Assembly (NCBI RefSeq): GCF_000831645.3
Contig: NZ_CP012559.1
Coordinates: 434,001-498,000, forward strand
DNA: 64,000 nucleotides
Direction: 5' to 3'
Origin: Companilactobacillus heilongjiangensis
Lineage (GTDB): Bacteria; Bacillota; Bacilli; Lactobacillales; Lactobacillaceae
In this document: positions 1 to 64,000 of the stretch, piece after piece
How positions within the stretch are numbered: position 1 is the stretch's first letter
Layout of the letters: each line of letters starts with the position of its first letter
The notes under the pieces: model-generated
What the model was told of the DNA's origin: nothing
The model's database searches: none
What the model saw: only the letters and a program-made list of their open reading frames with translations
Program-made: the position numbers and the translations under genes

Positions 1-1
1 T

Positions 2-2215
2 AAGCCTATCGTTACTCCTTCACAGGATGTTGTTTTAGGTAACTACTATCTAACAATTGAAACAAGACATATGACTGGTGAAGGTAAGATCTTCAAGGAT
101 TCTAACGAAGTTCAAACAGCCTTATTGAATGGTGATATTCACTATCACACAAGAATTGGTATCGCTGTTGATTCAATGCCTAACAAGCCATTCAAGGATG
201 ACCAAAGAGATAAGATTATGATTACTTCTGTTGGTAAGGTTATCTTTAACGAAATTCTTCCAGAAGATTTCCCATACTTGAATGAACCAACTGATGACAA
301 CTTGATGCACGGTGTTCCTGACAAATACTTCCTTGGCAAAGGTGAAGACATTAACAAACGTCTTGACGAAATGGATTTGATTGACCCATTGAAGAGTGGT
401 TATCTATCAGATATCATTGCCCAAGTATTCAAGATTTATCGTGTTCAAAGAACATCATCATTGCTTGATGACATGAAAGAATTAGGTTACACAATTTGTA
501 CACTTTCTGGTTTAACAGTCGGTGTTACAGATGTTCCTAATTTGACTCAAAAACCTGAAATTATTGAAAAGGCCCACAAACAAGTTGCTTCAATTTCTAA
601 GCAATTCCGTCGTGGACTAATCACTGACTCAGAACGACACGATCGTGTTATCAGTGTTTGGAACGATACAAAGGATGAAATTCAACAATTGTTGATTGAT
701 TCATTTGATCCTACAAACCCTATCTCAATGATGTCTGATTCTGGTGCCCGTGGTAACATCTCAAACTTTACACAACTTGCCGGTATGCGTGGACTTATGG
801 CTGCCCCTAATGGTGGTATGATGGAAATCCCAGTTATTTCTAACTTCCGTGAAGGCCTATCAGTTATGGAAATGTTCATGTCAACCCACGGTGCCCGTAA
901 AGGTATGACCGATACAGCGTTGAAGACAGCTAACTCAGGTTACTTGACTCGTCGTTTGGTTGATGTTGCGCAAGATGTTATTGTTCGTGAAGAAGATTGT
1001 GGTACTGACCGTGGACTTGTTGTAAGTTCAATTATGGAAGGTACAGATATGATCGAACCATTGTATGACAGACTTGTTGGTCGTTATACACAAAAGACAG
1101 TTAAAGATCCTAAGACAGGCGACGTAATCGTACCTCGTGGTGTCTTGATGGATGAAACCATTGCTCAAAAGGTTGTTGACGCTGGTGTTACTCACGTTAC
1201 AATTCGTTCAGCATTCACATGTGATACAAAACATGGTGTATGTAAGAAGTGTTACGGTCGTAACCTTGCTACTGGTGAAGAAGTTGAAATTGGTGAAGCA
1301 GTTGGTACTGTTGCTGCTCAATCAATCGGTGAACCAGGTACACAATTGACAATGAGAAACTTCCATACCGGTGGTGTTGCTGGTGGTGACGATATTACAC
1401 AAGGACTTCCTCGTGTTCAAGAAATCGTTGAAGCTAGAAACCCTAAAGGTCTTGCTATCATTTCAGAAGTTGATGGTATTGTTACATCAATCGACGAAAA
1501 CCAAGCAGAACACACTAAGGAAATTACTGTCGAAGGTGAAACTGATTCTAGATCTTATAGTGTTCCTTATACATCAAGTGTTGCGGTTGCCGAAGGTGAT
1601 CACGTTAAACGTGGTGGTAAGTTAACACAAGGATCAATCGACCCTAAGGAATTGATCAAAGTTACAAACGTTCTACATACAGAAAACTATTTGCTTGCTG
1701 AAATTCAAAAAGTTTACCGTATGCAGGGTGTTGATATCTCTGATAAGCACTTTGAGGTTATGGTTAGACAAATGCACAGAAAGATCCGTATTCTTGATCC
1801 TGGTGACACAGATGTATTGCCTGGTCAATTGATGGATATTGCTCAATTTACTGACCATAACCGTGAAACATTGTTTAATGGTGGTATTCCAGCTACTGGA
1901 CGTCCTGTCCTTCTTGGTATCACTAAGGCTTCTCTTGAAACAAACAGTTTCTTGTCAGCCGCTTCCTTCCAGGAAACAACAAGAGTTCTTACTGACGCTT
2001 CAATTCGTGGTAAGAATGATCCACTTCTTGGACTTAAGGAAAATGTTATTATTGGTAAACTTATCCCTGCCGGTACTGGTATGGCTAAGTACAACCACAT
2101 GGAACCAAAGAAAGTTGGTCCTATGGCAGATAACTCATTAAATGGTGCCTACACAATTTCTGACATCGAAGCTCAAATGAAAGCTGAAGATGCAGCTAAA
2201 TCAGAAAAACGTTAA
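2..2215 (+). CDS. rpoC: DNA-directed RNA polymerase beta' subunit, 3' part of gene
   Basis: Largest subunit of RNA polymerase, forming one half of the catalytic cleft. The reading frame is open from base 2, so the gene begins before the window and the NADFDGD magnesium site is not included. Seen here are the bridge helix ([18 protein letters not shown], around 890-950), the second zinc site (cysteines in EEDCGTD and in the [11 protein letters not shown] cluster) and the trigger loop region [21 protein letters not shown] at about 1314-1375. The gene ends with TAA and is followed at once by an intrinsic terminator, so it closes the rpoBC transcript. Identity is certain; the start is outside the window. 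Confidence 0.98.
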
Positions 2216-2220
2216 TAATT

Positions 2221-2250
2221 AAAAGACGACCCTCGGGTCGTCTTTTTTTT
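2221..2250 (+). terminator. Rho-independent terminator of rpoBC
   Basis: Perfect 12-bp stem (2221-2232 with 2235-2246) with a minimal loop, running into eight T. It lies 6 bases after the rpoC stop codon. Confidence 0.95.
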
Positions 2251-2275
2251 GTATAATGATAGGGTAGTTGTGAGG

Positions 2276-2322
2276 TGCCGCCAGAGGCTGGCAGTAATAT
2301 AGTTCTGCAAGCTTTCGGCTAA
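2276..2322. repeat. Solo outer-stem remnant of the dispersed cloverleaf repeat
   Basis: About 47 bp that resemble the two outer arms of the second repeat subfamily (compare 43725-43902 and 55357-55548: left arm starting GCCGCC, right arm ending TTTCGGCTA) brought together without the three internal hairpins. It looks like a deletion derivative. The rest of 2323-2450 holds nothing I recognise. Confidence 0.5.
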
Positions 2323-2450
2323 TGTATTTTTATGTAAAAGGGAAACGTTATGGTAATTAATATTTGCCAGTTTATTTTCAACCATCTACTGATTTGGTGT
2401 AGTTGTTTAAATCATTCAGAGTATTAGTGGATTAGTTTGTATTAAAAATC

Positions 2451-2635
2451 AATTAGTTGGAAGAGCTGAGAATATTCACCGGCTGTGGTTGTGGTGTTAG
2501 AGCTTTAGCTCTTACACCACCGGGCGAGTTTGGAGACTTGCCGAACTTGCAAGGCTTCAAACCGAGGCTCGAGACCGTACTTTGGCTCGGACCGGTCCGC
2601 ATAGCAGGTGAATATTCTCAGCTCTGGAGACGGCA
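2451..2635 (+). repeat. Dispersed cloverleaf repeat, copy A
   Basis: Outer arms 2462-2480 and 2607-2625 are perfectly complementary over 19 bp. Inside are three hairpins: GTGGTGT...ACACCAC with an inner AGAGC...GCTCT stem, a TTTGGAG...CTTCAAA stem, and a CCGAG...CTCGG stem containing GCTCGAGACC. No transposase or plausible coding content is present; a 63-codon open frame across it is a by-product of the structure. Flanks are AATTAG at the left and GACGGC at the right, shared with copies at 23770, 39030 and 58663. Confidence 0.9.
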
Positions 2636-2665
2636 AAGCAAACAATAATTTTGGGGGTTAAGATT

Positions 2666-3487
2666 TTGCAAAAACAAGAATTAGCTTATCAAGATACTAA
2701 ATTTAACTTGGATACTTACTGGGTTGATCCGATTGCTGACTTTGGAACGCCAAATAAACGTCCTTTAGCCATCATTTGCCCAGGAGGAGCCTTCAAGTTT
2801 CTAACTGACCGTGAGGCTCAACCGATTGCTTTTAACTTCAATTCATTGGGAATGCATGCGGTAGTCTTGGATTATCAATTAGTTGATGATGACCACAGTG
2901 TCTATCCGTTAGCTTTACAAGAACTAGCTACAACTTTGAATTGGCTAAAGTCTCAAGAAGAAATTCAACATATTGATTTGAGTAAAGTTGTTTTAGTTGG
3001 ATTCTCAGCTGGAAGTCATGTAGTAGCTGACTTTAATTCAATTGTGTTGGATCCGGATCAAAAGGATAAAGTTTTCCCTGATGAATTAACTGTTACGCCA
3101 GCAGCCAATGTTCTCTGCTATCCCGTGATTGATATGACCATTGGTTGGCCGAAAGATGAGGACTGGGCGATGAAGATTGCTCCCGATATTTATTATTGGC
3201 AGGCTCAGGAACACTTAACCAAGCATGGAAAGCCAACATTTATTTGGCAGACTGTGACCGATGCAACGGTACCCGTCATGAATTCAATTTTGTACGCTCA
3301 GAAGATGGATATGTTGGGTATTCCTTATGAAATGCATCTTTTTGGTTCCGGAGCCCACGGTTTGGCACTCGGCAACTATGTAACTCAAAACCCCGGTAAT
3401 GAGGCTAATTTGAATGCATATGATACCAAATGGTGGGAACTATGCGTTAACTGGCTCAAATTACAGGAGATTATACCTAATCGTTAA
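2666..3487 (+). CDS. Alpha/beta hydrolase, probable esterase (acetyl-esterase-like)
   Basis: Cytoplasmic alpha/beta-hydrolase of about 273 residues with no signal peptide. Near the N-terminus CPGGAF matches the HGG-type oxyanion turn; GFSAGS is the nucleophile elbow with catalytic Ser; the acid is probably the Asp in VTDATVP and the base the His in GSGAHG. The fold resembles lactobacillar acetyl-esterase/feruloyl-esterase-like proteins, so a carboxylester substrate is likely but unknown. Start: I prefer TTG at 2666, which has GGGGG 8 bases upstream; an in-frame TTG at 2651 has no ribosome site. A cloverleaf repeat ends 30 bases upstream. The stop codon overlaps that of the convergent gene. 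Confidence 0.8.
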   Translation: MQKQELAYQDTKFNLDTYWVDPIADFGTPNKRPLAIICPGGAFKFLTDREAQPIAFNFNSLGMHAVVLDYQLVDDDHSVYPLALQELATTLNWLKSQEEIQHIDLSKVVLVGFSAGSHVVADFNSIVLDPDQKDKVFPDELTVTPAANVLCYPVIDMTIGWPKDEDWAMKIAPDIYYWQAQEHLTKHGKPTFIWQTVTDATVPVMNSILYAQKMDMLGIPYEMHLFGSGAHGLALGNYVTQNPGNEANLNAYDTKWWELCVNWLKLQEIIPNR

Positions 3488-4149
3488 ATCGTAAATATGT
3501 TAAAAGATAAGACCATGTAGATGATGCCCGTTGCAATTGCAATGTAGGGGATAAATCTAAATGATCTTTTTTTATTGAATAAAAAGCTAATAATACAAAA
3601 AAGGCAAGCTATCATGAGAATCCATAAGGTCATCTTTAAACCTAATATCAGACTGAGGATTGCTAGAATTTCAATGTCGCCTAAGCCAAAGGCATATTTT
3701 CGACTTAGCAACAATAGAATAAGGTAGGTCAGCAGGGCGTTCAAAATGTGCAATGGTGTGAGAAATAGTGTTGGGAATATTATCAAATAGGTTGCAGGGT
3801 AGATGTATCCGTAGTAGGCATCAGTGAATGCTAAGACGACTAAACCTAGAAATAATGTCAGGTAAATAAAGTCGCCGAAATGGATCATACTCAAAAATAT
3901 TATGCCACCGATAAATTCCCAAAATGGATGCCAAAATTCAATTTGATTTTTACAGCTCAAGCACTTACCATTGATTATGAAATAACCCATAATTGGGATA
4001 ATTTCGTACCATCGTAAGATCCTACCGCAGTAATCACAATGTGAACGGCGCGTGACGTCGATTTGCGGATAATCATGTGCAATTACTTTTAGAAAGGAGA
4101 TAATGCAAGCTCCAAGTATGAAAATGGTAAAGTATAGAAAGTATTTCAT
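3484..4149 (-). CDS. comC: Prepilin peptidase (A24 family aspartic protease/methylase)
   Basis: Integral membrane enzyme that cleaves and N-methylates type IV-like prepilins, in lactobacilli those of the ComG competence pseudopilus. Seen: an N-terminal domain with two CxxC pairs (CDYC and CLSC) that normally binds zinc, the first active Asp in FTDAYYGYIYP, and the second in GLGDIEIL, the GxGD signature. About six hydrophobic segments; 221 residues is normal length. Good ribosome site GAGGTGA before the ATG. It stands alone, between rpoC and the str operon, with no comG genes in view. Convergent with the hydrolase: both genes end on the same TTAA at 3484-3487. Confidence 0.88.
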   Translation of the reverse strand: MKYFLYFTIFILGACIISFLKVIAHDYPQIDVTRRSHCDYCGRILRWYEIIPIMGYFIINGKCLSCKNQIEFWHPFWEFIGGIIFLSMIHFGDFIYLTLFLGLVVLAFTDAYYGYIYPATYLIIFPTLFLTPLHILNALLTYLILLLLSRKYAFGLGDIEILAILSLILGLKMTLWILMIACLFCIISFLFNKKRSFRFIPYIAIATGIIYMVLSFNIFTI

Positions 4150-4207
4150 TTATATCACCTCAATAGAAATTACGGGGTCTTGTGGATAACTTTTTAAAAA
4201 TGTTGCA

Positions 4208-4236
4208 TTGACATGGCTTTTTTAAGATGGTATTCT
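4208..4236 (+). promoter_or_regulatory. Sigma-A promoter of the str operon
   Basis: TTGACA at 4208-4213, 17-base spacer, TATTCT at 4231-4236, about 145 bases before rpsL. The consensus -35 and exact spacing fit a strong housekeeping promoter. Confidence 0.85.
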
Positions 4237-4309
4237 AGTAGACGTGCTTTTATTGGCAGCAATATTAGTTTGTTTATTAAATATAAAGCTCATAACGTAC
4301 GCCACTCAT

Positions 4310-4341
4310 GTGGTTTATTATTTTACAAAATTATGAACCAC
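4310..4341 (+). promoter_or_regulatory. Leader hairpin before rpsL
   Basis: GTGGTT (4310-4315) pairs with AACCAC (4336-4341), and the AT-rich inside can pair further. It lies in the untranslated leader of rpsL-rpsG-fusA. An autogenous site for S7 or S12 is possible by analogy with other str operons, but no known binding motif was recognised. Confidence 0.4.
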
Positions 4342-4380
4342 CTGGATGTGTGTACTTAAAATTTTTAGGAGGAACTTTGA

Positions 4381-4794
4381 ATGCCTACAATTAATCAATT
4401 AGTTCGCAAAGGCCGTAAGTCACAAACTTCTAAGTCCGATGCACCTGCATTGAACTACGGCTACAATAGTATGAAGAAAGTTGCCACAAAGAACCCAGCC
4501 CCACAAAAACGTGGTGTTGCAACTCGTGTCGGAACAATGACACCTAAGAAACCTAACTCAGCCCTACGTAAGTATGCCCGTGTTAGATTATCAAACCTTA
4601 TTGAAGTAACAGCTTATATCCCTGGTATTGGCCACAACTTACAAGAGCACAGTGTTGTCCTTGTCCGTGGTGGACGTGTAAAGGATCTACCTGGTGTTCG
4701 TTATCACGTTGTCCGTGGTGCCTTAGATACTGCCGGTGTTGATGGCCGTATGCAAAGCCGTTCAAAATATGGTGCTAAGAGACCTAAGAAATAA
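4381..4794 (+). CDS. rpsL: 30S ribosomal protein S12
   Basis: Small-subunit protein at the decoding centre that checks codon-anticodon pairing. 137 residues, usual for Firmicutes. The conserved loops [11 protein letters not shown] and [13 protein letters not shown] both keep lysine at the positions where streptomycin-resistance changes arise, so a streptomycin-sensitive form is expected. First gene of rpsL-rpsG-fusA; a strong AGGAGG sits 7 bases before the ATG. Confidence 0.98.
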
Positions 4795-4841
4795 CATAAA
4801 GCAATTATTCTAGAAATAATGTAATAACGGAGGAATTTAAT

Positions 4842-5309
4842 ATGCGTAAAGGTAGAGCTCCAAAACGCGATGTTTTGCCAGATCCAATGTACAACTCAAA
4901 GCTAGTAACTCGTTTGATTAACCACTTGATGTATGATGGTAAAAGAGGTACAGCTTCATCAATTCTATATCGTTCATTCGATATTATTAAAGAAAAAACA
5001 GGTAACGAACCATTGGACGTGTTTGAAGAAGCAATGAACAATGTTATGCCTGTTCTTGAAGTTAAGGCTCGCCGTATCGGTGGTTCTAACTATCAAATCC
5101 CTATCGAAGTTCGTCCTGACCGTCGTACTACTTTAGGACTTCGTTGGATCACAAGCTATGCTCGTCTACGTGGTGAACATACAATGGACCAACGTCTTGC
5201 AAATGAAATTATGGACGCAGCTAACAATACTGGTGCTGCTGTTAAGAAACGTGAAGATACACACAAGATGGCCGATGCTAACCGTGCATTCGCTCACTAT
5301 CGCTGGTAG
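4842..5309 (+). CDS. rpsG: 30S ribosomal protein S7
   Basis: Primary 16S rRNA-binding protein that nucleates the head of the 30S subunit and lines the exit site. 155 residues, one short of the common 156. The N-terminal MRKGRAPKR and the arginine-rich [15 protein letters not shown] region are typical. It follows rpsL by 47 bases with its own GGAGGA site and is co-transcribed with fusA. In other bacteria S7 is the autogenous repressor of this operon. Confidence 0.98.
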
Positions 5310-5355
5310 GATCTAGTTTTTAAACTAGTTAATTTGAGAGGAGAAACAATTTTTC

Positions 5356-7452
5356 ATGGCTAATAAACGTGAATTTCCACTAGAAGAAACCAGAAATATT
5401 GGTATCATGGCCCATATCGATGCCGGTAAAACTACAACTACTGAACGTATCTTGTACTATACTGGTAAAATCCATAAAATTGGTGAAACACATGATGGTG
5501 CTTCACAAATGGACTGGATGGCTCAAGAACAAGAACGTGGTATTACTATTACATCAGCTGCTACAACTGCTGAATGGAAAGGTAACCGTATTAACATCAT
5601 CGATACACCAGGACACGTTGACTTCACAATCGAAGTTGAACGTTCACTACGTGTGCTAGATGGTGCTATCACAGTTCTTGATGCTCAATCTGGTGTTGAA
5701 CCACAAACTGAAAATGTTTGGCGTCAAGCTTCAACATACGGTGTTCCACGTATTGTTTTTGTTAACAAGATGGATAAAATCGGTGCTGACTTCGACTACT
5801 CAGTTGAAACACTTCACGAAAGACTTCAAGCTAATGCGCATGCTGTTCAAATGCCTATTGGTGCCGAAGACAAATTCGAAGGTGTTATCGACTTGATCGA
5901 TATGAAAGCCGACCTTTATGATGAAGATGAATTAGGTACAAAATGGGATACTGTTGATGTTCCTGAAGAATATCGTGCCACAGCTGAAAAGAAACGTTCA
6001 GAGTTGATTGAAGCTGTTGCCGATGTCGATGATGACATCATGGACAAGTATCTTGAAGGCGAAGAAATCAGTAATGATGAAATTCGTGCAGCTATTCGTA
6101 AGGCTACAATCAATTTGAAGTTCTTCCCAGTTCTTGCAGGTTCTGCCTTCAAGAACAAGGGTGTTCAAATGTTGATGGATGCGGTTGTTGATTACCTACC
6201 ATCACCACTTGATGTACGTCCTTATAAAGCTACTGATCCTAAAGATGATTCAGAAGTTGAACTTATGGCTGACGATAGCAAACCATTTGCTGGTCTAGCA
6301 TTTAAGATTGCTACTGACCCATTCGTTGGACGTCTAACATACATTCGTGTATATAGAGGTTCTCTAGAATCAGGTTCTTATGTCTTGAACTCAACAAAAG
6401 ACAAACGTGAACGTGTTGGTCGTTTGCTACAAATGCATTCTAACCACCGTAAGGAAATCCCAGAAGTATTCTCAGGTGATATCGCTGCTGTTATCGGTTT
6501 GAAGAACACTACTACTGGTGATTCTCTAACAGATCCTTCAGATCCATTGGTTCTTGAATCATTGGATATTCCAGATCCAGTTATTCAAGTTTCTATCGAA
6601 CCTAACTCAAAGGAAGATAGAGATAAGATGGATATTGCTATCCAAAAGCTTTCTGAAGAAGATCCTACTTTCCAAGCTGAAACAAATCCTGAAACTGGTG
6701 AAACACTTATTGCCGGAATGGGTGAATTACACTTGGATATCATGGTCGACCGTATGAAACGTGAATTCAACGTTGCATGTAAGGTTGGTGAACCTCAAGT
6801 TGCTTACCGTGAAACATTTACACAACAAACAAGTGCTCAAGGTAAGTTCGTTCGTCAATCTGGTGGTAAAGGTCAATATGGTGATGTATGGGTTGAATTT
6901 ACACCTAATGAAGAGGGTAAAGGCTTCGAATTCGAAGACGCTATCGTCGGTGGTGTTGTTCCACGTGAATACATTCCATCAGTTGAACAAGGTTTGAAGG
7001 AAGCTATGGAAAACGGTGTTCTTGCCGGTTATCCATTAATCGATGTTAAGGCTAAGTTATATGATGGTTCATATCACGAAGTCGATTCATCAGAAGCTGC
7101 CTTTAAGATTGCCGCTTCAATGTCACTACGTAACGCATCTAAGACTGCTGGTGCCGTAATTCTTGAACCTATTATGAAGGTTGAAATTGTTACACCAGAA
7201 GAATATCTTGGAGATGTTATGGGACAAGTTACTGCTCGTCGTGGACGTGTTGAAGGAATGGAAGCTCGTGGTAATGCACAACTTATCAATTCTTTCGTAC
7301 CGCTAGCAGAAATGTTCGGTTACGCTACAACACTTCGTTCAGCAACTCAAGGTCGTGGTACATTTACAATGACAATGGATCACTACGAAAAGGTTCCTAA
7401 GTCAATTCAAGCTGAAATTATTAAGAAAAACGGTGGTAACCCTGAAGACTAG
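5356..7452 (+). CDS. fusA: Translation elongation factor G
   Basis: GTPase that drives translocation of tRNA and mRNA and, with ribosome recycling factor, splits ribosomes. 698 residues, normal. G1 AHIDAGKTT near residue 19, switch II region [10 protein letters not shown]4 NKMD, followed by domains II-V; domain IV carries the usual basic loop. Closest to the housekeeping EF-G rather than tetracycline-protection proteins. Last gene of the str operon: an intrinsic terminator follows, and tuf is not adjacent. Confidence 0.98.
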
Positions 7453-7473
7453 TCTTTAGGATGAAACCAAATT

Positions 7474-7506
7474 AAAGAGAAGATCATTTTGATCTTCTCT
7501 TTTTTT
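7474..7506 (+). terminator. Rho-independent terminator of the str operon
   Basis: 12-bp stem AAAGAGAAGATC with its complement around a 5-base loop, running into a T tract; 22 bases after fusA. Confidence 0.95.
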
Positions 7507-7583
7507 GCGTTCTTTTGTATATATTCTACTGCCAATCACTGGTGACCCAAATAAGGCATTTTAAAAATGATTTTCGGTTAAAT

Positions 7584-7622
7584 AAAAAAGACATCAAATC
7601 AACCGGTTTTGATTTGATGCCT
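7584..7622 (-). terminator. Terminator of the minus-strand GNAT gene
   Basis: ATCAAATCAA pairs with TTGATTTGAT around CCGGTT; read on the minus strand the stem is followed by CTTTTTTA. It lies 32 bases beyond the GNAT stop codon. Confidence 0.85.
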
Positions 7623-7653
7623 TCATATACACTGATTTTATATTTTTTAGTAA

Positions 7654-8061
7654 CTAGGATTCTTTATAAAAGGCAACGGTACTTCCTTTGTCGCCAGATA
7701 CAAAACCAAATTTTTCATAGAAATGTCTAACATTGGGTGCTTCTTCTGTTAACAGCACCTTTTGTCGAATATTTTTATATTTGGTTAACGTCATGGTCAT
7801 TAGCTTGGTTCCGATGTTTTTATTTTGAAAGTCAGGATGAACCAAAATATCTTGAATATATAATATTGTGTATCCATCACCAACTACTCTAATTAAACCA
7901 ACCAACTGATCATCATTCCAAGCAGTTATTACTAACAATGAATTATTGATTGCTTTCTGTAATGTTTCTAGGTCGTGGGTATAAGCAAACCATTTAACAC
8001 TTGAATATAGTTGTTTTAAATCCTTTGTATCAATTTGGATGTTCACTTTGTAATCTATCAT
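7654..8061 (-). CDS. GNAT-family N-acetyltransferase
   Basis: Small cytoplasmic acetyltransferase, 135 residues, one GNAT domain. Seen: LVGLIRVVGDG (beta4), YIQDILVHPDFQNKNIGTKLM, which is motif A with the acetyl-CoA pyrophosphate loop (Q-N-x-x-I-G), and the C-terminal NVRHFYEKFGFV (motif B). This arrangement is shared with many lactobacillar GNATs of unknown substrate; amine or protein acetylation cannot be told apart. AGGAGG precedes the ATG. Single-gene transcript with its own terminator. Confidence 0.85.
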   Translation of the reverse strand: MIDYKVNIQIDTKDLKQLYSSVKWFAYTHDLETLQKAINNSLLVITAWNDDQLVGLIRVVGDGYTILYIQDILVHPDFQNKNIGTKLMTMTLTKYKNIRQKVLLTEEAPNVRHFYEKFGFVSGDKGSTVAFYKES

Positions 8062-8220
8062 TATTAATCCTCCTAATTATTTTTTATAATTAAGAGTTAA
8101 TCTTTAATCTATTATTCATTTTATATTGCTCCCTTAAGTGAAGTACTCAAAGTATACTGCTATAAGTCCATGTGTAAATGGTTTAAATATTGGGATTGAA
8201 CATGAAAGTAGATTAACCCA

Positions 8221-8397
8221 GCCGGAGTAAGCTCAGAAATATAGTATGCAGTGAAGGTTGAGTTAGGACTTTAGTCCTTACTCAACGGACGACTTTGGAG
8301 ACTTGCTGAACTTGCAAGGCTTCAAATCGAGGCGCGAGACCGTACTTTGGCTCGCACCGGTCCTCACAGCAGACTATATTTCTGAGCTTACGGAAGC
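8221..8397 (+). repeat. Dispersed cloverleaf repeat, copy B
   Basis: Outer arms 8227-8245 and 8373-8391 are perfectly complementary over 19 bp but differ in sequence from copy A. Hairpin 1 is GTTGAGT...ACTCAAC with an inner AGGAC...GTCCT stem, in place of the GTGGTGT/ACACCAC and AGAGC/GCTCT pairs of copy A. The middle hairpin and the GAGACCG core are close to copy A. It lies between the starts/ends of two minus-strand genes; the rest of 8062-8220 holds only presumed promoter DNA. Confidence 0.9.
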
Positions 8398-8405
8398 GAA
8401 CATAC

Positions 8406-9611
8406 TTAAAAACTATATTTAAATGACGTGTTTCTTCTATTATAAACAGCAACGAGTAACAGAATGGCTGCTAGTACGAACAATCCGGTCTCAAACACGG
8501 TTAAAAGACTGTCAACGATAGTTACCTTACCAGACATCAACTCACCTGAGACACTGAATACTAGCGTATCAAGTAGGGTATGAAAAATCACTGGTACATA
8601 GAAGAGGTCAGTATATAAATAGATACCACACATCAACAAGCCCATGCCAAATGCAAAGATTGCTTGATTGACTGTATTGGCCAAACTTTGTCCGGCTGAA
8701 ACGTTACCCAAATGAATCAAGCCAAAGCAGAGACTACTTATTCCAGCAGCGTAGAAGATTTTATAACGACTATTCTTAAAAGCTACTAATAAGATAGTAA
8801 GAAACGCATATCTGAATAATAGTTCTTCAGCGATACCTGCCTCTAATCCACTGAGAATAAATTGTGGTTTCCAGGAGATACCTGAGAAGTTAAAAGTGAA
8901 GAATGATTTCAATAAACTATTGCCACCGCCAAAAGCATTCCACATGATGAACCAGATACATACTATTAATAGAGGAATCATAACTTTCAGACTGGCTGCT
9001 TTTGACAAGCGCATCTTAGGAAAGTCATATCCCCAGTGGTGCATGATAAATAATGTTAAGACTAGAAACATGATAGCTCCTAGGAAAGCTGAATTAGTGA
9101 TTGCACCGATAAAAGGATTGAAGTATAGAATTGTGCCATATGTCACGATGCTTGAAGCACCCATGGCAACTACTTCAAATAGAAAGAAGACAATCAATAG
9201 TTGCAGTAACTTATTCCTGATTCTTCCATAAAAGACAATCGTGTATGGAATGTACATGACTAGCATTGATACGAGCAACAAGCCAATCGAACTTGGTAGG
9301 TTCCAATTGTATAGATGCATCGTGGCATTGATCAAGTAGAAGTATGATTCCGCAATGATAAAAACTTGGAAGAACAATTGAAAAATAAAATTCATCCGCT
9401 CGAGAATTTTTTCAGGATTGGGTTTGATGTACAGAGCTAATAGATTAAGAATGATTGGACCGAATAGATATAGGTTCTTTGTTGCAGCACTGTAGCTGAA
9501 GATAAAGAGAGCATTCAGGATTACTTGGGTTTTGAACAAAATAAAATAAAATTTATCTTTATTATTTGTTGGAAACCTGTTATTATAACTAAATTCGAGA
9601 TTATTATTCAA
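8406..9611 (-). CDS. CPBP-family intramembrane glutamic endopeptidase
   Basis: Multi-pass membrane protein of 401 residues with about ten hydrophobic segments. The C-terminal half carries the CPBP (CAAX protease and bacteriocin-processing, Abi) signature: AEELLFR with the paired Glu and Arg, then FGLIHLGN, then FHTLLDTL with the other catalytic His. In lactobacilli members of this family are found as bacteriocin-immunity or peptide-processing proteins; no bacteriocin gene is adjacent, so the substrate is unknown. Start TTG, with GGAGG 6 bases upstream. Monocistronic, in the gap between the str and S10 operons. Confidence 0.85.
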   Translation of the reverse strand: MNNNLEFSYNNRFPTNNKDKFYFILFKTQVILNALFIFSYSAATKNLYLFGPIILNLLALYIKPNPEKILERMNFIFQLFFQVFIIAESYFYLINATMHLYNWNLPSSIGLLLVSMLVMYIPYTIVFYGRIRNKLLQLLIVFFLFEVVAMGASSIVTYGTILYFNPFIGAITNSAFLGAIMFLVLTLFIMHHWGYDFPKMRLSKAASLKVMIPLLIVCIWFIMWNAFGGGNSLLKSFFTFNFSGISWKPQFILSGLEAGIAEELLFRYAFLTILLVAFKNSRYKIFYAAGISSLCFGLIHLGNVSAGQSLANTVNQAIFAFGMGLLMCGIYLYTDLFYVPVIFHTLLDTLVFSVSGELMSGKVTIVDSLLTVFETGLFVLAAILLLVAVYNRRNTSFKYSF

Positions 9612-9699
9612 ATCACACCTCCACGTTTTCTTTTAGAGTATAGTTGAAAATCAGGTTTTAAGAAAGCGGCAAACAATTAAAAAAAAGTTTGATTTTAAC

Positions 9700-9728
9700 T
9701 TGAAAATGTGGAGTTCACCGTGTAGTAT
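9700..9728 (+). promoter_or_regulatory. Promoter of the S10-spc-alpha operon
   Basis: TTGAAA at 9700-9705, 17-base spacer, TAGTAT at 9723-9728, leaving a leader of about 160 bases before rpsJ. Confidence 0.75.
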
Positions 9729-9734
9729 TATAAG

Positions 9735-9890
9735 AGTGCTTATTTCATATAGAAGTATGTACCAAATTGATATTAAAATAATATCGACGGCTTAGAAGTG
9801 AGAGGTTGCGACACACCCGGCCGCTTTGCCACGGCAGGGCTGTTGGAAATTTTCACGGAGCCGGTCATCTTGAAAGAGATAAAAAGGAGG
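9735..9890 (+). promoter_or_regulatory. Structured leader of the S10 operon
   Basis: Untranslated leader with an imperfect long stem: CCGGC (9817-9821) pairs with GCCGG (9860-9864), and TGCC-AC-GGCA folds inside. In Enterobacteria L4 regulates this operon through its leader, and Firmicute leaders have been proposed; whether this one binds L4 is inference. It ends in the AAGGAGGT ribosome site of rpsJ. Confidence 0.5.
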
Positions 9891-9897
9891 TAACCCC

Positions 9898-10206
9898 ATG
9901 GCAAGTCAAAAGATTCGCATTCGTTTGAAGGCTTATGAACATCGTATTCTAGATCAATCAGCTGACAAAATCGTGGAAACAGCAAAAAGAACTGGAGCTC
10001 AAATTTCAGGTCCAATTCCATTGCCTACAGAACGCTCACTATATACAGTGCTAGCTTCACCACATAAGCACAAGGATTCTAGAGAGCAATTCGAAATGCG
10101 TACACACAAAAGACTTATCGACGTTGTTAACCCAACAAAGAAGACGGTTGATTCACTTATGAAGTTGGATCTACCATCTGGTGTTGACATTGAAATTAAA
10201 TTATAA
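9898..10206 (+). CDS. rpsJ: 30S ribosomal protein S10
   Basis: Small-subunit head protein, also the NusE partner of NusB in transcription antitermination. 102 residues, standard. Typical motifs [24 protein letters not shown] and the C-terminal [12 protein letters not shown]. First gene of the superoperon, with a near-perfect AAGGAGGT site. Confidence 0.98.
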
Positions 10207-10237
10207 TTATTAAAAATAAATTATTGGAGGTGCAAAC

Positions 10238-10873
10238 ATGGCCAGAAAAGGAATTCTTGGTAAAAAAGTCGGAATGACTCAAATTTTCACTGACAACGGT
10301 GAACTTGTTCCCGTAACAGTTGTTGAAGCAACACCAAACGTTGTTATGCAACTTAAAACAGTTGAAAATGATGGTTATGAGGCCGTTCAACTAGGTTTTG
10401 AAGATAGACGCGAAGTTCTATCAAACAAACCAGCCAAAGGTCATGCAGAAAAGGCAAATACAACTCCTAAACATTACATTCGCGAATTCCGCGATGTTGA
10501 AATGGGAGACTATGAATTAGGTGCCAACGTTACAGTTGATACATTTAATTCTGGTGATATTGTCGACGTTACAGGTACAACAAAGGGACATGGTATGCAA
10601 GGTAACATTAAGATGTTTGGACAAGCTCGTGGTCCTGAAACTCACGGTTCTAGATATCACCGTATTGCTGGTTCAATGGGTGCTATCATCAACCGTGTCT
10701 TCAAGGGTAAGATGCTTCCAGGTGTCATGGGTAACAACCGTGTTACTACACAAAACCTTGAAATCATTAAAGTTGATGCTGAACGTAATGCAATCATGAT
10801 TAAGGGAAATGTTCCCGGTGCTAACAAATCATTAGTTAAAATTCAAACAGCTATTAAAGCTAATCAAAAATAG
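10238..10873 (+). CDS. rplC: 50S ribosomal protein L3
   Basis: Early-assembly 23S rRNA-binding protein whose long loop reaches the peptidyl-transferase centre. 211 residues. The N-terminal KKVGMTQIF and the loop [13 protein letters not shown] are diagnostic. Second gene of the S10 operon with its own AGGAGG-type site. Confidence 0.98.
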
Positions 10874-10890
10874 GAAGGAGGAACTGAGTT

Positions 10891-11514
10891 ATGACAAAAA
10901 TCACAGCTTACAAAGATAATGGTGCTGAAAACGGTGCTGTTGAAGTAAAAGACACAATCTTTGGTATTGAACCAAACAACAGTGTTGTTACAGATGCAGT
11001 ACTTATGCAACGTGCATCAATGAGACAAGGTACTCATGATGTTAAGAACCGCTCTGAAGTACGTGGTGGTGGTAGAAAACCATGGCGTCAAAAGGGTACA
11101 GGACGTGCTCGTCAAGGTTCAATTAGATCACCTCAATGGGTAGGTGGTGGTGTCGTATTCGGCCCTACACCAAGATCTTATGCATATCACCTTCCTAAGA
11201 AGGTTAGCCGTTTGGCATTGAAGTCTGTACTTTCACAAAAGGCTGCTGACGGTAACGTAATCGTTATTGACTCAATTTCATACGACAAACCAAGTACAAA
11301 GGCTTTTGCACAATTACTAAATACAGTAGGTGCTGACAACAAAGCTCTTGTAGTTCTTGAAGATGGTAACGACAACGTTGCTTTATCAGCTAGAAACATT
11401 GATAAAGTTACAGTTGTTGCTCCAGAAGGTGTCAACGTACTTGACGTTATTAACGCTAACAAGTTAGTTGTTACACAAGCAGCACTTTCTAAGATTGAGG
11501 AGGTGCTTGGATAA
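10891..11514 (+). CDS. rplD: 50S ribosomal protein L4
   Basis: Early-assembly protein whose extended loop lines the exit tunnel; 207 residues. The loop is seen as [19 protein letters not shown], with the residues where macrolide-resistance changes occur apparently unchanged. In Enterobacteria L4 is the S10-operon autoregulator. Its stop codon overlaps the ATG of rplW by one base, which implies coupled translation. Confidence 0.98.
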
Positions 11515-11801
11515 TGAGCGCAAGAGACGTAATTATTCGCCCCGTTGTAACTGAAAGCTCAATGGATGCTATGAGCGACAAGAAATATACTTTCGATGTT
11601 GCCCTAGATGCTAACAAGGTTCTTGTTAGACAAGCTGTTGAAGAAGTTTTCGGTGTTAAAGTTAAACAAGTAAATATCATGAATGTTTCTGGTAAGAAGA
11701 AGCGCCAAGGTCGTTATGTTGGTTTTACAGCAAAACGTCGTAAGGCTATTGTTACTCTTACTGCTGATTCAGATGAAATTAAGATTTTTGACGAAGAATA
11801 A
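11514..11801 (+). CDS. rplW: 50S ribosomal protein L23
   Basis: Tunnel-exit protein that docks trigger factor and SRP. 95 residues. The motifs [11 protein letters not shown] and [19 protein letters not shown] are typical. Starts on the last base of the rplD stop codon. Confidence 0.97.
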
Positions 11802-11817
11802 ATAAGGAGGTCCAATA

Positions 11818-12651
11818 ATGGCGATTATCAAGTATAAACCAACCACAAACGGTCGTCGTAATATGACAGGTTCTGACTTTTCCGAGATCACTAAGACAAC
11901 TCCTGAAAAGACACTTCTAGAATCTCAAAGCCATACTGCTGGTCGTAATTCATATGGTCATATTACAGTTCGTCACCGTGGTGGTGGACACAAACAAAAG
12001 TACCGTGTTATTGATTTCAAACGTATTAAAGATGATGTAAAAGCTACAGTTAAGTCAATTGAATATGATCCTAACCGTACAGCTAATATTGCACTTATTC
12101 AATATTCAGATGGTGTTAAATCATACATCTTAGCTCCAAAGGGTCTTGAAGTAGGACAAACAATTCAATCTGGTAAAGATGCAGATATCAAACCAGGTAA
12201 TGCTTTACTACTTTCAGATATTCCTGTTGGTACAACAATCCACAACGTTGAATTGAAGCCAGGCAAGGGTGGCCAATTTGGTCGTTCAGCTGGTACATCA
12301 ATCCAATTGCTAGGTAGAGATGGAAAGTATTCAATCTTACGTTTGCCTTCTGGTGAAGTTCGCTTGGTTCTTTCAACTTGCCGTGCATCTATCGGTTCTA
12401 TCGGTAATGAACAACATGAACTTATTAAGATTGGTAAAGCTGGTCGTAAGCGCTGGTTAGGTATGAGACCTACAGTTCGTGGATCAGTTATGAACCCTAA
12501 CGATCACCCACACGGTGGTGGTGAAGGTAAAGCTCCTATCGGTCATCCATCTCCTATGTCACCATGGGGTAAGAAGACTCTTGGTAAGAAAACTCGTTCA
12601 ACTCATGCCAAATCTGAAAAGCTTATCGTTCGTCACAGAAAAGGTAAGTAG
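11818..12651 (+). CDS. rplB: 50S ribosomal protein L2
   Basis: Large, highly conserved 23S rRNA-binding protein needed for subunit joining and for the peptidyl-transferase centre. 277 residues. [18 protein letters not shown] and the C-terminal [17 protein letters not shown], which holds the essential His, are present. AAGGAGG precedes the ATG. Confidence 0.98.
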
Positions 12652-12686
12652 ACTATTCATTAGAATAATTATAAGGAGGACATAAG

Positions 12687-12968
12687 ATGAGTCGTAGTTT
12701 AAAAAAAGGACCATTCGCTGATGCACATCTTTTAAAGAAGATCGACGCACAAGCAGATTCTGACAAGAAGTCAGTTATCAAGACATGGTCAAGACGTTCA
12801 ACAATTTTTCCTAGTTTCGTAGGATATACAATCGCAGTTCATGATGGACGTAAGCATGTTCCAGTTTATATCCAAGAAGATATGGTTGGACACAAGTTAG
12901 GTGAATTCGTACCTACACGTACATTCCATGGTCACGCAACAGATGACAAGAAGACAGTTAAGAAATAA
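12687..12968 (+). CDS. rpsS: 30S ribosomal protein S19
   Basis: Small-subunit head protein that forms a pair with S13 and contacts the A-site tRNA bridge. 93 residues; [12 protein letters not shown] and [23 protein letters not shown] are family hallmarks. Conserved place between rplB and rplV. Confidence 0.98.
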
Positions 12969-12982
12969 GAAGGGAGACTTAA

Positions 12983-13339
12983 ATGATGGCAGAACAAGAA
13001 ATTACATCTGCAACAGCTAAAGTTACTAACGTGCGTATTGCACCTCGTAAGGCTCGCCTTGTTATTGATCTTATCAGAGGCAAGCAAGCTGCTGAGGCAC
13101 TTGCAATTTTGCAATTCACACCTAGAGCAGGCTCTCCAATTATTGCTAAAGCTCTTAAGTCAGCAATTGCAAACGCAGAACATAACTTTGATTTAGATGC
13201 ACAAAACTTATTCGTTAGCGAAGCTTTCGTAGACGAAGGACCAACTCTAAAACGTTTCCGTCCTAGAGCTAAAGGTTCAGCATCACCAATTAACAAGAGA
13301 ACAAGTCACATTACAGTAGTTGTAAGTGAAAAAGAATAG
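12983..13339 (+). CDS. rplV: 50S ribosomal protein L22
   Basis: 23S rRNA-binding protein whose beta-hairpin lines the exit tunnel next to L4. 118 residues from the first ATG; a second ATG follows directly at 12986 and either may be used. [17 protein letters not shown] and the hairpin [19 protein letters not shown] are intact. Confidence 0.97.
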
Positions 13340-13356
13340 TATTGGAGGTAACTTGA

Positions 13357-14034
13357 GTGGGTCAAAAGATTAATCCAGTCGGATTCCGTGTCGGCGTTAT
13401 CCGTGACTGGGATGCCAAATGGTATGCAAACAATAAAGACTTTTCAACATTTTTACATGAAGACCTTAGAATTCGTAAGTATATTGAAGACAAACTTTCA
13501 AATGCTTCTGTCTCAAGAATCGAAATCGAACGTACTGCAAAGAACGTTACAGTTTCAATTCATACTGCTAAACCTGGTATGGTTATCGGTAAGGGTGGTT
13601 CTGAAGTTGAAAAATTACGTAATGAACTAAACAATTTAACTAAGAGAAGTATTCACATCAACATCATCGAAATCAAGAAACCTGATCTAGATGCAAAACT
13701 TGTTGGTGAAAGTATCGCTCGTCAACTTGAAGCTCGTATTGCTTTCAGACGTGCACAACGTCAAGCAGTTCAACGTTCAAGACGTGCCGGTGCTAAAGGT
13801 ATCAAGGTACAAATTTCTGGTCGTTTAAACGGTGCCGATATGGCTCGTCGTGAATGGCATACAGAAGGAACTGTTCCTTTGCACACATTGCGTGCTGATA
13901 TCGATTATGCTTGGGTTGAAGCAAAGACAACTTATGGTAATTTAGGTGTTAAAACTTGGATCTACCGTGGTGAAATTCTTCCTGCAAAGCCACAACATAA
14001 CAACGAAACAAAAAATGAAGGGAAAGGAGAATAA
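13357..14034 (+). CDS. rpsC: 30S ribosomal protein S3
   Basis: Small-subunit head protein at the mRNA entry channel with helicase activity. 225 residues. Starts with GTG ([13 protein letters not shown]), has the KH domain [14 protein letters not shown] and the C-terminal [18 protein letters not shown]. The tail after IYRGEILP is short and polar, as in other lactobacilli. The next gene follows after 3 bases. Confidence 0.98.
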
Positions 14035-14037
14035 TCT

Positions 14038-14469
14038 ATGCTAGTACCAAAACGTGTAAAACACCGTCGTGAATTCCGTGGAAAGATGCGCGGAGAAGCT
14101 AAAGGTGGAAAAGAAGTTGCATTTGGTGAATATGGTTTGAAGGCACTTGATTCAAGCTGGATCACAAACAGACAAATTGAAGCATCTCGTGTTGCTATGA
14201 CTCGTTACATGAAGCGTGGTGGTAAGGTTTGGATTAAAATCTTCCCTCATAAATCATACACTGCTAAGGGTGTAGGTGTTCGTATGGGTAATGGTAAAGG
14301 TGCTCCAGCTGGTTGGGTAGCCCCAGTTAAACGCGAAAAGATTTTGTTTGAAATCGGTGGCGTTTCTGAAGAGGTTGCTCGTGAAGCTTTAAGACTTGCA
14401 TCACACAAACTACCCGTAAGAACTAAGTTTGTAAAACGTGAGGAAGTAGGTGGCGCTGATGAAGGCTAG
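14038..14469 (+). CDS. rplP: 50S ribosomal protein L16
   Basis: Late-assembly large-subunit protein near the A-site and the peptidyl-transferase centre. 143 residues. [19 protein letters not shown] and the loop [18 protein letters not shown], which in many bacteria carries a hydroxylated Arg, are present. Overlaps the rpmC start by 11 bases. Confidence 0.98.
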
Positions 14470-14653
14470 TGAAATCAAAGAGCTTACTGCTGCTCAATTG
14501 CAAGACAAAGTTAAAGAATATAAAGAAGAACTATTCAACTTGCGTTTCCAACAAGCCACAGGCCAATTGGAAAACACAGCTCGTTTAAAGGCTGTAAGAA
14601 AGAACATTGCAAGATTAAGAACAGCTCAAAACCAAAAGAATAACGAAAATTAA
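14459..14653 (+). CDS. rpmC: 50S ribosomal protein L29
   Basis: Small helical-hairpin protein at the tunnel exit. 64 residues: [20 protein letters not shown] start and [13 protein letters not shown] second helix. I chose the ATG at 14459 because it matches family N-termini and has GAGGAAGTAGG upstream; an in-frame GTG at 14450 would add three residues. Confidence 0.95.
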
Positions 14654-14675
14654 TAGACAGGAAGGGGACATCAAG

Positions 14676-14951
14676 TTGAGCGAAACACAAGAAACTCGTA
14701 ACCGTCGTAAGGTATATCAAGGACGCGTCGTTTCAGATAAGATGGATCAAACAATCGTTGTAGTTGTTGAAACTACTAAACAACATCCAGTTTATGGAAA
14801 ACGTGTTAGATATTCTAAGAAGTATTACGTTCAAGACGATAACAACGAAGCAAAAGTTGGCGATATTGTACGTATCATGGAAACTCGACCTTTGTCAAAG
14901 ACAAAGCGCTTCCGTTTATTAGAAATCGTCGAAAAAGCAGTCAAAATCTAG
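14676..14951 (+). CDS. rpsQ: 30S ribosomal protein S17
   Basis: Primary 16S rRNA-binding protein of the OB fold. 91 residues. Starts with TTG preceded by [28 protein letters not shown] and [20 protein letters not shown] are the usual conserved blocks. Confidence 0.97.
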
Positions 14952-14980
14952 ACTATAACTGATGAGAGGAGGGCCTAAAC

Positions 14981-15349
14981 GTGATTCAACAAGAAAGTCG
15001 TCTAAAAGTTGCAGATAATTCTGGAGCTCGTGAAATTCTAACAATCAAAGTTCTTGGTGGTTCAAACCGCAAGACAGCTAATATTGGTGATATTATCGTC
15101 GCTACTGTTAAACAAGCAACACCAGGTGGCGTTGTTAAAAAGGGTGACGTTGTTAAAGCTGTAATCGTAAGAACTGTATCAGGTGCTCACCGTACAGATG
15201 GTTCTTACATCAGATTTGACGAAAACGCCGCAGTTATTATTAATGCTGATAAAACACCTAGAGGAACACGTATCTTCGGACCCGTTGCTCGTGAACTACG
15301 TGATAACGATTTTATGAAGATCGTATCCCTAGCACCAGAAGTGCTATAA
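14981..15349 (+). CDS. rplN: 50S ribosomal protein L14
   Basis: Large-subunit protein at inter-subunit bridge B8 and the docking site of ribosome-silencing factor RsfS. 122 residues, GTG start. [20 protein letters not shown] and the C-terminal GPVARELRD blocks are canonical. Confidence 0.98.
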
Positions 15350-15381
15350 AAAGAACAATTAAATTCAGGAGGTGCTGATTA

Positions 15382-15624
15382 GTGTTTGTAAAAACTGGAG
15401 ACAATGTCAAAGTTATTGCAGGTGACGCTAAAGGCAAGACAGGTGTAGTTAAACAAGCTATTCCTTCTGCTAACAAAGTAATCATCGAAGGCGTTAACGT
15501 TGTAAAGAAACACTCAAAGGCAAGCAGCACTCAACCCCAAGGCGGGATTGTTGATGTTGCAAGACCTATTAGCGCAACTAACGTTAAAGTTGTAAGTAAA
15601 ACAACTGATAAAGAAGATAAATAA
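15382..15624 (+). CDS. rplX: 50S ribosomal protein L24, short form
   Basis: Assembly-initiator protein of the large subunit. The KOW domain (VKTGDNVKVIAGDAKGKTGVV) and the KHSKASSTQPQGGIVDVARP block are intact. The product has only 80 residues, while most Firmicute L24 proteins have about 103: the C-terminal segment that normally reads roughly DPKTGE-TRVGYK-DGKKVR is missing and replaced by a short polar tail KTTDKEDK. None of the three frames downstream recovers that segment before rplE, so this is a real shortening and not a recent frameshift. GTG start after AGGAGG. Confidence 0.93.
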   Translation: MFVKTGDNVKVIAGDAKGKTGVVKQAIPSANKVIIEGVNVVKKHSKASSTQPQGGIVDVARPISATNVKVVSKTTDKEDK

Positions 15625-15640
15625 GAAAGGAGAAAACTAA

Positions 15641-16183
15641 ATGGTTAACGCATTAAAAGAAAAGTACGTTAGCGAAATCACACCATCAATGATGAAGAAG
15701 TTCAACTATTCTTCAATCATGGAAGCACCTAAGGTTGAAAAAATCGTTTTGAACATGGGTGTTGGTGATGCTATTGCTAACTCAAAGAATCTTGACGAAG
15801 CTGTTGAAGAATTAGGTTTGATTGCTGGTCAAAAACCTTTGATCACAAAAGCTAAGAAATCAATCGCTACATTCAGACTTCGTGAAGGTATGTCAATCGG
15901 TGCTAAGGTTACACTTCGTGGTGACCGTATGTATGACTTCCTTGACAAACTAATCAACATTGCTTTACCACGTGTTCGTGACTTCCGTGGTGTATCAACA
16001 CGCTCATTTGATGGTCGTGGTAACTACACACTCGGTGTTAAAGAACAATTGGTTTTCCCAGAAATTGACTACGATAAGGTTAACAAAATTCGTGGATTGG
16101 ACATCGTTATTGTTACAACTGCTAACACCGATGAAGAATCACGTGAACTATTAACTCAAATCGGTATGCCATTCACAAAATAA
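15641..16183 (+). CDS. rplE: 50S ribosomal protein L5
   Basis: 5S rRNA-binding protein of the central protuberance that touches P-site tRNA. 180 residues. [17 protein letters not shown] start, [22 protein letters not shown] and [11 protein letters not shown] are conserved blocks. Good AAGGAG site. Confidence 0.98.
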
Positions 16184-16199
16184 ATAGGAGGTAAATTCA

Positions 16200-16385
16200 T
16201 TGGCTAAGAAATCACAAATCGTACGTAATCACAGACCTGCAAAGTTCTCATCACAAGCTTATACACGTTGCGAACGCTGTGGACGTCCACATTCCGTATA
16301 TCGTAAGTTTAAGCTTTGCCGACTTTGCCTTCGTCAATTGGCTCATGAAGGTCAAATCCCTGGTATGAAAAAAGCTAGCTGGTAA
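16200..16385 (+). CDS. rpsZ: 30S ribosomal protein S14, zinc-binding type (S14Z)
   Basis: Short S14 of 61 residues with a complete four-cysteine zinc ribbon (CERC...CRLC). TTG start with AGGAGG. It sits in the standard operon position between L5 and S8. A second, zinc-free S14 is encoded at 44319, so the cell probably exchanges the two according to zinc supply, as in Bacillus (inference from paralogue type). Confidence 0.97.
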
Positions 16386-16415
16386 GATTTTTAATATAAA
16401 AAGGAGGCAAATCAA

Positions 16416-16814
16416 ATGGTCATGACAGATCCTATTGCAGATTACTTAACACGTATTCGTAATGCAAACATGGTTAAACATGAATCTCTAGACATTCCTG
16501 CTTCAAATATCAAGAAGAGTATGTCAGAAATTCTTAAGAATGAAGGATTTATCAAGAATTACGAAGTTATCGAAGATAACAAGCAAAACGTACTTCGTAT
16601 TTTCTTAAAATATGGTAAAGATCAACAACGCGTTATTTCAGGCTTGAAACGTATTTCAAGACCAGGTCTACGTAGTTATGTTGATTCAGATAACGTGCCA
16701 AAGGTTCTTAATGGATTAGGTATCGCTATTCTTTCAACTTCAAAAGGTGTTATTACTGACAAAGAAGCCCGCGCTCAACACGTTGGTGGAGAAGTAATCG
16801 CTTATATTTGGTAA
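16416..16814 (+). CDS. rpsH: 30S ribosomal protein S8
   Basis: Primary 16S rRNA-binding protein; in E. coli it represses the spc operon. 132 residues. [18 protein letters not shown] start matches Bacillus S8, and the C-terminal [20 protein letters not shown] is the conserved RNA-binding block. Confidence 0.98.
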
Positions 16815-16844
16815 TATACTTATAAAGTAAGGAGGTGCACTAAT

Positions 16845-17375
16845 TTGAGTCGTATCGGTTATAAAGTAATTGAAATTCCTGCAGGAGTTACAGTTACTCA
16901 AAAAGATGAAAACATCACTGTTAAAGGCCCTAAGGGTGAATTAACAAGAGAATTCAATTCAAAGATCAAGTTGACAATCGAAGGAACAGAAGCTAAGTTC
17001 ACACGTGAAAGCGATAATGATAAAGCTCTTCACGGAACAATGCGTTCAAACCTTAACAACATGATCATTGGTGTAACAGAAGGTTACGAGAAAAAACTTG
17101 AACTACGAGGTGTTGGTTACCGTGCACAAGTTAAAGGTGACACACTAACACTTTCCGTTGGTTACTCACATCCAGTTGTTATGGATGCACCAAAGGGTAT
17201 CAAGATCGAATCTCCTTCAAATACAGAAATTAACATTCTAGGTATTTCAAAGCAAAAGGTTGGTCAATTTGCTGCTGAAATCCGCGATGTACGTTCTCCA
17301 GAACCTTATAAAGGTAAAGGTATTCGTTATGTTGGCGAATATGTACGTCGTAAAGAAGGTAAAACTGGTAAATAG
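16845..17375 (+). CDS. rplF: 50S ribosomal protein L6
   Basis: Large-subunit protein near the sarcin-ricin loop and the factor-binding site. 176 residues. TTG start with [33 protein letters not shown] and the C-terminal [14 protein letters not shown] are typical. Confidence 0.98.
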
Positions 17376-17400
17376 TAAATAAATCTATGAGGTGAAAATT

Positions 17401-17757
17401 GTGATTACAAAACCAGACAAAAACAAAGCACGTCAAAAACGTCAAAAACGTATCCGTGCCAAAATCTCTGGTACTGCTGAGCGCCCACGCTTAAACGTAT
17501 TCCGTTCGAATAAAAACATTTACGCTCAAATTATTGATGACGTAAAGGGTGTAACGCTAGCAAGTGCCTCAACTCTTGATAAAGAAATTAAAGATGGTTC
17601 AAAAGTTGAACAAGCTACAGCTGTAGGTGCATTAATTGCACAAAAAGCACAAGAAGCTAAAATTAGTAATGTAATCTTTGATCGTGGTGGTTACTTATAT
17701 CACGGACGTGTTCAAAGTCTTGCTGAAGCTGCTCGTGAAAATGGGCTAAAATTCTAG
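17401..17757 (+). CDS. rplR: 50S ribosomal protein L18
   Basis: 5S rRNA-binding protein. 118 residues from the GTG at 17401; the N-terminus [21 protein letters not shown] then lines up with Bacillus L18. A GTG at 17392 is in frame but lies inside the GAGGTG ribosome site. [20 protein letters not shown] and [11 protein letters not shown] are conserved. Confidence 0.97.
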
Positions 17758-17775
17758 AAGGAGGAAACCAAATTT

Positions 17776-18276
17776 ATGACATATATCGATCCATCTCAAT
17801 TAGAATTAGAAGATCGCGTTGTCTCAATCAACCGTGTTACTAAGGTTGTTAAAGGTGGACGCCGTCTACGTTTTGCTGCTATCGTAATCGTTGGTGACAA
17901 GAATGGTCACGTAGGTTTTGGTACTGGTAAAGCTCAAGAAGTTCCAGAAGCTATTCGTAAAGCTGTTGAAGATGCTAAAAAGAACCTTATCAACGTTCCT
18001 ATGGTTGGTTCAACAATTCCTCATGAAGTTATCGGTACTTTCGGTGCTGGTAAGATCATGTTGAAACCTGCTGAAGAAGGTTCTGGTATTGCTGCTGGTG
18101 GTGCTGTTCGTGCCGTTATCGAATTATCAGGTGTTGGTGATGTTACAAGTAAGTCACTTGGTAGAAACACACCAATCAACGTAATTCGTGCAACAATTGC
18201 TGGATTAAAACAACTTAAGACTGCCGAAAGCGTTTCTGAAATGCGCGGAATCTCAGCCCAAGAATTGCTTAACTAG
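17776..18276 (+). CDS. rpsE: 30S ribosomal protein S5
   Basis: Small-subunit protein at the mRNA entry channel, involved in accuracy. 166 residues. The RNA-binding loop [18 protein letters not shown] and the GxGK-like [16 protein letters not shown] block are present; the spectinomycin loop (VVKGGRR) appears wild type. Confidence 0.98.
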
Positions 18277-18293
18277 AAGAAAGGTGTGTAATA

Positions 18294-18479
18294 ATGGCTA
18301 AACTTAAAATTACTCTAATTAGAAGTGCAGCTCACCGCCTTCCTGCTCAACGTAAAACTGTAAAGGAATTGGGACTCGGAAGAGTTTCAAGTTCTGTTGT
18401 TAAGCCGGATGATGCTGCAATTCGTGGTGCTGTACGTAAAATCGCTCACTTAGTAAGCGTTGAAGAAGTTAAAGATTAA
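18294..18479 (+). CDS. rpmD: 50S ribosomal protein L30
   Basis: Small large-subunit protein, 61 residues, starting [15 protein letters not shown] and carrying the [14 protein letters not shown] block. In the usual place between S5 and L15. Confidence 0.96.
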
Positions 18480-18509
18480 TAAAATTACAAGAGATTAGGA
18501 GGTGCAATA

Positions 18510-18950
18510 ATGGAACTAAACGAACTTAAGCCAAGTGCAGGCTCAAGACACTCAAGAAAGCGTCTAGGTCGTGGTACTTCAAGTGGTACAGGTAAAACTG
18601 CTGGTCGTGGTCAAAAAGGTCAATTGGCTAGATCAGGTGGTAAGACACGTATTGGTTTTGAAGGTGGACAAATGCCTTTGTTCCGTCGTATGCCAAAACG
18701 TGGATTCAATAACATCAACCGCAAGGAATATGCTATTGTCAACCTAAGTGAATTAAGTAAGTTTAATGATGGTGCTGAAGTTAATGTTGAAACATTAAAA
18801 GCAGCAGGCATTATTAAGAAACAATATAATGGTGTTAAGTTGCTTGCTAACGGTGAGGTTAGTGCTAAGTTAACTGTTAAAGTTGCTAAGAGTTCAGCCG
18901 CAGCTACTAAAGCAATTGAAGCCGCTGGTGGCACTGTAGAGGTGATCTAA
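18510..18950 (+). CDS. rplO: 50S ribosomal protein L15
   Basis: Late-assembly large-subunit protein. 146 residues with the glycine- and arginine-rich N-terminal tail ([20 protein letters not shown]) and the [18 protein letters not shown] block. The stop codon overlaps the secY ATG by one base. Confidence 0.98.
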
Positions 18951-20245
18951 TGCTTGGAACTATCAGAGATGCTCTAAAGGTAAAGGAAATCCGTAAGAAG
19001 ATTCTATTTACCTTGATGTTACTTGTTATATATCGTTTGGGATCACAAATCACAGTGCCTGGCGTTAATGCTGCGGCAATGGATAAGGTTGGATCTACTG
19101 GATTGGTTCCTTTATTGGATACCGTTACCGGTGGTGGTCTTTCAAACTACTCTATTTTCTCAATGGGTGTTTCGCCATTCATTACGGCCCAAATCGTTGT
19201 GCAACTTCTACAAATGGACATTGTTCCTAAATTTGTTGAATGGAGCAAACAAGGTGAAGTTGGTCGTAGAAAGTTAAATCAAGTAACGAGATATTTGACG
19301 ATTGTTTTAGGTTTTGTTCAGTCAATCGGTATTACTGCCGGTTTTAACCAATTAAGTGGTTTGGGATTAGTTAAATCTCCTAATATGAGAGCTTTCATTA
19401 CTATCGGTATTATCTTAACTGGTGGTACGATGCTTCTTACTTGGATTGGTGAGCAGATTACTGACAAAGGTTTGGGTAATGGAGTTTCCGTAATTATCTT
19501 CGCTGGTATTATTGCTAGATTCCCTAACGGAATCCAACAAATTTACCGTGATTATATTACGAATGCTAGCTCTGCAGATCTTGCAAAGAATATCGGATTC
19601 TTGGTTGGCCTTGTGGTCATCATTTTGATTGTTGTGCAATTTGTTACTTATGTTCAACAAGCAAGTAGAAGAATTCCTATTCAATACACAAGACGTGCAG
19701 CAGGTAGTGGTAGTGAAAGTTTTCTACCATTGAAGGTTAACGTTGCTGGTGTTATTCCTGTTATCTTCGCTAGTTCATTTATTGTTACGCCTCAAACAAT
19801 TTTGATGGCATTTCAAGCAAATCACAGTGGAGATCAATGGTATCAAGTATTAACAGAAATATTCAGTATGCAAACTACAACAGGTTCGATCATTTATACA
19901 TTGTTGATTGTATTATTTACATTCTTCTATGCATTTGTTCAGGTAAATCCCGAAAAGCTTGCAGAAAACCTACAAAAGCAAGGGGCTTATATCCCTGGCA
20001 TTTGGCCTGGTAATGAAACAATCAAGTTCATGTCAGGTGTATTGATGAAGCTATCAACCGTCGGAGCTGCGTTCCTAGGTTTAGTTTCATTGCTTCCATT
20101 ATTAGCAGCTAACTTGTTCAATCTTCCTCAATCCATCGGATTAGGTGGTACGAGTTTATTGATCATCGTTGGTGTTGCTTTGGAAATGGATCGTCAATTA
20201 CGTGGTCTTTTGATGAAACGTGAATACGTTGGATTTATTAGATAA
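18950..20245 (+). CDS. secY: Protein translocase subunit SecY
   Basis: Central channel of the Sec translocon in the cytoplasmic membrane. 431 residues with ten predicted membrane segments. Family blocks seen: [12 protein letters not shown] (first helix), [23 protein letters not shown] (plug and helix 2), [17 protein letters not shown], the basic cytosolic loop [10 protein letters not shown] that contacts the ribosome and SecA, and the C-terminal [12 protein letters not shown]. Translationally coupled to rplO. Only this SecY is seen here; no accessory SecY2 context. Confidence 0.98.
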
Positions 20246-20259
20246 TTGGAGATGTGACA

Positions 20260-20913
20260 ATGAATATTGTATTGATGGGGTTACCCGGTGCTGGTAAAGG
20301 TACTCAAGCAGAAAAGATTGTTGAAGATTTTAAAGTTGTTCATATTTCAACTGGTGACATGTTTAGAGCAGCCATGGCTAACAAGACAGAAGTTGGTTTA
20401 AAGGCTAAAGGGTTCATCGATAAAGGTGAACTTGTTCCTGATAATGTTACCGAAGCTATCGTCGAAGAACGTTTAGCTGAAGATGATGTTCAAAAAGATG
20501 GATATATGTTAGATGGATTTCCGAGAACTCTTGAACAGGCTAACGCTTTACAGACAATTGCAAAGAATGTAAACAAACCGATAGATGCTGTCATCTATAT
20601 CGATGTTAAGCCTGAAGCATTAGTTGATCGCTTATCTGGAAGATATATTTGTTCTAATTGTGGAGCAACATATCATAAAATCTATAACCCTACTAAGGTA
20701 GAAGGTACATGTGACGTCTGTGGCGGCCATGACTTCTATCAACGTGAGGACGACAAGCCTGAGACTGTTAAGAATAGATTAAAAGTTAATATTGAAATGA
20801 ATACACCATTAATTGATTTTTACGACAAGTTACACTTGTTGCACAAGATCAATGGTGAACAGGAAATAGATGAAGTTTATAACGAAGTTAAGAAAGTTTT
20901 ACAAGACTTGTAA
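20260..20913 (+). CDS. adk: Adenylate kinase
   Basis: Interconverts ATP plus AMP with two ADP. 217 residues, long form. P-loop [13 protein letters not shown] site [11 protein letters not shown] and [10 protein letters not shown], and a LID with four cysteines (CSNCGATY and CDVCGG), so it binds zinc like other Gram-positive enzymes. I chose ATG at 20260 with GGAG 8 bases upstream; an in-frame GTG at 20254 would add two residues. Follows secY after 14 bases. Confidence 0.97.
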
Positions 20914-20931
20914 GACTTTTTGCTTTGATTG

Positions 20932-20960
20932 TTTACATGTACGGAAAATTATTGTATAAT
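20932..20960 (+). promoter_or_regulatory. Internal promoter before infA
   Basis: TTTACA at 20932-20937, 17-base spacer, perfect TATAAT at 20955-20960, in the 96-base gap after adk. It would allow separate transcription of infA-rpmJ-rpsM-rpsK-rpoA-rplQ. Confidence 0.88.
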
Positions 20961-21009
20961 TCGCCAGTATATGCAGAAATAATTTCATCCCGTATGGAGG
21001 TTAATATCT

Positions 21010-21228
21010 TTGGCAAAAGAAGATGTCATTGAAGTAGAAGGCACAATTTCAGAAACATTGCCTAATGCGATGTTTAAGGTAAAGCTTGAAAATGGTGCTA
21101 CAGTTCTAGCCCATGTATCAGGTAAAATCCGTATGCACTACATTAGAATTTTACCCGGTGATAAGGTTACCGTGGAATTATCCCCTTATGATTTAACCAA
21201 GGGAAGAATTACATATAGATATAGATAA
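21010..21228 (+). CDS. infA: Translation initiation factor IF-1
   Basis: OB-fold factor that occupies the A site during initiation. 72 residues, [20 protein letters not shown] start on a TTG codon, [15 protein letters not shown] middle and RITYRYR end, all canonical. TTG with a weakened site (GGAGG 11 bases upstream) may hold expression below that of ribosomal proteins. Confidence 0.98.
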
Positions 21229-21260
21229 TAAGTTTTTTAATGGAATGGAGGTTCCACAAT

Positions 21261-21377
21261 ATGAAAGTAAGACCATCCGTTAAACCTATGTGCGAACACT
21301 GTAAGGTAATTAAGAGACGCGGTCGCGTCATGGTTATTTGCTCTGCAGATCCAAAGCACAAACAAAGACAAGGATAA
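21261..21377 (+). CDS. rpmJ: 50S ribosomal protein L36
   Basis: Tiny zinc-ribbon large-subunit protein. 38 residues: [18 protein letters not shown], with the second zinc ligands C...H in [12 protein letters not shown]. Zinc-dependent (C+) form. It lies between infA and rpsM with GGAGG 9 bases before the ATG. Confidence 0.96.
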
Positions 21378-21401
21378 TAAAAATAGGAGGTGTAGTGATC
21401 A

Positions 21402-21767
21402 ATGGCTCGTATAGCAGGTGTAGATTTACCTCGTGATAAGAGAATTGTTATCGCCCTTACATACATTTTTGGTATTGGCGAAACAACAGCTCAAAAAGTG
21501 CTAAAAGATGCAGGCGTATCTGAAGATATTCGTACAAGAGATTTAACTCCTGACCAAGAAGATAAAATTCGTGCAGAAGTTGATAATGTACGTGTCGAAG
21601 GTGACTTACGTCGTGAAGTAAGCATGAACATCAAGAGACTACAAGAAATTGGCTCATATCGTGGTATGAGACATCGTCGTGGATTGCCCGTTCGTGGACA
21701 AAACACAAAGAACAATGCAAGAACTCGCAAGGGTAAGAAAACTACCATTGCTGGTAAGAAGAAGTAA
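21402..21767 (+). CDS. rpsM: 30S ribosomal protein S13
   Basis: Small-subunit head protein that contacts P-site tRNA and bridge B1. 121 residues. [21 protein letters not shown] start, the helix-two-turn-helix region, and basic tail [18 protein letters not shown] are typical. Confidence 0.98.
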
Positions 21768-21788
21768 TAATAAGATAGGAGGTTAATC

Positions 21789-22175
21789 ATGGCACAAAGT
21801 AAAGGTCGTAAGCGCCGTACTAAGAAGCATATTGAAGCTGGTGTTGCACATATCCACTCAACTTTCAATAACACACTTGTTATGATCACTGATGTTAACG
21901 GTAATGCCGTTTCATGGTCATCAGCTGGTGCACTTGGATTCAAAGGTAGTCGTAAATCAACACCATTTGCCGCACAAATGGCTGGAGAAGCAGCTGCTAA
22001 AGAATCAATGGAACATGGTATGAAAACAGTCGAAGTAGCTGTTAAGGGTCCTGGTTCAGGTCGTGAAGCTGCAATCCGTTCATTACAAGCTACTGGTTTG
22101 GAAATTACTGCTATTCGTGATGTTACACCAGTTCCTCATAATGGTTCTCGTCCTCCAAAGCGTCGTCGTGTATAG
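21789..22175 (+). CDS. rpsK: 30S ribosomal protein S11
   Basis: Platform protein of the small subunit contacting E-site mRNA. 128 residues. [14 protein letters not shown] and the C-terminal [18 protein letters not shown] are diagnostic; the N-G step in PHNGSR is the known isoaspartate site in E. coli S11. Confidence 0.98.
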
Positions 22176-22238
22176 AATGGTTGTATACCCATATGAACTA
22201 AGCTACACACATTTCGTTTTGAAAGGGGAACTAACCGA

Positions 22239-23177
22239 ATGATCGAATTTGAAAAGCCATCTATTACTTCTGTTGAAGAAAGTAGTAGCTACGGTAAATA
22301 TATTATCGAACCGCTTGAAAGAGGTTATGGTACAACTTTGGGTAATTCATTACGTAGAGTTTTATTAGCATCATTACCTGGTACTGCGGTATCTGATATT
22401 CAAATAGACGGTGTATTGCATGAATTCTCAGCTATTGATGGCGTAATTGAAGACGTTACACAAATCGTGCTTAACGTTAAAAAATTAAAGCTTAAGTCTT
22501 ACGCTGAAGACAGTCTAAAAGCAGAAATCGACATTGTCGGTCCCGCTACTGTTACAGCCAACGATATCAAAGCTGATGATGACTTGGAAATCCTCGATCC
22601 AGAACAATTTATTTGTACTGTTGCTGAGGGTGGACACTTCCACATGCAAATGACAATTAAAAATGGTCGTGGATATACTCCTGCAGAACAAAATAAGACG
22701 GACGAAACACCTATTGGTGTTCTTCCAGTTGACTCAATTTTTACACCTGTAGAAAAAGTTAACTATCAAGTTGAAAACACTCGTGTGGGTAAGAGAAACG
22801 ACTTCGACAAATTAACAATCGATATCTGGACAAATGGTTCAATTGGACCACGCGAAGCTATTAGTTTGTCAGCTAAGATCCTTACAGAACACCTAACAAG
22901 TTTTGTAAATCTTACTGAAGAAGCTAAGAGTGCTGACATGATGATCGAAAAAGAGGAAACTCAAAAAGAAAAGAAACTTGAAATGACTATTGAAGAACTT
23001 GATTTATCAGTTCGTTCATATAATTGTTTGAAGCGTGCCGGTATTAATACTGTGCAAGAGCTTACTGAAAAATCCGAAGCAGATATGATGCGTGTTCGTA
23101 ACTTAGGACGCAAGTCACTTGTTGAGGTTAAAGAAAAGCTTGCTGATCTTGGATTATCATTGAAGCAAGAAGACTAA
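22239..23177 (+). CDS. rpoA: DNA-directed RNA polymerase alpha subunit
   Basis: Scaffold subunit of RNA polymerase. 312 residues. The N-terminal dimerisation domain has [20 protein letters not shown]; a flexible acidic linker ([15 protein letters not shown]) leads to the C-terminal domain, where [19 protein letters not shown] and [15 protein letters not shown] form the DNA- and activator-binding helix-hairpin-helix. Between rpsK and rplQ as usual. Confidence 0.98.
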
Positions 23178-23207
23178 TAATATCAAATTCAAACAGGAGG
23201 TATAGAC

Positions 23208-23588
23208 ATGGGCTACCGCAAATTAGGACGTAACAGTTCACAAAGAAAAGCAATGTTACGCGATTTAACTACTGATTTAATCATTAATGAACATATTGTT
23301 ACAACTGAGACTCGCGCTAAAGAAATCAGTCGTACAACAGAAAAAATGATAACCTTAGGTAAACGCGGAGATTTGCATGCTCGTCGCCAAGCTGCTGCTT
23401 ATGTTAGAAACGAAGTTGCTAACATTACAGAAGATGATGACGCAGTTGTTGTTCAATCAGCTCTTCAAAAATTATTCAGTGATATTGCACCTCGTTACAA
23501 AGAACGTAATGGTGGATACACACGTATTTTGAAGACAACTCCACGCCGTGGAGATGCAGCTCCAATGGTTATTATTGAATTAGTTTAA
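23208..23588 (+). CDS. rplQ: 50S ribosomal protein L17
   Basis: Large-subunit protein beside the tunnel exit. 126 residues. [20 protein letters not shown] start and [20 protein letters not shown] end are canonical. Last gene of the S10-spc-alpha operon; a structured region with a T tract follows. Confidence 0.98.
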
Positions 23589-23610
23589 TAATAATTGTTT
23601 ATTAATAATT

Positions 23611-23726
23611 AAAAAATCAGTCATTCTGATAAATTAGTGAGTGTTAAGATGATGGTCGTTTTCGGCTAAGTCTATCTCTGAGATCCTTGTCAAAGGGGAC
23701 ACTAATTTGTCGAATGATTTTTTTTT
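23611..23726 (+). terminator. Extended, switch-like terminator structure after rplQ
   Basis: AAATTAGTG (23631-23639) pairs perfectly with CACTAATTT (23700-23708), extended by TCATTC (23621-23626) with GAATGA (23712-23717), directly followed by eight T. About 60 bases with smaller hairpins sit inside the stem. A competing hairpin ATCAG-TCATT-CTGAT (23616-23630) would use the same bases. Certainly able to end the alpha operon; the size and alternative fold are unusual. Confidence 0.65.
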
Positions 23727-23769
23727 GCCCAAATTTTGGTATTATATAACGTATAGTGCTAGTTAAATA

Positions 23770-23954
23770 TGCCGTCTCCAGAGCCGAGAATATTCATCTG
23801 CTGCGCGGAACGGCCCGAGCCAAAGCGCGGTCTCGAACCTCGATTGAAGCCTTACCACAGACCGGTGAGTCTCCAATACGCCCGGTGGTGTAATTGCTAA
23901 AGCAATAACGCCACTTTTGCTGCATATGAATATTCTCGGCTCTTCCAACTAGTT
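23770..23954 (-). repeat. Dispersed cloverleaf repeat, copy C
   Basis: Outer arms 23780-23797 and 23926-23943 are complementary over 18 bp (AGAGCCGAGAATATTCAT type: C-G pair where copy A has T-A). Hairpin 1 inner stem is ATTGC...GCAAT, a compensated change from AGAGC...GCTCT. Opposite orientation to the copy at 24170, 215 bp away. The stretch 23955-24169 between them is AT-rich with nothing recognisable. Confidence 0.9.
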
Positions 23955-24169
23955 ATTCTATATTTCAGTGGATATAGAATAGTATTGGATTTAATTATTG
24001 AATTACTAATTTGGCTCCTTTTCATGAATCTGTATGGATGAAGACATAATGCATAATATGAGGTTGAACGAAATAAATTAGATATAATAATTACTAGTAA
24101 TACTAACTATTACAAATTGTTTAGTGTTAAATTGAATATTCATGAGATAATTTGTACAAAAAGAAAATA

Positions 24170-24350
24170 ACTAGTCGGAAGGACAGAGAATATTAACAGG
24201 CTGTGGGTGTGGCGTTATGGCTTCAGCCATTACACCACTGGGCGAGTTTGAAGACTTGCGGTCTTTGCAAGGCTTCAAACCGAGGTTCGAGACCGCTTTT
24301 TGGCTCGGACCGGTCCGCATAGCAGGTTAATATTCTCTGTCCTGGAGATA
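24170..24350 (+). repeat. Dispersed cloverleaf repeat, copy D
   Basis: Outer arms 24182-24198 and 24326-24342 pair perfectly over 17 bp (GGACAGAGAATATTAAC), again different from copy A but compensated. Hairpin 1 inner stem ATGGC...GCCAT. It ends 34 bases before the ecfA1 start codon, so the ecf promoter must lie within or before the repeat. Confidence 0.9.
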
Positions 24351-24384
24351 ACACATATATACCAAATTTTCAGGGGAGACACTT

Positions 24385-25218
24385 TTGGAAAAAATTATTT
24401 CAATTAAAGACTTAAATTATACGTATCCAGAAGCTAAACGCTCAGCTATCAAGGATTTGTCGCTCGACATTTATAAAAATGAGTGGCTATCAATTGTTGG
24501 GAAAAATGGTAGTGGCAAGTCGACACTGACCAAATTGATTGACGGCTTGATTGAGGCTGATTCCGGAACTATTGCAGTTGACGGACAGGTAATTAATGAG
24601 AAAAATATTTGGGAAGCTCGTACCAAAATTGGTATTATCTTTCAAAATCCTGATCACCAATTTGTTGGGGCAACGGTAGAAGACGATGTGGCATTTGGCC
24701 TAGAGAATCAAGGTATGCCACGTGAAGAGATGGTCAAAGCGGTTGATGAAGCATTGTCTTTGGTCAAGATGTCTGATTTTAAAGAGCGTGATCCACAGTC
24801 TTTGTCAGGTGGTCAAAAACAACGTGTGGCAATCGCTGGTGTCTTGGCAACAAAGCCTCAAATTGTCATTATGGATGAATCGACTAGTATGTTGGATCCT
24901 GATGGGCGTAAAACTGTCTTGAATCTAGTTAAACAGTTACGTAGTCAACAGGACCTGACTATTATTTCAATTACGCATGATATTGAAGAAACTGAATTGT
25001 CACAAAGAATCGTTGTTTTGAATGATGGTCAGATTGTTAGTGATGGTAAACCAGAAGAAATCTATGATTTAGGGGCTGATTTGCAGAAATTTGGCCTTGA
25101 GGAGCCATTTACGAGCAAATTGGTATCAACACTAAGGGACACGATTAAATTGCCTGACGGCTATTTAAACGAAGAGGAGCTAAAGGAACAATTATGGAAA
25201 TTACATTCGAACATGTAA
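24385..25218 (+). CDS. ecfA1: ECF transporter ATP-binding subunit A1 (EcfA)
   Basis: One of two ATPases of the energy-coupling factor module that powers several vitamin and cofactor S-components. 277 residues. Walker A GKNGSGKST near residue 40, Q-loop IFQNPDHQF, signature LSGGQKQR, Walker B IVIMDES with the catalytic Glu, and switch His in SITHDIEE. TTG start with AGGGGAGA. Overlaps ecfA2 by 25 bases and forms an operon with ecfA2, ecfT and truA. Confidence 0.95.
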   Translation: MEKIISIKDLNYTYPEAKRSAIKDLSLDIYKNEWLSIVGKNGSGKSTLTKLIDGLIEADSGTIAVDGQVINEKNIWEARTKIGIIFQNPDHQFVGATVEDDVAFGLENQGMPREEMVKAVDEALSLVKMSDFKERDPQSLSGGQKQRVAIAGVLATKPQIVIMDESTSMLDPDGRKTVLNLVKQLRSQQDLTIISITHDIEETELSQRIVVLNDGQIVSDGKPEEIYDLGADLQKFGLEEPFTSKLVSTLRDTIKLPDGYLNEEELKEQLWKLHSNM

Positions 25219-26048
25219 CGCATTCGTATAACCCTAATAGTCCAACAGCTAGTCTGGGTTTAGATGACGTTTCATTCAAGATTCAAGATAAGAAGTTTAC
25301 AGCGATTGTCGGTCAAACTGGTAGTGGGAAATCAACTTTGGTCAGACATATCAATGCGCTTTTGAAACCAACATCAGGAACGATCACGGTTGGCGATAGA
25401 GTCATTACTCCGGAAACGAATAATAAAAATCTCAAACCATTGCGTAAACAAGTCGGTATGGTTTTCCAATTTCCAGAGAGTCAGTTGTTTGAGGACACTG
25501 TGGAAAAAGATATCATGTTTGGACCAATGAATTTTGGTGCCAGTGCTGATGAAGCTGAAGCTGCAGCACATAAGATGATCAAATTGGTCGGCTTAGACGA
25601 GTCTTTGCTGGAACAGTCGCCATTCGACTTATCTGGTGGACAAATGCGCCGTGTGGCGATTGCTGGTGTTCTAGCAAGTGATCCGGAAACAATTATCTTG
25701 GATGAACCAACTGCTGGACTTGATCCAGTGGGGCGTCAGGAGATTATGGATTTGTTTAAGAATTTGCAGCAGGAAGGTAAGACAATTATCCTGATTACGC
25801 ATAATATGGACGATGTGGCTAACTATGCTGAAGAGATGGCAGTTATCCACCGTGGAAAACTAATTGCCCAGGGAGTTCCGCAAGAAGTTTTCAACAACCA
25901 GGAATTATTGCAAGATGATTTACTGACTTTACCTAAGAGTGCTGCGTTTGCTAAAGAATTAACTGAAAAAGGTTTCTCATTTGAGAAGCTTCCAATTACA
26001 ATTAATGAGTTAGGAACTGAGATTGAACAACAGTTAAATGGTGATTAA
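25194..26048 (+). CDS. ecfA2: ECF transporter ATP-binding subunit A2 (EcfA')
   Basis: Second ATPase of the ECF module. 284 residues. Walker A GQTGSGKST, Q-loop VFQFPESQLF, signature LSGGQMRR, Walker B TIILDEPTAGLD, switch His in LITHNMDD. The C-terminal extension (about residues 230-284) is of the type that contacts EcfT and its partner ATPase. No substrate-binding S-component is present in the window, in keeping with a shared group II module. Confidence 0.95.
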   Translation: MEITFEHVTHSYNPNSPTASLGLDDVSFKIQDKKFTAIVGQTGSGKSTLVRHINALLKPTSGTITVGDRVITPETNNKNLKPLRKQVGMVFQFPESQLFEDTVEKDIMFGPMNFGASADEAEAAAHKMIKLVGLDESLLEQSPFDLSGGQMRRVAIAGVLASDPETIILDEPTAGLDPVGRQEIMDLFKNLQQEGKTIILITHNMDDVANYAEEMAVIHRGKLIAQGVPQEVFNNQELLQDDLLTLPKSAAFAKELTEKGFSFEKLPITINELGTEIEQQLNGD

Positions 26049-26051
26049 GTA

Positions 26052-26849
26052 ATGGATAAGATAATTTTGGGGAGATACTTACCGGGGGATTCACTAGTTT
26101 ATCGCCTAGATCCACGTGGTAAGTTCTTGTTAACGTTCTATTTTGTGGGGATAGTTTTTTTGGCCAATAATGTGGCTTCATATGCATTTTTGTTGGCATT
26201 CGTTTTATTTGCAGTCTTTTTGTCAAAAATTAATTTGGGTTTCTTTCTCAAAGGATTGAAACCAGTATTTTGGCTGATCTTATTTACGGTCGCGTTGCAG
26301 TTACTATTCACTCCAAGTGCCCATCCGCTGTGGCATTGGGGTATCTTCACGTTTTCTAAAGAAGGTTTAGTTATTGCAGGTTATATTTTTATCAGATTTA
26401 TATTAATTATTTTTATTTCGACATTATTAACACTGACAACGACACCAATCGAAATTTCCGATTCAATCGAGAGCATTCTCAAGCCACTGAAGAAAATCAA
26501 TTTTCCGGTGACTCAAGTTGCTTTAATGTTGTCGATTGCATTGCGATTCGTGCCTTTATTGGTTGATGAAACAACGAAAATCATGGATGCTCAACGTGCG
26601 CGTGGGGTTGATTTCGGCGAGGGTGGCTTGATCAAACGTATCAAGTCATTCGTACCTATTCTGATTCCACTGTTTGTCAGCAGTTTTTCGATTGCCTATG
26701 ATTTAGCTATTGCGATGGAGTCACGTGGTTACAAAGACGGTGAAGGGCGCAGCAAATACCGTGTCCTCAGCTGGGATAAACGTGATAATCTGATGGTTAT
26801 CTTTATGGCGGCAGTAACTGTTATTCTATTATTTTTACGGAGTTATTAA
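26052..26849 (+). CDS. ecfT: ECF transporter transmembrane subunit EcfT
   Basis: Membrane coupling subunit that joins the two ATPases to exchangeable S-components. 265 residues, five to six hydrophobic segments, and two cytosolic coupling helices with the family Ala-Arg-Gly signatures: AQRARGV and MESRGYKDG. Starts 3 bases after ecfA2. Confidence 0.95.
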   Translation: MDKIILGRYLPGDSLVYRLDPRGKFLLTFYFVGIVFLANNVASYAFLLAFVLFAVFLSKINLGFFLKGLKPVFWLILFTVALQLLFTPSAHPLWHWGIFTFSKEGLVIAGYIFIRFILIIFISTLLTLTTTPIEISDSIESILKPLKKINFPVTQVALMLSIALRFVPLLVDETTKIMDAQRARGVDFGEGGLIKRIKSFVPILIPLFVSSFSIAYDLAIAMESRGYKDGEGRSKYRVLSWDKRDNLMVIFMAAVTVILLFLRSY

Positions 26850-26852
26850 TTT

Positions 26853-27599
26853 ATGACAAGATACAAATTAACCATTGCTTACGATGGTACTAAGTTCCAT
26901 GGTTTTCAGCGTCAAAATGAGTTAAGGACTGTTCAAGGCGTCATGGAAAAGGCTTTGACGAATATGACTAAAGGCAAACACGTGGATGTGGTCGGTTCTG
27001 GACGAACTGATGCGGGCGTACATGCTTTTGGACAAGTGATTCACTTTGATTACCCAGGTGAAATACCGGCAGAGAATATGTTACGAGCACTTAATTCACT
27101 CATGCCATTGGATGTTTTGGTAAAAAATGCAGAAATCGTTGACGAAAATTTTCACGCTCGATTTGGTGTTAAGAAAAAAACTTATCAATATCGTGTGGAT
27201 TGTGGACATTATACAGATCCGTTCAAAAGGTTTTACACAGGGCACTATCCTTACGCTCTGTCTGTGGATAAAATTCAAATTGCGTTAAAAGATCTTGAGG
27301 GTGAACACGATTTCACGAGTTTTGCGGCATCGGGTGGAGTGATAGAAAATAAAGTTAGGACTATCTATTCTGCTACATGTGTGTATAATAAGAACAATGA
27401 CGAATTAGTTTTCGAATTTACAGGCAATGGCTTCCTATATAATATGGTTAGAATCTTAGTTGCTACTCTGTTAGAGATTGGTAATGGGCGTAGGGATGTT
27501 CATGACTTCTTGAGGTTGTTCCAAGTGAAGAACCGCCAAGAGGCACGTGGCACAGCTCCGGCAAGTGGTCTATATTTAAAAGAAGTTTTTTACGAATAA
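26853..27599 (+). CDS. truA: tRNA pseudouridine(38-40) synthase TruA
   Basis: Makes pseudouridine at positions 38-40 of the tRNA anticodon arm. 248 residues. Catalytic Asp53 in [14 protein letters not shown], plus [16 protein letters not shown] and the C-terminal [16 protein letters not shown]. Follows ecfT after 3 bases; ecfT-truA-rplM-rpsI is a common Firmicute order. Confidence 0.97.
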
Positions 27600-27613
27600 T
27601 CTGTGGATAAATA

Positions 27614-27642
27614 TTGACTTAGGGTCGAAATCACAGTATTAT
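27614..27642 (+). promoter_or_regulatory. Promoter of rplM-rpsI
   Basis: TTGACT at 27614-27619, 17-base spacer, TATTAT at 27637-27642. The transcript would start near 27650. Confidence 0.82.
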
Positions 27643-27649
27643 TGTAACT

Positions 27650-27716
27650 GGTATTGTTTGCCCCACGATAGGCCCCGGAAACTTATTGAGTGTCAAACAG
27701 ACGTAGAAACTGGAGG
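27650..27716 (+). promoter_or_regulatory. Probable L13 autoregulatory leader
   Basis: Short leader between the promoter and rplM with GTTTG (27655-27659) able to pair with CAAAC near 27694, and a C/G-rich bulged part (GCCCCACGATAGGCCCCGG). Position and size fit the known Firmicute L13 leader class, in which free L13 limits its own synthesis. Assignment is by context. Confidence 0.55.
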
Positions 27717-27724
27717 AAATTAAA

Positions 27725-28168
27725 GTGCGTACAACACCATTAGCAAAAGCAAGTGAAGTTGAACGTAAATGGTATGTAATCGACGGTGAAGATGTTGTCT
27801 TAGGTAGACTTTCATCAGTTGTTGCTTCTATTCTTAGAGGTAAGAACAAACCAACTTACACACCTAACGTTGATACAGGTGATAATGTTATTATCATCAA
27901 TGCAGATAAAGTTAGATTAACAGGTAAAAAGGCTAAGAATAAGATTTATTATTCTCACTCAGATCACCCAGGTGGGTTGAAGAGTATTAGTGCCGGCGAA
28001 AAGAGAGCTACAAAGCCAGAACGCTTTGTTGAAGATTCAATTCGTGGCATGTTGCCTAAGAACACACTTGGTCGTATGGAAATCAAGAAGTTGCATGTAT
28101 ATGCAGGTTCAGATCACAGCCACCAAGCACAAAATCCAGAGATGTTGGATATCAACAAACTAATTTAA
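27725..28168 (+). CDS. rplM: 50S ribosomal protein L13
   Basis: Early-assembly 23S rRNA-binding protein. 147 residues, GTG start with [44 protein letters not shown] and the MLPKNTLGR block are typical. Pairs with rpsI as in nearly all bacteria. Confidence 0.98.
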
Positions 28169-28181
28169 GGAGGAAAAGAAT

Positions 28182-28574
28182 TTGGCACAAGTATCATACG
28201 CCGGAACAGGTCGTCGCAAGGACTCAGTTGCTCGTGTACGCCTAGTACCCGGAAACGGAAAGATTACTATCAACAAACGTGATGTCAAAGATTACATTCC
28301 TTTTGACAATTTGATTGCTGATATGAAACAACCTTTAGATGTTACTGAAACAGCAGACAGCTATGACGTTATTGCTAACGTTAACGGTGGAGGCTTCTCA
28401 GGACAAGCTGGAGCAATTAGACATGGTATCGCTAGAGCACTACTTGACGTTGATCCTGATTTCAGACCATCACTCAAGTCAGCCGGCTTCTTAACACGTG
28501 ACCCTCGTATGAAGGAACGTAAGAAACCAGGTCTTAAGAAAGCCCGTAAGGCTTCACAATTCTCAAAACGTTAA
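28182..28574 (+). CDS. rpsI: 30S ribosomal protein S9
   Basis: Small-subunit head protein whose C-terminal tail touches P-site tRNA. 130 residues, TTG start with [26 protein letters not shown] and the basic C-terminus [17 protein letters not shown] (ending in the universal S-x-R) are present. Confidence 0.98.
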
Positions 28575-28599
28575 TATTTCTATTTTCAGTTTTGGATAC

Positions 28600-28632
28600 A
28601 AAAACATCCCTCAGTGTGAGGGATGTTTTTTT
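28600..28632 (+). terminator. Rho-independent terminator after rpsI
   Basis: 13-bp stem AAAACATCCCTCA with its perfect complement around GTG, then seven T. It insulates the ribosomal operon from the island downstream. Confidence 0.96.
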
Positions 28633-28671
28633 GTTCTTTGTCAAATCGTATTGATGAATGATTTTGAGCCT

Positions 28672-29391
28672 AAAGCATCTCTTAATTGAGGTGCTTTTCT
28701 GACCACTCACATTTTTTCCGTGACCCCGGCATGGAAACTGATTTAGTGGTGAAAGTTCAATGTGAGTTGTAGTAGTCGGAATCTGAGTCTGTACTTATTG
28801 GATAAAGGTGAAACACAATCCAAAGTCCAAAACTACTCGAAAATAGTTTTAGTAAAGATAAAAACTAACACGGTATGAAAGTGGAGCTCCTACCTGGGGA
28901 GAACTGTGTCAAATGTTTGGCAAGAAAACTGATATTTGAGTGGGAGCAGTGTGACAATTGTAGAAAATAGTGCAAAAATCTAACCATCTGAAGAATATAT
29001 ATCTGGAAGGCCAAAGGCAATCAGAGGCTCGAAGTACCGCCTCTGGTGAAAGCACGATTAAGAGTTTCATTCAAAAGATTAATATAAAATAGAGATAACC
29101 TTAACCAAGCTTACCACATAATTTATGGGAATAAAGGTGACGCTGAAATAGATAGATAGCATGAACGTCTATGAACCATTTGACTACATTAGAGAATTTT
29201 AGCTGGTTGGATCATTAGCCGACTTTACGTATAAAATCTAAGTCTACCAACAGTCGTCGACCGTCTGATACAACAGGGAATTGTGCAGGCAACAACACCT
29301 GTATTTGAAAGAGTCTTTTTTAGATAATAGTTTTGATTTTAGACCTAACGGGAATGTCCATGACGCCATAAAACGTGGCACAGAATTCCAT
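28672..29391 (+). ncRNA. Candidate large structured noncoding RNA
   Basis: A gene-free stretch of about 720 bases, without long open frames, unusually dense in exact local stems: 28672-28681/28688-28697; 28705-28713/28759-28767 (9 bp) enclosing 28715-28722/28730-28737; 28771-28776/28832-28837 enclosing TTGGAT/ATCCAA at 28798-28803/28818-28823 and GTG/CAC; 28844-28850/28861-28867; 28868-28874/28903-28909; 29022-29028/29039-29045 (CAGAGGC/GCCTCTG); 29206-29210/29219-29223; 29284-29289/29298-29303. Not a member of the dispersed repeats. It lacks the hallmarks of tRNA, RNase P, tmRNA, SRP or group II domain V. It could be a known or new class of large ornate RNA (GOLLD or ROOL types occur in Lactobacillales). 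Strand and ends are uncertain; I see no strong promoter. Confidence 0.5.
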
Positions 29392-29512
29392 TAAGTATTT
29401 GAATTAGTCTAAATAGTATACAATTATGAGTTCAATTAGGTATATATTATAAATTATAATGAATAGTATGTTGTATAATTTGATATACCATAAGATATGG
29501 AGGAATATATGC

Positions 29513-32071
29513 ATGAGTCTATTAGATAATTTACAAATTAATCCTGATAACAATAGGGTTGAGACAGTTTCATGGAAAATCTTTGATACTTTAATTCATG
29601 ATTTTGGATATGAATATTTACGAAGTGTACAAAAAGACTTTCTACAGCGATGGGAATCAAGACGAGATGAAAAGGACTTATTGGGAGTGTTGAGTACAGG
29701 AACTGGAAAAACACTTATTGGCTTACTTACGCTACAGGCTCGGCTTAACAAAGGTGAAGGACCATGTATTTATTTATGTCCTAATAATCAATTAGTAGAT
29801 CAAGTAATTGCTGAAGCAAAGCACCACGGAATTAAAGTGGTCACTTTAATTGCAGGTAGAAATGGGAGAGAAGCTTTTCCATTCGAGTTTACAAGTGGGA
29901 AGGCAATATTAGTCATAACATTTTCGACAATGGTTAATGGATATTCGCGTTTTGGAGTCGATGGAGCTGATTATGTACAAGTTGGATCTATTGTTATTGA
30001 TGATGCGCATACTGCTATTTCGTTAAGTCGCCAAGCGGCTACAGTAAGTATTATTCGGGATGATAATAAAGGAAGTTTGTACAACCGTCTTTTAAATTTA
30101 TTCGAAGATGATTTAAAGAAACAAAATAATGCAAAATATACACTAATAAAGTCTGGTGCATATTCCAAAGCAGTTATGTGTGTACCATACTGGTTAGTTA
30201 TTGATTATAAAGAACAAATCGAAAAAATTCTAAACGATACTGATGATCAAAATAAGTTTAATTTGCCCTTTGTTTTAAATAATATTAATAATCTTCAAAT
30301 TACAGTTGCTAGTGATGAAATTGATATTAGTCCGATGCACACTCCTATCGAAATGATTCCTTCTTTTTCAAATGCTGATCATAGGTTATTTCTTTCTGCA
30401 ACATTTACAAATGGTGCAGACTTTATCACTGAGTTGAATGTGTCGGAAGAAACGTTAAAGAAACAATTGGTTGTTGATGGGGCAGATGATAATGGTGAAA
30501 AATTGATTATTGCTCCTCAACGCATTCATCCTCAATTTACTGACCAAAGGATGAGGGAGAAAATTATTAAATGGGTTGGTGATGAAGTTATTAATACAAA
30601 CGTGGTTGTATTAGTTCCTTCAAGATATGCAGCAAATCCATGGGAAAGATTAGGTGCTAAAGTATTCGATGGCGCTGATATTTATGAACTGATTGATATG
30701 TTAAAGGTGTCAAATAATAAGGTTGCTGTAGTTGTTAACCGGTATGATGGAATTGATCTTGCTGGAGACTTGTGTCATTGTTTGGTTCTGGATGGACTTC
30801 CTACTCAATCTACAAATAGAGAAAAAGCAATCTCTCAACGTGAACCGGGATCTGAAGAAGTATTGGGACAAACAGCACGAGAGATTGAGCAAGGAATAGG
30901 TCGTTCTGTAAGATCGGGAGCAGATAGTTCTTTGATATTCTTGTTGGGAACTTCTTTACAAGAATTTGTCGCATTGCCTAATAACAAGCATTTATTTACT
31001 GACAGAACACAAGCACAGTTACAATTTTCGGAAAAAATTTTAAATGTAATAGGTGAGAGTAATTCTAACGAAGATGAAGTTGAAAATAAAATGTTAGAAA
31101 TAATGCAGTATTCGCTTAATCGGAATATGCAATGGCAGAAAACATACCATGATAATGTCAACCAAAACTATGAAGTTCTTTTTAAAGAAACGAAACATAT
31201 ATCATATGCACATGCTGAGAGCATTAGAAAGGCATGGATATATGCAATACAAGGAAATTACGTAGAAGCGGTTAGTTCATTAAGACAAATAACTGAAAAA
31301 GATGAAGGTTCACTTAAAGATGAGGATATTATGCTGGAACAAATTGCAACATATCAATATCATTTTGACAAAAATAAAGCATTGGATACGCAATTAAGGG
31401 CAAAAAATCTAAACAAATTTTTGTTTACCCCATCATTTTATCAGTATTCTAAACGTACCCGAAAAACGATGGAAGCAGGATTGGGATTCAAAAGATTAAT
31501 CGATTCGTTTAATGCTGAAAATGGTAATGATTTAGCGATATCCTTTAAGTCGCAATTTGACAAACTAATATATGATGAATCCGCAGATGAATCTGATTTT
31601 CGTAAAGGTATAGAGTTTCTTGGAACAATGTTGGGATTTGACTCTAGTCAACCTGAACAGGAAATTGATGTAGGACCGGATAATCTATGGATTGGCGAAA
31701 ATATTGATTTTATCCTTGAAAGTAAAAACAAAGCCACGTCTGATTTTATTTCTAAAGTATACGCTGAACAGCTAGCAAGTTCATTTTCTTGGTATAAGCA
31801 TACATATCCAAGAAGAAGTGGAATTATGATTTCATTGCATCCAGTAAATTTAATGGATAAACAGGCATTTGTAGATGGTGTCATTTATGTCTTGACTAAA
31901 GAAAAATTAAAAACATTATCAGCAGCATTAAGAAATGTTTTAACTCGATTGAGTTCAAAGAATCCAACCGAATGGACAGTAAAAGAACTTCAAAACATGT
32001 TGTCTGACAATTCATTAACCGAAAAACAATTTATTTTAAAGTATACCGAAAAGGTGAAAAGACGGAGCTAA
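29513..32071 (+). CDS. SF2 (XPD/DinG-like) helicase with C-terminal PD-(D/E)XK nuclease, candidate defence protein
   Basis: Single chain of 852 residues, numbered from the ATG at 29513 (GGAGG 9 bases upstream; an ATG at 29459 would add 18 residues without a ribosome site). Seen: Walker A STGTGKT at 61-67, motif II DDAH at 163-166, SAT at 295-297, a motif V block GIDLAGDLCHCLVLDGLP near 412-430, and motif VI GIGRSVRSG, the pattern of the helicase C2 family of XPD and DinG, without iron-sulfur cysteines in a clear cluster. After a helical middle, GPDNLW...FILESKNK (about 721-740) supplies Asp and E-x-K of a PD-(D/E)XK nuclease. Single-gene helicase-nucleases of this type (for example Hna, Nhi) are known phage-defence proteins; that role is inference here. 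Codon use is more AT-rich than the neighbours, suggesting acquisition. Confidence 0.75.
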   Translation: MSLLDNLQINPDNNRVETVSWKIFDTLIHDFGYEYLRSVQKDFLQRWESRRDEKDLLGVLSTGTGKTLIGLLTLQARLNKGEGPCIYLCPNNQLVDQVIAEAKHHGIKVVTLIAGRNGREAFPFEFTSGKAILVITFSTMVNGYSRFGVDGADYVQVGSIVIDDAHTAISLSRQAATVSIIRDDNKGSLYNRLLNLFEDDLKKQNNAKYTLIKSGAYSKAVMCVPYWLVIDYKEQIEKILNDTDDQNKFNLPFVLNNINNLQITVASDEIDISPMHTPIEMIPSFSNADHRLFLSATFTNGADFITELNVSEETLKKQLVVDGADDNGEKLIIAPQRIHPQFTDQRMREKIIKWVGDEVINTNVVVLVPSRYAANPWERLGAKVFDGADIYELIDMLKVSNNKVAVVVNRYDGIDLAGDLCHCLVLDGLPTQSTNREKAISQREPGSEEVLGQTAREIEQGIGRSVRSGADSSLIFLLGTSLQEFVALPNNKHLFTDRTQAQLQFSEKILNVIGESNSNEDEVENKMLEIMQYSLNRNMQWQKTYHDNVNQNYEVLFKETKHISYAHAESIRKAWIYAIQGNYVEAVSSLRQITEKDEGSLKDEDIMLEQIATYQYHFDKNKALDTQLRAKNLNKFLFTPSFYQYSKRTRKTMEAGLGFKRLIDSFNAENGNDLAISFKSQFDKLIYDESADESDFRKGIEFLGTMLGFDSSQPEQEIDVGPDNLWIGENIDFILESKNKATSDFISKVYAEQLASSFSWYKHTYPRRSGIMISLHPVNLMDKQAFVDGVIYVLTKEKLKTLSAALRNVLTRLSSKNPTEWTVKELQNMLSDNSLTEKQFILKYTEKVKRRS

Positions 32072-32164
32072 GAAGATTATTTTTATTTTTTAAATGGGGG
32101 AATATGGATTCCATATAAATACGGTTATAAATTTTTGATTTTGAATAAATGTGGGGACTTTTAT

Positions 32165-32345
32165 GGATCCGAAGGCTAGATAAGTAATTTATACTGCTGT
32201 GTGACTAGTGTGAGCCAAGGTCTAGTGCCTTGTTTTTAGCTTGCAAAGAATACGAATCTCAAAATACGTCAGTGGAGTAAGGACTAAAGTCTAACACCAC
32301 TTGTACTACGGTTTACGTTACTTGCAGTCTTCGGCTATTTTTTTA
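32165..32345 (-). repeat. Dispersed cloverleaf repeat, degraded copy E
   Basis: Matches the reverse complement of the copy at 44112 over ATCTCAAAATACGTCAGTGG and the following hairpin (AAGGACTAAAGTCTAACACCACTT), but the outer arms no longer pair well and the CGAACC core is changed (GTCTAGTGCCTTG). It looks like an old, decaying copy. It marks the right edge of the helicase island. The rest of 32072-32426 holds only the presumed promoter of the next gene. Confidence 0.75.
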
Positions 32346-32426
32346 TACTTGAGAGTATTTATAATATTTTGAATAGAGTAATATTGATGGTGATATGAAT
32401 AGGTATTTTAAAAGGGAGATTTATAA

Positions 32427-32945
32427 ATGCTAGAGATTGATAAGTTATCCACAAGTTATCAAGTTAAGAAACTAACTCCACGTGATGCTGATCATGCGTT
32501 GAAATTGGTTCAGAGTAATCAAAATTTCTTTAATTTCTGTCCACCAGCTCCAACTCGTCACAGTATTTTGGAAGATATGAAGGTTGTTCCAGCTGACAAA
32601 ACTTTGGATGATAAATATTATTTAGGCTATTTTGATGACGATAAATTGGTTGCCATTTTGGATTTAATAACTGACTATCCAGCTCCGAAAGACGCTTGGA
32701 TCGGCTTTTTCATGGTTGATTCTGAATATCAAAAACAAGGAATCGGCTCTAAAATTATTGCTGATTTAGAGGCTGCTTTGGAGAAGAGTGGTTTGGTAAG
32801 AATTGAATTAGCTTTTCCTAAAGGGAATGAACAGAGTCAAAAATTTCTTTTGAAGAATAAATTTCAGTCGATGAATCGAGAAGTTCCGGTACCTGGTTAT
32901 ACAATGGTGATTATGGAAAAAGTTTTCCACAAGGATAATAAATAA
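32427..32945 (+). CDS. GNAT-family N-acetyltransferase
   Basis: 172 residues, one GNAT domain. KKLTPRDADHALKLVQSNQ start of the fold, then WIGFFMVDSEYQKQGIGSKII with the acetyl-CoA loop Q-K-Q-G-I-G, and a C-terminal FLLKNKFQSM strand-helix. Resembles small-molecule or protein acetyltransferases of lactobacilli; substrate unknown. AAAGGGAGA precedes the ATG. Monocistronic, ending at a bidirectional terminator. Confidence 0.85.
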   Translation: MLEIDKLSTSYQVKKLTPRDADHALKLVQSNQNFFNFCPPAPTRHSILEDMKVVPADKTLDDKYYLGYFDDDKLVAILDLITDYPAPKDAWIGFFMVDSEYQKQGIGSKIIADLEAALEKSGLVRIELAFPKGNEQSQKFLLKNKFQSMNREVPVPGYTMVIMEKVFHKDNK

Positions 32946-32980
32946 AAAAATCGTAGAATTAATTTTCTACGATTTTTTTA
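32944..32980. terminator. Bidirectional terminator
   Basis: AAAAAATCGTAGAA pairs with TTCTACGATTTTTT around a 6-base loop; A and T tracts on both sides let it end both the GNAT gene and the convergent YdcF-like gene. Confidence 0.93.
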
Positions 32981-34081
32981 TTTGGCCACGATATCTGTAT
33001 AAATTGTAATTCCCATCATTATTAGAATACCAATACCGATTAAGCCAATGACTATCATATGACGTTTCTTGTTCATCAAGAAAATAGCGACGAATTCACG
33101 GATCAAAGCGTTAGGTAAGAAATAAAGTCTGGTTGGAGCTCCGACACCGTTGGCTGCAAGTCCTGCCATTTTAGCATAGAGTCCAGCTCGGAAGATGTGA
33201 TAATTATTACTGAAGAATTTGATATAAGCATTGTCAGCACCGTAATCCTTTTGAATAATAGCGTTTGAAAATTGCATGTTCTGTAAAGTATTACGAGATT
33301 TGTCCTCTAAGATAACTAATTCCTCGTGCCAACCATGGGCAATTGCGTAATCAGCCATCGCTCTAGCTTCAGATAATTTTTCGTCAGGTCCTTGTCCGCC
33401 AGAGAAAACAATCTTTGGAGCTGGACGACCCTTTTTAATCTGCTTGTTAGCAAATTTAATGGCTGCGTCTATCCGGTTACCTAATAGCTTCGAAACAGTG
33501 TCACCGTTGATTAAACCGGCTCCTAGGACAATTAGATAGTTGGCTTTATAACGCCGTGGTAAGAATTGATATAAGAATGCACTGGCTAGATAGTTATATG
33601 AACAGAGCATTATATATAAACCTATGATAGGTAAGCCTGAGATCAAAGTGTTGAACCAGCCTGGTAGGAATCTCGAATGACTTGCTATGACACTATTGGC
33701 AAACCACAATGCGATTAGAAAAATTGCTAAAAATAATGTCAGCATATTTGAAACTGTATGGCTTTCGCGTTTCCAAACGACGATGGCATTCCACAACAGC
33801 AACGCCCACATGAACAGCATTACTAAACCAATTCCAAGCAGTATTAAAACAAATAGAACTCCCATGACGACAATGAATTCCTGATTGCCGGTACTGAAGA
33901 TAAGTACTGCCAGCTCTGCTAAGAAGGTAATGAAGAAGATGGTAAAAGTTATCCCATGAATCAGTCTGCGTGGTTCCTTAAGCCAGAAATATAAGAATAG
34001 TCCGAATATAACGAATGTGGCTAGTCCCAGGTACAGAGAGATTTGCTGCAATTCATTGATATACGGAGAAATTTCGTTCAT
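32978..34081 (-). CDS. YdcF-like (ElyC/SanA/YdcF, DUF218) membrane protein
   Basis: 367 residues. About five membrane segments fill the first half (to about residue 175); the second half is the DUF218 domain: YLIVLGAGLINGDTVSKLLGNR, IVFSGGQGPDEKLSEARAMADYA and LEDKSRNTLQNM, the three family blocks. A last hydrophobic helix closes the protein. Relatives ElyC and SanA act in cell-envelope integrity in E. coli; the biochemical activity of the lactobacillar form is unknown. GAGGTGA site before the ATG. Monocistronic. Confidence 0.85.
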   Translation of the reverse strand: MNEISPYINELQQISLYLGLATFVIFGLFLYFWLKEPRRLIHGITFTIFFITFLAELAVLIFSTGNQEFIVVMGVLFVLILLGIGLVMLFMWALLLWNAIVVWKRESHTVSNMLTLFLAIFLIALWFANSVIASHSRFLPGWFNTLISGLPIIGLYIMLCSYNYLASAFLYQFLPRRYKANYLIVLGAGLINGDTVSKLLGNRIDAAIKFANKQIKKGRPAPKIVFSGGQGPDEKLSEARAMADYAIAHGWHEELVILEDKSRNTLQNMQFSNAIIQKDYGADNAYIKFFSNNYHIFRAGLYAKMAGLAANGVGAPTRLYFLPNALIREFVAIFLMNKKRHMIVIGLIGIGILIMMGITIYTDIVAK

Positions 34082-34195
34082 AAAATCACCTCACTATAAA
34101 AAATATGTTTCCCCCTGAAATAATCATATTAATTTTATCATAAGGAAGTATTTAGTCCGAGTGAAAACCTATTGTTTTAAGTATCACAACTTATG

Positions 34196-34243
34196 AATAC
34201 TTAGTAATACTTACAAATACATATAAAGATGTTAAAATACTTA
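34196..34243 (+). promoter_or_regulatory. Probable DeoR operator (three AATACTTA repeats)
   Basis: AATACTTA occurs at 34196-34203, 34206-34213 and 34236-34243, just before the ribosome site of the DeoR gene. The same 8-mer, inverted, lies upstream of the second DeoR gene at 57087-57094. Direct-repeat operators are typical of DeoR regulators; autoregulation is inferred. Confidence 0.5.
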
Positions 34244-34257
34244 TAAGAGGTGAAAAT

Positions 34258-34992
34258 ATGTATCAAGAACAGCGTTTAGAAGAAATTTTAAAGTTATTGC
34301 GTGTGGATAATGTTTTGACGACTGAGCAGATGATTGAACATTTTCAGGTTTCTCGGGATACGGTCAGACGTGATTTTGCCAAGTTATCGCAAGCGGGTAA
34401 GGTCAAACGAGTTCACGGCGGAATCATGCAGTTACCAGCTAATAACGAGATAATTTCATTTAATGATCGATTGAATGAGTTCAGTGATGCCAAGAAGCAT
34501 ATTGCCGTGTTAGCTCAAGCGTTTATTCAGGCTCAAGGTACATATTTCTTTGACGTTTCGACGACGGTCTTAAAACTGGCGCAAATAGTCGATACTAAGG
34601 CAACGATTTATACACATTCATTGGATAACGCCATTATGCTAAGTGGGAATCCGAATATTGATTTGCATGTATTAGGAGGGCAATTTTCCACGAAGAACCG
34701 TTTCTTTCATTCATTGAATGAAGCTGAAATTTTGAAACGCATCAATTTTGATGTGGTATTTATTGGAGCCGCCGGGTTGAAGGATGGTCAAGTTAGTTTC
34801 GAAGATCAAGAAGACGCCTACGTTAAACAATTGATTATGAAAAATGCCAAGACTAAGATTTTATTGGCTGAAAACACTAAATTCTCTAAGGAAGCAACTT
34901 ATTCAATCGGTGATTTATCTGATTTCGATTATCTGATTACCGATGTTAAACCAAGCGCAGAAGTGATGGCTGCAACGACTGTTAAATACTGA
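34258..34992 (+). CDS. DeoR-family transcriptional regulator
   Basis: 244 residues. N-terminal winged helix with RLEEILKLLRVDNVLTTEQM and the recognition helix VSRDTVRRDFAKLS; C-terminal DeoR sensor domain (ISO-CoT fold) with FDVSTTVLKLA, IDLHVLGGQ, FIGAAGL. Such regulators respond to sugar phosphates. First gene of an operon with a Cof-type HAD phosphatase and a macro-domain protein, so the signal may be a phosphorylated metabolite handled by them (inference). Confidence 0.9.
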   Translation: MYQEQRLEEILKLLRVDNVLTTEQMIEHFQVSRDTVRRDFAKLSQAGKVKRVHGGIMQLPANNEIISFNDRLNEFSDAKKHIAVLAQAFIQAQGTYFFDVSTTVLKLAQIVDTKATIYTHSLDNAIMLSGNPNIDLHVLGGQFSTKNRFFHSLNEAEILKRINFDVVFIGAAGLKDGQVSFEDQEDAYVKQLIMKNAKTKILLAENTKFSKEATYSIGDLSDFDYLITDVKPSAEVMAATTVKY

Positions 34993-35001
34993 GGAGGCAC
35001 G

Positions 35002-35826
35002 ATGATGATGGAAATTAAATTAATCTTGAGCGATATTGATGGCACGATTTTAAATGATGATAATGTAATCGATACGGACTTAAAGCAAGCTGTAAAGAGA
35101 CTTGGTCAAAAGAATGTGCCATTTGTGCTAGCATCTGCCCGTTCGCCTGAAGGGATGTTGCCAATTGCTAAAGAACTCGATGTTTTAGACAATCCAATTG
35201 CATGTTATAACGGCGCTTTGGTGGTAAAAGACCTTGATAAGAAGGACTTTACAACTATTTTGAGTCATGAACTTGAGACCAATGATGTTAAAAATATTAA
35301 TGATATTATCCAGAAACAATATCCCACCGTTTCGGTAAATCTATATTCGGGTTCAGATTGGTATGTTGGCAGTATCGACAAATGGGTCAAGATTGAAGCA
35401 GATATTACTAAAATGACTCCTGTTGTAACGGATCTAGAACGGTTAATTTCAGCACATAAAGTACCGGTACATAAGCTTTTATTGATTGGTGAGCCTGATG
35501 AAATTAGTCAAGTTTTACAACACCTGCGTAACGGTGAATTTGCTGACAGTTCATTCTATCTTTCGAAGCCAAACTATCTGGAGATTACTAATAGTCATGT
35601 TTCCAAAGAGAAGGCCTTGCGAGAGTTGGCCAAAGTTTATGGATTATCACTTGATAAAACAATGACATTGGGTGATAACTTCAATGACGTGCCAATGTTA
35701 AAGTTGGCTGGGTTAGGCGTGGCAATGCAAAATGCACCAGCTGAAGTTAAAAAGTGTGCTAACGTGGTAACAGAGTCTAATAATAAAAATGGCGTTTCCA
35801 AAGCCATTGAAAAATATGTTTTGTAA
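35002..35826 (+). CDS. Cof-type HAD-IIB family hydrolase (sugar phosphatase)
   Basis: 274 residues. Motif I LSDIDGTIL with both catalytic Asp, a C2-type cap, Lys in motif III, and motif IV GDNFNDVPML. Members dephosphorylate sugar phosphates, flavin or pyridoxal phosphates; the exact substrate is not readable. Three ATG in a row (35002, 35005, 35008) follow GAGGAGG; the second has the best spacing. Ends on TAATG, shared with the next gene. Confidence 0.9.
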   Translation: MMMEIKLILSDIDGTILNDDNVIDTDLKQAVKRLGQKNVPFVLASARSPEGMLPIAKELDVLDNPIACYNGALVVKDLDKKDFTTILSHELETNDVKNINDIIQKQYPTVSVNLYSGSDWYVGSIDKWVKIEADITKMTPVVTDLERLISAHKVPVHKLLLIGEPDEISQVLQHLRNGEFADSSFYLSKPNYLEITNSHVSKEKALRELAKVYGLSLDKTMTLGDNFNDVPMLKLAGLGVAMQNAPAEVKKCANVVTESNNKNGVSKAIEKYVL

Positions 35827-36350
35827 TGAAAGAAGTAATCGTTATGGAGAAAGTTTCAATTATTAGAGGAGATATTTCATACTTACCATTTCACGTAGAC
35901 GCAATCGTCAATGCAGCTAACTCTGCTTTAGTGCCTGGCGGTGGAGTTGATGGGGCATTGAATCGTAAAGCTGGTCCCAATTTGGGCCGTGATATGTTGA
36001 AATTTGGCGGTACACCAACTGGTACAGCAGTTTATACGAAAGCCTATGATTTGAACGCTGACTATGTAATTCACGCAGTTGGTCCCCGTTATAACGATGG
36101 TGAACATGGTGAAAAGCAGCAATTGATCGATGCATATGCAGCATCGATGAAGATTGCTCAAAAGTTAGAAGCTAATTCAGTCGCACTACCATTTCTAAGT
36201 ACTGGCATATACAGTTATCCATTGGAAGAAGCAATCATGGTGGCGATAGATACTGTTATGAAATTCAATTTAGATGCTAAAGTTTATTTTGTGGCGTTTG
36301 ATGATACAACGGAAGAATTGGCTAAGAAATATTTGAAGAGTAAGAACTAG
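35826..36350 (+). CDS. Macro-domain protein (O-acetyl-ADP-ribose deacetylase, YmdB-like)
   Basis: 174 residues, one macro domain. VDAIVNAANSALVPGGGVDGAL is the ADP-ribose-binding first block and LPFLSTGIYSYP the second; RGDISYLPFHVDAIVNAAN at the start is typical of the MacroD/YmdB class that hydrolyses O-acetyl-ADP-ribose and ADP-ribose esters. Translation is coupled to the HAD gene (TAATG); an inner ATG at 35844 is possible. Third gene of the DeoR operon. Confidence 0.88.
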   Translation: MKEVIVMEKVSIIRGDISYLPFHVDAIVNAANSALVPGGGVDGALNRKAGPNLGRDMLKFGGTPTGTAVYTKAYDLNADYVIHAVGPRYNDGEHGEKQQLIDAYAASMKIAQKLEANSVALPFLSTGIYSYPLEEAIMVAIDTVMKFNLDAKVYFVAFDDTTEELAKKYLKSKN

Positions 36351-36490
36351 TGCATTAGACATTTTTGTTTATATACTTTTTGTCAGGATACCGATATATC
36401 AACTAGATGTTTTACTTATGTTTGGTTACAAAAAATACACTAGCCTACGGAGAAACTTCTAATTAAATTAAAACAATTCAAATAAACCTA

Positions 36491-36519
36491 TTGACAAATA
36501 TTCAGTTAAGCTTTAATCT
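36491..36519 (+). promoter_or_regulatory. Promoter of the trp T-box transcript
   Basis: TTGACA at 36491-36496, 17-base spacer, TAATCT at 36514-36519. The stretch 36351-36490 upstream holds nothing I recognise. Confidence 0.8.
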
Positions 36520-36529
36520 CTTAACAACA

Positions 36530-36846
36530 AATCAATTCGTCCATAAACCGATGAGATGGAAGTCAAGATTATCGTGCACGCCCAGAGAGTTGCCGGTGCT
36601 GAGAATGGCAATCGAACGCAGATAGTTAAATGGACCATCGAGGGTCTCTCCGAAAAACTTTGAGTACGGGAGAACGTTAGGCATACGTAAGTTGTCGGAG
36701 GGATGTTAGTCCCTCGCTAAGAGTAATGGGTGACAGGTTGTGAGTGTTTTTGCGATACTCTCAGACTATCGATCCGTTAAAACAAGGTGGCACCGCGGAA
36801 AATCCGTCCTTTAAACTGTATAAGTTTATGGGCGGATTTTTTTTAT
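36530..36846 (+). promoter_or_regulatory. T-box riboswitch, tryptophan specific
   Basis: Senses uncharged tRNA-Trp and lets RNA polymerase pass into trpBA. Seen: the Stem I distal block CCCAGAGAGTTGCCGG with GGTGCTGAGAATGG, the specifier TGG at 36631-36633 on the 3' side of Stem I, the T-box GGTGGCACCGCGG at 36786-36798 (antiterminator), and the competing terminator AAAATCCGTCC...GGGCGGATTTT with eight T (36799-36846). The specifier matches the function of the genes downstream. Confidence 0.93.
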
Positions 36847-36863
36847 TCTCAGGAGGTAGCACA

Positions 36864-36896
36864 ATGAAAAATGAACGATGGCAAACTTCAAATTGA
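36864..36896 (+). CDS. Possible 10-residue leader peptide with one Trp codon
   Basis: ATG AAA AAT GAA CGA TGG ... TGA encodes MKNERWQTSN. It lies after the T-box terminator and has a very strong AGGAGG 7 bases upstream, stronger than most genes here. It is too short for a known family. It could be a leader peptide coupling Trp supply to trpB translation, or the relic start of a lost trp gene. No second attenuator hairpin is evident between it and trpB. Confidence 0.4.
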   Translation: MKNERWQTSN

Positions 36897-36934
36897 TTAG
36901 AACATAATATTAAATTAATTTGGAGGAATTACTC

Positions 36935-38143
36935 ATGAAAGAAATGCAAAAAGATACTCAAGATGCCAGTCATTACGGTGAATTTGGCGGTCAATATATT
37001 CCCGAAGGTTTGATGAATGAACTAAATAATGTTGCGGATGCTTATAACAAATATAAAGATGATCCTGATTTTCTCAAGGAACTTCATGATTTGTTAAATA
37101 ATTACGCTAATCGTCCATCACTTTTATATTACGCAGACAAGATGACGAAAGATCTCGGTGGAGCTAAGATTTATCTTAAACGTGAAGATTTGAATCATAC
37201 CGGTGCTCACAAAATCAATAACGTTATCGGTCAAGCATTGATTGCTAAGCGAATGGGAAAAACACGTTTGATTGCTGAAACAGGGGCTGGTCAACACGGT
37301 GTTGCTACAGCTACGATTGCTGCACTTTTCGGAATGGAATGTGAAATTTTCATGGGAAAAATTGATACTGATCGTCAAAAGTTAAACGTTTATCGGATGG
37401 AACTGCTTGGTGCCAAAGTTCATCCCGTAACTAGTGGTTCAATGGTTTTAAAAGATGCTGTTAACGCTGCTTTACAAAACTGGGCTTCAAGAATTGATAA
37501 TACTTTTTACGTGTTAGGGTCAGCCGTTGGTCCATATCCATTTCCTGAGATGGTTCATGATTTCCAAAGTGTTATCAGTAAAGAGTCCAAAGCTCAAATT
37601 TTGAAAGCTGAGGGTCGCTTGCCGGATACTGTTGTTGCCTGTGTTGGTGGCGGTAGTAATGCAATCGGTAGCTTTGCCAAGTATATTGACGATAAAGACG
37701 TTGAATTAATTGGCGTTGAGGCTGGTGGTAAAGGTGTTGATACTGACCAAACTGCCGCAACAATGGAACGTGGTACTGTAGGAATTTTCCATGGTATGAA
37801 GTCATTATTCTTACAAAATTCCGATGGTCAAATCGATCAAGTTTATTCAATTTCCGCCGGTCTAGATTATCCAGGTGTTGGGCCAGAACATGCCAGATTA
37901 GCTGAATTAAAACGTGCCAAATACGTTGGTATTACTGACGATGAAGCGGTCGATGCTTTTGAATATATCGCTAAAACTGAAGGCATTATCGCAGCAATTG
38001 AAAGTTGTCACGCCATTGCCTATGTGATGAAATTAGCTCCAACGATGCGCAAAGACCAAATCATTATTTGTACAGTGTCTGGTCGTGGTGATAAGGACGT
38101 TGCATCAATTGCTAAGTATAGAGGGGTAGATATCGATGACTAA
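36935..38143 (+). CDS. trpB: Tryptophan synthase beta chain
   Basis: PLP enzyme that joins indole and L-serine to tryptophan. 402 residues from the ATG at 36935, which has GGAGGA 7-8 bases upstream. PLP lysine K93 in HTGAHKINN, catalytic Glu115 in ETGAGQHG, phosphate loop GGGSNAIG, and the C-terminal SGRGDKD. All key residues are intact. It is the first full gene after the Trp T-box, with no trpEGDCF genes in the window, and overlaps trpA by 8 bases. Confidence 0.96.
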
Positions 38144-38900
38144 TTTAAAAGAAGTATTTGCAGATAAAAAGGTGTTCATTCCGTTCGTAGTTGCTGATGA
38201 TCCAGACGTTGAGACTACTGTTCAAAGTATTTTGACCTTAGCTGAAAATGGAGCTGACATCATCGAATTAGGAGTACCATTCTCAGATCCAGTAGCCGAT
38301 GGACCAGTGATTCAAAAGGCTGACTTACGTGCGTTTGCGGCTGGAGTTAATAGAAATGTTATTTTTGAAATTGTTGAAAAAGTTCGTGAAATAAGTGATG
38401 TACCAATAATTTTTGATACGTATTTAAATATTCCATTCAAGTATGGTTACGATAAGTTTTGTCAGAAATGTCAGGAGTTAAATGTTGCCGGATTGGTTAT
38501 TCCTGACGCTCCAATTGAAGAACAAGCTGAGTTGAAACCATTCGCGGATAAATATGGAATTGATTTAATTCCAACAGTTGCACCAACATCAGCTGGTCGA
38601 ATTGAAAAACTAGCTCAAGCTGCTGAGGGCTTTATCTACGTAATTTCAATTTTTGGTGCAGCTGGAGTGAGCGATGAATTGGCTACACAACAGTTACAAG
38701 CAACAGTTCAACAAATTAGATCGGTAAGTGACGTGCCAATTGTTACCGCTACGGAGGAAGTCGAAAAAGCTGCCGGTTTAGTTGATGGAATTCTTATCGA
38801 GAATGCAGTGGTTAAAATTATTGCTGCCGGTGGGGATGTTCAGAAGAATTTGAAGGAATATGCTGTTAATATTAAGAATAATCTCGCTATAAAAGCGTAA
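38136..38900 (+). CDS. trpA: Tryptophan synthase alpha chain, divergent
   Basis: The alpha chain normally splits indoleglycerol phosphate into indole and glyceraldehyde 3-phosphate and channels indole to TrpB. 254 residues. Catalytic Glu44 ([11 protein letters not shown]) and Asp55 (VADGP) are kept. The C-terminal half departs from the family: the phosphate-binding block usually GFGIS is gone ([13 protein letters not shown] at 200-211), the SGSAIV block reads IENAVV (E222, N223), and the R-x-GVTG loop reads IFGAAG. Binding of the substrate phosphate is therefore doubtful. It may act mainly as an activator of TrpB, or use another ligand. Best guess remains TrpA by context. Confidence 0.88.
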
Positions 38901-38901
38901 T

Positions 38902-38934
38902 AAAAAGGGTGCTAGATGATTAGCATCCTTTTTT
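38902..38934 (+). terminator. Terminator of trpBA
   Basis: AAAAGGGTGCTA pairs with TAGCATCCTTTT around a short loop, followed by T; 2 bases after the trpA stop. Confidence 0.92.
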
Positions 38935-39029
38935 GATGTAGATATTCTCATGGATTGTATTTCAGCGTATAAATTGAGTTGGATATAATAAAAGCAATTG
39001 AATACTCTTAAGTTCAATTAATAACGATT

Positions 39030-39230
39030 AATTAGTCGGAAGAGCTGGGAAATAATTGTGTGCAGTGGTAGTGGTATAAGGACGGGATATTATCCCGTCC
39101 TTATACCACCGGGCGTGTTTGGAGACTTGACGAACTGTGTCAAGGCTTCAAACCGAGGTTCGAGACCGCACTTTGGCTCGGACCGTTCCGCACAGCTTGA
39201 GGATATTTCCCAGCTCTGTAGACGGCATAT
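39030..39230 (+). repeat. Dispersed cloverleaf repeat, copy F
   Basis: Outer arms 39041-39054 and 39204-39217 pair over 14 bp (AGAGCTGGGAAATA). Hairpin 1 is the longest of the family: GTGGTATAAGGACGGGAT pairs perfectly over 18 bp around ATT. Middle hairpin TTTGGAGACTTGAC...GTCAAGGCTTCAAA and the GGTTCGAGACCG core are intact. Sequence and left flank (AATAACGATTAATTAGTCGG) are shared with the inverted copy at 60672. Confidence 0.92.
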
Positions 39231-39249
39231 TTAATTAAAATGTTACATA

Positions 39250-39271
39250 ATAGGCACCTAAAAGTACCTAT
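39250..39271. promoter_or_regulatory. Inverted repeat upstream of the aldo/keto reductase
   Basis: ATAGGcACctaaaaGTaCCTAT, an imperfect palindrome 80 bases before the AKR gene. It could be an operator; no cognate regulator is adjacent. Confidence 0.3.
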
Positions 39272-39351
39272 ATCACAAAAAAGTGCATACTATCCAAGTT
39301 ATCCAATTCGGTTTATATTAGTAATACGAATTCAACAACAAGGAGATTAAC

Positions 39352-40191
39352 ATGATTACTTCATTAAATGATCGCATTAAATTGAACAACGGCACTGCCA
39401 TTCCCGGATTGGGTTTAGGTGTCTTCCAAATCCCTAACGAGAAAACAGCAGATGTTGTAGCTAACGGCATCAAACAAGGCTATCGTCTGATTGATACTGC
39501 ACAAGTTTATGGCAACGAAGAGGGTACTGGCGAAGGTATTCGTCGTGGTCTAAAAGAAAATAATTTACAACGTGAAGATTTATTTATCACTTCTAAAGTT
39601 TGGAACAATCATTTAACCTATGACGAAACGATTGCTGCTGCAAATGACAGTCTTCAAAAATTAGGGCTCGATTATCTAGATTTATATCTGATTCATTGGC
39701 CTGGCGATGATTCTTTCAAAGATTCATATTTGGCATTGGAACAATTGTATAAAGAAGGTAAAATCAAGGCGATTGGTGTCAGCAATTTCCGAACTCACCA
39801 TTTAGAGGAATTGGCTAAATTTGCCACAGTCACACCAGTTTTGAACCAAGTGGAATCACATCCTAAATTGATTCAAAGCGAGCTTCGTGACTATGCAGCC
39901 AAGCATGATATTAAAATTCAAGCTTGGTCACCATTGATGCAGGGTAAGATTTTGAAGGATGCAACGTTGCAAGCTATTGCTGACAAGTATGGTAAGTCAG
40001 TTGCTCAAGTAATTTTACGTTGGGATATTCAAAGGGATGTTCTACTGGTTGTTAAGTCAGTTCACCCAGCACGTATGCAAAGCAATGCCGATGTTTTTGA
40101 CTTCACTTTGGACCAAGCTGATATGGATAAAATTAACGCCATGAATGAAAACCTGCGTGTTGGGCCCAACCCAGACGAATTTGATTTCTAA
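39352..40191 (+). CDS. Aldo/keto reductase (2,5-diketo-gluconate-reductase type)
   Basis: NADPH-dependent carbonyl reductase of the (beta/alpha)8 AKR family. 279 residues. GLGLGVFQIPN start, catalytic DTAQVYGNEEGTGEGI (Asp, Tyr), the catalytic Lys in FITSKVWN, His in LYLIHWPG, and VSNFRTHHLEEL. Typical general detoxifying reductase of lactobacilli; the natural substrate is unknown. AAGGAG before the ATG. Followed by a short-chain dehydrogenase 16 bases on, probably one transcript. Confidence 0.92.
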   Translation: MITSLNDRIKLNNGTAIPGLGLGVFQIPNEKTADVVANGIKQGYRLIDTAQVYGNEEGTGEGIRRGLKENNLQREDLFITSKVWNNHLTYDETIAAANDSLQKLGLDYLDLYLIHWPGDDSFKDSYLALEQLYKEGKIKAIGVSNFRTHHLEELAKFATVTPVLNQVESHPKLIQSELRDYAAKHDIKIQAWSPLMQGKILKDATLQAIADKYGKSVAQVILRWDIQRDVLLVVKSVHPARMQSNADVFDFTLDQADMDKINAMNENLRVGPNPDEFDF

Positions 40192-40207
40192 TTAGGAGGT
40201 ATTTTTA

Positions 40208-41002
40208 ATGGATCTTCATTTAAAAGATAAAGTAGCTTTAATTACCGGCTCAACTAAGGGTATCGGTAAGGCGATTGCGATTGAAATGGCCCGCGAGGGA
40301 ACTAATGTCATTATTAATGGAAGAAAACAGCCAGAAGTTGATAAAGTTGTAGCTGAAATTAAGCGTGATTTTCCTGATACAAAGCCATTAGGAGTTGCAG
40401 CAGATTTGGCAAACGAGACTGACCGTCAGAAGTTATTTGATCAAGTATCGAAAGTCGATATTTTGATTAACAATATGGGAATTTTTCAGCCTATGGATTA
40501 TTACGATATTGACGATGAAACTTGGGAGAAGTTCTTTCGCGTCAATGTGTTAGCCGGGAATTCTCTAGCTAAATTTTATTTACCAAAAATGCTTTCCCAA
40601 GATTTCGGTCGCATCATCTTTATTGCAAGTGAAGAGGCCATTATGCCATCTGGAGAAATGCCTCAATATAGTATGACAAAGTCGATGAATCTTTCATTGG
40701 CAAAGAGTTTATCTAAGCTGACTGTTGCTACTCATGTAACGGTTAATACCATCATGCCCGGCTCAACTTTAACTGAGGGTGTCCAGAAGATGCTCGATGA
40801 TATGTATCAAGACAGCGATTTGCCTAAAGACATGTGGGAAAAAGATTTCATGAAACATCACCGTTCACGCTCGCAAATTCAACGTTTGATTCGTCCAGAA
40901 GAAGTTGGTCGGTTTGTGGCATTCGTTGCCAGTCCCGATTCATCCTCATTTTCAGGTGAAGCATTACGTGTCGATGGTGGCTTAGTTCCAACTATTTTTT
41001 AA
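40208..41002 (+). CDS. Short-chain dehydrogenase/reductase
   Basis: 264 residues, classical SDR Rossmann protein. Cofactor loop TGSTKGIGKAIA, NNMG, and active-site Ser/Tyr-x-x-x-Lys seen as ASEEAIMPSGEMPQYSMTKS; here Tyr is followed by SMTK. The Arg in IINGRKQ favours NADPH. The C-terminal SSSFSGEALRVDGGLVPT is typical. AGGAGG site. Second gene of the pair with the aldo/keto reductase. Confidence 0.92.
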   Translation: MDLHLKDKVALITGSTKGIGKAIAIEMAREGTNVIINGRKQPEVDKVVAEIKRDFPDTKPLGVAADLANETDRQKLFDQVSKVDILINNMGIFQPMDYYDIDDETWEKFFRVNVLAGNSLAKFYLPKMLSQDFGRIIFIASEEAIMPSGEMPQYSMTKSMNLSLAKSLSKLTVATHVTVNTIMPGSTLTEGVQKMLDDMYQDSDLPKDMWEKDFMKHHRSRSQIQRLIRPEEVGRFVAFVASPDSSSFSGEALRVDGGLVPTIF

Positions 41003-41014
41003 ATAAGAACATCA

Positions 41015-41056
41015 AAAAAGCAGGTGCTGAGAAAAGTCTCAGTTGCCTGCTTTGTT
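41015..41056. terminator. Bidirectional terminator
   Basis: AAAGCAGG with an inner CTGAGA...TCTCAG hairpin and CCTGCTTT, with A and T tracts at the two sides; between the convergent SDR and ABC-exporter genes. Confidence 0.88.
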
Positions 41057-41068
41057 ATTTAGATTGAA

Positions 41069-42835
41069 TTAGTTAACGACTTGTTCTTTAACATATTCTG
41101 CATATAATGCATGGTCTTTCAATAGTTCTTGATGTGTACCATGTCCAGTAACGGACCCATTTTCAATGAAATAGATTTGATCTGCATCAACGATTGTTGA
41201 CAATCTATGTGCGATAACTAAAGTGGTTCTGCCAACCATCAATTGATCCAAGGCACGTTGAACTTTTTCTTCCGATTCTGAATCCAGACTAGCAGTAGCT
41301 TCATCCAACATCAAAATCTTGGGATCACGGAGAAATGCTCTAGCAATAGCAATTCGTTGCTTTTGACCACCGGAGAGTTTAACGCCACGTTCACCGATTT
41401 GAGTATCGAGTTGGTCAGGGAAGTTGTGGACAAATTCGTCTGCGTAAGCCAGTTCTAGTCCGTGCCATAATTGGTCATCAGTTAGTTGCTTGTCCAAACC
41501 GTATTGCAAATTATCGCGAATACTACCGGCAAAGACAGCACTATTCTGAGAAACGTAACCAATTTGTGAACGCCAACTAGCAAGATCAATATCTTTAATA
41601 TCCTGTTTGCCAATTAAAATTGTTCCATCATCTGGTTGATAAAATCTTTCTAGTAGTGAGAAAATTGTTGATTTACCACCACCAGAAGGTCCAGCAAAGG
41701 CAATAACAGTGTTAGGTGTAGCTTCGAATGAAACGTCGTGTAAAATTTGCTTATCAGTATCATAACTGAAGTCCAAGTGTGCAGCGGTAATAGTTTGACC
41801 TTCAACATCAACGGATTTTCCAGTTGTGGCAACTTCTGGTTCAGTATTCAAAATTTCTTGAATTCGTTCAGTTGAACCCATAGCTTTTTGAACTTGGGAG
41901 AAGAATGTAGCAAAACTGGCCACAGGTGTAATGATATTGAATAAATATAGAAGGAATGCGACTAGAGAACCACTTGATAAAGTACCTTGTTGAATTCTAA
42001 CAGCACCGTATCCTAGGATTCCGACGAAGATACCCAACATAGCAGTTGTCATGATTGGTTGTAAAACAGCCTCAACACGGGCATCTTTAATTCCAACTTT
42101 AAAAATTTTATCAATTAAATTGCCACCAGTAGTTTTTTCAAAAGATTCACCATTACTAGATTTGATCAAACGAACTTCAGATAATTTTTCACTGGCATCA
42201 GCATTGAAGTCAGCTGTAGCAGCTTGTAATTTCCGTCCCAATTTTGACATTATTCGACCAATTGGCAAGAGAATTAGTACGAAAATTGGGATAATACCAA
42301 ACATCAATGATGCCATGCGCCAGTCCATGAAGAAAAGAATAATCATTGAACCGACTAATTGAATAGCACCGGTGATAAAGTTGGGAAATTGTGACGTAAT
42401 TAAATCCTTGATAACACTCGTATCATTGACTAAACGTGAACTAGTTTCACCGGATTTGTGATTATCGAAATAATCGACTGGTAAATTCAAGAGGTGAGAC
42501 CAGAGTTTTTCACGTAATGTTTTAACAGAGCTTTCGCCGACATAACGCAGAATGTAGCCTCCGACTGTCCCAAATCCCAATTGGATCAAGAAAGCTAGAA
42601 TCAAAACAGCCAACATTTTACCGTCAATTTTAGAAAGCCCACTCGTGTCAACTAGGCCTTTCGTAAGCTGTGGCACAATCAAACTGGCACCACTAGTAAC
42701 TAAACTTAGTAGCATCCCTAGAATAAATAAGCCTTTCTTAGGGTTAACACTACTGATTAAATGCATAAAATCTCGAAACTTGAATGTACCATTACGCTTT
42801 GGTAATTCAGCTCGCATCATTGCTCCATCGTGCAT
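41069..42835 (-). CDS. Multidrug-type ABC exporter (fused membrane and ATPase domains)
   Basis: Half-transporter of 588 residues that would work as a homodimer. Six membrane helices (about 35-320), then an ATPase with Walker A GPSGGGKST, Q-loop YVSQNSAVF, signature LSGGQKQR, Walker B ILMLDEATASLD and switch His in IAHRLSTI. Closest to LmrA/BmrA-type drug or lipid exporters. The ATG lies after GAGG and only 19 bases beyond the MarR gene, so the two are one transcript; the MarR palindromes upstream probably control both. Confidence 0.92.
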   Translation of the reverse strand: MHDGAMMRAELPKRNGTFKFRDFMHLISSVNPKKGLFILGMLLSLVTSGASLIVPQLTKGLVDTSGLSKIDGKMLAVLILAFLIQLGFGTVGGYILRYVGESSVKTLREKLWSHLLNLPVDYFDNHKSGETSSRLVNDTSVIKDLITSQFPNFITGAIQLVGSMIILFFMDWRMASLMFGIIPIFVLILLPIGRIMSKLGRKLQAATADFNADASEKLSEVRLIKSSNGESFEKTTGGNLIDKIFKVGIKDARVEAVLQPIMTTAMLGIFVGILGYGAVRIQQGTLSSGSLVAFLLYLFNIITPVASFATFFSQVQKAMGSTERIQEILNTEPEVATTGKSVDVEGQTITAAHLDFSYDTDKQILHDVSFEATPNTVIAFAGPSGGGKSTIFSLLERFYQPDDGTILIGKQDIKDIDLASWRSQIGYVSQNSAVFAGSIRDNLQYGLDKQLTDDQLWHGLELAYADEFVHNFPDQLDTQIGERGVKLSGGQKQRIAIARAFLRDPKILMLDEATASLDSESEEKVQRALDQLMVGRTTLVIAHRLSTIVDADQIYFIENGSVTGHGTHQELLKDHALYAEYVKEQVVN

Positions 42836-42853
42836 TGTATTATCCTCACTAAA

Positions 42854-43531
42854 TTAAAATTTATAACCATTCCAAAAGTTATTGTGAAAGTCTGGGCGGT
42901 GTCCGTGTCCAAAGTTTTCGTGACCATTAAAATCAGGACGACAGCGACCATCAAATGGCATATTTCGCATATTCTTGTGCATTTCATGACGCAAATTCTG
43001 GATTTCTTCATCAGTCATGTCATCACGCATGTGCATCATCTGATCACGCATATTTAACATGGCCTTAAATTTATCAGTTGGATCAACGAATTTAGCTGAA
43101 TTATTTTTAAAATCTTCATCCCAACCGTCAGAAATCTTTTGAAGATATTCACTGAATTGAGCCTTCTCGTCATCATTTAACCCAGCAAAGAAGTTTTCAC
43201 TATAATCTTCATTCTTGAGTGAAGCATTTTCCTCAGCCTTTTTACGGCCAGCGTCAGTTAAGTGAACATGTTTTGTACGCTTGTCCTTTTCATCCTCAGT
43301 CCGAGTGATGTCGCCATTATTTTCCATTTTCTTCAATAGTTCAGCGATTGAACTAGGGCGAAGATCCAGAACCTCAGCTAGATAATTTTGAGTTAAGCCA
43401 TCTTCAAGGGTGAGAATGGCTAGAACTCGTTGTTGGCCAGTGAGTTTCTGTTTCTTTTGGCCCATATAGAAATTACCAGCCTCACTGATAAAGCGAAGCT
43501 GCTTCATTAAGTCTTCTGTAAGTTTACTCAT
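42854..43531 (-). CDS. MarR-family regulator with a long Met/His-rich tail
   Basis: 225 residues from the ATG at 43531 (GAGG 9 bases upstream; an ATG at 43546 lacks a site). Residues about 25-125 are a MarR winged helix: QQRVLAILTLEDGLTQNYLAEVLDLRPSSIAELLKKMENNGDI with the DEKDKRTKHVHLT wing. Unlike ordinary 140-150-residue MarR proteins it has a tail of about 80 residues rich in Met, His, Asp, Asn and Phe (MRDQMMHMRDDM, GHENFGHGHRPDFHNNF), possibly a metal or ligand-binding extension. It precedes an ABC exporter and sits behind its own palindromic operator. Confidence 0.9.
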   Translation of the reverse strand: MSKLTEDLMKQLRFISEAGNFYMGQKKQKLTGQQRVLAILTLEDGLTQNYLAEVLDLRPSSIAELLKKMENNGDITRTEDEKDKRTKHVHLTDAGRKKAEENASLKNEDYSENFFAGLNDDEKAQFSEYLQKISDGWDEDFKNNSAKFVDPTDKFKAMLNMRDQMMHMRDDMTDEEIQNLRHEMHKNMRNMPFDGRCRPDFNGHENFGHGHRPDFHNNFWNGYKF

Positions 43532-43565
43532 ATTTAAAATCCTCATTTCGTTTATATTAAATTAA

Positions 43566-43622
43566 TTCGGTACCAAACTTTATTGCAAAACGAATTATAG
43601 TTCGGTACCGAATTAATTGCAA
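43566..43622 (-). promoter_or_regulatory. Promoter and twin operator of the MarR-ABC operon
   Basis: On the minus strand: TTGCAA (43617-43622), 17-base spacer, TATAAT (43594-43599). A perfect 12-bp palindrome TTCGGTACCGAA (43601-43612) fills the spacer, and a second site TTCGGTACCAAA (43566-43577) lies just downstream of the start point. Placement is that of a repressor that blocks RNA polymerase; autoregulation by the MarR protein is inferred. Confidence 0.8.
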
Positions 43623-43724
43623 GCTTTTTATTTCTGGGGAAGTGAAACTAATTATTTGACATTGATTAATAAAATGAATAATATGTACAGATGGTAAAAA
43701 TTACTATTTAGTTTTATCTGGGGA

Positions 43725-43902
43725 TGCCGCCGAAGGTGGGCAACAATCTCACTTGCTGTGGGACCGGTTCGAGCCAAAGTGCGGTCTCGAACCTTGCTTT
43801 TGAGCCGAAACCCACGTCTCAAAAGTCGTCCCGTGATATAAGGACTTGCGTCCTTACATCACCTTCACGGCTGGTGAATTGTTGCCCACCTTCGGCTAGG
43901 GT
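43725..43902 (-). repeat. Dispersed cloverleaf repeat, copy G
   Basis: Second subfamily. Outer arms 43730-43747 and 43878-43895 pair perfectly over 18 bp (CCGAAGGTGGGCAACAAT). Hairpin 1 is GTGAT-TAAGGAC...GTCCTTA-ATCAC; the middle stem is TTTTGAG...CTCAAAA; the core GGTTCGAGCC/GGTCTCGAACC is kept. Opposite orientation to copy H, 210 bp away. Confidence 0.9.
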
Positions 43903-44050
43903 GTTTGTGCTTATTTTTGGTGTTGGATATTTTGATTAGTATTGTTGATATCTAGATTGTTGGAATCAGCGCGATAGTGAATTTAACCTAATATCTGAAC
44001 ATTGGGTTAGATTATTGGATTTTTATCATGGTTTAAAAATAGAAAAGATA

Positions 44051-44098
44051 AAATTCTTTAGTTATCGATGATCAGATCAATAACTATTTTAAAGAATT
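44051..44098. repeat. AT-rich inverted repeat
   Basis: AATTCTTT...GTTAT pairs with ATAAC...AAAGAATT around a GATC-containing centre, between two cloverleaf repeats. It might act as a weak terminator for nothing obvious; no gene ends here. Confidence 0.35.
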
Positions 44099-44111
44099 AT
44101 CAAATAAAAAA

Positions 44112-44291
44112 TGCATTAGCCTCCGGTTGTCAGTAATGTAAACCGCCGTGCAAGTGGTGTTGAGGCTTTAGCCTTTACTCCACTGACGTATTTTGAGATT
44201 CGCGTACTTTGCGAAGCTCAAAATCGAGGTTCGAGACGCAAGGCTTGAACCGGCCACATGGCAATCTACATTACTGACAACCGGAGGCGGC
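44112..44291 (+). repeat. Dispersed cloverleaf repeat, copy H
   Basis: Outer arms 44120-44140 and 44267-44287 pair perfectly over 21 bp (CCTCCGGTTGTCAGTAATGTA), the longest outer stem seen and unlike any other copy. Hairpin 1 GTGGTGT...ACTCCAC with inner GAGGC...GCCTT; middle stem ATTTTGAG...CTCAAAAT; core GGTTCGAGACG. It ends 27 bases before the alternative S14 gene. Confidence 0.9.
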
Positions 44292-44318
44292 AGTCTATAA
44301 AATAAAGAGGTTATTATA

Positions 44319-44588
44319 ATGGCAAAAAAATCAAAAATTGCTAGAAACAAAAAACAAATGGAATTGGTAGCTCGCTATGCTGAAATTCGTAAAGAATTAA
44401 AGGCTAAAGGCGATTACATTGCTCTTTCTAAACTACCAAGAGATTCAAGTCCCGTTCGCTTAAAGAACCGCGATTCATTAGATGGACGTCCACATGCATA
44501 CATGCGCAAGTTTGGGATGTCTCGTTTGAATTTTAGACAATTAGCTCATGCTGGTCAGATTCCTGGCGTTAAAAAAGCTAGTTGGTAA
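44319..44588 (+). CDS. rpsN: 30S ribosomal protein S14, zinc-independent paralogue
   Basis: Long form of S14, 89 residues, without the four zinc cysteines of the operon copy at 16200. [20 protein letters not shown] start and the C-terminal [24 protein letters not shown] are characteristic. In Bacillus and others this form replaces the zinc form under zinc shortage and is Zur-repressed. I could not find a Zur palindrome upstream; a cloverleaf repeat occupies most of that region. GAGG before the ATG. A tiny basic gene follows after 13 bases. Confidence 0.95.
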
Positions 44589-44601
44589 GGAGAAAATTAT
44601 T

Positions 44602-44706
44602 ATGGAAAAAATGAACACTGCAACGGCTTATCGTATGTTGAAGAGTCCTAATAAAAAGACTCGCAAACGCGCTTTACGTGCCATTAAGGACAGTAAACGT
44701 AAATAA
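44602..44706 (+). CDS. Small basic protein, putative metal-homeostasis type
   Basis: 34 residues (MEKMNTATAYRMLKSPNKKT, then a Lys/Arg-rich end), 15 basic or polar charged residues and no hydrophobic segment. GGAG 9 bases before the ATG and coupling to the alternative S14 gene support expression. Similar short proteins in this position in lactobacilli are annotated as putative metal homeostasis proteins; I recall this from annotation and have no functional proof. It might also be a ribosome-associated peptide. Confidence 0.6.
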   Translation: MEKMNTATAYRMLKSPNKKTRKRALRAIKDSKRK

Positions 44707-44727
44707 ATTAATATTCTAATAATGTGA

Positions 44728-44755
44728 TGGAAACGCTTTCTTTTCCTGTTATAAT
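44728..44755 (+). promoter_or_regulatory. cre site and promoter of the YfcC-type transporter
   Basis: TGGAAACGCTTTCT (44728-44741) fits the CcpA site consensus at nearly every position and overlaps the -35 region of a perfect TATAAT at 44750-44755. Carbon-catabolite repression of the transporter is expected. Confidence 0.75.
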
Positions 44756-44799
44756 TAATTTGTGAAGGATTTAATTATATGGGAAAAGAGGGGACAATT

Positions 44800-46329
44800 A
44801 TGGCTAATGCTAAAAAGAAGAAACACAGCTTTCCTTCCGCGTATACTGTTATTATTATTGTTTTACTTATGGTTCAAGTTCTGACATTCTTTATTCCGTC
44901 GGGTAAATATAGTACCTTGGAATACAATTCAGGCTTGGATAAATTTGTTATTACCGAGGCTTCTGGTAAGACTCTTAAAGAGAGTGCTACACAAAAGACG
45001 CTCGATAAGTACAAGATTAAGATTAAAGTTTCCAAATTTAAGGATGGTACAATTTATCGTCCGGCAGCAATTCCCAACACGTATCACGAAATCAAGAAAC
45101 CAAAACGTGGTGTCTTAGGGACTATCAATCAATTTTTGACGTCACAAGTTCAAGGTATTGTTGATAGTGTCGATATCATTGTTTTCGTGCTGATTCTTGG
45201 TGGAGTTATCGGGGTCGTTAATAAAACTGGAGCGATGAACTCTGGGATGATGCGACTGTCTGAAAAACTAAAAGGTAAGCAGAAATGGTTGATTGTTATC
45301 GTTACAGCGCTGATTGGTTTAGGTGGGACTACTTTTGGATTAGCTGAAGAAACAATTGCCTTTTATCCAATCCTGATTCCAATCTTTCTACTGGCGGGGT
45401 ATGATACGTTGACCGTGGTTGCGGCGGTATATTTAGGTACCGCGATTGGTTCGATGAGTTCGACCATTAATCCGTTCTCAACAGTTATCGCTTCAAACGC
45501 TGCTGGTATCAACTTTACTGATGGGATGACTATGAGAGTTTTGATGTGGGTCGCATCTATTGGTATTTCAATTATTTACACGATTCACTATGCTGAAAAA
45601 GTTAGAAAAGATCCTTCGAAATCATTCGTTGCTGATCAAGCAGAGTCTGATAAAGAAAAGTTCTTGGGCGATTTAGATTTAGACAGTAAAGGTGACTTTA
45701 CGATGCGCCAGAAGTTATCACTAATCGTCTTTGCATTAGGCTTCGTAGTTATGATTTATGGTGTGCAGCAATTAGGCTGGTACTTCACTGAAATTGCTGT
45801 AGTCTTCTTAGCTGTAACATATGTTTTGATTTTTACCGCTGGTTTGAAAGAAACTCAATTTGTCGACAGTTTTGTTTCCGGGGCTGGAGATTTACTTGGA
45901 GTTGCTTTGACAGTTGGTTTGGCTAGATCAGTTGGTATCGTAATGGAAAATAGTTACGTCAGCGATACCATAATGAACTACTTCAGTAACCAAATTAAAG
46001 GTATGAACAGTGTCTTGTTCATCTGTGTACTATTCTTCGTTTACATTATCCTTGGATTCTTCATCCAATCATCATCAGGTTTGGCCGTACTATCAATGCC
46101 AATCATGGCGCCATTGGCCGATGTAGTTGGAATTGACAGATCCATGATTATCAACGCTTATAACTGGGGACAAGGATTAATCGGACTAGTTGCACCAACA
46201 GGTTTGATTTTAGTTTCCTTGGCAATGGTTAACGTTGGTTTCGATAAGTGGATGAAATTTGTCACGAAACTTTTAATTATGATAGTTGTTTTGATACTTA
46301 TCTTCTTGAGTGTCGGAGTATTAATTTAA
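44800..46329 (+). CDS. YfcC-family (DcuC-like) membrane transporter
   Basis: About 509 residues, ten to twelve membrane segments, PF03606-type. Seen: first helix AYTVIIIVLLMVQVLTFFIP, an extracellular lysine-rich insert (about 45-90), GGVIGVVNKTGAMNSGM, the re-entrant block TTFGLAEETIAFYPILIP, GTAIGSMSSTINPFSTVIAS, and GFFIQSSSGLAVLSMPIMAPLAD. Relatives carry C4-dicarboxylates, arginine/ornithine or short peptides; substrate unknown. I chose ATG at 44800 with GAGGGGA upstream; an in-frame ATG at 44779 is possible but lies very close to the transcription start. Controlled by a cre site. Confidence 0.83.
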   Translation: MANAKKKKHSFPSAYTVIIIVLLMVQVLTFFIPSGKYSTLEYNSGLDKFVITEASGKTLKESATQKTLDKYKIKIKVSKFKDGTIYRPAAIPNTYHEIKKPKRGVLGTINQFLTSQVQGIVDSVDIIVFVLILGGVIGVVNKTGAMNSGMMRLSEKLKGKQKWLIVIVTALIGLGGTTFGLAEETIAFYPILIPIFLLAGYDTLTVVAAVYLGTAIGSMSSTINPFSTVIASNAAGINFTDGMTMRVLMWVASIGISIIYTIHYAEKVRKDPSKSFVADQAESDKEKFLGDLDLDSKGDFTMRQKLSLIVFALGFVVMIYGVQQLGWYFTEIAVVFLAVTYVLIFTAGLKETQFVDSFVSGAGDLLGVALTVGLARSVGIVMENSYVSDTIMNYFSNQIKGMNSVLFICVLFFVYIILGFFIQSSSGLAVLSMPIMAPLADVVGIDRSMIINAYNWGQGLIGLVAPTGLILVSLAMVNVGFDKWMKFVTKLLIMIVVLILIFLSVGVLI

Positions 46330-46348
46330 AAAATATTAATATAAAAAT

Positions 46349-46413
46349 AATCCCTACTATGTTTTTTTGATGAATTGTTAGGTTCATCAGATTAGGCATA
46401 TAGGGATTTTTTT
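46349..46413 (+). terminator. Large bulged terminator after the transporter gene
   Basis: AATCCCTAcTATG pairs with CATATAGGGATT, with an inner TGATGA...TCATCA hairpin, then eight T. Confidence 0.85.
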
Positions 46414-46472
46414 TGTATCAAAAACTATTAAGAGCAATATATGAGAATAAATCAGCAAGATTTAGCGATGTA

Positions 46473-46499
46473 TGTAAGCGCTTTTCAAGATACTATAAC
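46473..46499 (+). promoter_or_regulatory. cre-like site and -10 of the GH1-PTS-GH65 operon
   Basis: TGTAAGCGCTTTTC (46473-46486) matches the CcpA consensus in all but its last positions, and TATAAC at 46494-46499 is a plausible -10. The -35 is weak, in keeping with a promoter that needs the AraC activator encoded in the same locus (inference). Confidence 0.6.
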
Positions 46500-46549
46500 T
46501 GTGTTGATTAAGAAGACATCTCAACAAGATACGGAATAGAGGTACTTAT

Positions 46550-49415
<2,866 letters not shown>

Positions 49416-49422
49416 TTAATGA

Positions 49423-49449
49423 TGGAACGGTAGATGATACTGTTCCATT
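49423..49449 (+). terminator. Intra-operon hairpin before GH65
   Basis: ATGGAACgGTA pairs with TACtGTTCCAT, followed by TTTTC. Weak T tract, so it more likely trims or partly attenuates the transcript than ends it. Confidence 0.45.
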
Positions 49450-49467
49450 TTCTTTGGAGAAAAATTT

Positions 49468-51585
49468 ATGAATAATGAAAAAGTTATTACTACAAGTGAT
49501 TTAATATCAGACGATCCTAGTTATTTAGAAACTATTTTTTCAATTGCCAATGGTCATTTTGGAATTCGAGCTAGTAATCCAATAGTAAGTTCAGAATCTG
49601 CAGGAACAATAGTTAATGGATTTTATGAAATGTCTGAGATAAATTACGGTGAAAAAGCATATGGATATGCTGAGAATAATCAAACAATCGTTAATTTACC
49701 AGATGTGCGTGCTATCAAAATCTTTGATAGTGAAAGTAATGAATTCTCTCAATCAGAATTGAAATCTGAAACCTTGGATATGAATACGGGATTATTAACG
49801 TCAGTTTATAAACTATTAAATCCAAATAATCAAGCAATTGAATTGAAGTTACAATCAGTTTTGCAACAGACGGATAACCATGTTTTGGGATTGCGTTATA
49901 CGATTAAATCAATTGATTATACTGGTAGAATTAAAATTACTAAGCATTTTGGAATTAATAATGATACAGCCGAAACGGATGATCCTAGAAAGTCTCGTTC
50001 ACTACACACGTTAACTTATGATAGAAATAAGATTGACGATTCTTGTGAGGTATTGGAAGTCAAGACTAAAAAAAGTCAACTGGTTATTGACTTGGCAATT
50101 TGTTCACAGCATGCATTAGAAGAAAATCTAGAGTTAAATCAGCCTGTTGATTTTGATATCATTGCCTTAGTAGGTGATATAAATACTAAATTACAAATGA
50201 TTAAACCAAGTTTTTCGGAGATTCTAGCCGATTCAAAGTCCTTCTGGCATGAGTTCTGGCAAAATAGCGAAGTTGGTATTGATGGTGATGAAAGTTTGAA
50301 TCAAGCCATACACTATAATTTGTTCCAATTGACGTCATCGACCGGTCGAGATGGAAAGACTAACATTCCTGCTAAGGGTCTTTCTGGAACGGGATATGAA
50401 GGACATTATTTCTGGGATACAGAAATGTATATGTCGCCATTCTTTGCATATACGAATCCCCAAATTGCCCGTGAACTGATTCTTTACCGATACAGTATTC
50501 TAAATGAGTCTAAGAAGCGGGCTAGGGAGTTAGGCGTTGATAATGGCGCACTCTTTGCTTGGCGCACTATTAATGGTGAGGAAGCCAGCGCATATTATCC
50601 AGCAGGAACAGCACAGTATCATATTGATGCGGATATTTCATATGCAATTGATCGTTATTATAAGGTCACGTTGGATAAAGATTTTATGAAGAAATATGGT
50701 TTGGAAATTGTTCTGGAAACAGCTAGATTCTGGCGCTCGTTTGGAAGTTTCAATAATAAAGGCTTTTGCTTTTTTGATGTCACTGGTCCAGATGAGTACA
50801 CAGCGATAGTGAATAATAATTATTACACTAATCGAATGGCCAAGTTTAATATGGAGTTTGCTGTCAAACTGATTGATGAATTTCCAGAACAGTCTAAAAG
50901 ACTAGGTGTGACAGAAGAAGAATACGATAGTTTAAAGGATGCTGCTGAGAAAGTTTATCTTCCTTATTCGGAGGCAGAACAGATTAATCAACAAGATGAT
51001 AGTGCTTTTGATAAACCGATTTGGCCATTTGAAGATACACCTAAATCGAACTATCCATTGTTATTACATTACCATCCGCTGAAAATTTACCGTTATCAAG
51101 TAAATAAACAGGCAGATACTTTATTAGCTGACTTTTTATTTGATGATATTTCTCAAAATCAATTAAAACGTGAATATGATTACTATGAGAAAATAACGAC
51201 ACATGACTCTTCACTTTCGAGATCTATATTTAGTGCTTTGGCAGCTAGAATAGGTTTAAAGGAAAAATCCTATGATTATTTTATGGATACAGTTAAGACT
51301 GATTTGATTGATTTGCAAAAAAATACTGCTGATGGATTGCATGTAGCAAATCTTGGTGGTAGTTGGCTTACCATTGTGATGGGATTTGGTTGTATTGAGA
51401 TAAAGGACTCACTATTAGTAATTAATAATAATTTACCTAATAAATGGAAAAAGTTATCCATTCGCATCAAGTTTCAAGGAAGATTAATAAAGATAACGTA
51501 CCTTCATGCTAAAACTGTAATTGATATTCTGGATGGTGAACCATTAAATGTAATCGTTGATGGAATTAAGAAAAATATCAAATAG
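49468..51585 (+). CDS. GH65 glycoside phosphorylase
   Basis: Phosphorolyses an alpha-glucoside to beta-glucose 1-phosphate plus an acceptor. 705 residues. N-terminal beta-sandwich, linker, then an (alpha/alpha)6 barrel with WDTEMYMSPFF, general acid Glu443 in GPDEYTAIVNNNYYTN, KQADTLL, and the phosphate-site block THDSSLSRS. Family members act on trehalose, maltose, kojibiose, nigerose or, in Lactococcus, trehalose 6-phosphate. Next to a PTS permease, a phosphorylated disaccharide such as trehalose 6-phosphate is the best guess, but specificity cannot be read. GGAG before the ATG; no beta-phosphoglucomutase gene is adjacent. Confidence 0.9.
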   Translation: MNNEKVITTSDLISDDPSYLETIFSIANGHFGIRASNPIVSSESAGTIVNGFYEMSEINYGEKAYGYAENNQTIVNLPDVRAIKIFDSESNEFSQSELKSETLDMNTGLLTSVYKLLNPNNQAIELKLQSVLQQTDNHVLGLRYTIKSIDYTGRIKITKHFGINNDTAETDDPRKSRSLHTLTYDRNKIDDSCEVLEVKTKKSQLVIDLAICSQHALEENLELNQPVDFDIIALVGDINTKLQMIKPSFSEILADSKSFWHEFWQNSEVGIDGDESLNQAIHYNLFQLTSSTGRDGKTNIPAKGLSGTGYEGHYFWDTEMYMSPFFAYTNPQIARELILYRYSILNESKKRARELGVDNGALFAWRTINGEEASAYYPAGTAQYHIDADISYAIDRYYKVTLDKDFMKKYGLEIVLETARFWRSFGSFNNKGFCFFDVTGPDEYTAIVNNNYYTNRMAKFNMEFAVKLIDEFPEQSKRLGVTEEEYDSLKDAAEKVYLPYSEAEQINQQDDSAFDKPIWPFEDTPKSNYPLLLHYHPLKIYRYQVNKQADTLLADFLFDDISQNQLKREYDYYEKITTHDSSLSRSIFSALAARIGLKEKSYDYFMDTVKTDLIDLQKNTADGLHVANLGGSWLTIVMGFGCIEIKDSLLVINNNLPNKWKKLSIRIKFQGRLIKITYLHAKTVIDILDGEPLNVIVDGIKKNIK

Positions 51586-51626
51586 ACGATTATTTTTGAT
51601 AAGATTGACTTGATAGGGGGGATAAG

Positions 51627-52484
51627 ATGACCATTTATTTGGAAATGCCACGTTTGAATCCAGACCTAGGATTTAAGTTTCTTAAAAATAAAGGCGATAT
51701 TTTAACTACCCCACATTGGCATCGAGAATATGAGTTGATTTTAATAACTAATGGCAAAATTAATCTAGGCATTAATGATAATCAGTATCAGTTAAGAACA
51801 GGTGATATGGCATTTTTTAAAAGTGGTGATGTTCACTATATTGTTGCGACACCAGAAACTAATCGTTACGTATACCAATTTGATATGTCACTTTTCAACG
51901 AGACAATTGTTGAAAAATTACATTTAGTCGATAAGTTGAACGAACTTTCACAGGTTAGTTTGTTTTGGGATAAAAAAATCAATGATAAAATGAGAGACAT
52001 TTTATTAACGATAGTTAATGAAGAAGATTCAGATAGAATTGACCGAGACTTTGCGGTCGAAGGTTTGATGTATACTTTGGTAACCTTGATGATACGAAAA
52101 TTACCAAAAGATAATGAGATTCAACAACCCAAAATAAATATTAAAAGTAAAACCATTTTGGAGACTTTGAATAAAGTATTTAAATTTGTTGAAGTGAATT
52201 ACCAAGAGAAAATCACTCTAGAAGACGTTTCAATGAAAGCTGGATTTAGTCCATATTATTTCACACGCTTTTTTAAAAAGAATGTTGGACAGACGTTTGT
52301 CGAGTTTTTAAATAACTATCGTATTGATAAAGCCAAATGGGAAATTATAAACACTGATGTTTCCATAAGTAGTATTTTGAATCAATCAGGGTTCTCCAGT
52401 AATAAAACTTTCTATAGAGTTTTTAAGAGTCAAGTGGGAATGACACCAAAGCAATATCGCATGAAATATAATATTAGCAAGTAA
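51627..52484 (+). CDS. AraC-family regulator of the sugar locus
   Basis: 285 residues. N-terminal cupin sensor (PHWHREYELILITNG, LRTGDMAFFKSGDVHYI) and C-terminal pair of helix-turn-helix motifs (ITLEDVSMKAGFSPYYFTRFFKK, then ISSILNQSGFSSNKTFYRVFKSQVGMTPKQYR). Last gene of the GH1-EIIBC-GH65 operon, so it very likely activates it in response to the imported sugar. GGGGGGATAAG site. Confidence 0.92.
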   Translation: MTIYLEMPRLNPDLGFKFLKNKGDILTTPHWHREYELILITNGKINLGINDNQYQLRTGDMAFFKSGDVHYIVATPETNRYVYQFDMSLFNETIVEKLHLVDKLNELSQVSLFWDKKINDKMRDILLTIVNEEDSDRIDRDFAVEGLMYTLVTLMIRKLPKDNEIQQPKINIKSKTILETLNKVFKFVEVNYQEKITLEDVSMKAGFSPYYFTRFFKKNVGQTFVEFLNNYRIDKAKWEIINTDVSISSILNQSGFSSNKTFYRVFKSQVGMTPKQYRMKYNISK

Positions 52485-52488
52485 AATT

Positions 52489-52518
52489 AGAAGTTGTTGA
52501 AAAACAACTTCTTTTTGT
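52489..52518 (+). terminator. Terminator of the sugar operon
   Basis: AGAAGTTGTT-GAAA-AACAACTTCT, a perfect 10-bp stem with a GAAA loop and a T tract. Confidence 0.95.
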
Positions 52519-52579
52519 TTTGTTGCGACTTACAACTCCGTTATAATTGAGTTAATTCTTTTTGTTTTGGAGGAAAAAT

Positions 52580-53965
52580 ATGTCTGATTATAGAATTGAA
52601 GAAGATACGTTAGGTGCTGTCAAAATTCCAGCTGAAGCACTCTGGGGTGCGCAAACTGAACGTAGTCGTAATAATTTTTCAACTGGTGCTAAGATGCCAT
52701 TGGAAATTATCAAGGCGTTGTTACAGATAAAAAAAGCGGCTGCAATTGCCAACAAAGAGGTTCAAGCAATTGATGCTAAGAAAGCTGATTTAATTGTTGA
52801 GGCAATTGATCAACTCTTGAGCCTTGATGATGCTGACTTGCGAAAGGATTTTCCTTTGGTTGTTTATCAAACGGGTTCTGGTACGCAAACTAATATGAAC
52901 GTTAATGAAGTTGTGGCGCACGTTGCCCAGAGAATCAATTCTGAAATCCAAATTTTGCCTAATGACGATGTCAATCACGGTCAGAGTTCTAACGATATTT
53001 TTCCAACAGCAATGAACATAACAGCTGCCATAGCGGTTGATAAACTTGAGGTTTCAATTCAACATTTGATTGATGAATTGAAGCAAAAACAAGCTAAGTA
53101 TTGGAAAACTGTCAAAATTGGTCGGACACATTTGCAAGATGCCACACCTTTAACTTTTGGACAAGAAGTCAGTGGTTGGGTCAGCATGCTTGAACATGAC
53201 TTGTCTTACTTGAAGATGTTGAATAAAACTCTTGGCGAATTGGCAATGGGGGGAACAGCTGTCGGAACTGGTTTGAACGCTGCACCACACTTCGCTGATA
53301 AGATTGCTGAACAAATGAGTGTCGTTTATGAGCATGAATTTACAGCTGATACCAATAAATTCTTTGGACTAGCGGCTCATTCTGGTTTAAATGTTGTTCA
53401 TGGTGCTATTAAAACTTTGGCTAGCGATTTGTTGAAGATCGCCAATGATGTTCGTTTTCTTGGTAGTGGTCCCAGATCTGGTTATGGCGAATTGAATATT
53501 CCAGCCAATGAACCTGGTTCTTCAATTATGCCCGGTAAAGTTAATCCTACACAGGCTGAAGCAATTACGATGGCTGCGGTTCGTGTCATGGGAAATGATG
53601 TAACTATCAATGTGGCTGCCAGTCAAGGTAACTTTGAAATGAATGTTTATAAACCTGTATTAATTTATACATTTTTGGAATCAGCTGATTTATTAACTGG
53701 TACGATGTATGGCTTCGCTGATAAGATGATTTCCGGCTTGACAGTCAATGAAGAGCGTATGGAAGAATTGGTCGACCGTTCACTGATGACCGTTACCGCC
53801 TTGTCGCCACACATTGGTTATCACGAAAGTGCCGAGATTGCTCAACAAGCACTGCATGATGGCACGACATTGAAGGTTGCGGCACTTAAATCTGGCTTGG
53901 TAACTGAGGAACAATTTGATAAATGGGTTGTACCGATTGATATGACTAACATTGAGGAGAAATAG
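52580..53965 (+). CDS. fumC: Fumarate hydratase class II
   Basis: Interconverts malate and fumarate. 461 residues from the ATG at 52580, preceded by TGGAGGA; an upstream TTG at 52562 would place the ribosome site inside the gene. GSGTQTNMNVNEV, HGQSSNDIFPTAMNI, GRTHLQDATPLTFGQE and the signature GSSIMPGKVNPTQAEA are all present, so it is fumarase and not aspartase. -10 box TATAAT at 52542-52547. Transcribed with a fumarate reductase that starts 1 base after its stop, so the pair sends malate through fumarate to succinate. Confidence 0.94.
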   Translation: MSDYRIEEDTLGAVKIPAEALWGAQTERSRNNFSTGAKMPLEIIKALLQIKKAAAIANKEVQAIDAKKADLIVEAIDQLLSLDDADLRKDFPLVVYQTGSGTQTNMNVNEVVAHVAQRINSEIQILPNDDVNHGQSSNDIFPTAMNITAAIAVDKLEVSIQHLIDELKQKQAKYWKTVKIGRTHLQDATPLTFGQEVSGWVSMLEHDLSYLKMLNKTLGELAMGGTAVGTGLNAAPHFADKIAEQMSVVYEHEFTADTNKFFGLAAHSGLNVVHGAIKTLASDLLKIANDVRFLGSGPRSGYGELNIPANEPGSSIMPGKVNPTQAEAITMAAVRVMGNDVTINVAASQGNFEMNVYKPVLIYTFLESADLLTGTMYGFADKMISGLTVNEERMEELVDRSLMTVTALSPHIGYHESAEIAQQALHDGTTLKVAALKSGLVTEEQFDKWVVPIDMTNIEEK

Positions 53966-53966
53966 C

Positions 53967-55352
53967 ATGGCAGAAAAATTTGTCTTTGAACCAACTAAGA
54001 TTGAACAATTAAAGGATCATTATGACGTTATCATTATTGGTTCCGGTGGAGCTGGTTTGACGGCTGCCATTCAAGCACACGAATTAGGGCTTTCACCAGT
54101 TATTTTGGAAAAGATGGATAAATTAGGTGGCAATACTACTAGAGCCTCATCAGGTATGAACGCGGCTGAAACTTCAGTTCAACTTGACCATAAAATTGTC
54201 GATAGTTTTGAGGAATTTTATAACGAAACTTATGTCGGCGGTGGCAAACAAAATAATACTGAACTATTGAAATTTTTCACAGAACACGGCGCTTTAGCAA
54301 TTGATTGGTTGGCTCAACATGATATCAAGTTGGATGACATCACAATTACTGGTGGGATGAAAACGATGAGAACGCACCGTCCCAGCACTTTAGCACCAAT
54401 TGGTGGTTACTTAGTAACTGAATTGTTGAAGTGGATTGCCAAGGATGAGATTCCATTGTTTGACAATATCAAAGTGACTGACTTGTTGCTTGAAGATGGT
54501 CATATTGCTGGTGTTAAAGCCGATGCTGCAAATGAAGTTCAAATCAAAGCTCCATCGGTAATTTTGGCTACGGGTGGTTTTGGTGCGGGTAAAGATTTGT
54601 TGGCAAAATATCGTTCTGATTTGTTGAATTTGCGAACAACCAATCAACCCGGAGCAACTGGTGATGGTTTGAAATTAGCTGAAAAAGTTGGTGCCAAATT
54701 GGTGGATATGGACCAAGTCCAGGTTCATCCAACGGTTCAACAAGATACACCACACGCATTCTTGATTGGTGAAGCAGTTCGTGGTGAAGGTGCCATTCTG
54801 GTTAACAATGCTGGACAGCGTTTCGTCAATGAATTGGACACTAGAAAAAATGTTACGAAAGCAATCGATGATTTAGGTGGCACTGGCGCTTACTTGATTC
54901 TTGATCGTGATATTAGAAACCGTGTTAAAGCCATTGAATTTTATGATCACGTTGGTTTAGTTACAACTGGACAGACAATTGCTGAATTGGCAGCGGAAAT
55001 TAATGTCAATGCTGATAAATTAGAACAGACCATATCTAAGTGGAACCAAGCGGTTAAGAATCATAATGATACAGATTTCGGTCGTACAACTGGTATGGAA
55101 AGAGATATTTCTGATGGACCATTTTATGCAATCCATATTGCACCAGCGGTTCACTACACAATGGGTGGCGTGGCAATTAACCATCAGACCCAAGTGCTTA
55201 ATGAAGCCGGAAAAGCTATCGCAGGATTGTTTGCAGCAGGTGAGGTTGTTGGTGGATTACACGGAAACAATCGTATCGGTGGAAATTCAATTGCTGAGAC
55301 AGTTGTTTTTGGTCGACAGGCTGGACAACAAGTATTCAAATATTTAAGTTAG
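53967..55352 (+). CDS. frdA: Soluble fumarate reductase flavoprotein (FrdA/flavocytochrome c type)
   Basis: FAD enzyme that reduces fumarate to succinate and so re-oxidises reduced carriers. 461 residues. FAD-binding IIGSGGAGLTAA (about 23-34), GGNTTRASSGMNAAET, VHPTVQQ with catalytic His, EAVRGEGAILVNNAGQRFVNE, HYTMGGVAI and the C-terminal GGNSIAETVVFGRQAG. No haem or FMN domain, and no signal peptide, so it is the short cytosolic form. ATG with GAGGAGA upstream. Overlap-like spacing to fumC supports one operon. Confidence 0.92.
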   Translation: MAEKFVFEPTKIEQLKDHYDVIIIGSGGAGLTAAIQAHELGLSPVILEKMDKLGGNTTRASSGMNAAETSVQLDHKIVDSFEEFYNETYVGGGKQNNTELLKFFTEHGALAIDWLAQHDIKLDDITITGGMKTMRTHRPSTLAPIGGYLVTELLKWIAKDEIPLFDNIKVTDLLLEDGHIAGVKADAANEVQIKAPSVILATGGFGAGKDLLAKYRSDLLNLRTTNQPGATGDGLKLAEKVGAKLVDMDQVQVHPTVQQDTPHAFLIGEAVRGEGAILVNNAGQRFVNELDTRKNVTKAIDDLGGTGAYLILDRDIRNRVKAIEFYDHVGLVTTGQTIAELAAEINVNADKLEQTISKWNQAVKNHNDTDFGRTTGMERDISDGPFYAIHIAPAVHYTMGGVAINHQTQVLNEAGKAIAGLFAAGEVVGGLHGNNRIGGNSIAETVVFGRQAGQQVFKYLS

Positions 55353-55356
55353 TTGG

Positions 55357-55548
55357 TGGAGCCGCCGAAGGCCGCGAGGACGGAGTCAGCTATGGGGGCC
55401 GGCGAAAGCCTTGTGTCTCACACCTCGCTTTGAAGCCTTGCCAAAGTTCGGCAAGTCTCCAAAGTCGTCCCGTAGAGTAAGAACGGAAAACCACCGTCCT
55501 AACTCTACCTTCACAGCAGTCTCCATCCTCGCAACCTTCGGCTATTGT
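55357..55548 (-). repeat. Dispersed cloverleaf repeat, copy I
   Basis: Second subfamily. Outer arms 55364-55385 and 55521-55542 pair at 19 of 22 positions. Hairpin 1 GTAGAGT...ACTCTAC with inner ACGG...CCGT; middle stem TTTGAAGCCTTGCC...GGCAAGTCTCCAAA. The CTCGAACC core is replaced by TGTCTCACACC, so it is older than the other copies. It starts 5 bases after the frdA stop codon. Confidence 0.88.
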
Positions 55549-55614
55549 GTTGGTTTGAGGCAGCATCGTTGTCTCTTCTAGTATGTTCATGCTTCAATTA
55601 ATTTTATAAATACG

Positions 55615-55651
55615 AAAAAACTAGCAATCGATTATGATTACTAGTTTTTTT
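55615..55651. terminator. Bidirectional terminator
   Basis: AAAAAACTAGcAATC pairs with GATTaCTAGTTTTTT; between the convergent frdA and HAD genes. Confidence 0.9.
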
Positions 55652-55667
55652 GTATAAATTTCAATTG

Positions 55668-56294
55668 TTAAACCAATTTAACTAAATCGGTCGGTTGCTT
55701 TAATAAATAATCAACTTTTGAAAACTCGGGATTATCTTTAGATCCCCAACTAGCTAAAGCAAATTCGACATTAGCGTTGCGTGCGCATTGGAAGTCATAA
55801 ATTGAATCTCCGATATATAACGTTTCGGCTGGGTCAATTTGTAATGTTTCAATTGCTTTGAGGATTGGCTCAGGATTTGGTTTATGGAGTTTTGTTTTTG
55901 AAGCGGTGATGAAAGTGGAAAAGTATTTTTCAATGTCAAAATTATCCAATACTAATTGAAGTTCTTTATTAGTTCTTGAAGTGACTACGCCTAATTTGAT
56001 ATTCTTGTCTTTCAATTGTTGCAACATGGTCGTGATGCCGTCAAAGAGTTCCGAATAGTGAAACATCTTGTGATCGTTTTGTTCCCACAATGTTAGTAAT
56101 TCTTGGCTTTGTTGAGGTCCATTGGAATATTTTTGAACGGCTTTAGTTCCAGGGATTCCCAAGACGTAGAAGAGTTCTTCAGCTGCTGGCTCAATATTTA
56201 GTGTATCTTTTAAAGTCTTTTGCCATGATTTTATAATAGTTTTCTCAGTATCAATAAGTGTTCCATCGACGTCAAATAAAATTGTTTTCGACAT
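55668..56294 (-). CDS. HAD-IA family phosphatase (phosphoglycolate phosphatase/PpaX-like)
   Basis: 208 residues. Motif I FDVDGTLID with nucleophile Asp8 and acid Asp10, an alpha-helical cap (about 15-85), motif II VTSRT, Lys in KPNPEPIL, motif IV YIGDSIYDF. Phosphoglycolate or pyrophosphate phosphatase is the usual label, but sugar phosphates are as likely. Starts 13 bases after a DeoR regulator on the same strand, as a second DeoR-HAD pair in the window. Confidence 0.88.
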   Translation of the reverse strand: MSKTILFDVDGTLIDTEKTIIKSWQKTLKDTLNIEPAAEELFYVLGIPGTKAVQKYSNGPQQSQELLTLWEQNDHKMFHYSELFDGITTMLQQLKDKNIKLGVVTSRTNKELQLVLDNFDIEKYFSTFITASKTKLHKPNPEPILKAIETLQIDPAETLYIGDSIYDFQCARNANVEFALASWGSKDNPEFSKVDYLLKQPTDLVKLV

Positions 56295-56307
56295 AAATAA
56301 TTTCTCC

Positions 56308-57060
56308 TTAGATGTAAATCATTTGCGTTTTCGATTTTAATAAACGATTCTCCAACTTTTGTGGCAAGTGGCTGTTGGTGATGATGTAATCAATCTGATC
56401 GAGGTTGAGGACTTTAAAGTTGTGTTTAACATTAACCTTGCTGCTATCCAAGAGTAAAACTAATTTTTTTGCTTGTTTACGAATCTTGGCTTTGTAATCG
56501 ATATCGTCGTCATAAGCGTAATAAATACCGTCCTCGTCAATACCCACGCTGCTTAGAAAAGCGTAGTCGAAAGTATAGTTTTCCAAACCCAGACATGGTC
56601 TAGTTCCGGTAACACAGCGTTTTTCGGCATCCAGATTGCCACCGAGAATTCGTGCCTGACAAGGTGAGTGGCGGATCAGTTGGTCGGCAATATCGAGCGA
56701 ATTAGTGACGGCGAAGAGGTTTTGCTTGGTTAGATATTGGGGCATGAATTCAACCGTTGTCGAAATGTCCAAGTAAATCTGAGTTGCCTGATTAGCATAA
56801 ACGGCAGCCTTTTTGGCTAACTCACGCTTGGTATTGACGTAATCATCGCTACGTTCTAAATAACCATCTAGTTTTTTGAAAGTATTGGGCATACTGATGC
56901 CACCGTAACTGCGTTCAACCAGGTTGCTGTCAGTTAATTTGACAATGTCGCGACGGGCAGTGTCACGTGAAGAATTAGTTAAATCAATGATTTCCTTGAG
57001 GGTTAAAGTTTGTTTTTCCTGTAAAGTTTTTAAAATTAAATCTAAGCGCTCTTTTTGCAT
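56308..57060 (-). CDS. DeoR-family transcriptional regulator
   Basis: 250 residues from the ATG at 57060; a TTG at 57066 is in frame. Winged helix with TLKEIIDLTNSSRDTARRDIVKLTDSNLVERSYGG, then the DeoR sensor with YLDISTTVEFMP, ARILGGNLD and FLSSVGI. It precedes a HAD phosphatase gene. The inverted AATACTTA motif upstream is the same 8-mer as at the other DeoR gene (34196-34243). Confidence 0.9.
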   Translation of the reverse strand: MQKERLDLILKTLQEKQTLTLKEIIDLTNSSRDTARRDIVKLTDSNLVERSYGGISMPNTFKKLDGYLERSDDYVNTKRELAKKAAVYANQATQIYLDISTTVEFMPQYLTKQNLFAVTNSLDIADQLIRHSPCQARILGGNLDAEKRCVTGTRPCLGLENYTFDYAFLSSVGIDEDGIYYAYDDDIDYKAKIRKQAKKLVLLLDSSKVNVKHNFKVLNLDQIDYIITNSHLPQKLENRLLKSKTQMIYI

Positions 57061-57086
57061 AAGCAATCACCACTTTTAAGCTATAA

Positions 57087-57118
57087 TAAGTATTTAACTT
57101 GATAGTAACTTATTTTCG
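57087..57118 (-). promoter_or_regulatory. Probable operator of the second DeoR gene
   Basis: TAAGTATT at 57087-57094 is the reverse complement of AATACTTA; a related AACTTATT follows at about 57108. It lies 27 bases before the start codon of the minus-strand DeoR gene. Confidence 0.4.
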
Positions 57119-57137
57119 CTTAAAATACAATTAACAA

Positions 57138-57164
57138 TAAAAAAAGACCCGAAGGCCTTTTTCA
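57138..57164 (-). terminator. Terminator of the EIIBC gene
   Basis: On the minus strand AAAGGCC-TTCG-GGTCTTT with a UUCG loop and seven T; 8 bases after the EIIBC stop, so DeoR and HAD have a separate promoter. Confidence 0.9.
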
Positions 57165-57171
57165 TAATTTA

Positions 57172-58599
57172 TTATGCTTCTTGATCAGATGATTCCATCT
57201 TGTCATTGAATCCGAAGAGGAATGTTAAAACGAAGGCGACTCCAAAGGCAATCAGGTGTGAGATGACATAAGCAGTAAAGTTGCCGTCAATACCAGTTTT
57301 AGGATTAATAAAGGATGGGAAACCAATCAAACTTCCGGTAAATCCGTAGATAACTAAGTGCATACCACCAGCTACAGCACCACCGACAGCATTACCAATC
57401 ATGACCATATAGAAGACACGTTTGTATTTCAAAAGAATTCCGTATAGTGAAGGTTCGGCGATTCCACAGAAAGCTGAAACGCCAGCCGAATAACCTAATG
57501 CTTCAAGGCTCTTCTTCTTAGTTTTGATAGCTACAGCAAGTACACCACCAGCGATACCAACGGCTGTAATTGATGTTAAAGCACAGATAACACTTTGACC
57601 AGTAACGGCTAAATCATTGATAACGATAGGGATGAGTGGCCAGTGTAAGCCGAAGACTACCAAGATAGGATAGAAAGCACCATAGATAGCGCCACCGATA
57701 ATTCCGTTGAATGAAAGTAGAGCTGAAATGCCGTTAGCTAAACCTTTACTTAGAACGGTGATAACTGGAGCGACTAATAGTAATAGAACAAATGATAAAA
57801 TAATAATTTCGAGAATTGGAACGAAGATTCCTTGGACCATTTCAGGGATAGCTTTCTTAAGATATTTTTCAACGTATTTACCTAACCAGGCAGCAACGAT
57901 GATTGGAAAAACTGATCCGGAGTAGTTCATAACTTTGACCGCAAAGCCACTCCATAAGCCGATTTCAGGTACTTTGGCTGAAGCAATACCAATAATATTT
58001 GGGTGGATCAGAAACGCACCGATAATAGCTAGGGCAATTGGATCAGAACCTAGTTTCTTGGCTGCAGTGAAGCCAAGAATAACAGGTAGAAAGTAGAAAA
58101 TTGTGTCAGCCATGGTGTTGATGAGCATAAAAATACCAGATTTGTCACTCAAGACATTGGCACTGACTAGACCGGCGAGAATACCTTTGGTAATACCAGA
58201 ACCAGCAAGAACACCGATAATTGGCATCATTGAGGCCGTCAGGACACCAATAAACTCGTCATAACCGTGTTTAAATTTAGCTCCAAAACCTTGAGGAACA
58301 ACTTTTTCAGTCGTCACTGTTTCGGCAGCCGCTTGACCATCTTCAGTCGCCAAACGAGGCAATTGTTTCAAAATGGCATCGAAGACATCCGTAACTTTAT
58401 TACCAATAACGATTTGATATTGACCTTGAGCTTGCATAACTTTGATAACAACACCCATTTTTTCAAGCGCAGCCCCGTCGGCTTTACTTTCATCCTTGAG
58501 AGTAAAACGAAGTCGAGTCATACAGTGAATTAGTGTGTTGATGTTTTTATCACCACCGACATCGGCAATGATTTGTTTCGCATCATTTGAGTAGTCCAT
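57172..58599 (-). CDS. PTS glucoside/sucrose-family permease, EIIBC
   Basis: 475 residues. EIIB with phospho-Cys in LIHCMTRLRF (about residue 27), EIIC with about ten helices (105-465) and GIAEPSLYG. No EIIA domain. It resembles trehalose/sucrose/beta-glucoside permeases, but the sugar is unknown. It stands alone on its transcript; the nearest genes are a DeoR-HAD pair downstream and an esterase upstream, with a cloverleaf repeat just before its promoter region. Confidence 0.9.
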   Translation of the reverse strand: MDYSNDAKQIIADVGGDKNINTLIHCMTRLRFTLKDESKADGAALEKMGVVIKVMQAQGQYQIVIGNKVTDVFDAILKQLPRLATEDGQAAAETVTTEKVVPQGFGAKFKHGYDEFIGVLTASMMPIIGVLAGSGITKGILAGLVSANVLSDKSGIFMLINTMADTIFYFLPVILGFTAAKKLGSDPIALAIIGAFLIHPNIIGIASAKVPEIGLWSGFAVKVMNYSGSVFPIIVAAWLGKYVEKYLKKAIPEMVQGIFVPILEIIILSFVLLLLVAPVITVLSKGLANGISALLSFNGIIGGAIYGAFYPILVVFGLHWPLIPIVINDLAVTGQSVICALTSITAVGIAGGVLAVAIKTKKKSLEALGYSAGVSAFCGIAEPSLYGILLKYKRVFYMVMIGNAVGGAVAGGMHLVIYGFTGSLIGFPSFINPKTGIDGNFTAYVISHLIAFGVAFVLTFLFGFNDKMESSDQEA

Positions 58600-58662
58600 G
58601 ATAGATTCTCCTTAGATAGTTTCTGTTTTTATGTTTTATTCATTACTAATTCAATAGAAATA

Positions 58663-58846
58663 AATTAGTCGGAAGAGCTGAGAGTATTCATCAGCAGCGA
58701 AAGTGGCGTTATGGCTTTAGCCATTACACCACCGGGCGTGTTGGAGACTTTCCGGTTTGTGGAAAGGCTTCAACCGAGGTTCGAGACCGTACTGTGGCTC
58801 GAGCCGTACCGCGCAGCAGATGAATACTCTCAGCTCTGGAGATAGT
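58663..58846 (+). repeat. Dispersed cloverleaf repeat, copy J
   Basis: Outer arms 58674-58692 and 58819-58837 pair perfectly over 19 bp (AGAGCTGAGAGTATTCATC). Compared with copy A, G replaces A in the left arm and C replaces T in the right arm, a textbook compensated change. Hairpin 1 ATGGC...GCCAT; middle stem has TTTCC...GGAAA in place of CTTGC...GCAAG. Its last bases touch the stop codon of the esterase gene. Confidence 0.92.
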
Positions 58847-59649
58847 TAGCACAATCTTTCTTCTGGAATATAGCCGATTGGTAACCATTCCAAAATGTTC
58901 TCAATAAACTTGTCCCAGTAATACCAATCGTGTTTGCCATTAGTAAATTCAGTGTCAACTGAGATATTTAAAGCCCCTAAATTTTTGATAAATGCTTGAT
59001 TATCTTGATAGAGAAAATCCTGTCGACCGCACCAAGCGTAAAGTTTTGGCATTGGTTCATTCAGAGCTAGTTTTTGCTTAGCCAAATGGATAAGATTTTC
59101 GGGTGAATTGTCGAAATCGTCACGTTGGTTGATAACGCCATTCCAGTATTCCTTACTACGGAAACTTTCGAGAGTTTCACTAGAACCGCTGGGATTGAAG
59201 GCACCGGATAAAGCAGCCGCGTGACTGAAATGATTAGTGGATAAGGCAATTTTGTAAGCACCATAACCACCCATGGAAGCTCCAGCAATGAAGTTCTTCT
59301 CACGTTTTGCTGAGATCTGAGGGAATAGTTCACGGACGATTTTTGGTAATTCAATCGCAATTTCATCATAGTAGTCCATGCCGTAGGTCGTGTTGGAATA
59401 CCAACTAAGGTCGGCGTTTGGCAAAATTATTGCAATTGGCAAATGTTTGACCAATCGTTCCAGACGAGTCTTGCGTAACCAAGAAGTGTTGTCATCACTC
59501 ATACCGTGCAGTAAATAAATTACTGGCAAATCAGTTAGTGTATCTTTAGTCCATTCGGGATTGTCAGCTGTCCTTTGGGGAAGCAAGACATCCATTTGAC
59601 AATCCTTTACTAGAACATTTGAAAAGTAATTAACTTGAATATGTGCCAT
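58846..59649 (-). CDS. Esterase of the tributyrin-esterase/esterase D-like family
   Basis: 267 residues, cytosolic alpha/beta hydrolase. VIYLLHGMSDDNTSW (oxyanion region), nucleophile in GASMGGYG, acid Asp in GRQDFLY and base His in GKHDWYYW. Very similar in layout to lactic-bacterial EstA, which acts on short-chain esters. AAGGAG precedes the ATG. Divergent from an AraC gene with a shared cre-bearing region; the stop codon lies at the edge of a cloverleaf repeat. Confidence 0.88.
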   Translation of the reverse strand: MAHIQVNYFSNVLVKDCQMDVLLPQRTADNPEWTKDTLTDLPVIYLLHGMSDDNTSWLRKTRLERLVKHLPIAIILPNADLSWYSNTTYGMDYYDEIAIELPKIVRELFPQISAKREKNFIAGASMGGYGAYKIALSTNHFSHAAALSGAFNPSGSSETLESFRSKEYWNGVINQRDDFDNSPENLIHLAKQKLALNEPMPKLYAWCGRQDFLYQDNQAFIKNLGALNISVDTEFTNGKHDWYYWDKFIENILEWLPIGYIPEERLC

Positions 59650-59698
59650 TTTTTGCTCCTTAGTAATTATATAAATTGTAGATATTAGTAATATCTCA

Positions 59699-59728
59699 TT
59701 GACAAGCTCTATTGTATACGCTTACAAT
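59699..59728 (+). promoter_or_regulatory. Promoter with cre-like palindrome before AraC
   Basis: TTGACA (59699-59704), 18-base spacer, TACAAT (59723-59728). TGTATACGCTTACA (59713-59726) overlaps the -10 and resembles a CcpA site, with symmetrical TTGTA...TACAA arms. Since esterase and AraC are divergent, both may be under catabolite control. Confidence 0.6.
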
Positions 59729-59798
59729 TATGGTAATAACCTTAAATATGTTCAAACAACTACCATTTGTTGTCTTGAAGCAAAAGGAGTGTTTAATT

Positions 59799-60653
59799 AT
59801 GGCGACACCAATGGAACTGTTAGAATTCGATTATATAAATCCCATTAAGTGTATTTATCATCGTCCAATTGGAAAGAAATTTATTGTCCCACATTGGCAT
59901 GAGGCGATTGAAGTTTGTTACGTTGCTAAAGGAAACCCAGGAACTATATTTATTGAAGATCAGAAATATCAACTAGAGGCTGGGGATGTTTACGTAATTA
60001 ATTCGCGTATGATTCACAGTTTTAATACGTATATTACTGATGATCAGAGAATTATCACATTGTTGATTGATTACAACTGGTTGAGACACTGCTTGCCACA
60101 GACCGTACGGGAAAAGAGTTTTGATTTAATCAAAGGTCCAGTGCGGGATAGTCAAATTCCAGCATTCGGTGAATTGGTTAATTTGATTAATGAGACAAAG
60201 GATCTTCAAACTCAAGATTTGTCAGAAGATAATCATTTACATCAATTGACCACGTCAGTTGAATTGATCAGTATTTTGGTGAAGAATTTTACGCTTGATA
60301 AAGAATTGAAACATGATATTCCGGAAGTGATTTCACAAATAATTGCGGAATTTCATGAACAATATCAGGATGAAATTCAATTATCAGATATGGCAAAAAA
60401 ATATAATTACAGTTATGCTTATTTTTCAAAATTATTCAAAAAATATCTGGGCATATCTCCAAAGAAATATTTGACGCATTTACGGATTCAAAAAGCTGCT
60501 GAGTTGATTGAGAGAACGGATAATAAATTCACAGAAATAGTGGCAGATACTGGCTTTCCAGATGAAAAGAGTTTCTACGCCGCATTTAAAGAACGTTATC
60601 ATCAGACACCTTTGGAGTATCGTCGAAAATTACAATTGGTTCCTAAGGGATAG
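59799..60653 (+). CDS. AraC-family regulator
   Basis: 284 residues from the ATG at 59799, preceded by AAGGAG; a longer frame from 59712 would cover the promoter and is not used. Cupin domain (PHWHEAIEVCYVAKG, LEAGDVYVINSRMIHSF) and two helix-turn-helix motifs (QLSDMAKKYNYSYAYFSKLFKKYLGISPKKY, EIVADTGFPDEKSFYAAFKERYHQTPLEYR). Probably senses a sugar; target genes may be the divergent esterase or the EIIBC beyond it. Confidence 0.9.
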   Translation: MATPMELLEFDYINPIKCIYHRPIGKKFIVPHWHEAIEVCYVAKGNPGTIFIEDQKYQLEAGDVYVINSRMIHSFNTYITDDQRIITLLIDYNWLRHCLPQTVREKSFDLIKGPVRDSQIPAFGELVNLINETKDLQTQDLSEDNHLHQLTTSVELISILVKNFTLDKELKHDIPEVISQIIAEFHEQYQDEIQLSDMAKKYNYSYAYFSKLFKKYLGISPKKYLTHLRIQKAAELIERTDNKFTEIVADTGFPDEKSFYAAFKERYHQTPLEYRRKLQLVPKG

Positions 60654-60671
60654 CATGCAGTGTTATTTGAA

Positions 60672-60838
60672 TATCCCGTCTACAGAGCTGAGAAATATTC
60701 ACTAGCTGTGCGGAACGGTCCGAGCCAAAGAGCGGTCTCGAACCTCGGTTTGAAGCCTTGACACAGTTCGTCAAGTCTCCAAACAATACCACTACCACGG
60801 CACACAAATATTTCCCAGCTCTTCCGACTAATTAATCG
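60672..60838 (-). repeat. Dispersed cloverleaf repeat, copy K (hairpin 1 deleted)
   Basis: Close relative of copy F (39030) in inverted orientation, including the flank TAATTAATCGTTATT. Outer arms 60684-60699 and 60807-60822 pair except for one position. About 40 bp covering most of hairpin 1 are missing: after CTCCAAACA the sequence resumes at ATACCACTACCAC. The remaining hairpins are intact. The rest of 60839-60950 is AT-rich without features. Confidence 0.9.
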
Positions 60839-60955
60839 TTATTAGTTTAATGTAATAATATTCAAATGTTCTTATACTTAGTCGTTTTTTAATACTAAGC
60901 AGAATTGATGCAAGTATTTGTAATAAATTATCAACTGACATTACGCGTTAAAAGA

Positions 60956-61004
60956 AAAAAACGTTCTAAAATTGATTTTAATTAATCAATCTTAGAACGT
61001 TTTT
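60956..61004. terminator. Bidirectional terminator
   Basis: AAAAACGTTCTAA and ATTGATT pair with AATCAAT and TTAGAACGTTTTT; strong T tract in the minus direction after thrB. Confidence 0.93.
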
Positions 61005-61034
61005 GACTGTTTAGAATCGGGGAGGAGTCAACAG

Positions 61035-61907
61035 TTAAATTGCAGTAGCGCCTTTAGTATCAACACTTAAATGATGAGTTTCCCAATTAGGGAAGCTTTT
61101 TTTGATATTTGAAATAATCTTGTCAGCAGCGTCACCATCAGTAGTGATGGCCATCATAGTTGAGCCACTGCCGCTAATGTACATGACACCTGCATTATCT
61201 TGGCAAATCTCTTTGGCTGCTTGATAATCGGGAATCAGTTGAGAACGGTAAGGTTCATGCATTTTGTCAACGATAGCTGATTTGATCAACTTCAAGTCAC
61301 CAATTTCAAAAGCCTTGGACAAGGCAACTGCATGACCGATTTGATAAATAGCTGTTTGGTATGACATTTCTTTAGGCAAAATTTGGCGAGCTTTTTCAGT
61401 GCTGACTTGATAATCAGGAATCAAAGCTACGAAATGTAAATCAGCAGCTACTTCGAAGTGGACTGTTTGAACCTCATTTTCATCGATAAATGAAGCACCT
61501 AAGTTTCCATAGATTGCGGGGGAAACATTGTCAGGATGACCTTCAATTTCAGTAGCTAAATCTAGTAGTTGTTCTTTCGACAAACCACCATCAAACCAAG
61601 CATCTGCACCCATCAAGCCGGCGACGATACAAAATGCTGAACTGCCTAGTCCGCGTGAAATCGGAATGTGATTATCGATCGTGATTTTGACGTTAGGGAC
61701 ATCCTTTTGAAGAAATTGGCATCCTTTGACAAAAGCTCGATAGATGAGATTATCTTCTGATTGATATTTTGGAGCACAGCCACTGATAGTTAATTTGACA
61801 TCGTAGGGCTCGAAAGAAGCTGCTGAATAGAGGGACACAGCCAATCCTAAGCAGTCGAAACCGACGCCTAAATTGGCACTGGTTGCGGGGACACTAATTT
61901 TTATCAT
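61035..61907 (-). CDS. thrB: Homoserine kinase
   Basis: Phosphorylates homoserine to O-phosphohomoserine, the substrate of threonine synthase. 290 residues from the ATG at 61907, with GAGG 9 bases upstream inside thrC. GHMP-kinase blocks: VPATSANLGVGFDCLG, the ATP loop ISRGLGSSAFC and the C-terminal YISGSGSTMMA. Overlaps the thrC end by 14 bases; one operon. Confidence 0.95.
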   Translation of the reverse strand: MIKISVPATSANLGVGFDCLGLAVSLYSAASFEPYDVKLTISGCAPKYQSEDNLIYRAFVKGCQFLQKDVPNVKITIDNHIPISRGLGSSAFCIVAGLMGADAWFDGGLSKEQLLDLATEIEGHPDNVSPAIYGNLGASFIDENEVQTVHFEVAADLHFVALIPDYQVSTEKARQILPKEMSYQTAIYQIGHAVALSKAFEIGDLKLIKSAIVDKMHEPYRSQLIPDYQAAKEICQDNAGVMYISGSGSTMMAITTDGDAADKIISNIKKSFPNWETHHLSVDTKGATAI

Positions 61908-63384
61908 TGAAATTGTCCTCAACTTTCTCTAAAACGTATTTTTCCATTTCGTCTTGGGCGATTACATCTTGGTGAAGAATTGGCAAGTCCCAAACTTTAG
62001 CCAAATTGGCAGGAATTGGTTGATGAGTGAATGCTTGTAGCTGTTGCATAGCTTCATGGTCATCGTCAAAAGATTCATCTAGGAGTGATTTAGTTACCAC
62101 ATGGACAAATTTATATGGACTGGCGGTACTCAAAAGAATTGAAGGTGTATCAGGGTCATTTATCTGATAGTCACGCATAACTTTGTAACCGACTGCTGTG
62201 TGTGGGTCCATCAGATAATTATCTTTTTGGTAAACATCTTTAATAGTAGTTTCAATTTCTTTATCAGTTGCAAATCCACAATAAAAATCTTCATGAATAC
62301 TCTTTAAAATTTCTTCTGAAACTTGGTAGGAACCGTTTGATTCTAGTTCATCCATTAAACTCTTAACGTAATCGGTATCTTCATTACTCTTGTAGTAAAG
62401 CAAGCGTTCGAAATTGCTAGAAATCTGAATATCCATACTTGGTGCATCGGTTTGCAAGAAGGGAATATTGCGATTGTAAATACCTGTGTTGAAGAATTTT
62501 GTCAAAACGTTATTGGCATTGCTGGCAACGATAAATTTGTTTACTGGCAAGCCCATTTGTTTAGCGTAAAAGCCAGCTAGAACGTCGCCAAAGTTACCAG
62601 TTGGAACAGTGAAGTTAACTTTTTCGCCAAGGTTGATTTCTTGTTGCTTGGCTAATTGTAAGTAGGCATCGAAGTAGTAGACAACTTGAGGAATCAGACG
62701 GCCGATATTGATTGAGTTAGCACTGGATAAGCTAATGTTATCCCCAAGCTTTTGCTTCAAACTTTGGTCATTGAAGATTTTTTTGACGTTAGTTTGAGCA
62801 TCGTCAAAGTTTCCTTTAATAGCAGTAATTTCGGTATTATTGCCGTCAGTTGTTTCCATTTGAAGTTGTTGGACCTTGCTGACACCATTGTGTGGATAAA
62901 AGACGGTGATGGCAGTTTGGTCAAGATTCTTGAATCCTTCTAGGGCGGCTTTACCAGTGTCACCACTTGTGGCAGTCAGAATCATGACTTTGTTATCTTT
63001 TTTTAAGACACGTTTCATTAATTGAGGCAACATCTGTAGGCCAATATCCTTGAAGGCACTAGTTGGACCGTGGAATAGTTCGAGTACGTGGAAATTATTA
63101 ACTTTAACAAGTGGAGTTATTTCGGCGGCGTCAAAACTATGGCCATAAGCGTTGGCAATGCTGTCCTTTATTTCAGCTGTGGAAAAGTCTGGCAATAACT
63201 TTTCGAGAACGACATTGGCAACTTGTTGATAACTCATTTCTTCCATAGAACTGAGATCAACTTTGAGTTGGGATAATTCGGGGTAGACGAAAAGCCCACC
63301 ATCATCGGCAAAGCCCTTTTTGATTGCTTCCTTAGCTGAGAGCTGGATTTGCTTGTTACGAGTGCTTGTATAGTTTTTATTCAT
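61894..63384 (-). CDS. thrC: Threonine synthase
   Basis: PLP enzyme turning O-phosphohomoserine into threonine. 496 residues, the long form with an N-terminal domain (YTSTRNKQIQLSAKEAIKKG). PLP lysine in HGPTSAFKDIGLQ, substrate loop TATSGDTGKAALEG, and FTVPTGNFGDVLAG. AAGGAG 7 bases before the ATG. Divergent from hom, so the three threonine genes share one control region. Confidence 0.96.
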   Translation of the reverse strand: MNKNYTSTRNKQIQLSAKEAIKKGFADDGGLFVYPELSQLKVDLSSMEEMSYQQVANVVLEKLLPDFSTAEIKDSIANAYGHSFDAAEITPLVKVNNFHVLELFHGPTSAFKDIGLQMLPQLMKRVLKKDNKVMILTATSGDTGKAALEGFKNLDQTAITVFYPHNGVSKVQQLQMETTDGNNTEITAIKGNFDDAQTNVKKIFNDQSLKQKLGDNISLSSANSINIGRLIPQVVYYFDAYLQLAKQQEINLGEKVNFTVPTGNFGDVLAGFYAKQMGLPVNKFIVASNANNVLTKFFNTGIYNRNIPFLQTDAPSMDIQISSNFERLLYYKSNEDTDYVKSLMDELESNGSYQVSEEILKSIHEDFYCGFATDKEIETTIKDVYQKDNYLMDPHTAVGYKVMRDYQINDPDTPSILLSTASPYKFVHVVTKSLLDESFDDDHEAMQQLQAFTHQPIPANLAKVWDLPILHQDVIAQDEMEKYVLEKVEDNFNDKN

Positions 63385-63496
63385 GAGTAATAACTCCTTG
63401 CTTTTAAATTATCTATATAGTAAACTGTCTATAAATTAAAAACAAGTGTTTATTATTAATGAACACAATAAAACGAAGAAGCAGGAGGTTAAACCT
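63385..63496. promoter_or_regulatory. Divergent control region of thrCB and hom
   Basis: 112 bp between two start codons. GTGTT...AACAC (about 63448-63468) is a possible operator palindrome. On the minus strand TTGTTT and TACTAT with a 17-base spacer could serve thrC. No T-box or other riboswitch is visible. CAGGAGG at 63482-63488 serves hom. Confidence 0.35.
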
Positions 63497-64000
63497 ATGA
63501 AAATTGCAATCTTAGGATTTGGAACAGTAGGAAAAGGCGTGTACAAAATAATTAAGAAGGCCAATGTACAAACGCAAGACCTCTCTGTGAGTCACATCTT
63601 AATTAGAAAAAATAAAGCTCGTCTGATGCCAGAAATGACTGACGATATGAATGAAATTTTAAATGATTCTCAAACAGACGTTATAGTAGAAGCAATTGGT
63701 GGAATTGAACCAGCGCACGAATATATTTTGGCAGCTTTGAACCATGGCAAGCATGTGATTACAGCTAACAAAGCTGTGATTGCCAAATATCTCAAAGAAT
63801 TTACTGAAGCGGCTGATAAACATAATGTTAAATTTTATTTTGAAGCATCCGTTGGTGGCGGTATTCCTTGGATTCAAGGGTTGGAAAAGGCCTTACGTAT
63901 CGATAATGTTAATTCCATTTCCGGTATCTTTAATGGAACAAGCAATTTTATCCTCGACCAAATGAGTCGCAATGGTGAATCATTTATTGATGTTTTGAAA
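63497..64000 (+). CDS. hom: Homoserine dehydrogenase, 5' part of gene
   Basis: Reduces aspartate semialdehyde to homoserine. The first 168 residues are in the window and the frame is open to the end. NAD(P) loop ILGFGTVGKGVY, EAIGGIEPAHEYILAAL, VITANKAVIAKY with the catalytic-site Lys, and EASVGGGIP then GIFNGTSNFIL, the homoserine dehydrogenase signature. No fused aspartokinase domain at the N-terminus. Divergent from thrC-thrB. Whether a C-terminal ACT domain follows cannot be seen. Confidence 0.96.
   Translation, partial: MKIAILGFGTVGKGVYKIIKKANVQTQDLSVSHILIRKNKARLMPEMTDDMNEILNDSQTDVIVEAIGGIEPAHEYILAALNHGKHVITANKAVIAKYLKEFTEAADKHNVKFYFEASVGGGIPWIQGLEKALRIDNVNSISGIFNGTSNFILDQMSRNGESFIDVLK

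What the first reader, a model, noticed from the sequence alone, without database searches (positions are those of the whole stretch)
2276..60838. A family of cloverleaf-forming intergenic repeats kept by compensatory change
Seen: eleven long copies and one remnant of a 165-200 bp element in 64 kb, in both orientations, always between genes and absent from the 14-kb ribosomal superoperon. Each copy has an outer stem (perfect over 14-21 bp in eight copies) and three internal hairpins. Stems differ between copies yet stay paired inside each: outer arms at 2462/2607, 8227/8373, 24182/24326, 44120/44267; hairpin 1 inner stems AGAGC/GCTCT, AGGAC/GTCCT, ATTGC/GCAAT, ATGGC/GCCAT, ACGG/CCGT. That is strong covariation for a DNA or RNA structure. 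Inference: either a non-autonomous mobile element recognised by structure, or a transcribed RNA or terminator/processing module. I know of no named lactobacillar family with this shape.
Basis: partly seen in the sequence, partly recalled or inferred. Interest (0 to 1): 0.82.

Follow-up and report, generated by a model that had tools for sequence, protein, structure and literature searches.

The report
Cloverleaf mobile repeats in Lactobacillaceae
A short gene-less DNA repeat that folds into a conserved cloverleaf has spread to an estimated 600 places between the genes of this lactobacillus, and related repeats occur in several other lactobacillus genera; it looks like a hitch-hiking mobile element whose folded shape is itself preserved, for reasons not yet known.

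Summary
A covariance model finds 11 copies in the window, at least 150 in the genome (scoring cap) and 87 in a 400-kb systematic sample, extrapolating to about 600. Relatives occur in 57 of 301 genomes of the family, 8 of 40 genera including this one; all 14 hits among 395 genomes of the order lie in that family. On a structure-blind alignment of 118 copies, 29 column pairs covary beyond a phylogeny-keeping null; 25 are pairs of the predicted fold. G·T outnumbers A·C 375:170, so one strand, RNA or single-stranded DNA, carries the structure. Orthologous sites are filled in some species and empty in others. A young subfamily has 16-bp terminal inverted repeats outside the cloverleaf and about 8-bp target duplications. 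Best reading: a MITE-like non-autonomous mobile element with a structured core. Placement relative to gene strand is 49:49, against a cis leader or terminator. Neighbouring copies are almost always divergent (26 of 28, none convergent); this is unexplained. No transposase, no Rfam family and no published description was found in the searches made.

The parts
2276..2312 (-). remnant of a decayed minus-strand copy (3' arm), divergent partner of the 2455 copy
   Evidence: read by eye; in G011 the same site holds a full divergent pair (L208)
2455..2635 (+). cloverleaf element, subfamily A
   Evidence: R1 204.9 bits; the gap is 57-195 bp in 16 of 19 relatives compared, 435 bp here
8220..8401 (+). 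cloverleaf element, subfamily B-like
   Evidence: R1 136.6 bits; gaps of 46, 117 and 120 bp in G011, G023, G034, 344 bp here
23749..23764 (+). terminal-inverted-repeat-like sequence ACGTATAGTGCTAGTT outside the 3' end of the 23770 copy
   Evidence: G000:C1:457749-457764, 1 mismatch
23770..23950 (-). cloverleaf element, left member of a divergent pair
   Evidence: R1 171.5 bits
23951..24172 (.). 222-bp spacer between the divergent members (their 5' sides)
24173..24353 (+). cloverleaf element, right member; the rplQ-ecfA gap is 796 bp here and 151-207 bp in 26 of 28 genus loci compared
   Evidence: R1 194.7 bits
32170..32336 (-). decayed cloverleaf element
   Evidence: R1 25.1 bits, E 1e-4
38995..39033 (+). 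5' extension shared by the young subfamily
   Evidence: G000:C1:472995-473065; L252
39034..39227 (+). cloverleaf element, young extended subfamily
   Evidence: R1 163.9 bits
43725..43897 (-). cloverleaf element, subfamily B, left member of a divergent pair
   Evidence: R1 113.3 bits
44118..44292 (+). cloverleaf element, subfamily B, right member, 26 bp before the next gene
   Evidence: R1 116.2 bits
55360..55543 (-). cloverleaf element, subfamily B, 7 bp after a convergent gene end
   Evidence: R1 110.5 bits; gap 27-205 bp in four relatives, 315 bp here
58667..58847 (+). cloverleaf element, subfamily A; gap 11 bp in the one relative comparable (G001), 246 bp here
   Evidence: R1 186.9 bits
60674..60829 (-). 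cloverleaf element lacking most of hairpin 1, young extended subfamily (5' extension to about 60869)
   Evidence: R1 120.7 bits; (G000:C1:494800-494869)

Best explanation
The repeats are copies of a non-autonomous, MITE-like mobile DNA family. In the young subfamily the full unit is 305-337 bp (153-238 bp when the core is internally deleted): a 16-bp terminal inverted repeat, about 75-105 bp of AT-rich sequence, the cloverleaf core of about 190 nt, a few bases, and the second terminal repeat, flanked by an approximately 8-bp target duplication. An enzyme supplied in trans, not identified, would insert it into AT-rich DNA between genes. After insertion the flanks blur while the core stays recognisable. 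SHOWN: mobility over species time (filled and empty sites), terminal repeats and duplications for the young subfamily, no gene inside, conserved one-strand fold. INFERRED: that older subfamilies moved the same way; that a DDE-type transposase acts in trans; that the core is preserved because it acts as a folded single strand. I think an RNA is likelier than single-stranded DNA, because 8-bp duplications point to double-stranded DNA transposition. The fold would act during propagation, or would make read-through of the insertion harmless to neighbouring genes. The divergent-pair rule is also an inference: a second copy lands in the roomy 5' flank of a resident copy, and same-orientation neighbours are later lost by recombination between direct repeats.
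For: Copy number and spread. Filled versus empty orthologous sites: rplQ-ecfA gap 796 bp here, 812 in G023, 530 in G011, 519 in G034, versus 151-207 bp in 26 of 28 genus loci; further sites. Target duplications: of 30 extended copies 16 had both ends readable, and 11 of 16 match at 7 or more of 8 positions (offsets up to 3 allowed) versus a mean of 1.6 and a maximum of 5 in 300 shuffles. Unit lengths. Opposite terminal repeats 101-340 bp apart among the 100 places listed (143 matches in all, 75 with the reversed control pattern). Plasmid copy in Limosilactobacillus reuteri. Covariation. One-strand bias: 375 G·T versus 170 A·C cells, 41 versus 11 pairs, p 3.6e-5, with no matching bias in unpaired columns. 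Indifference to gene strand, 49:49.
Against: No transposase-bearing relative was found: no transposase, judged by eye from the first 70 residues, among ORFs of at least 120 codons in 17 stretches chosen around terminal-repeat sites. Only the young subfamily shows clear duplications. A search for 9-bp duplications at the outer ends of 36 divergent pairs found 2 at 8 or more of 9, fewer than the shuffled mean of 4.1. Pairing is kept as well on short terminal branches as on inner ones, which does not look like free decay after insertion and would fit a function at each site. The divergent-pair bias (26 of 28) is not a MITE property that I know of (recalled).
Confidence: 0.7

Rival explanations
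1. A cis-acting RNA module (leader, attenuator, processing or terminator element) kept at each site for the neighbouring gene.
For: Strong covariation and one-strand bias; some copies lie 15-31 bp before a gene start; pairing kept on short terminal branches.
Against: 49 of 98 copies face a gene start in sense and 49 face the end of an opposing gene; closely related species lack the copy at the same gene; no Rfam family.
Confidence: 0.12
2. A REPIN-like system: inverted doublets moved as single-stranded DNA by a Y1/HUH transposase.
For: Same-gap neighbours are divergent in 26 of 28 cases and convergent in none, with divergent pairs in other genera too; one-strand structure. At rplQ-ecfA the outer ends of the pair, read from two species, are flanked by TATTATATA and TAATATATA.
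Against: Y1_Tnp is absent from element-rich genomes (G034, G023, G012), and the two Y1 genes here look like ordinary IS200 (judged by eye). Pair members are no more alike than random (0.671 versus 0.668, 21 pairs). Paired copies are no closer to kin than single ones (46 versus 40 copies). IS200/605 transposition makes no target duplication (recalled), yet the young subfamily has one.
Confidence: 0.1
3. The compensatory changes come from DNA repair: one arm templates the other (quasi-palindrome correction), with no selection on the structure.
For: Strong inverted repeats are known substrates (recalled); double changes that keep a pair exceed those that break it in all but one branch class, even on short terminal branches.
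Against: Two mismatches inside hairpin 1 are kept in 27 of 31 and 30 of 31 copies of A1, although correction would remove them. G·T exceeds A·C two to one. Junction residues that are unpaired are conserved in other genera.
Confidence: 0.1
4. An ordinary MITE whose structure is merely the sum of its terminal inverted repeats.
For: Terminal repeats and duplications exist in the young subfamily.
Against: The terminal repeats lie outside the cloverleaf, and internal hairpins covary on their own and are found full-length in three other genera examined.
Confidence: 0.05

Closest known systems
Bacterial MITEs of low-GC Gram-positives, e.g. bcr1 of the Bacillus cereus group (PMC3446304, passages read; other details recalled)
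   Same: Gene-less, dispersed between genes, described as MITE-like; about half or less of all bcr copies were found within transcripts.
   Different: No comparison of sequence with bcr1 was made. About 600 copies here (extrapolated) versus 155-165 for all 18 bcr families together in one strain; a cloverleaf core; divergent-pair rule; spread over genera of one family.
REPINs / REP-RAYT systems (PMC3116915 and PMC3733652, abstract and passages read)
   Same: Extragenic, hairpin-forming, inverted doublets, singles that could be leftovers.
   Different: Core of about 180 nt with internal hairpins; no link to Y1 transposase; doublets not more conserved; target duplications in the young subfamily.
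Structured non-coding RNA families in Rfam 15
   Same: Covarying fold with conserved junctions.
   Different: No family at gathering threshold over the window; in the pieces searched permissively no match to the core came near its family's gathering score.

Membership tests
MITE | short element without a transposase gene | tested here: met
   no called gene overlaps any of 98 copies by more than 40 nt
MITE | terminal inverted repeats | tested here: met
   young subfamily only: ACGCATGGTGCTAGTT / AACTAGCACCACACGT; not looked for systematically in subfamily B
MITE | target site duplication | tested here: met
   young subfamily: 11 of 16 readable (of 30) versus shuffled mean 1.6; no excess at the outer ends of 36 divergent pairs
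MITE | presence/absence at orthologous sites | tested here: met
MITE | ends shared with an autonomous insertion sequence | tested here: inconclusive
   none seen in 17 stretches around terminal-repeat sites; 100 of 143 pattern places were listed
REPIN/RAYT | associated Y1 (RAYT) transposase | tested here: not met
   18 of 36 genus genomes have any Y1_Tnp match; element-rich G034, G023 and G012 have none
REPIN/RAYT | doublet is the conserved replicative unit | tested here: not met
cis-regulatory RNA | consistent orientation relative to the regulated gene | tested here: not met
   49:49
cis-regulatory RNA | transcription | not testable with these tools
   no expression data
Rfam 15 families | score above gathering threshold | tested here: not met
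   (whole window: only the L13 leader, away from the copies); permissive searches on four pieces only

The most novel reading that the evidence does not exclude
The cloverleaf is the active part of a new class of structure-dependent mobile element. Its folded single strand, RNA or DNA, is recognised by the machinery that spreads it, and a resident copy steers the next insertion into inverted orientation at its 5' side, which produces the divergent pairs seen in several genera.
Probability: 0.22. Interest if true: 0.8.

Novelty: new variant of a known kind. Interest (0 to 1): 0.57.

Why it matters
If the extrapolation holds, about 4% of this genome consists of one folded, gene-less element, and matches occur in eight genera. 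That makes it a rich natural covariation data set and a test case for whether a bacterial MITE can be selected for a nucleic-acid structure. It also bears on annotation: copies in front of genes could be mistaken for riboswitch-like leaders.

Tried and rejected
Y1/RAYT mobilisation. Divergent pair as a matched unit: of 28 spacers, BLAST gave 5 local matches between different spacers and 2 within single spacers; partner identity is at the random level; no excess of outer duplications. Only the rplQ-ecfA site, read from two species, fits. Autonomous copy near terminal repeats: none seen in 17 stretches. Phage records: no match. Exact motifs in viral contigs: none. A made-up subfamily-B query found nothing in plasmids; the subfamily-A query found four plasmid records, one L. 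reuteri and three L. paracasei, the latter over 44 bases only. One search failed on a file name. In one search minus-strand loci were not reversed; A1 corrects this. In one search double changes were miscounted; one search corrects this. One search was run as a check and corrected unit lengths in this report. Ten literature searches. Passages were read from four papers; of the others I saw titles and abstract starts only.

Rows dropped before counts: of 123 rows, 36 were left out (reverse-strand echoes of the same copies, one copy cut by the stretch end, and two roughly 42-nt fragments). Of 17 rows, 6 echoes were left out. One low-scoring row (L081 5811, 25.4 bits) was kept. Covariation used 118 of 137 copies after removing those over 90% alike. 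The 137 are copies of at least 165 nt; shorter ones, and hits L188 2778 and L236 1834, were left out.
Full report
OBSERVATION. The window is positions 434001-498000 of a single 2,790,548-bp contig. Its nearest named relatives in the genome collection are Companilactobacillus species; the tool says the genome's own record may be left out of that list, so the species is not established here. Repeat search and folding show the copies as described. A covariance model (R1, 183 positions, 65 pairs) was built from 31 copies. It finds 11 copies in the window, from 25 to 205 bits.

COPY NUMBER. Genome-wide the tool scored 150 of 1866 candidates, and all 150 were matches with E below 1e-32, so 150 is a floor. 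Twenty 20-kb stretches spread over the genome gave 87 copies in 400 kb after dropping 36 of 123 rows. With the window: 98 in 464 kb, 0.21 per kb, about 590 in the genome; the sample alone gives about 607. Both are extrapolations.

STRUCTURE. RNAalifold on A1 predicts 65 pairs, of which 26 have at least one both-side change. For a stricter test I aligned 137 copies from this genome, three relatives in the genus (G011, G023, G034) and three other genera (g15, g20, g38) with MAFFT, without structure. I kept 118 below 90% mutual identity (mean pairwise identity 62%) and compared a G-test score against 40 null alignments that keep the tree and the substitutions per branch, in the manner of R-scape. 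Twenty-nine column pairs pass E<0.05. Twenty-five are pairs of the fold of the consensus, three are one column off, and one (3-176) belongs to the outermost stem. Copies of dispersed repeats may recombine, so the tree-based null is only approximate. Across 67 pairs 90% of cells are paired. Among mismatch classes G·T exceeds A·C by 375 to 170 cells (pairs whose commonest state is one of these excluded), 41 to 11 pairs, p 3.6e-5. In unpaired columns the changes that would make G·T do not exceed those that would make A·C. Hence one strand is the one that folds. Residues such as CGAG and AGACCG are conserved in the other genera too. Two mismatches in hairpin 1 are kept in 27 and 30 of 31 copies. 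Against a simple decay model, pairing is kept as well on short terminal branches as elsewhere: on terminal branches below 0.06, 71.0 of 106.0 pair changes are kept, with double changes 25.3 kept and 1.0 broken (averages over reconstructions).

PLACEMENT. No copy overlaps a called gene by more than 40 nt (98 copies; gene calls by my own simple caller). The 3' end faces the start of a co-oriented gene in 49 copies and the end of an opposing gene in 49, so there is no preference for gene strand. The 3'-side gene is the nearer one in 80 of 94 copies with genes on both sides. For 38 single copies the medians are 58.5 bp on the 3' side and 149 bp on the 5' side, about what an off-centre core in a longer unit would give. 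Of 28 neighbours sharing a gap, 26 are divergent (minus then plus), 1 is ++, 1 is --, none is convergent. Divergent neighbours also appear in other genera; three of those stretches (L181, L182, L192) were chosen because they held such pairs, so they do not count as unselected. Partners are not especially alike (0.671 versus 0.668 expected, 21 pairs), and paired copies are no closer to kin than single ones.

MOBILITY. At rplQ-ecfA the gap is 796 bp here, 812 bp in C. nantensis, 530 bp in C. huachuanensis and 151-207 bp in the other 26 of 28 genus loci; G034 has 519 bp. At the site of the 2455 copy G011 has a full pair and G034 one copy, 16 of the 19 relatives have 57-195 bp, and G012 has 1008 bp that look like an extra gene. 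Further sites behave likewise with fewer relatives comparable, and the 32170 site had none. At the 39034 site G023 keeps what looks like a 3' remnant. Within the genus 24 of 36 genomes have a match and 12 none. A young subfamily (noticed through shared flanks) has inverted ends ACGCATGGTGCTAGTT and AACTAGCACCACACGT outside the core. Of 30 copies examined, 16 had both ends readable, and 11 of those show a duplication matching at 7 or more of 8 positions, versus a shuffled mean of 1.6 and a maximum of 5. The end consensus was drawn from these same copies. Unit length is 305-337 bp in the 8 readable copies with a full core, 296 bp in one without most of hairpin 1, and 153-238 bp in 7 with shortened cores. 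The same ends occur in opposite pairs 101-340 bp apart in the genome (143 matches, 75 for the reversed control pattern, 100 listed). A shortened copy with the 5' extension lies on a Limosilactobacillus reuteri plasmid. At rplQ-ecfA the left flank here and the right flank in C. huachuanensis read TATTATATA and TAATATATA, around a target present once in species without the insertion. I record this as suggestive only, since 36 pairs tested for outer duplications gave no excess (2 versus 4.1 expected).

SPREAD. R1 matches 57 of 301 family genomes in 8 of 40 genera, this one included (at most 8 candidates scored per genome), and 14 of 395 genomes drawn from the order, all 14 in the same family. Stricter filters were used in both, so weak matches are lost. 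Among 46 loci with up to 10-kb flanks around the ecfT gene the model found copies only in four, all Companilactobacillus.

MECHANISM. I commit to a MITE-like, non-autonomous element (0.7). The enzyme is unknown. Y1 transposases do not track the repeat, and 17 stretches around terminal repeats show no transposase ORF of at least 120 codons by eye. That the core acts as an RNA is an inference: 8-bp duplications suggest double-stranded transposition, which leaves no obvious place for a folded DNA strand. Arm-to-arm repair could also create covariation, but the kept mismatches in hairpin 1 and the one-strand bias speak against it. The divergent-pair rule remains unexplained. My best guess is insertion into the long 5' flank plus loss of direct neighbours by recombination.

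KNOWN KINDS. It works like a bacterial MITE, and the young subfamily meets the defining features tested except a known parent insertion sequence. The other subfamilies are attached to it by the shared core only. It fails two REPIN criteria. Rfam 15 has no match to it (sub-threshold matches are weak). My ten literature searches in open PMC papers listed no description of it; subscription papers and ISfinder were not searched.

Noticed in passing
L079:15942-17743, L080:6168-7969; 5' end also seen at L087 near 8114: Group II introns (Rfam RF02001, RF01998, RF00029) sit inside copies of the repeat, interrupting the core; two confirmed by Rfam, a third by its matching 5' end only.
   Followed up: partly
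window 27650-27703: Ribosomal protein L13 leader, the only Rfam hit in the window at gathering threshold. Ordinary.
   Followed up: no
window 43532-44318 and orthologues: An L33-like small gene (rpmG, named by eye) before the next ribosomal gene is present in G001, G018, G023, G034 but not seen here nor in G011, G022, G026, G030; its absence does not track the repeats.
   Followed up: partly
L289:2038-2138 (G000:C1:67737-67837): A 101-bp unit bounded by two exact terminal repeats, too short to hold the full cloverleaf.
   Followed up: no
L079:9818-9921, L082:2039-2142, L089:4542-4645, L081:8783-8890: Internally shortened copies of 104-108 nt that match both ends of the model.
   Followed up: no
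L031, L032: Two near-identical IS200-like Y1 transposase genes in the genome; Y1 presence does not follow repeat number across the genus.
   Followed up: yes
L175 (NZ_CP030091.1:14855-15034): Shortened copy of the repeat on a L. reuteri plasmid, about 120 bp after an IS30-family transposase gene; a streptogramin acetyltransferase gene is annotated about 1.2 kb further round the circle.
   Followed up: no
L080:13799-13988: T-box-like leader just below its gathering score, directly beside a repeat copy.
   Followed up: no
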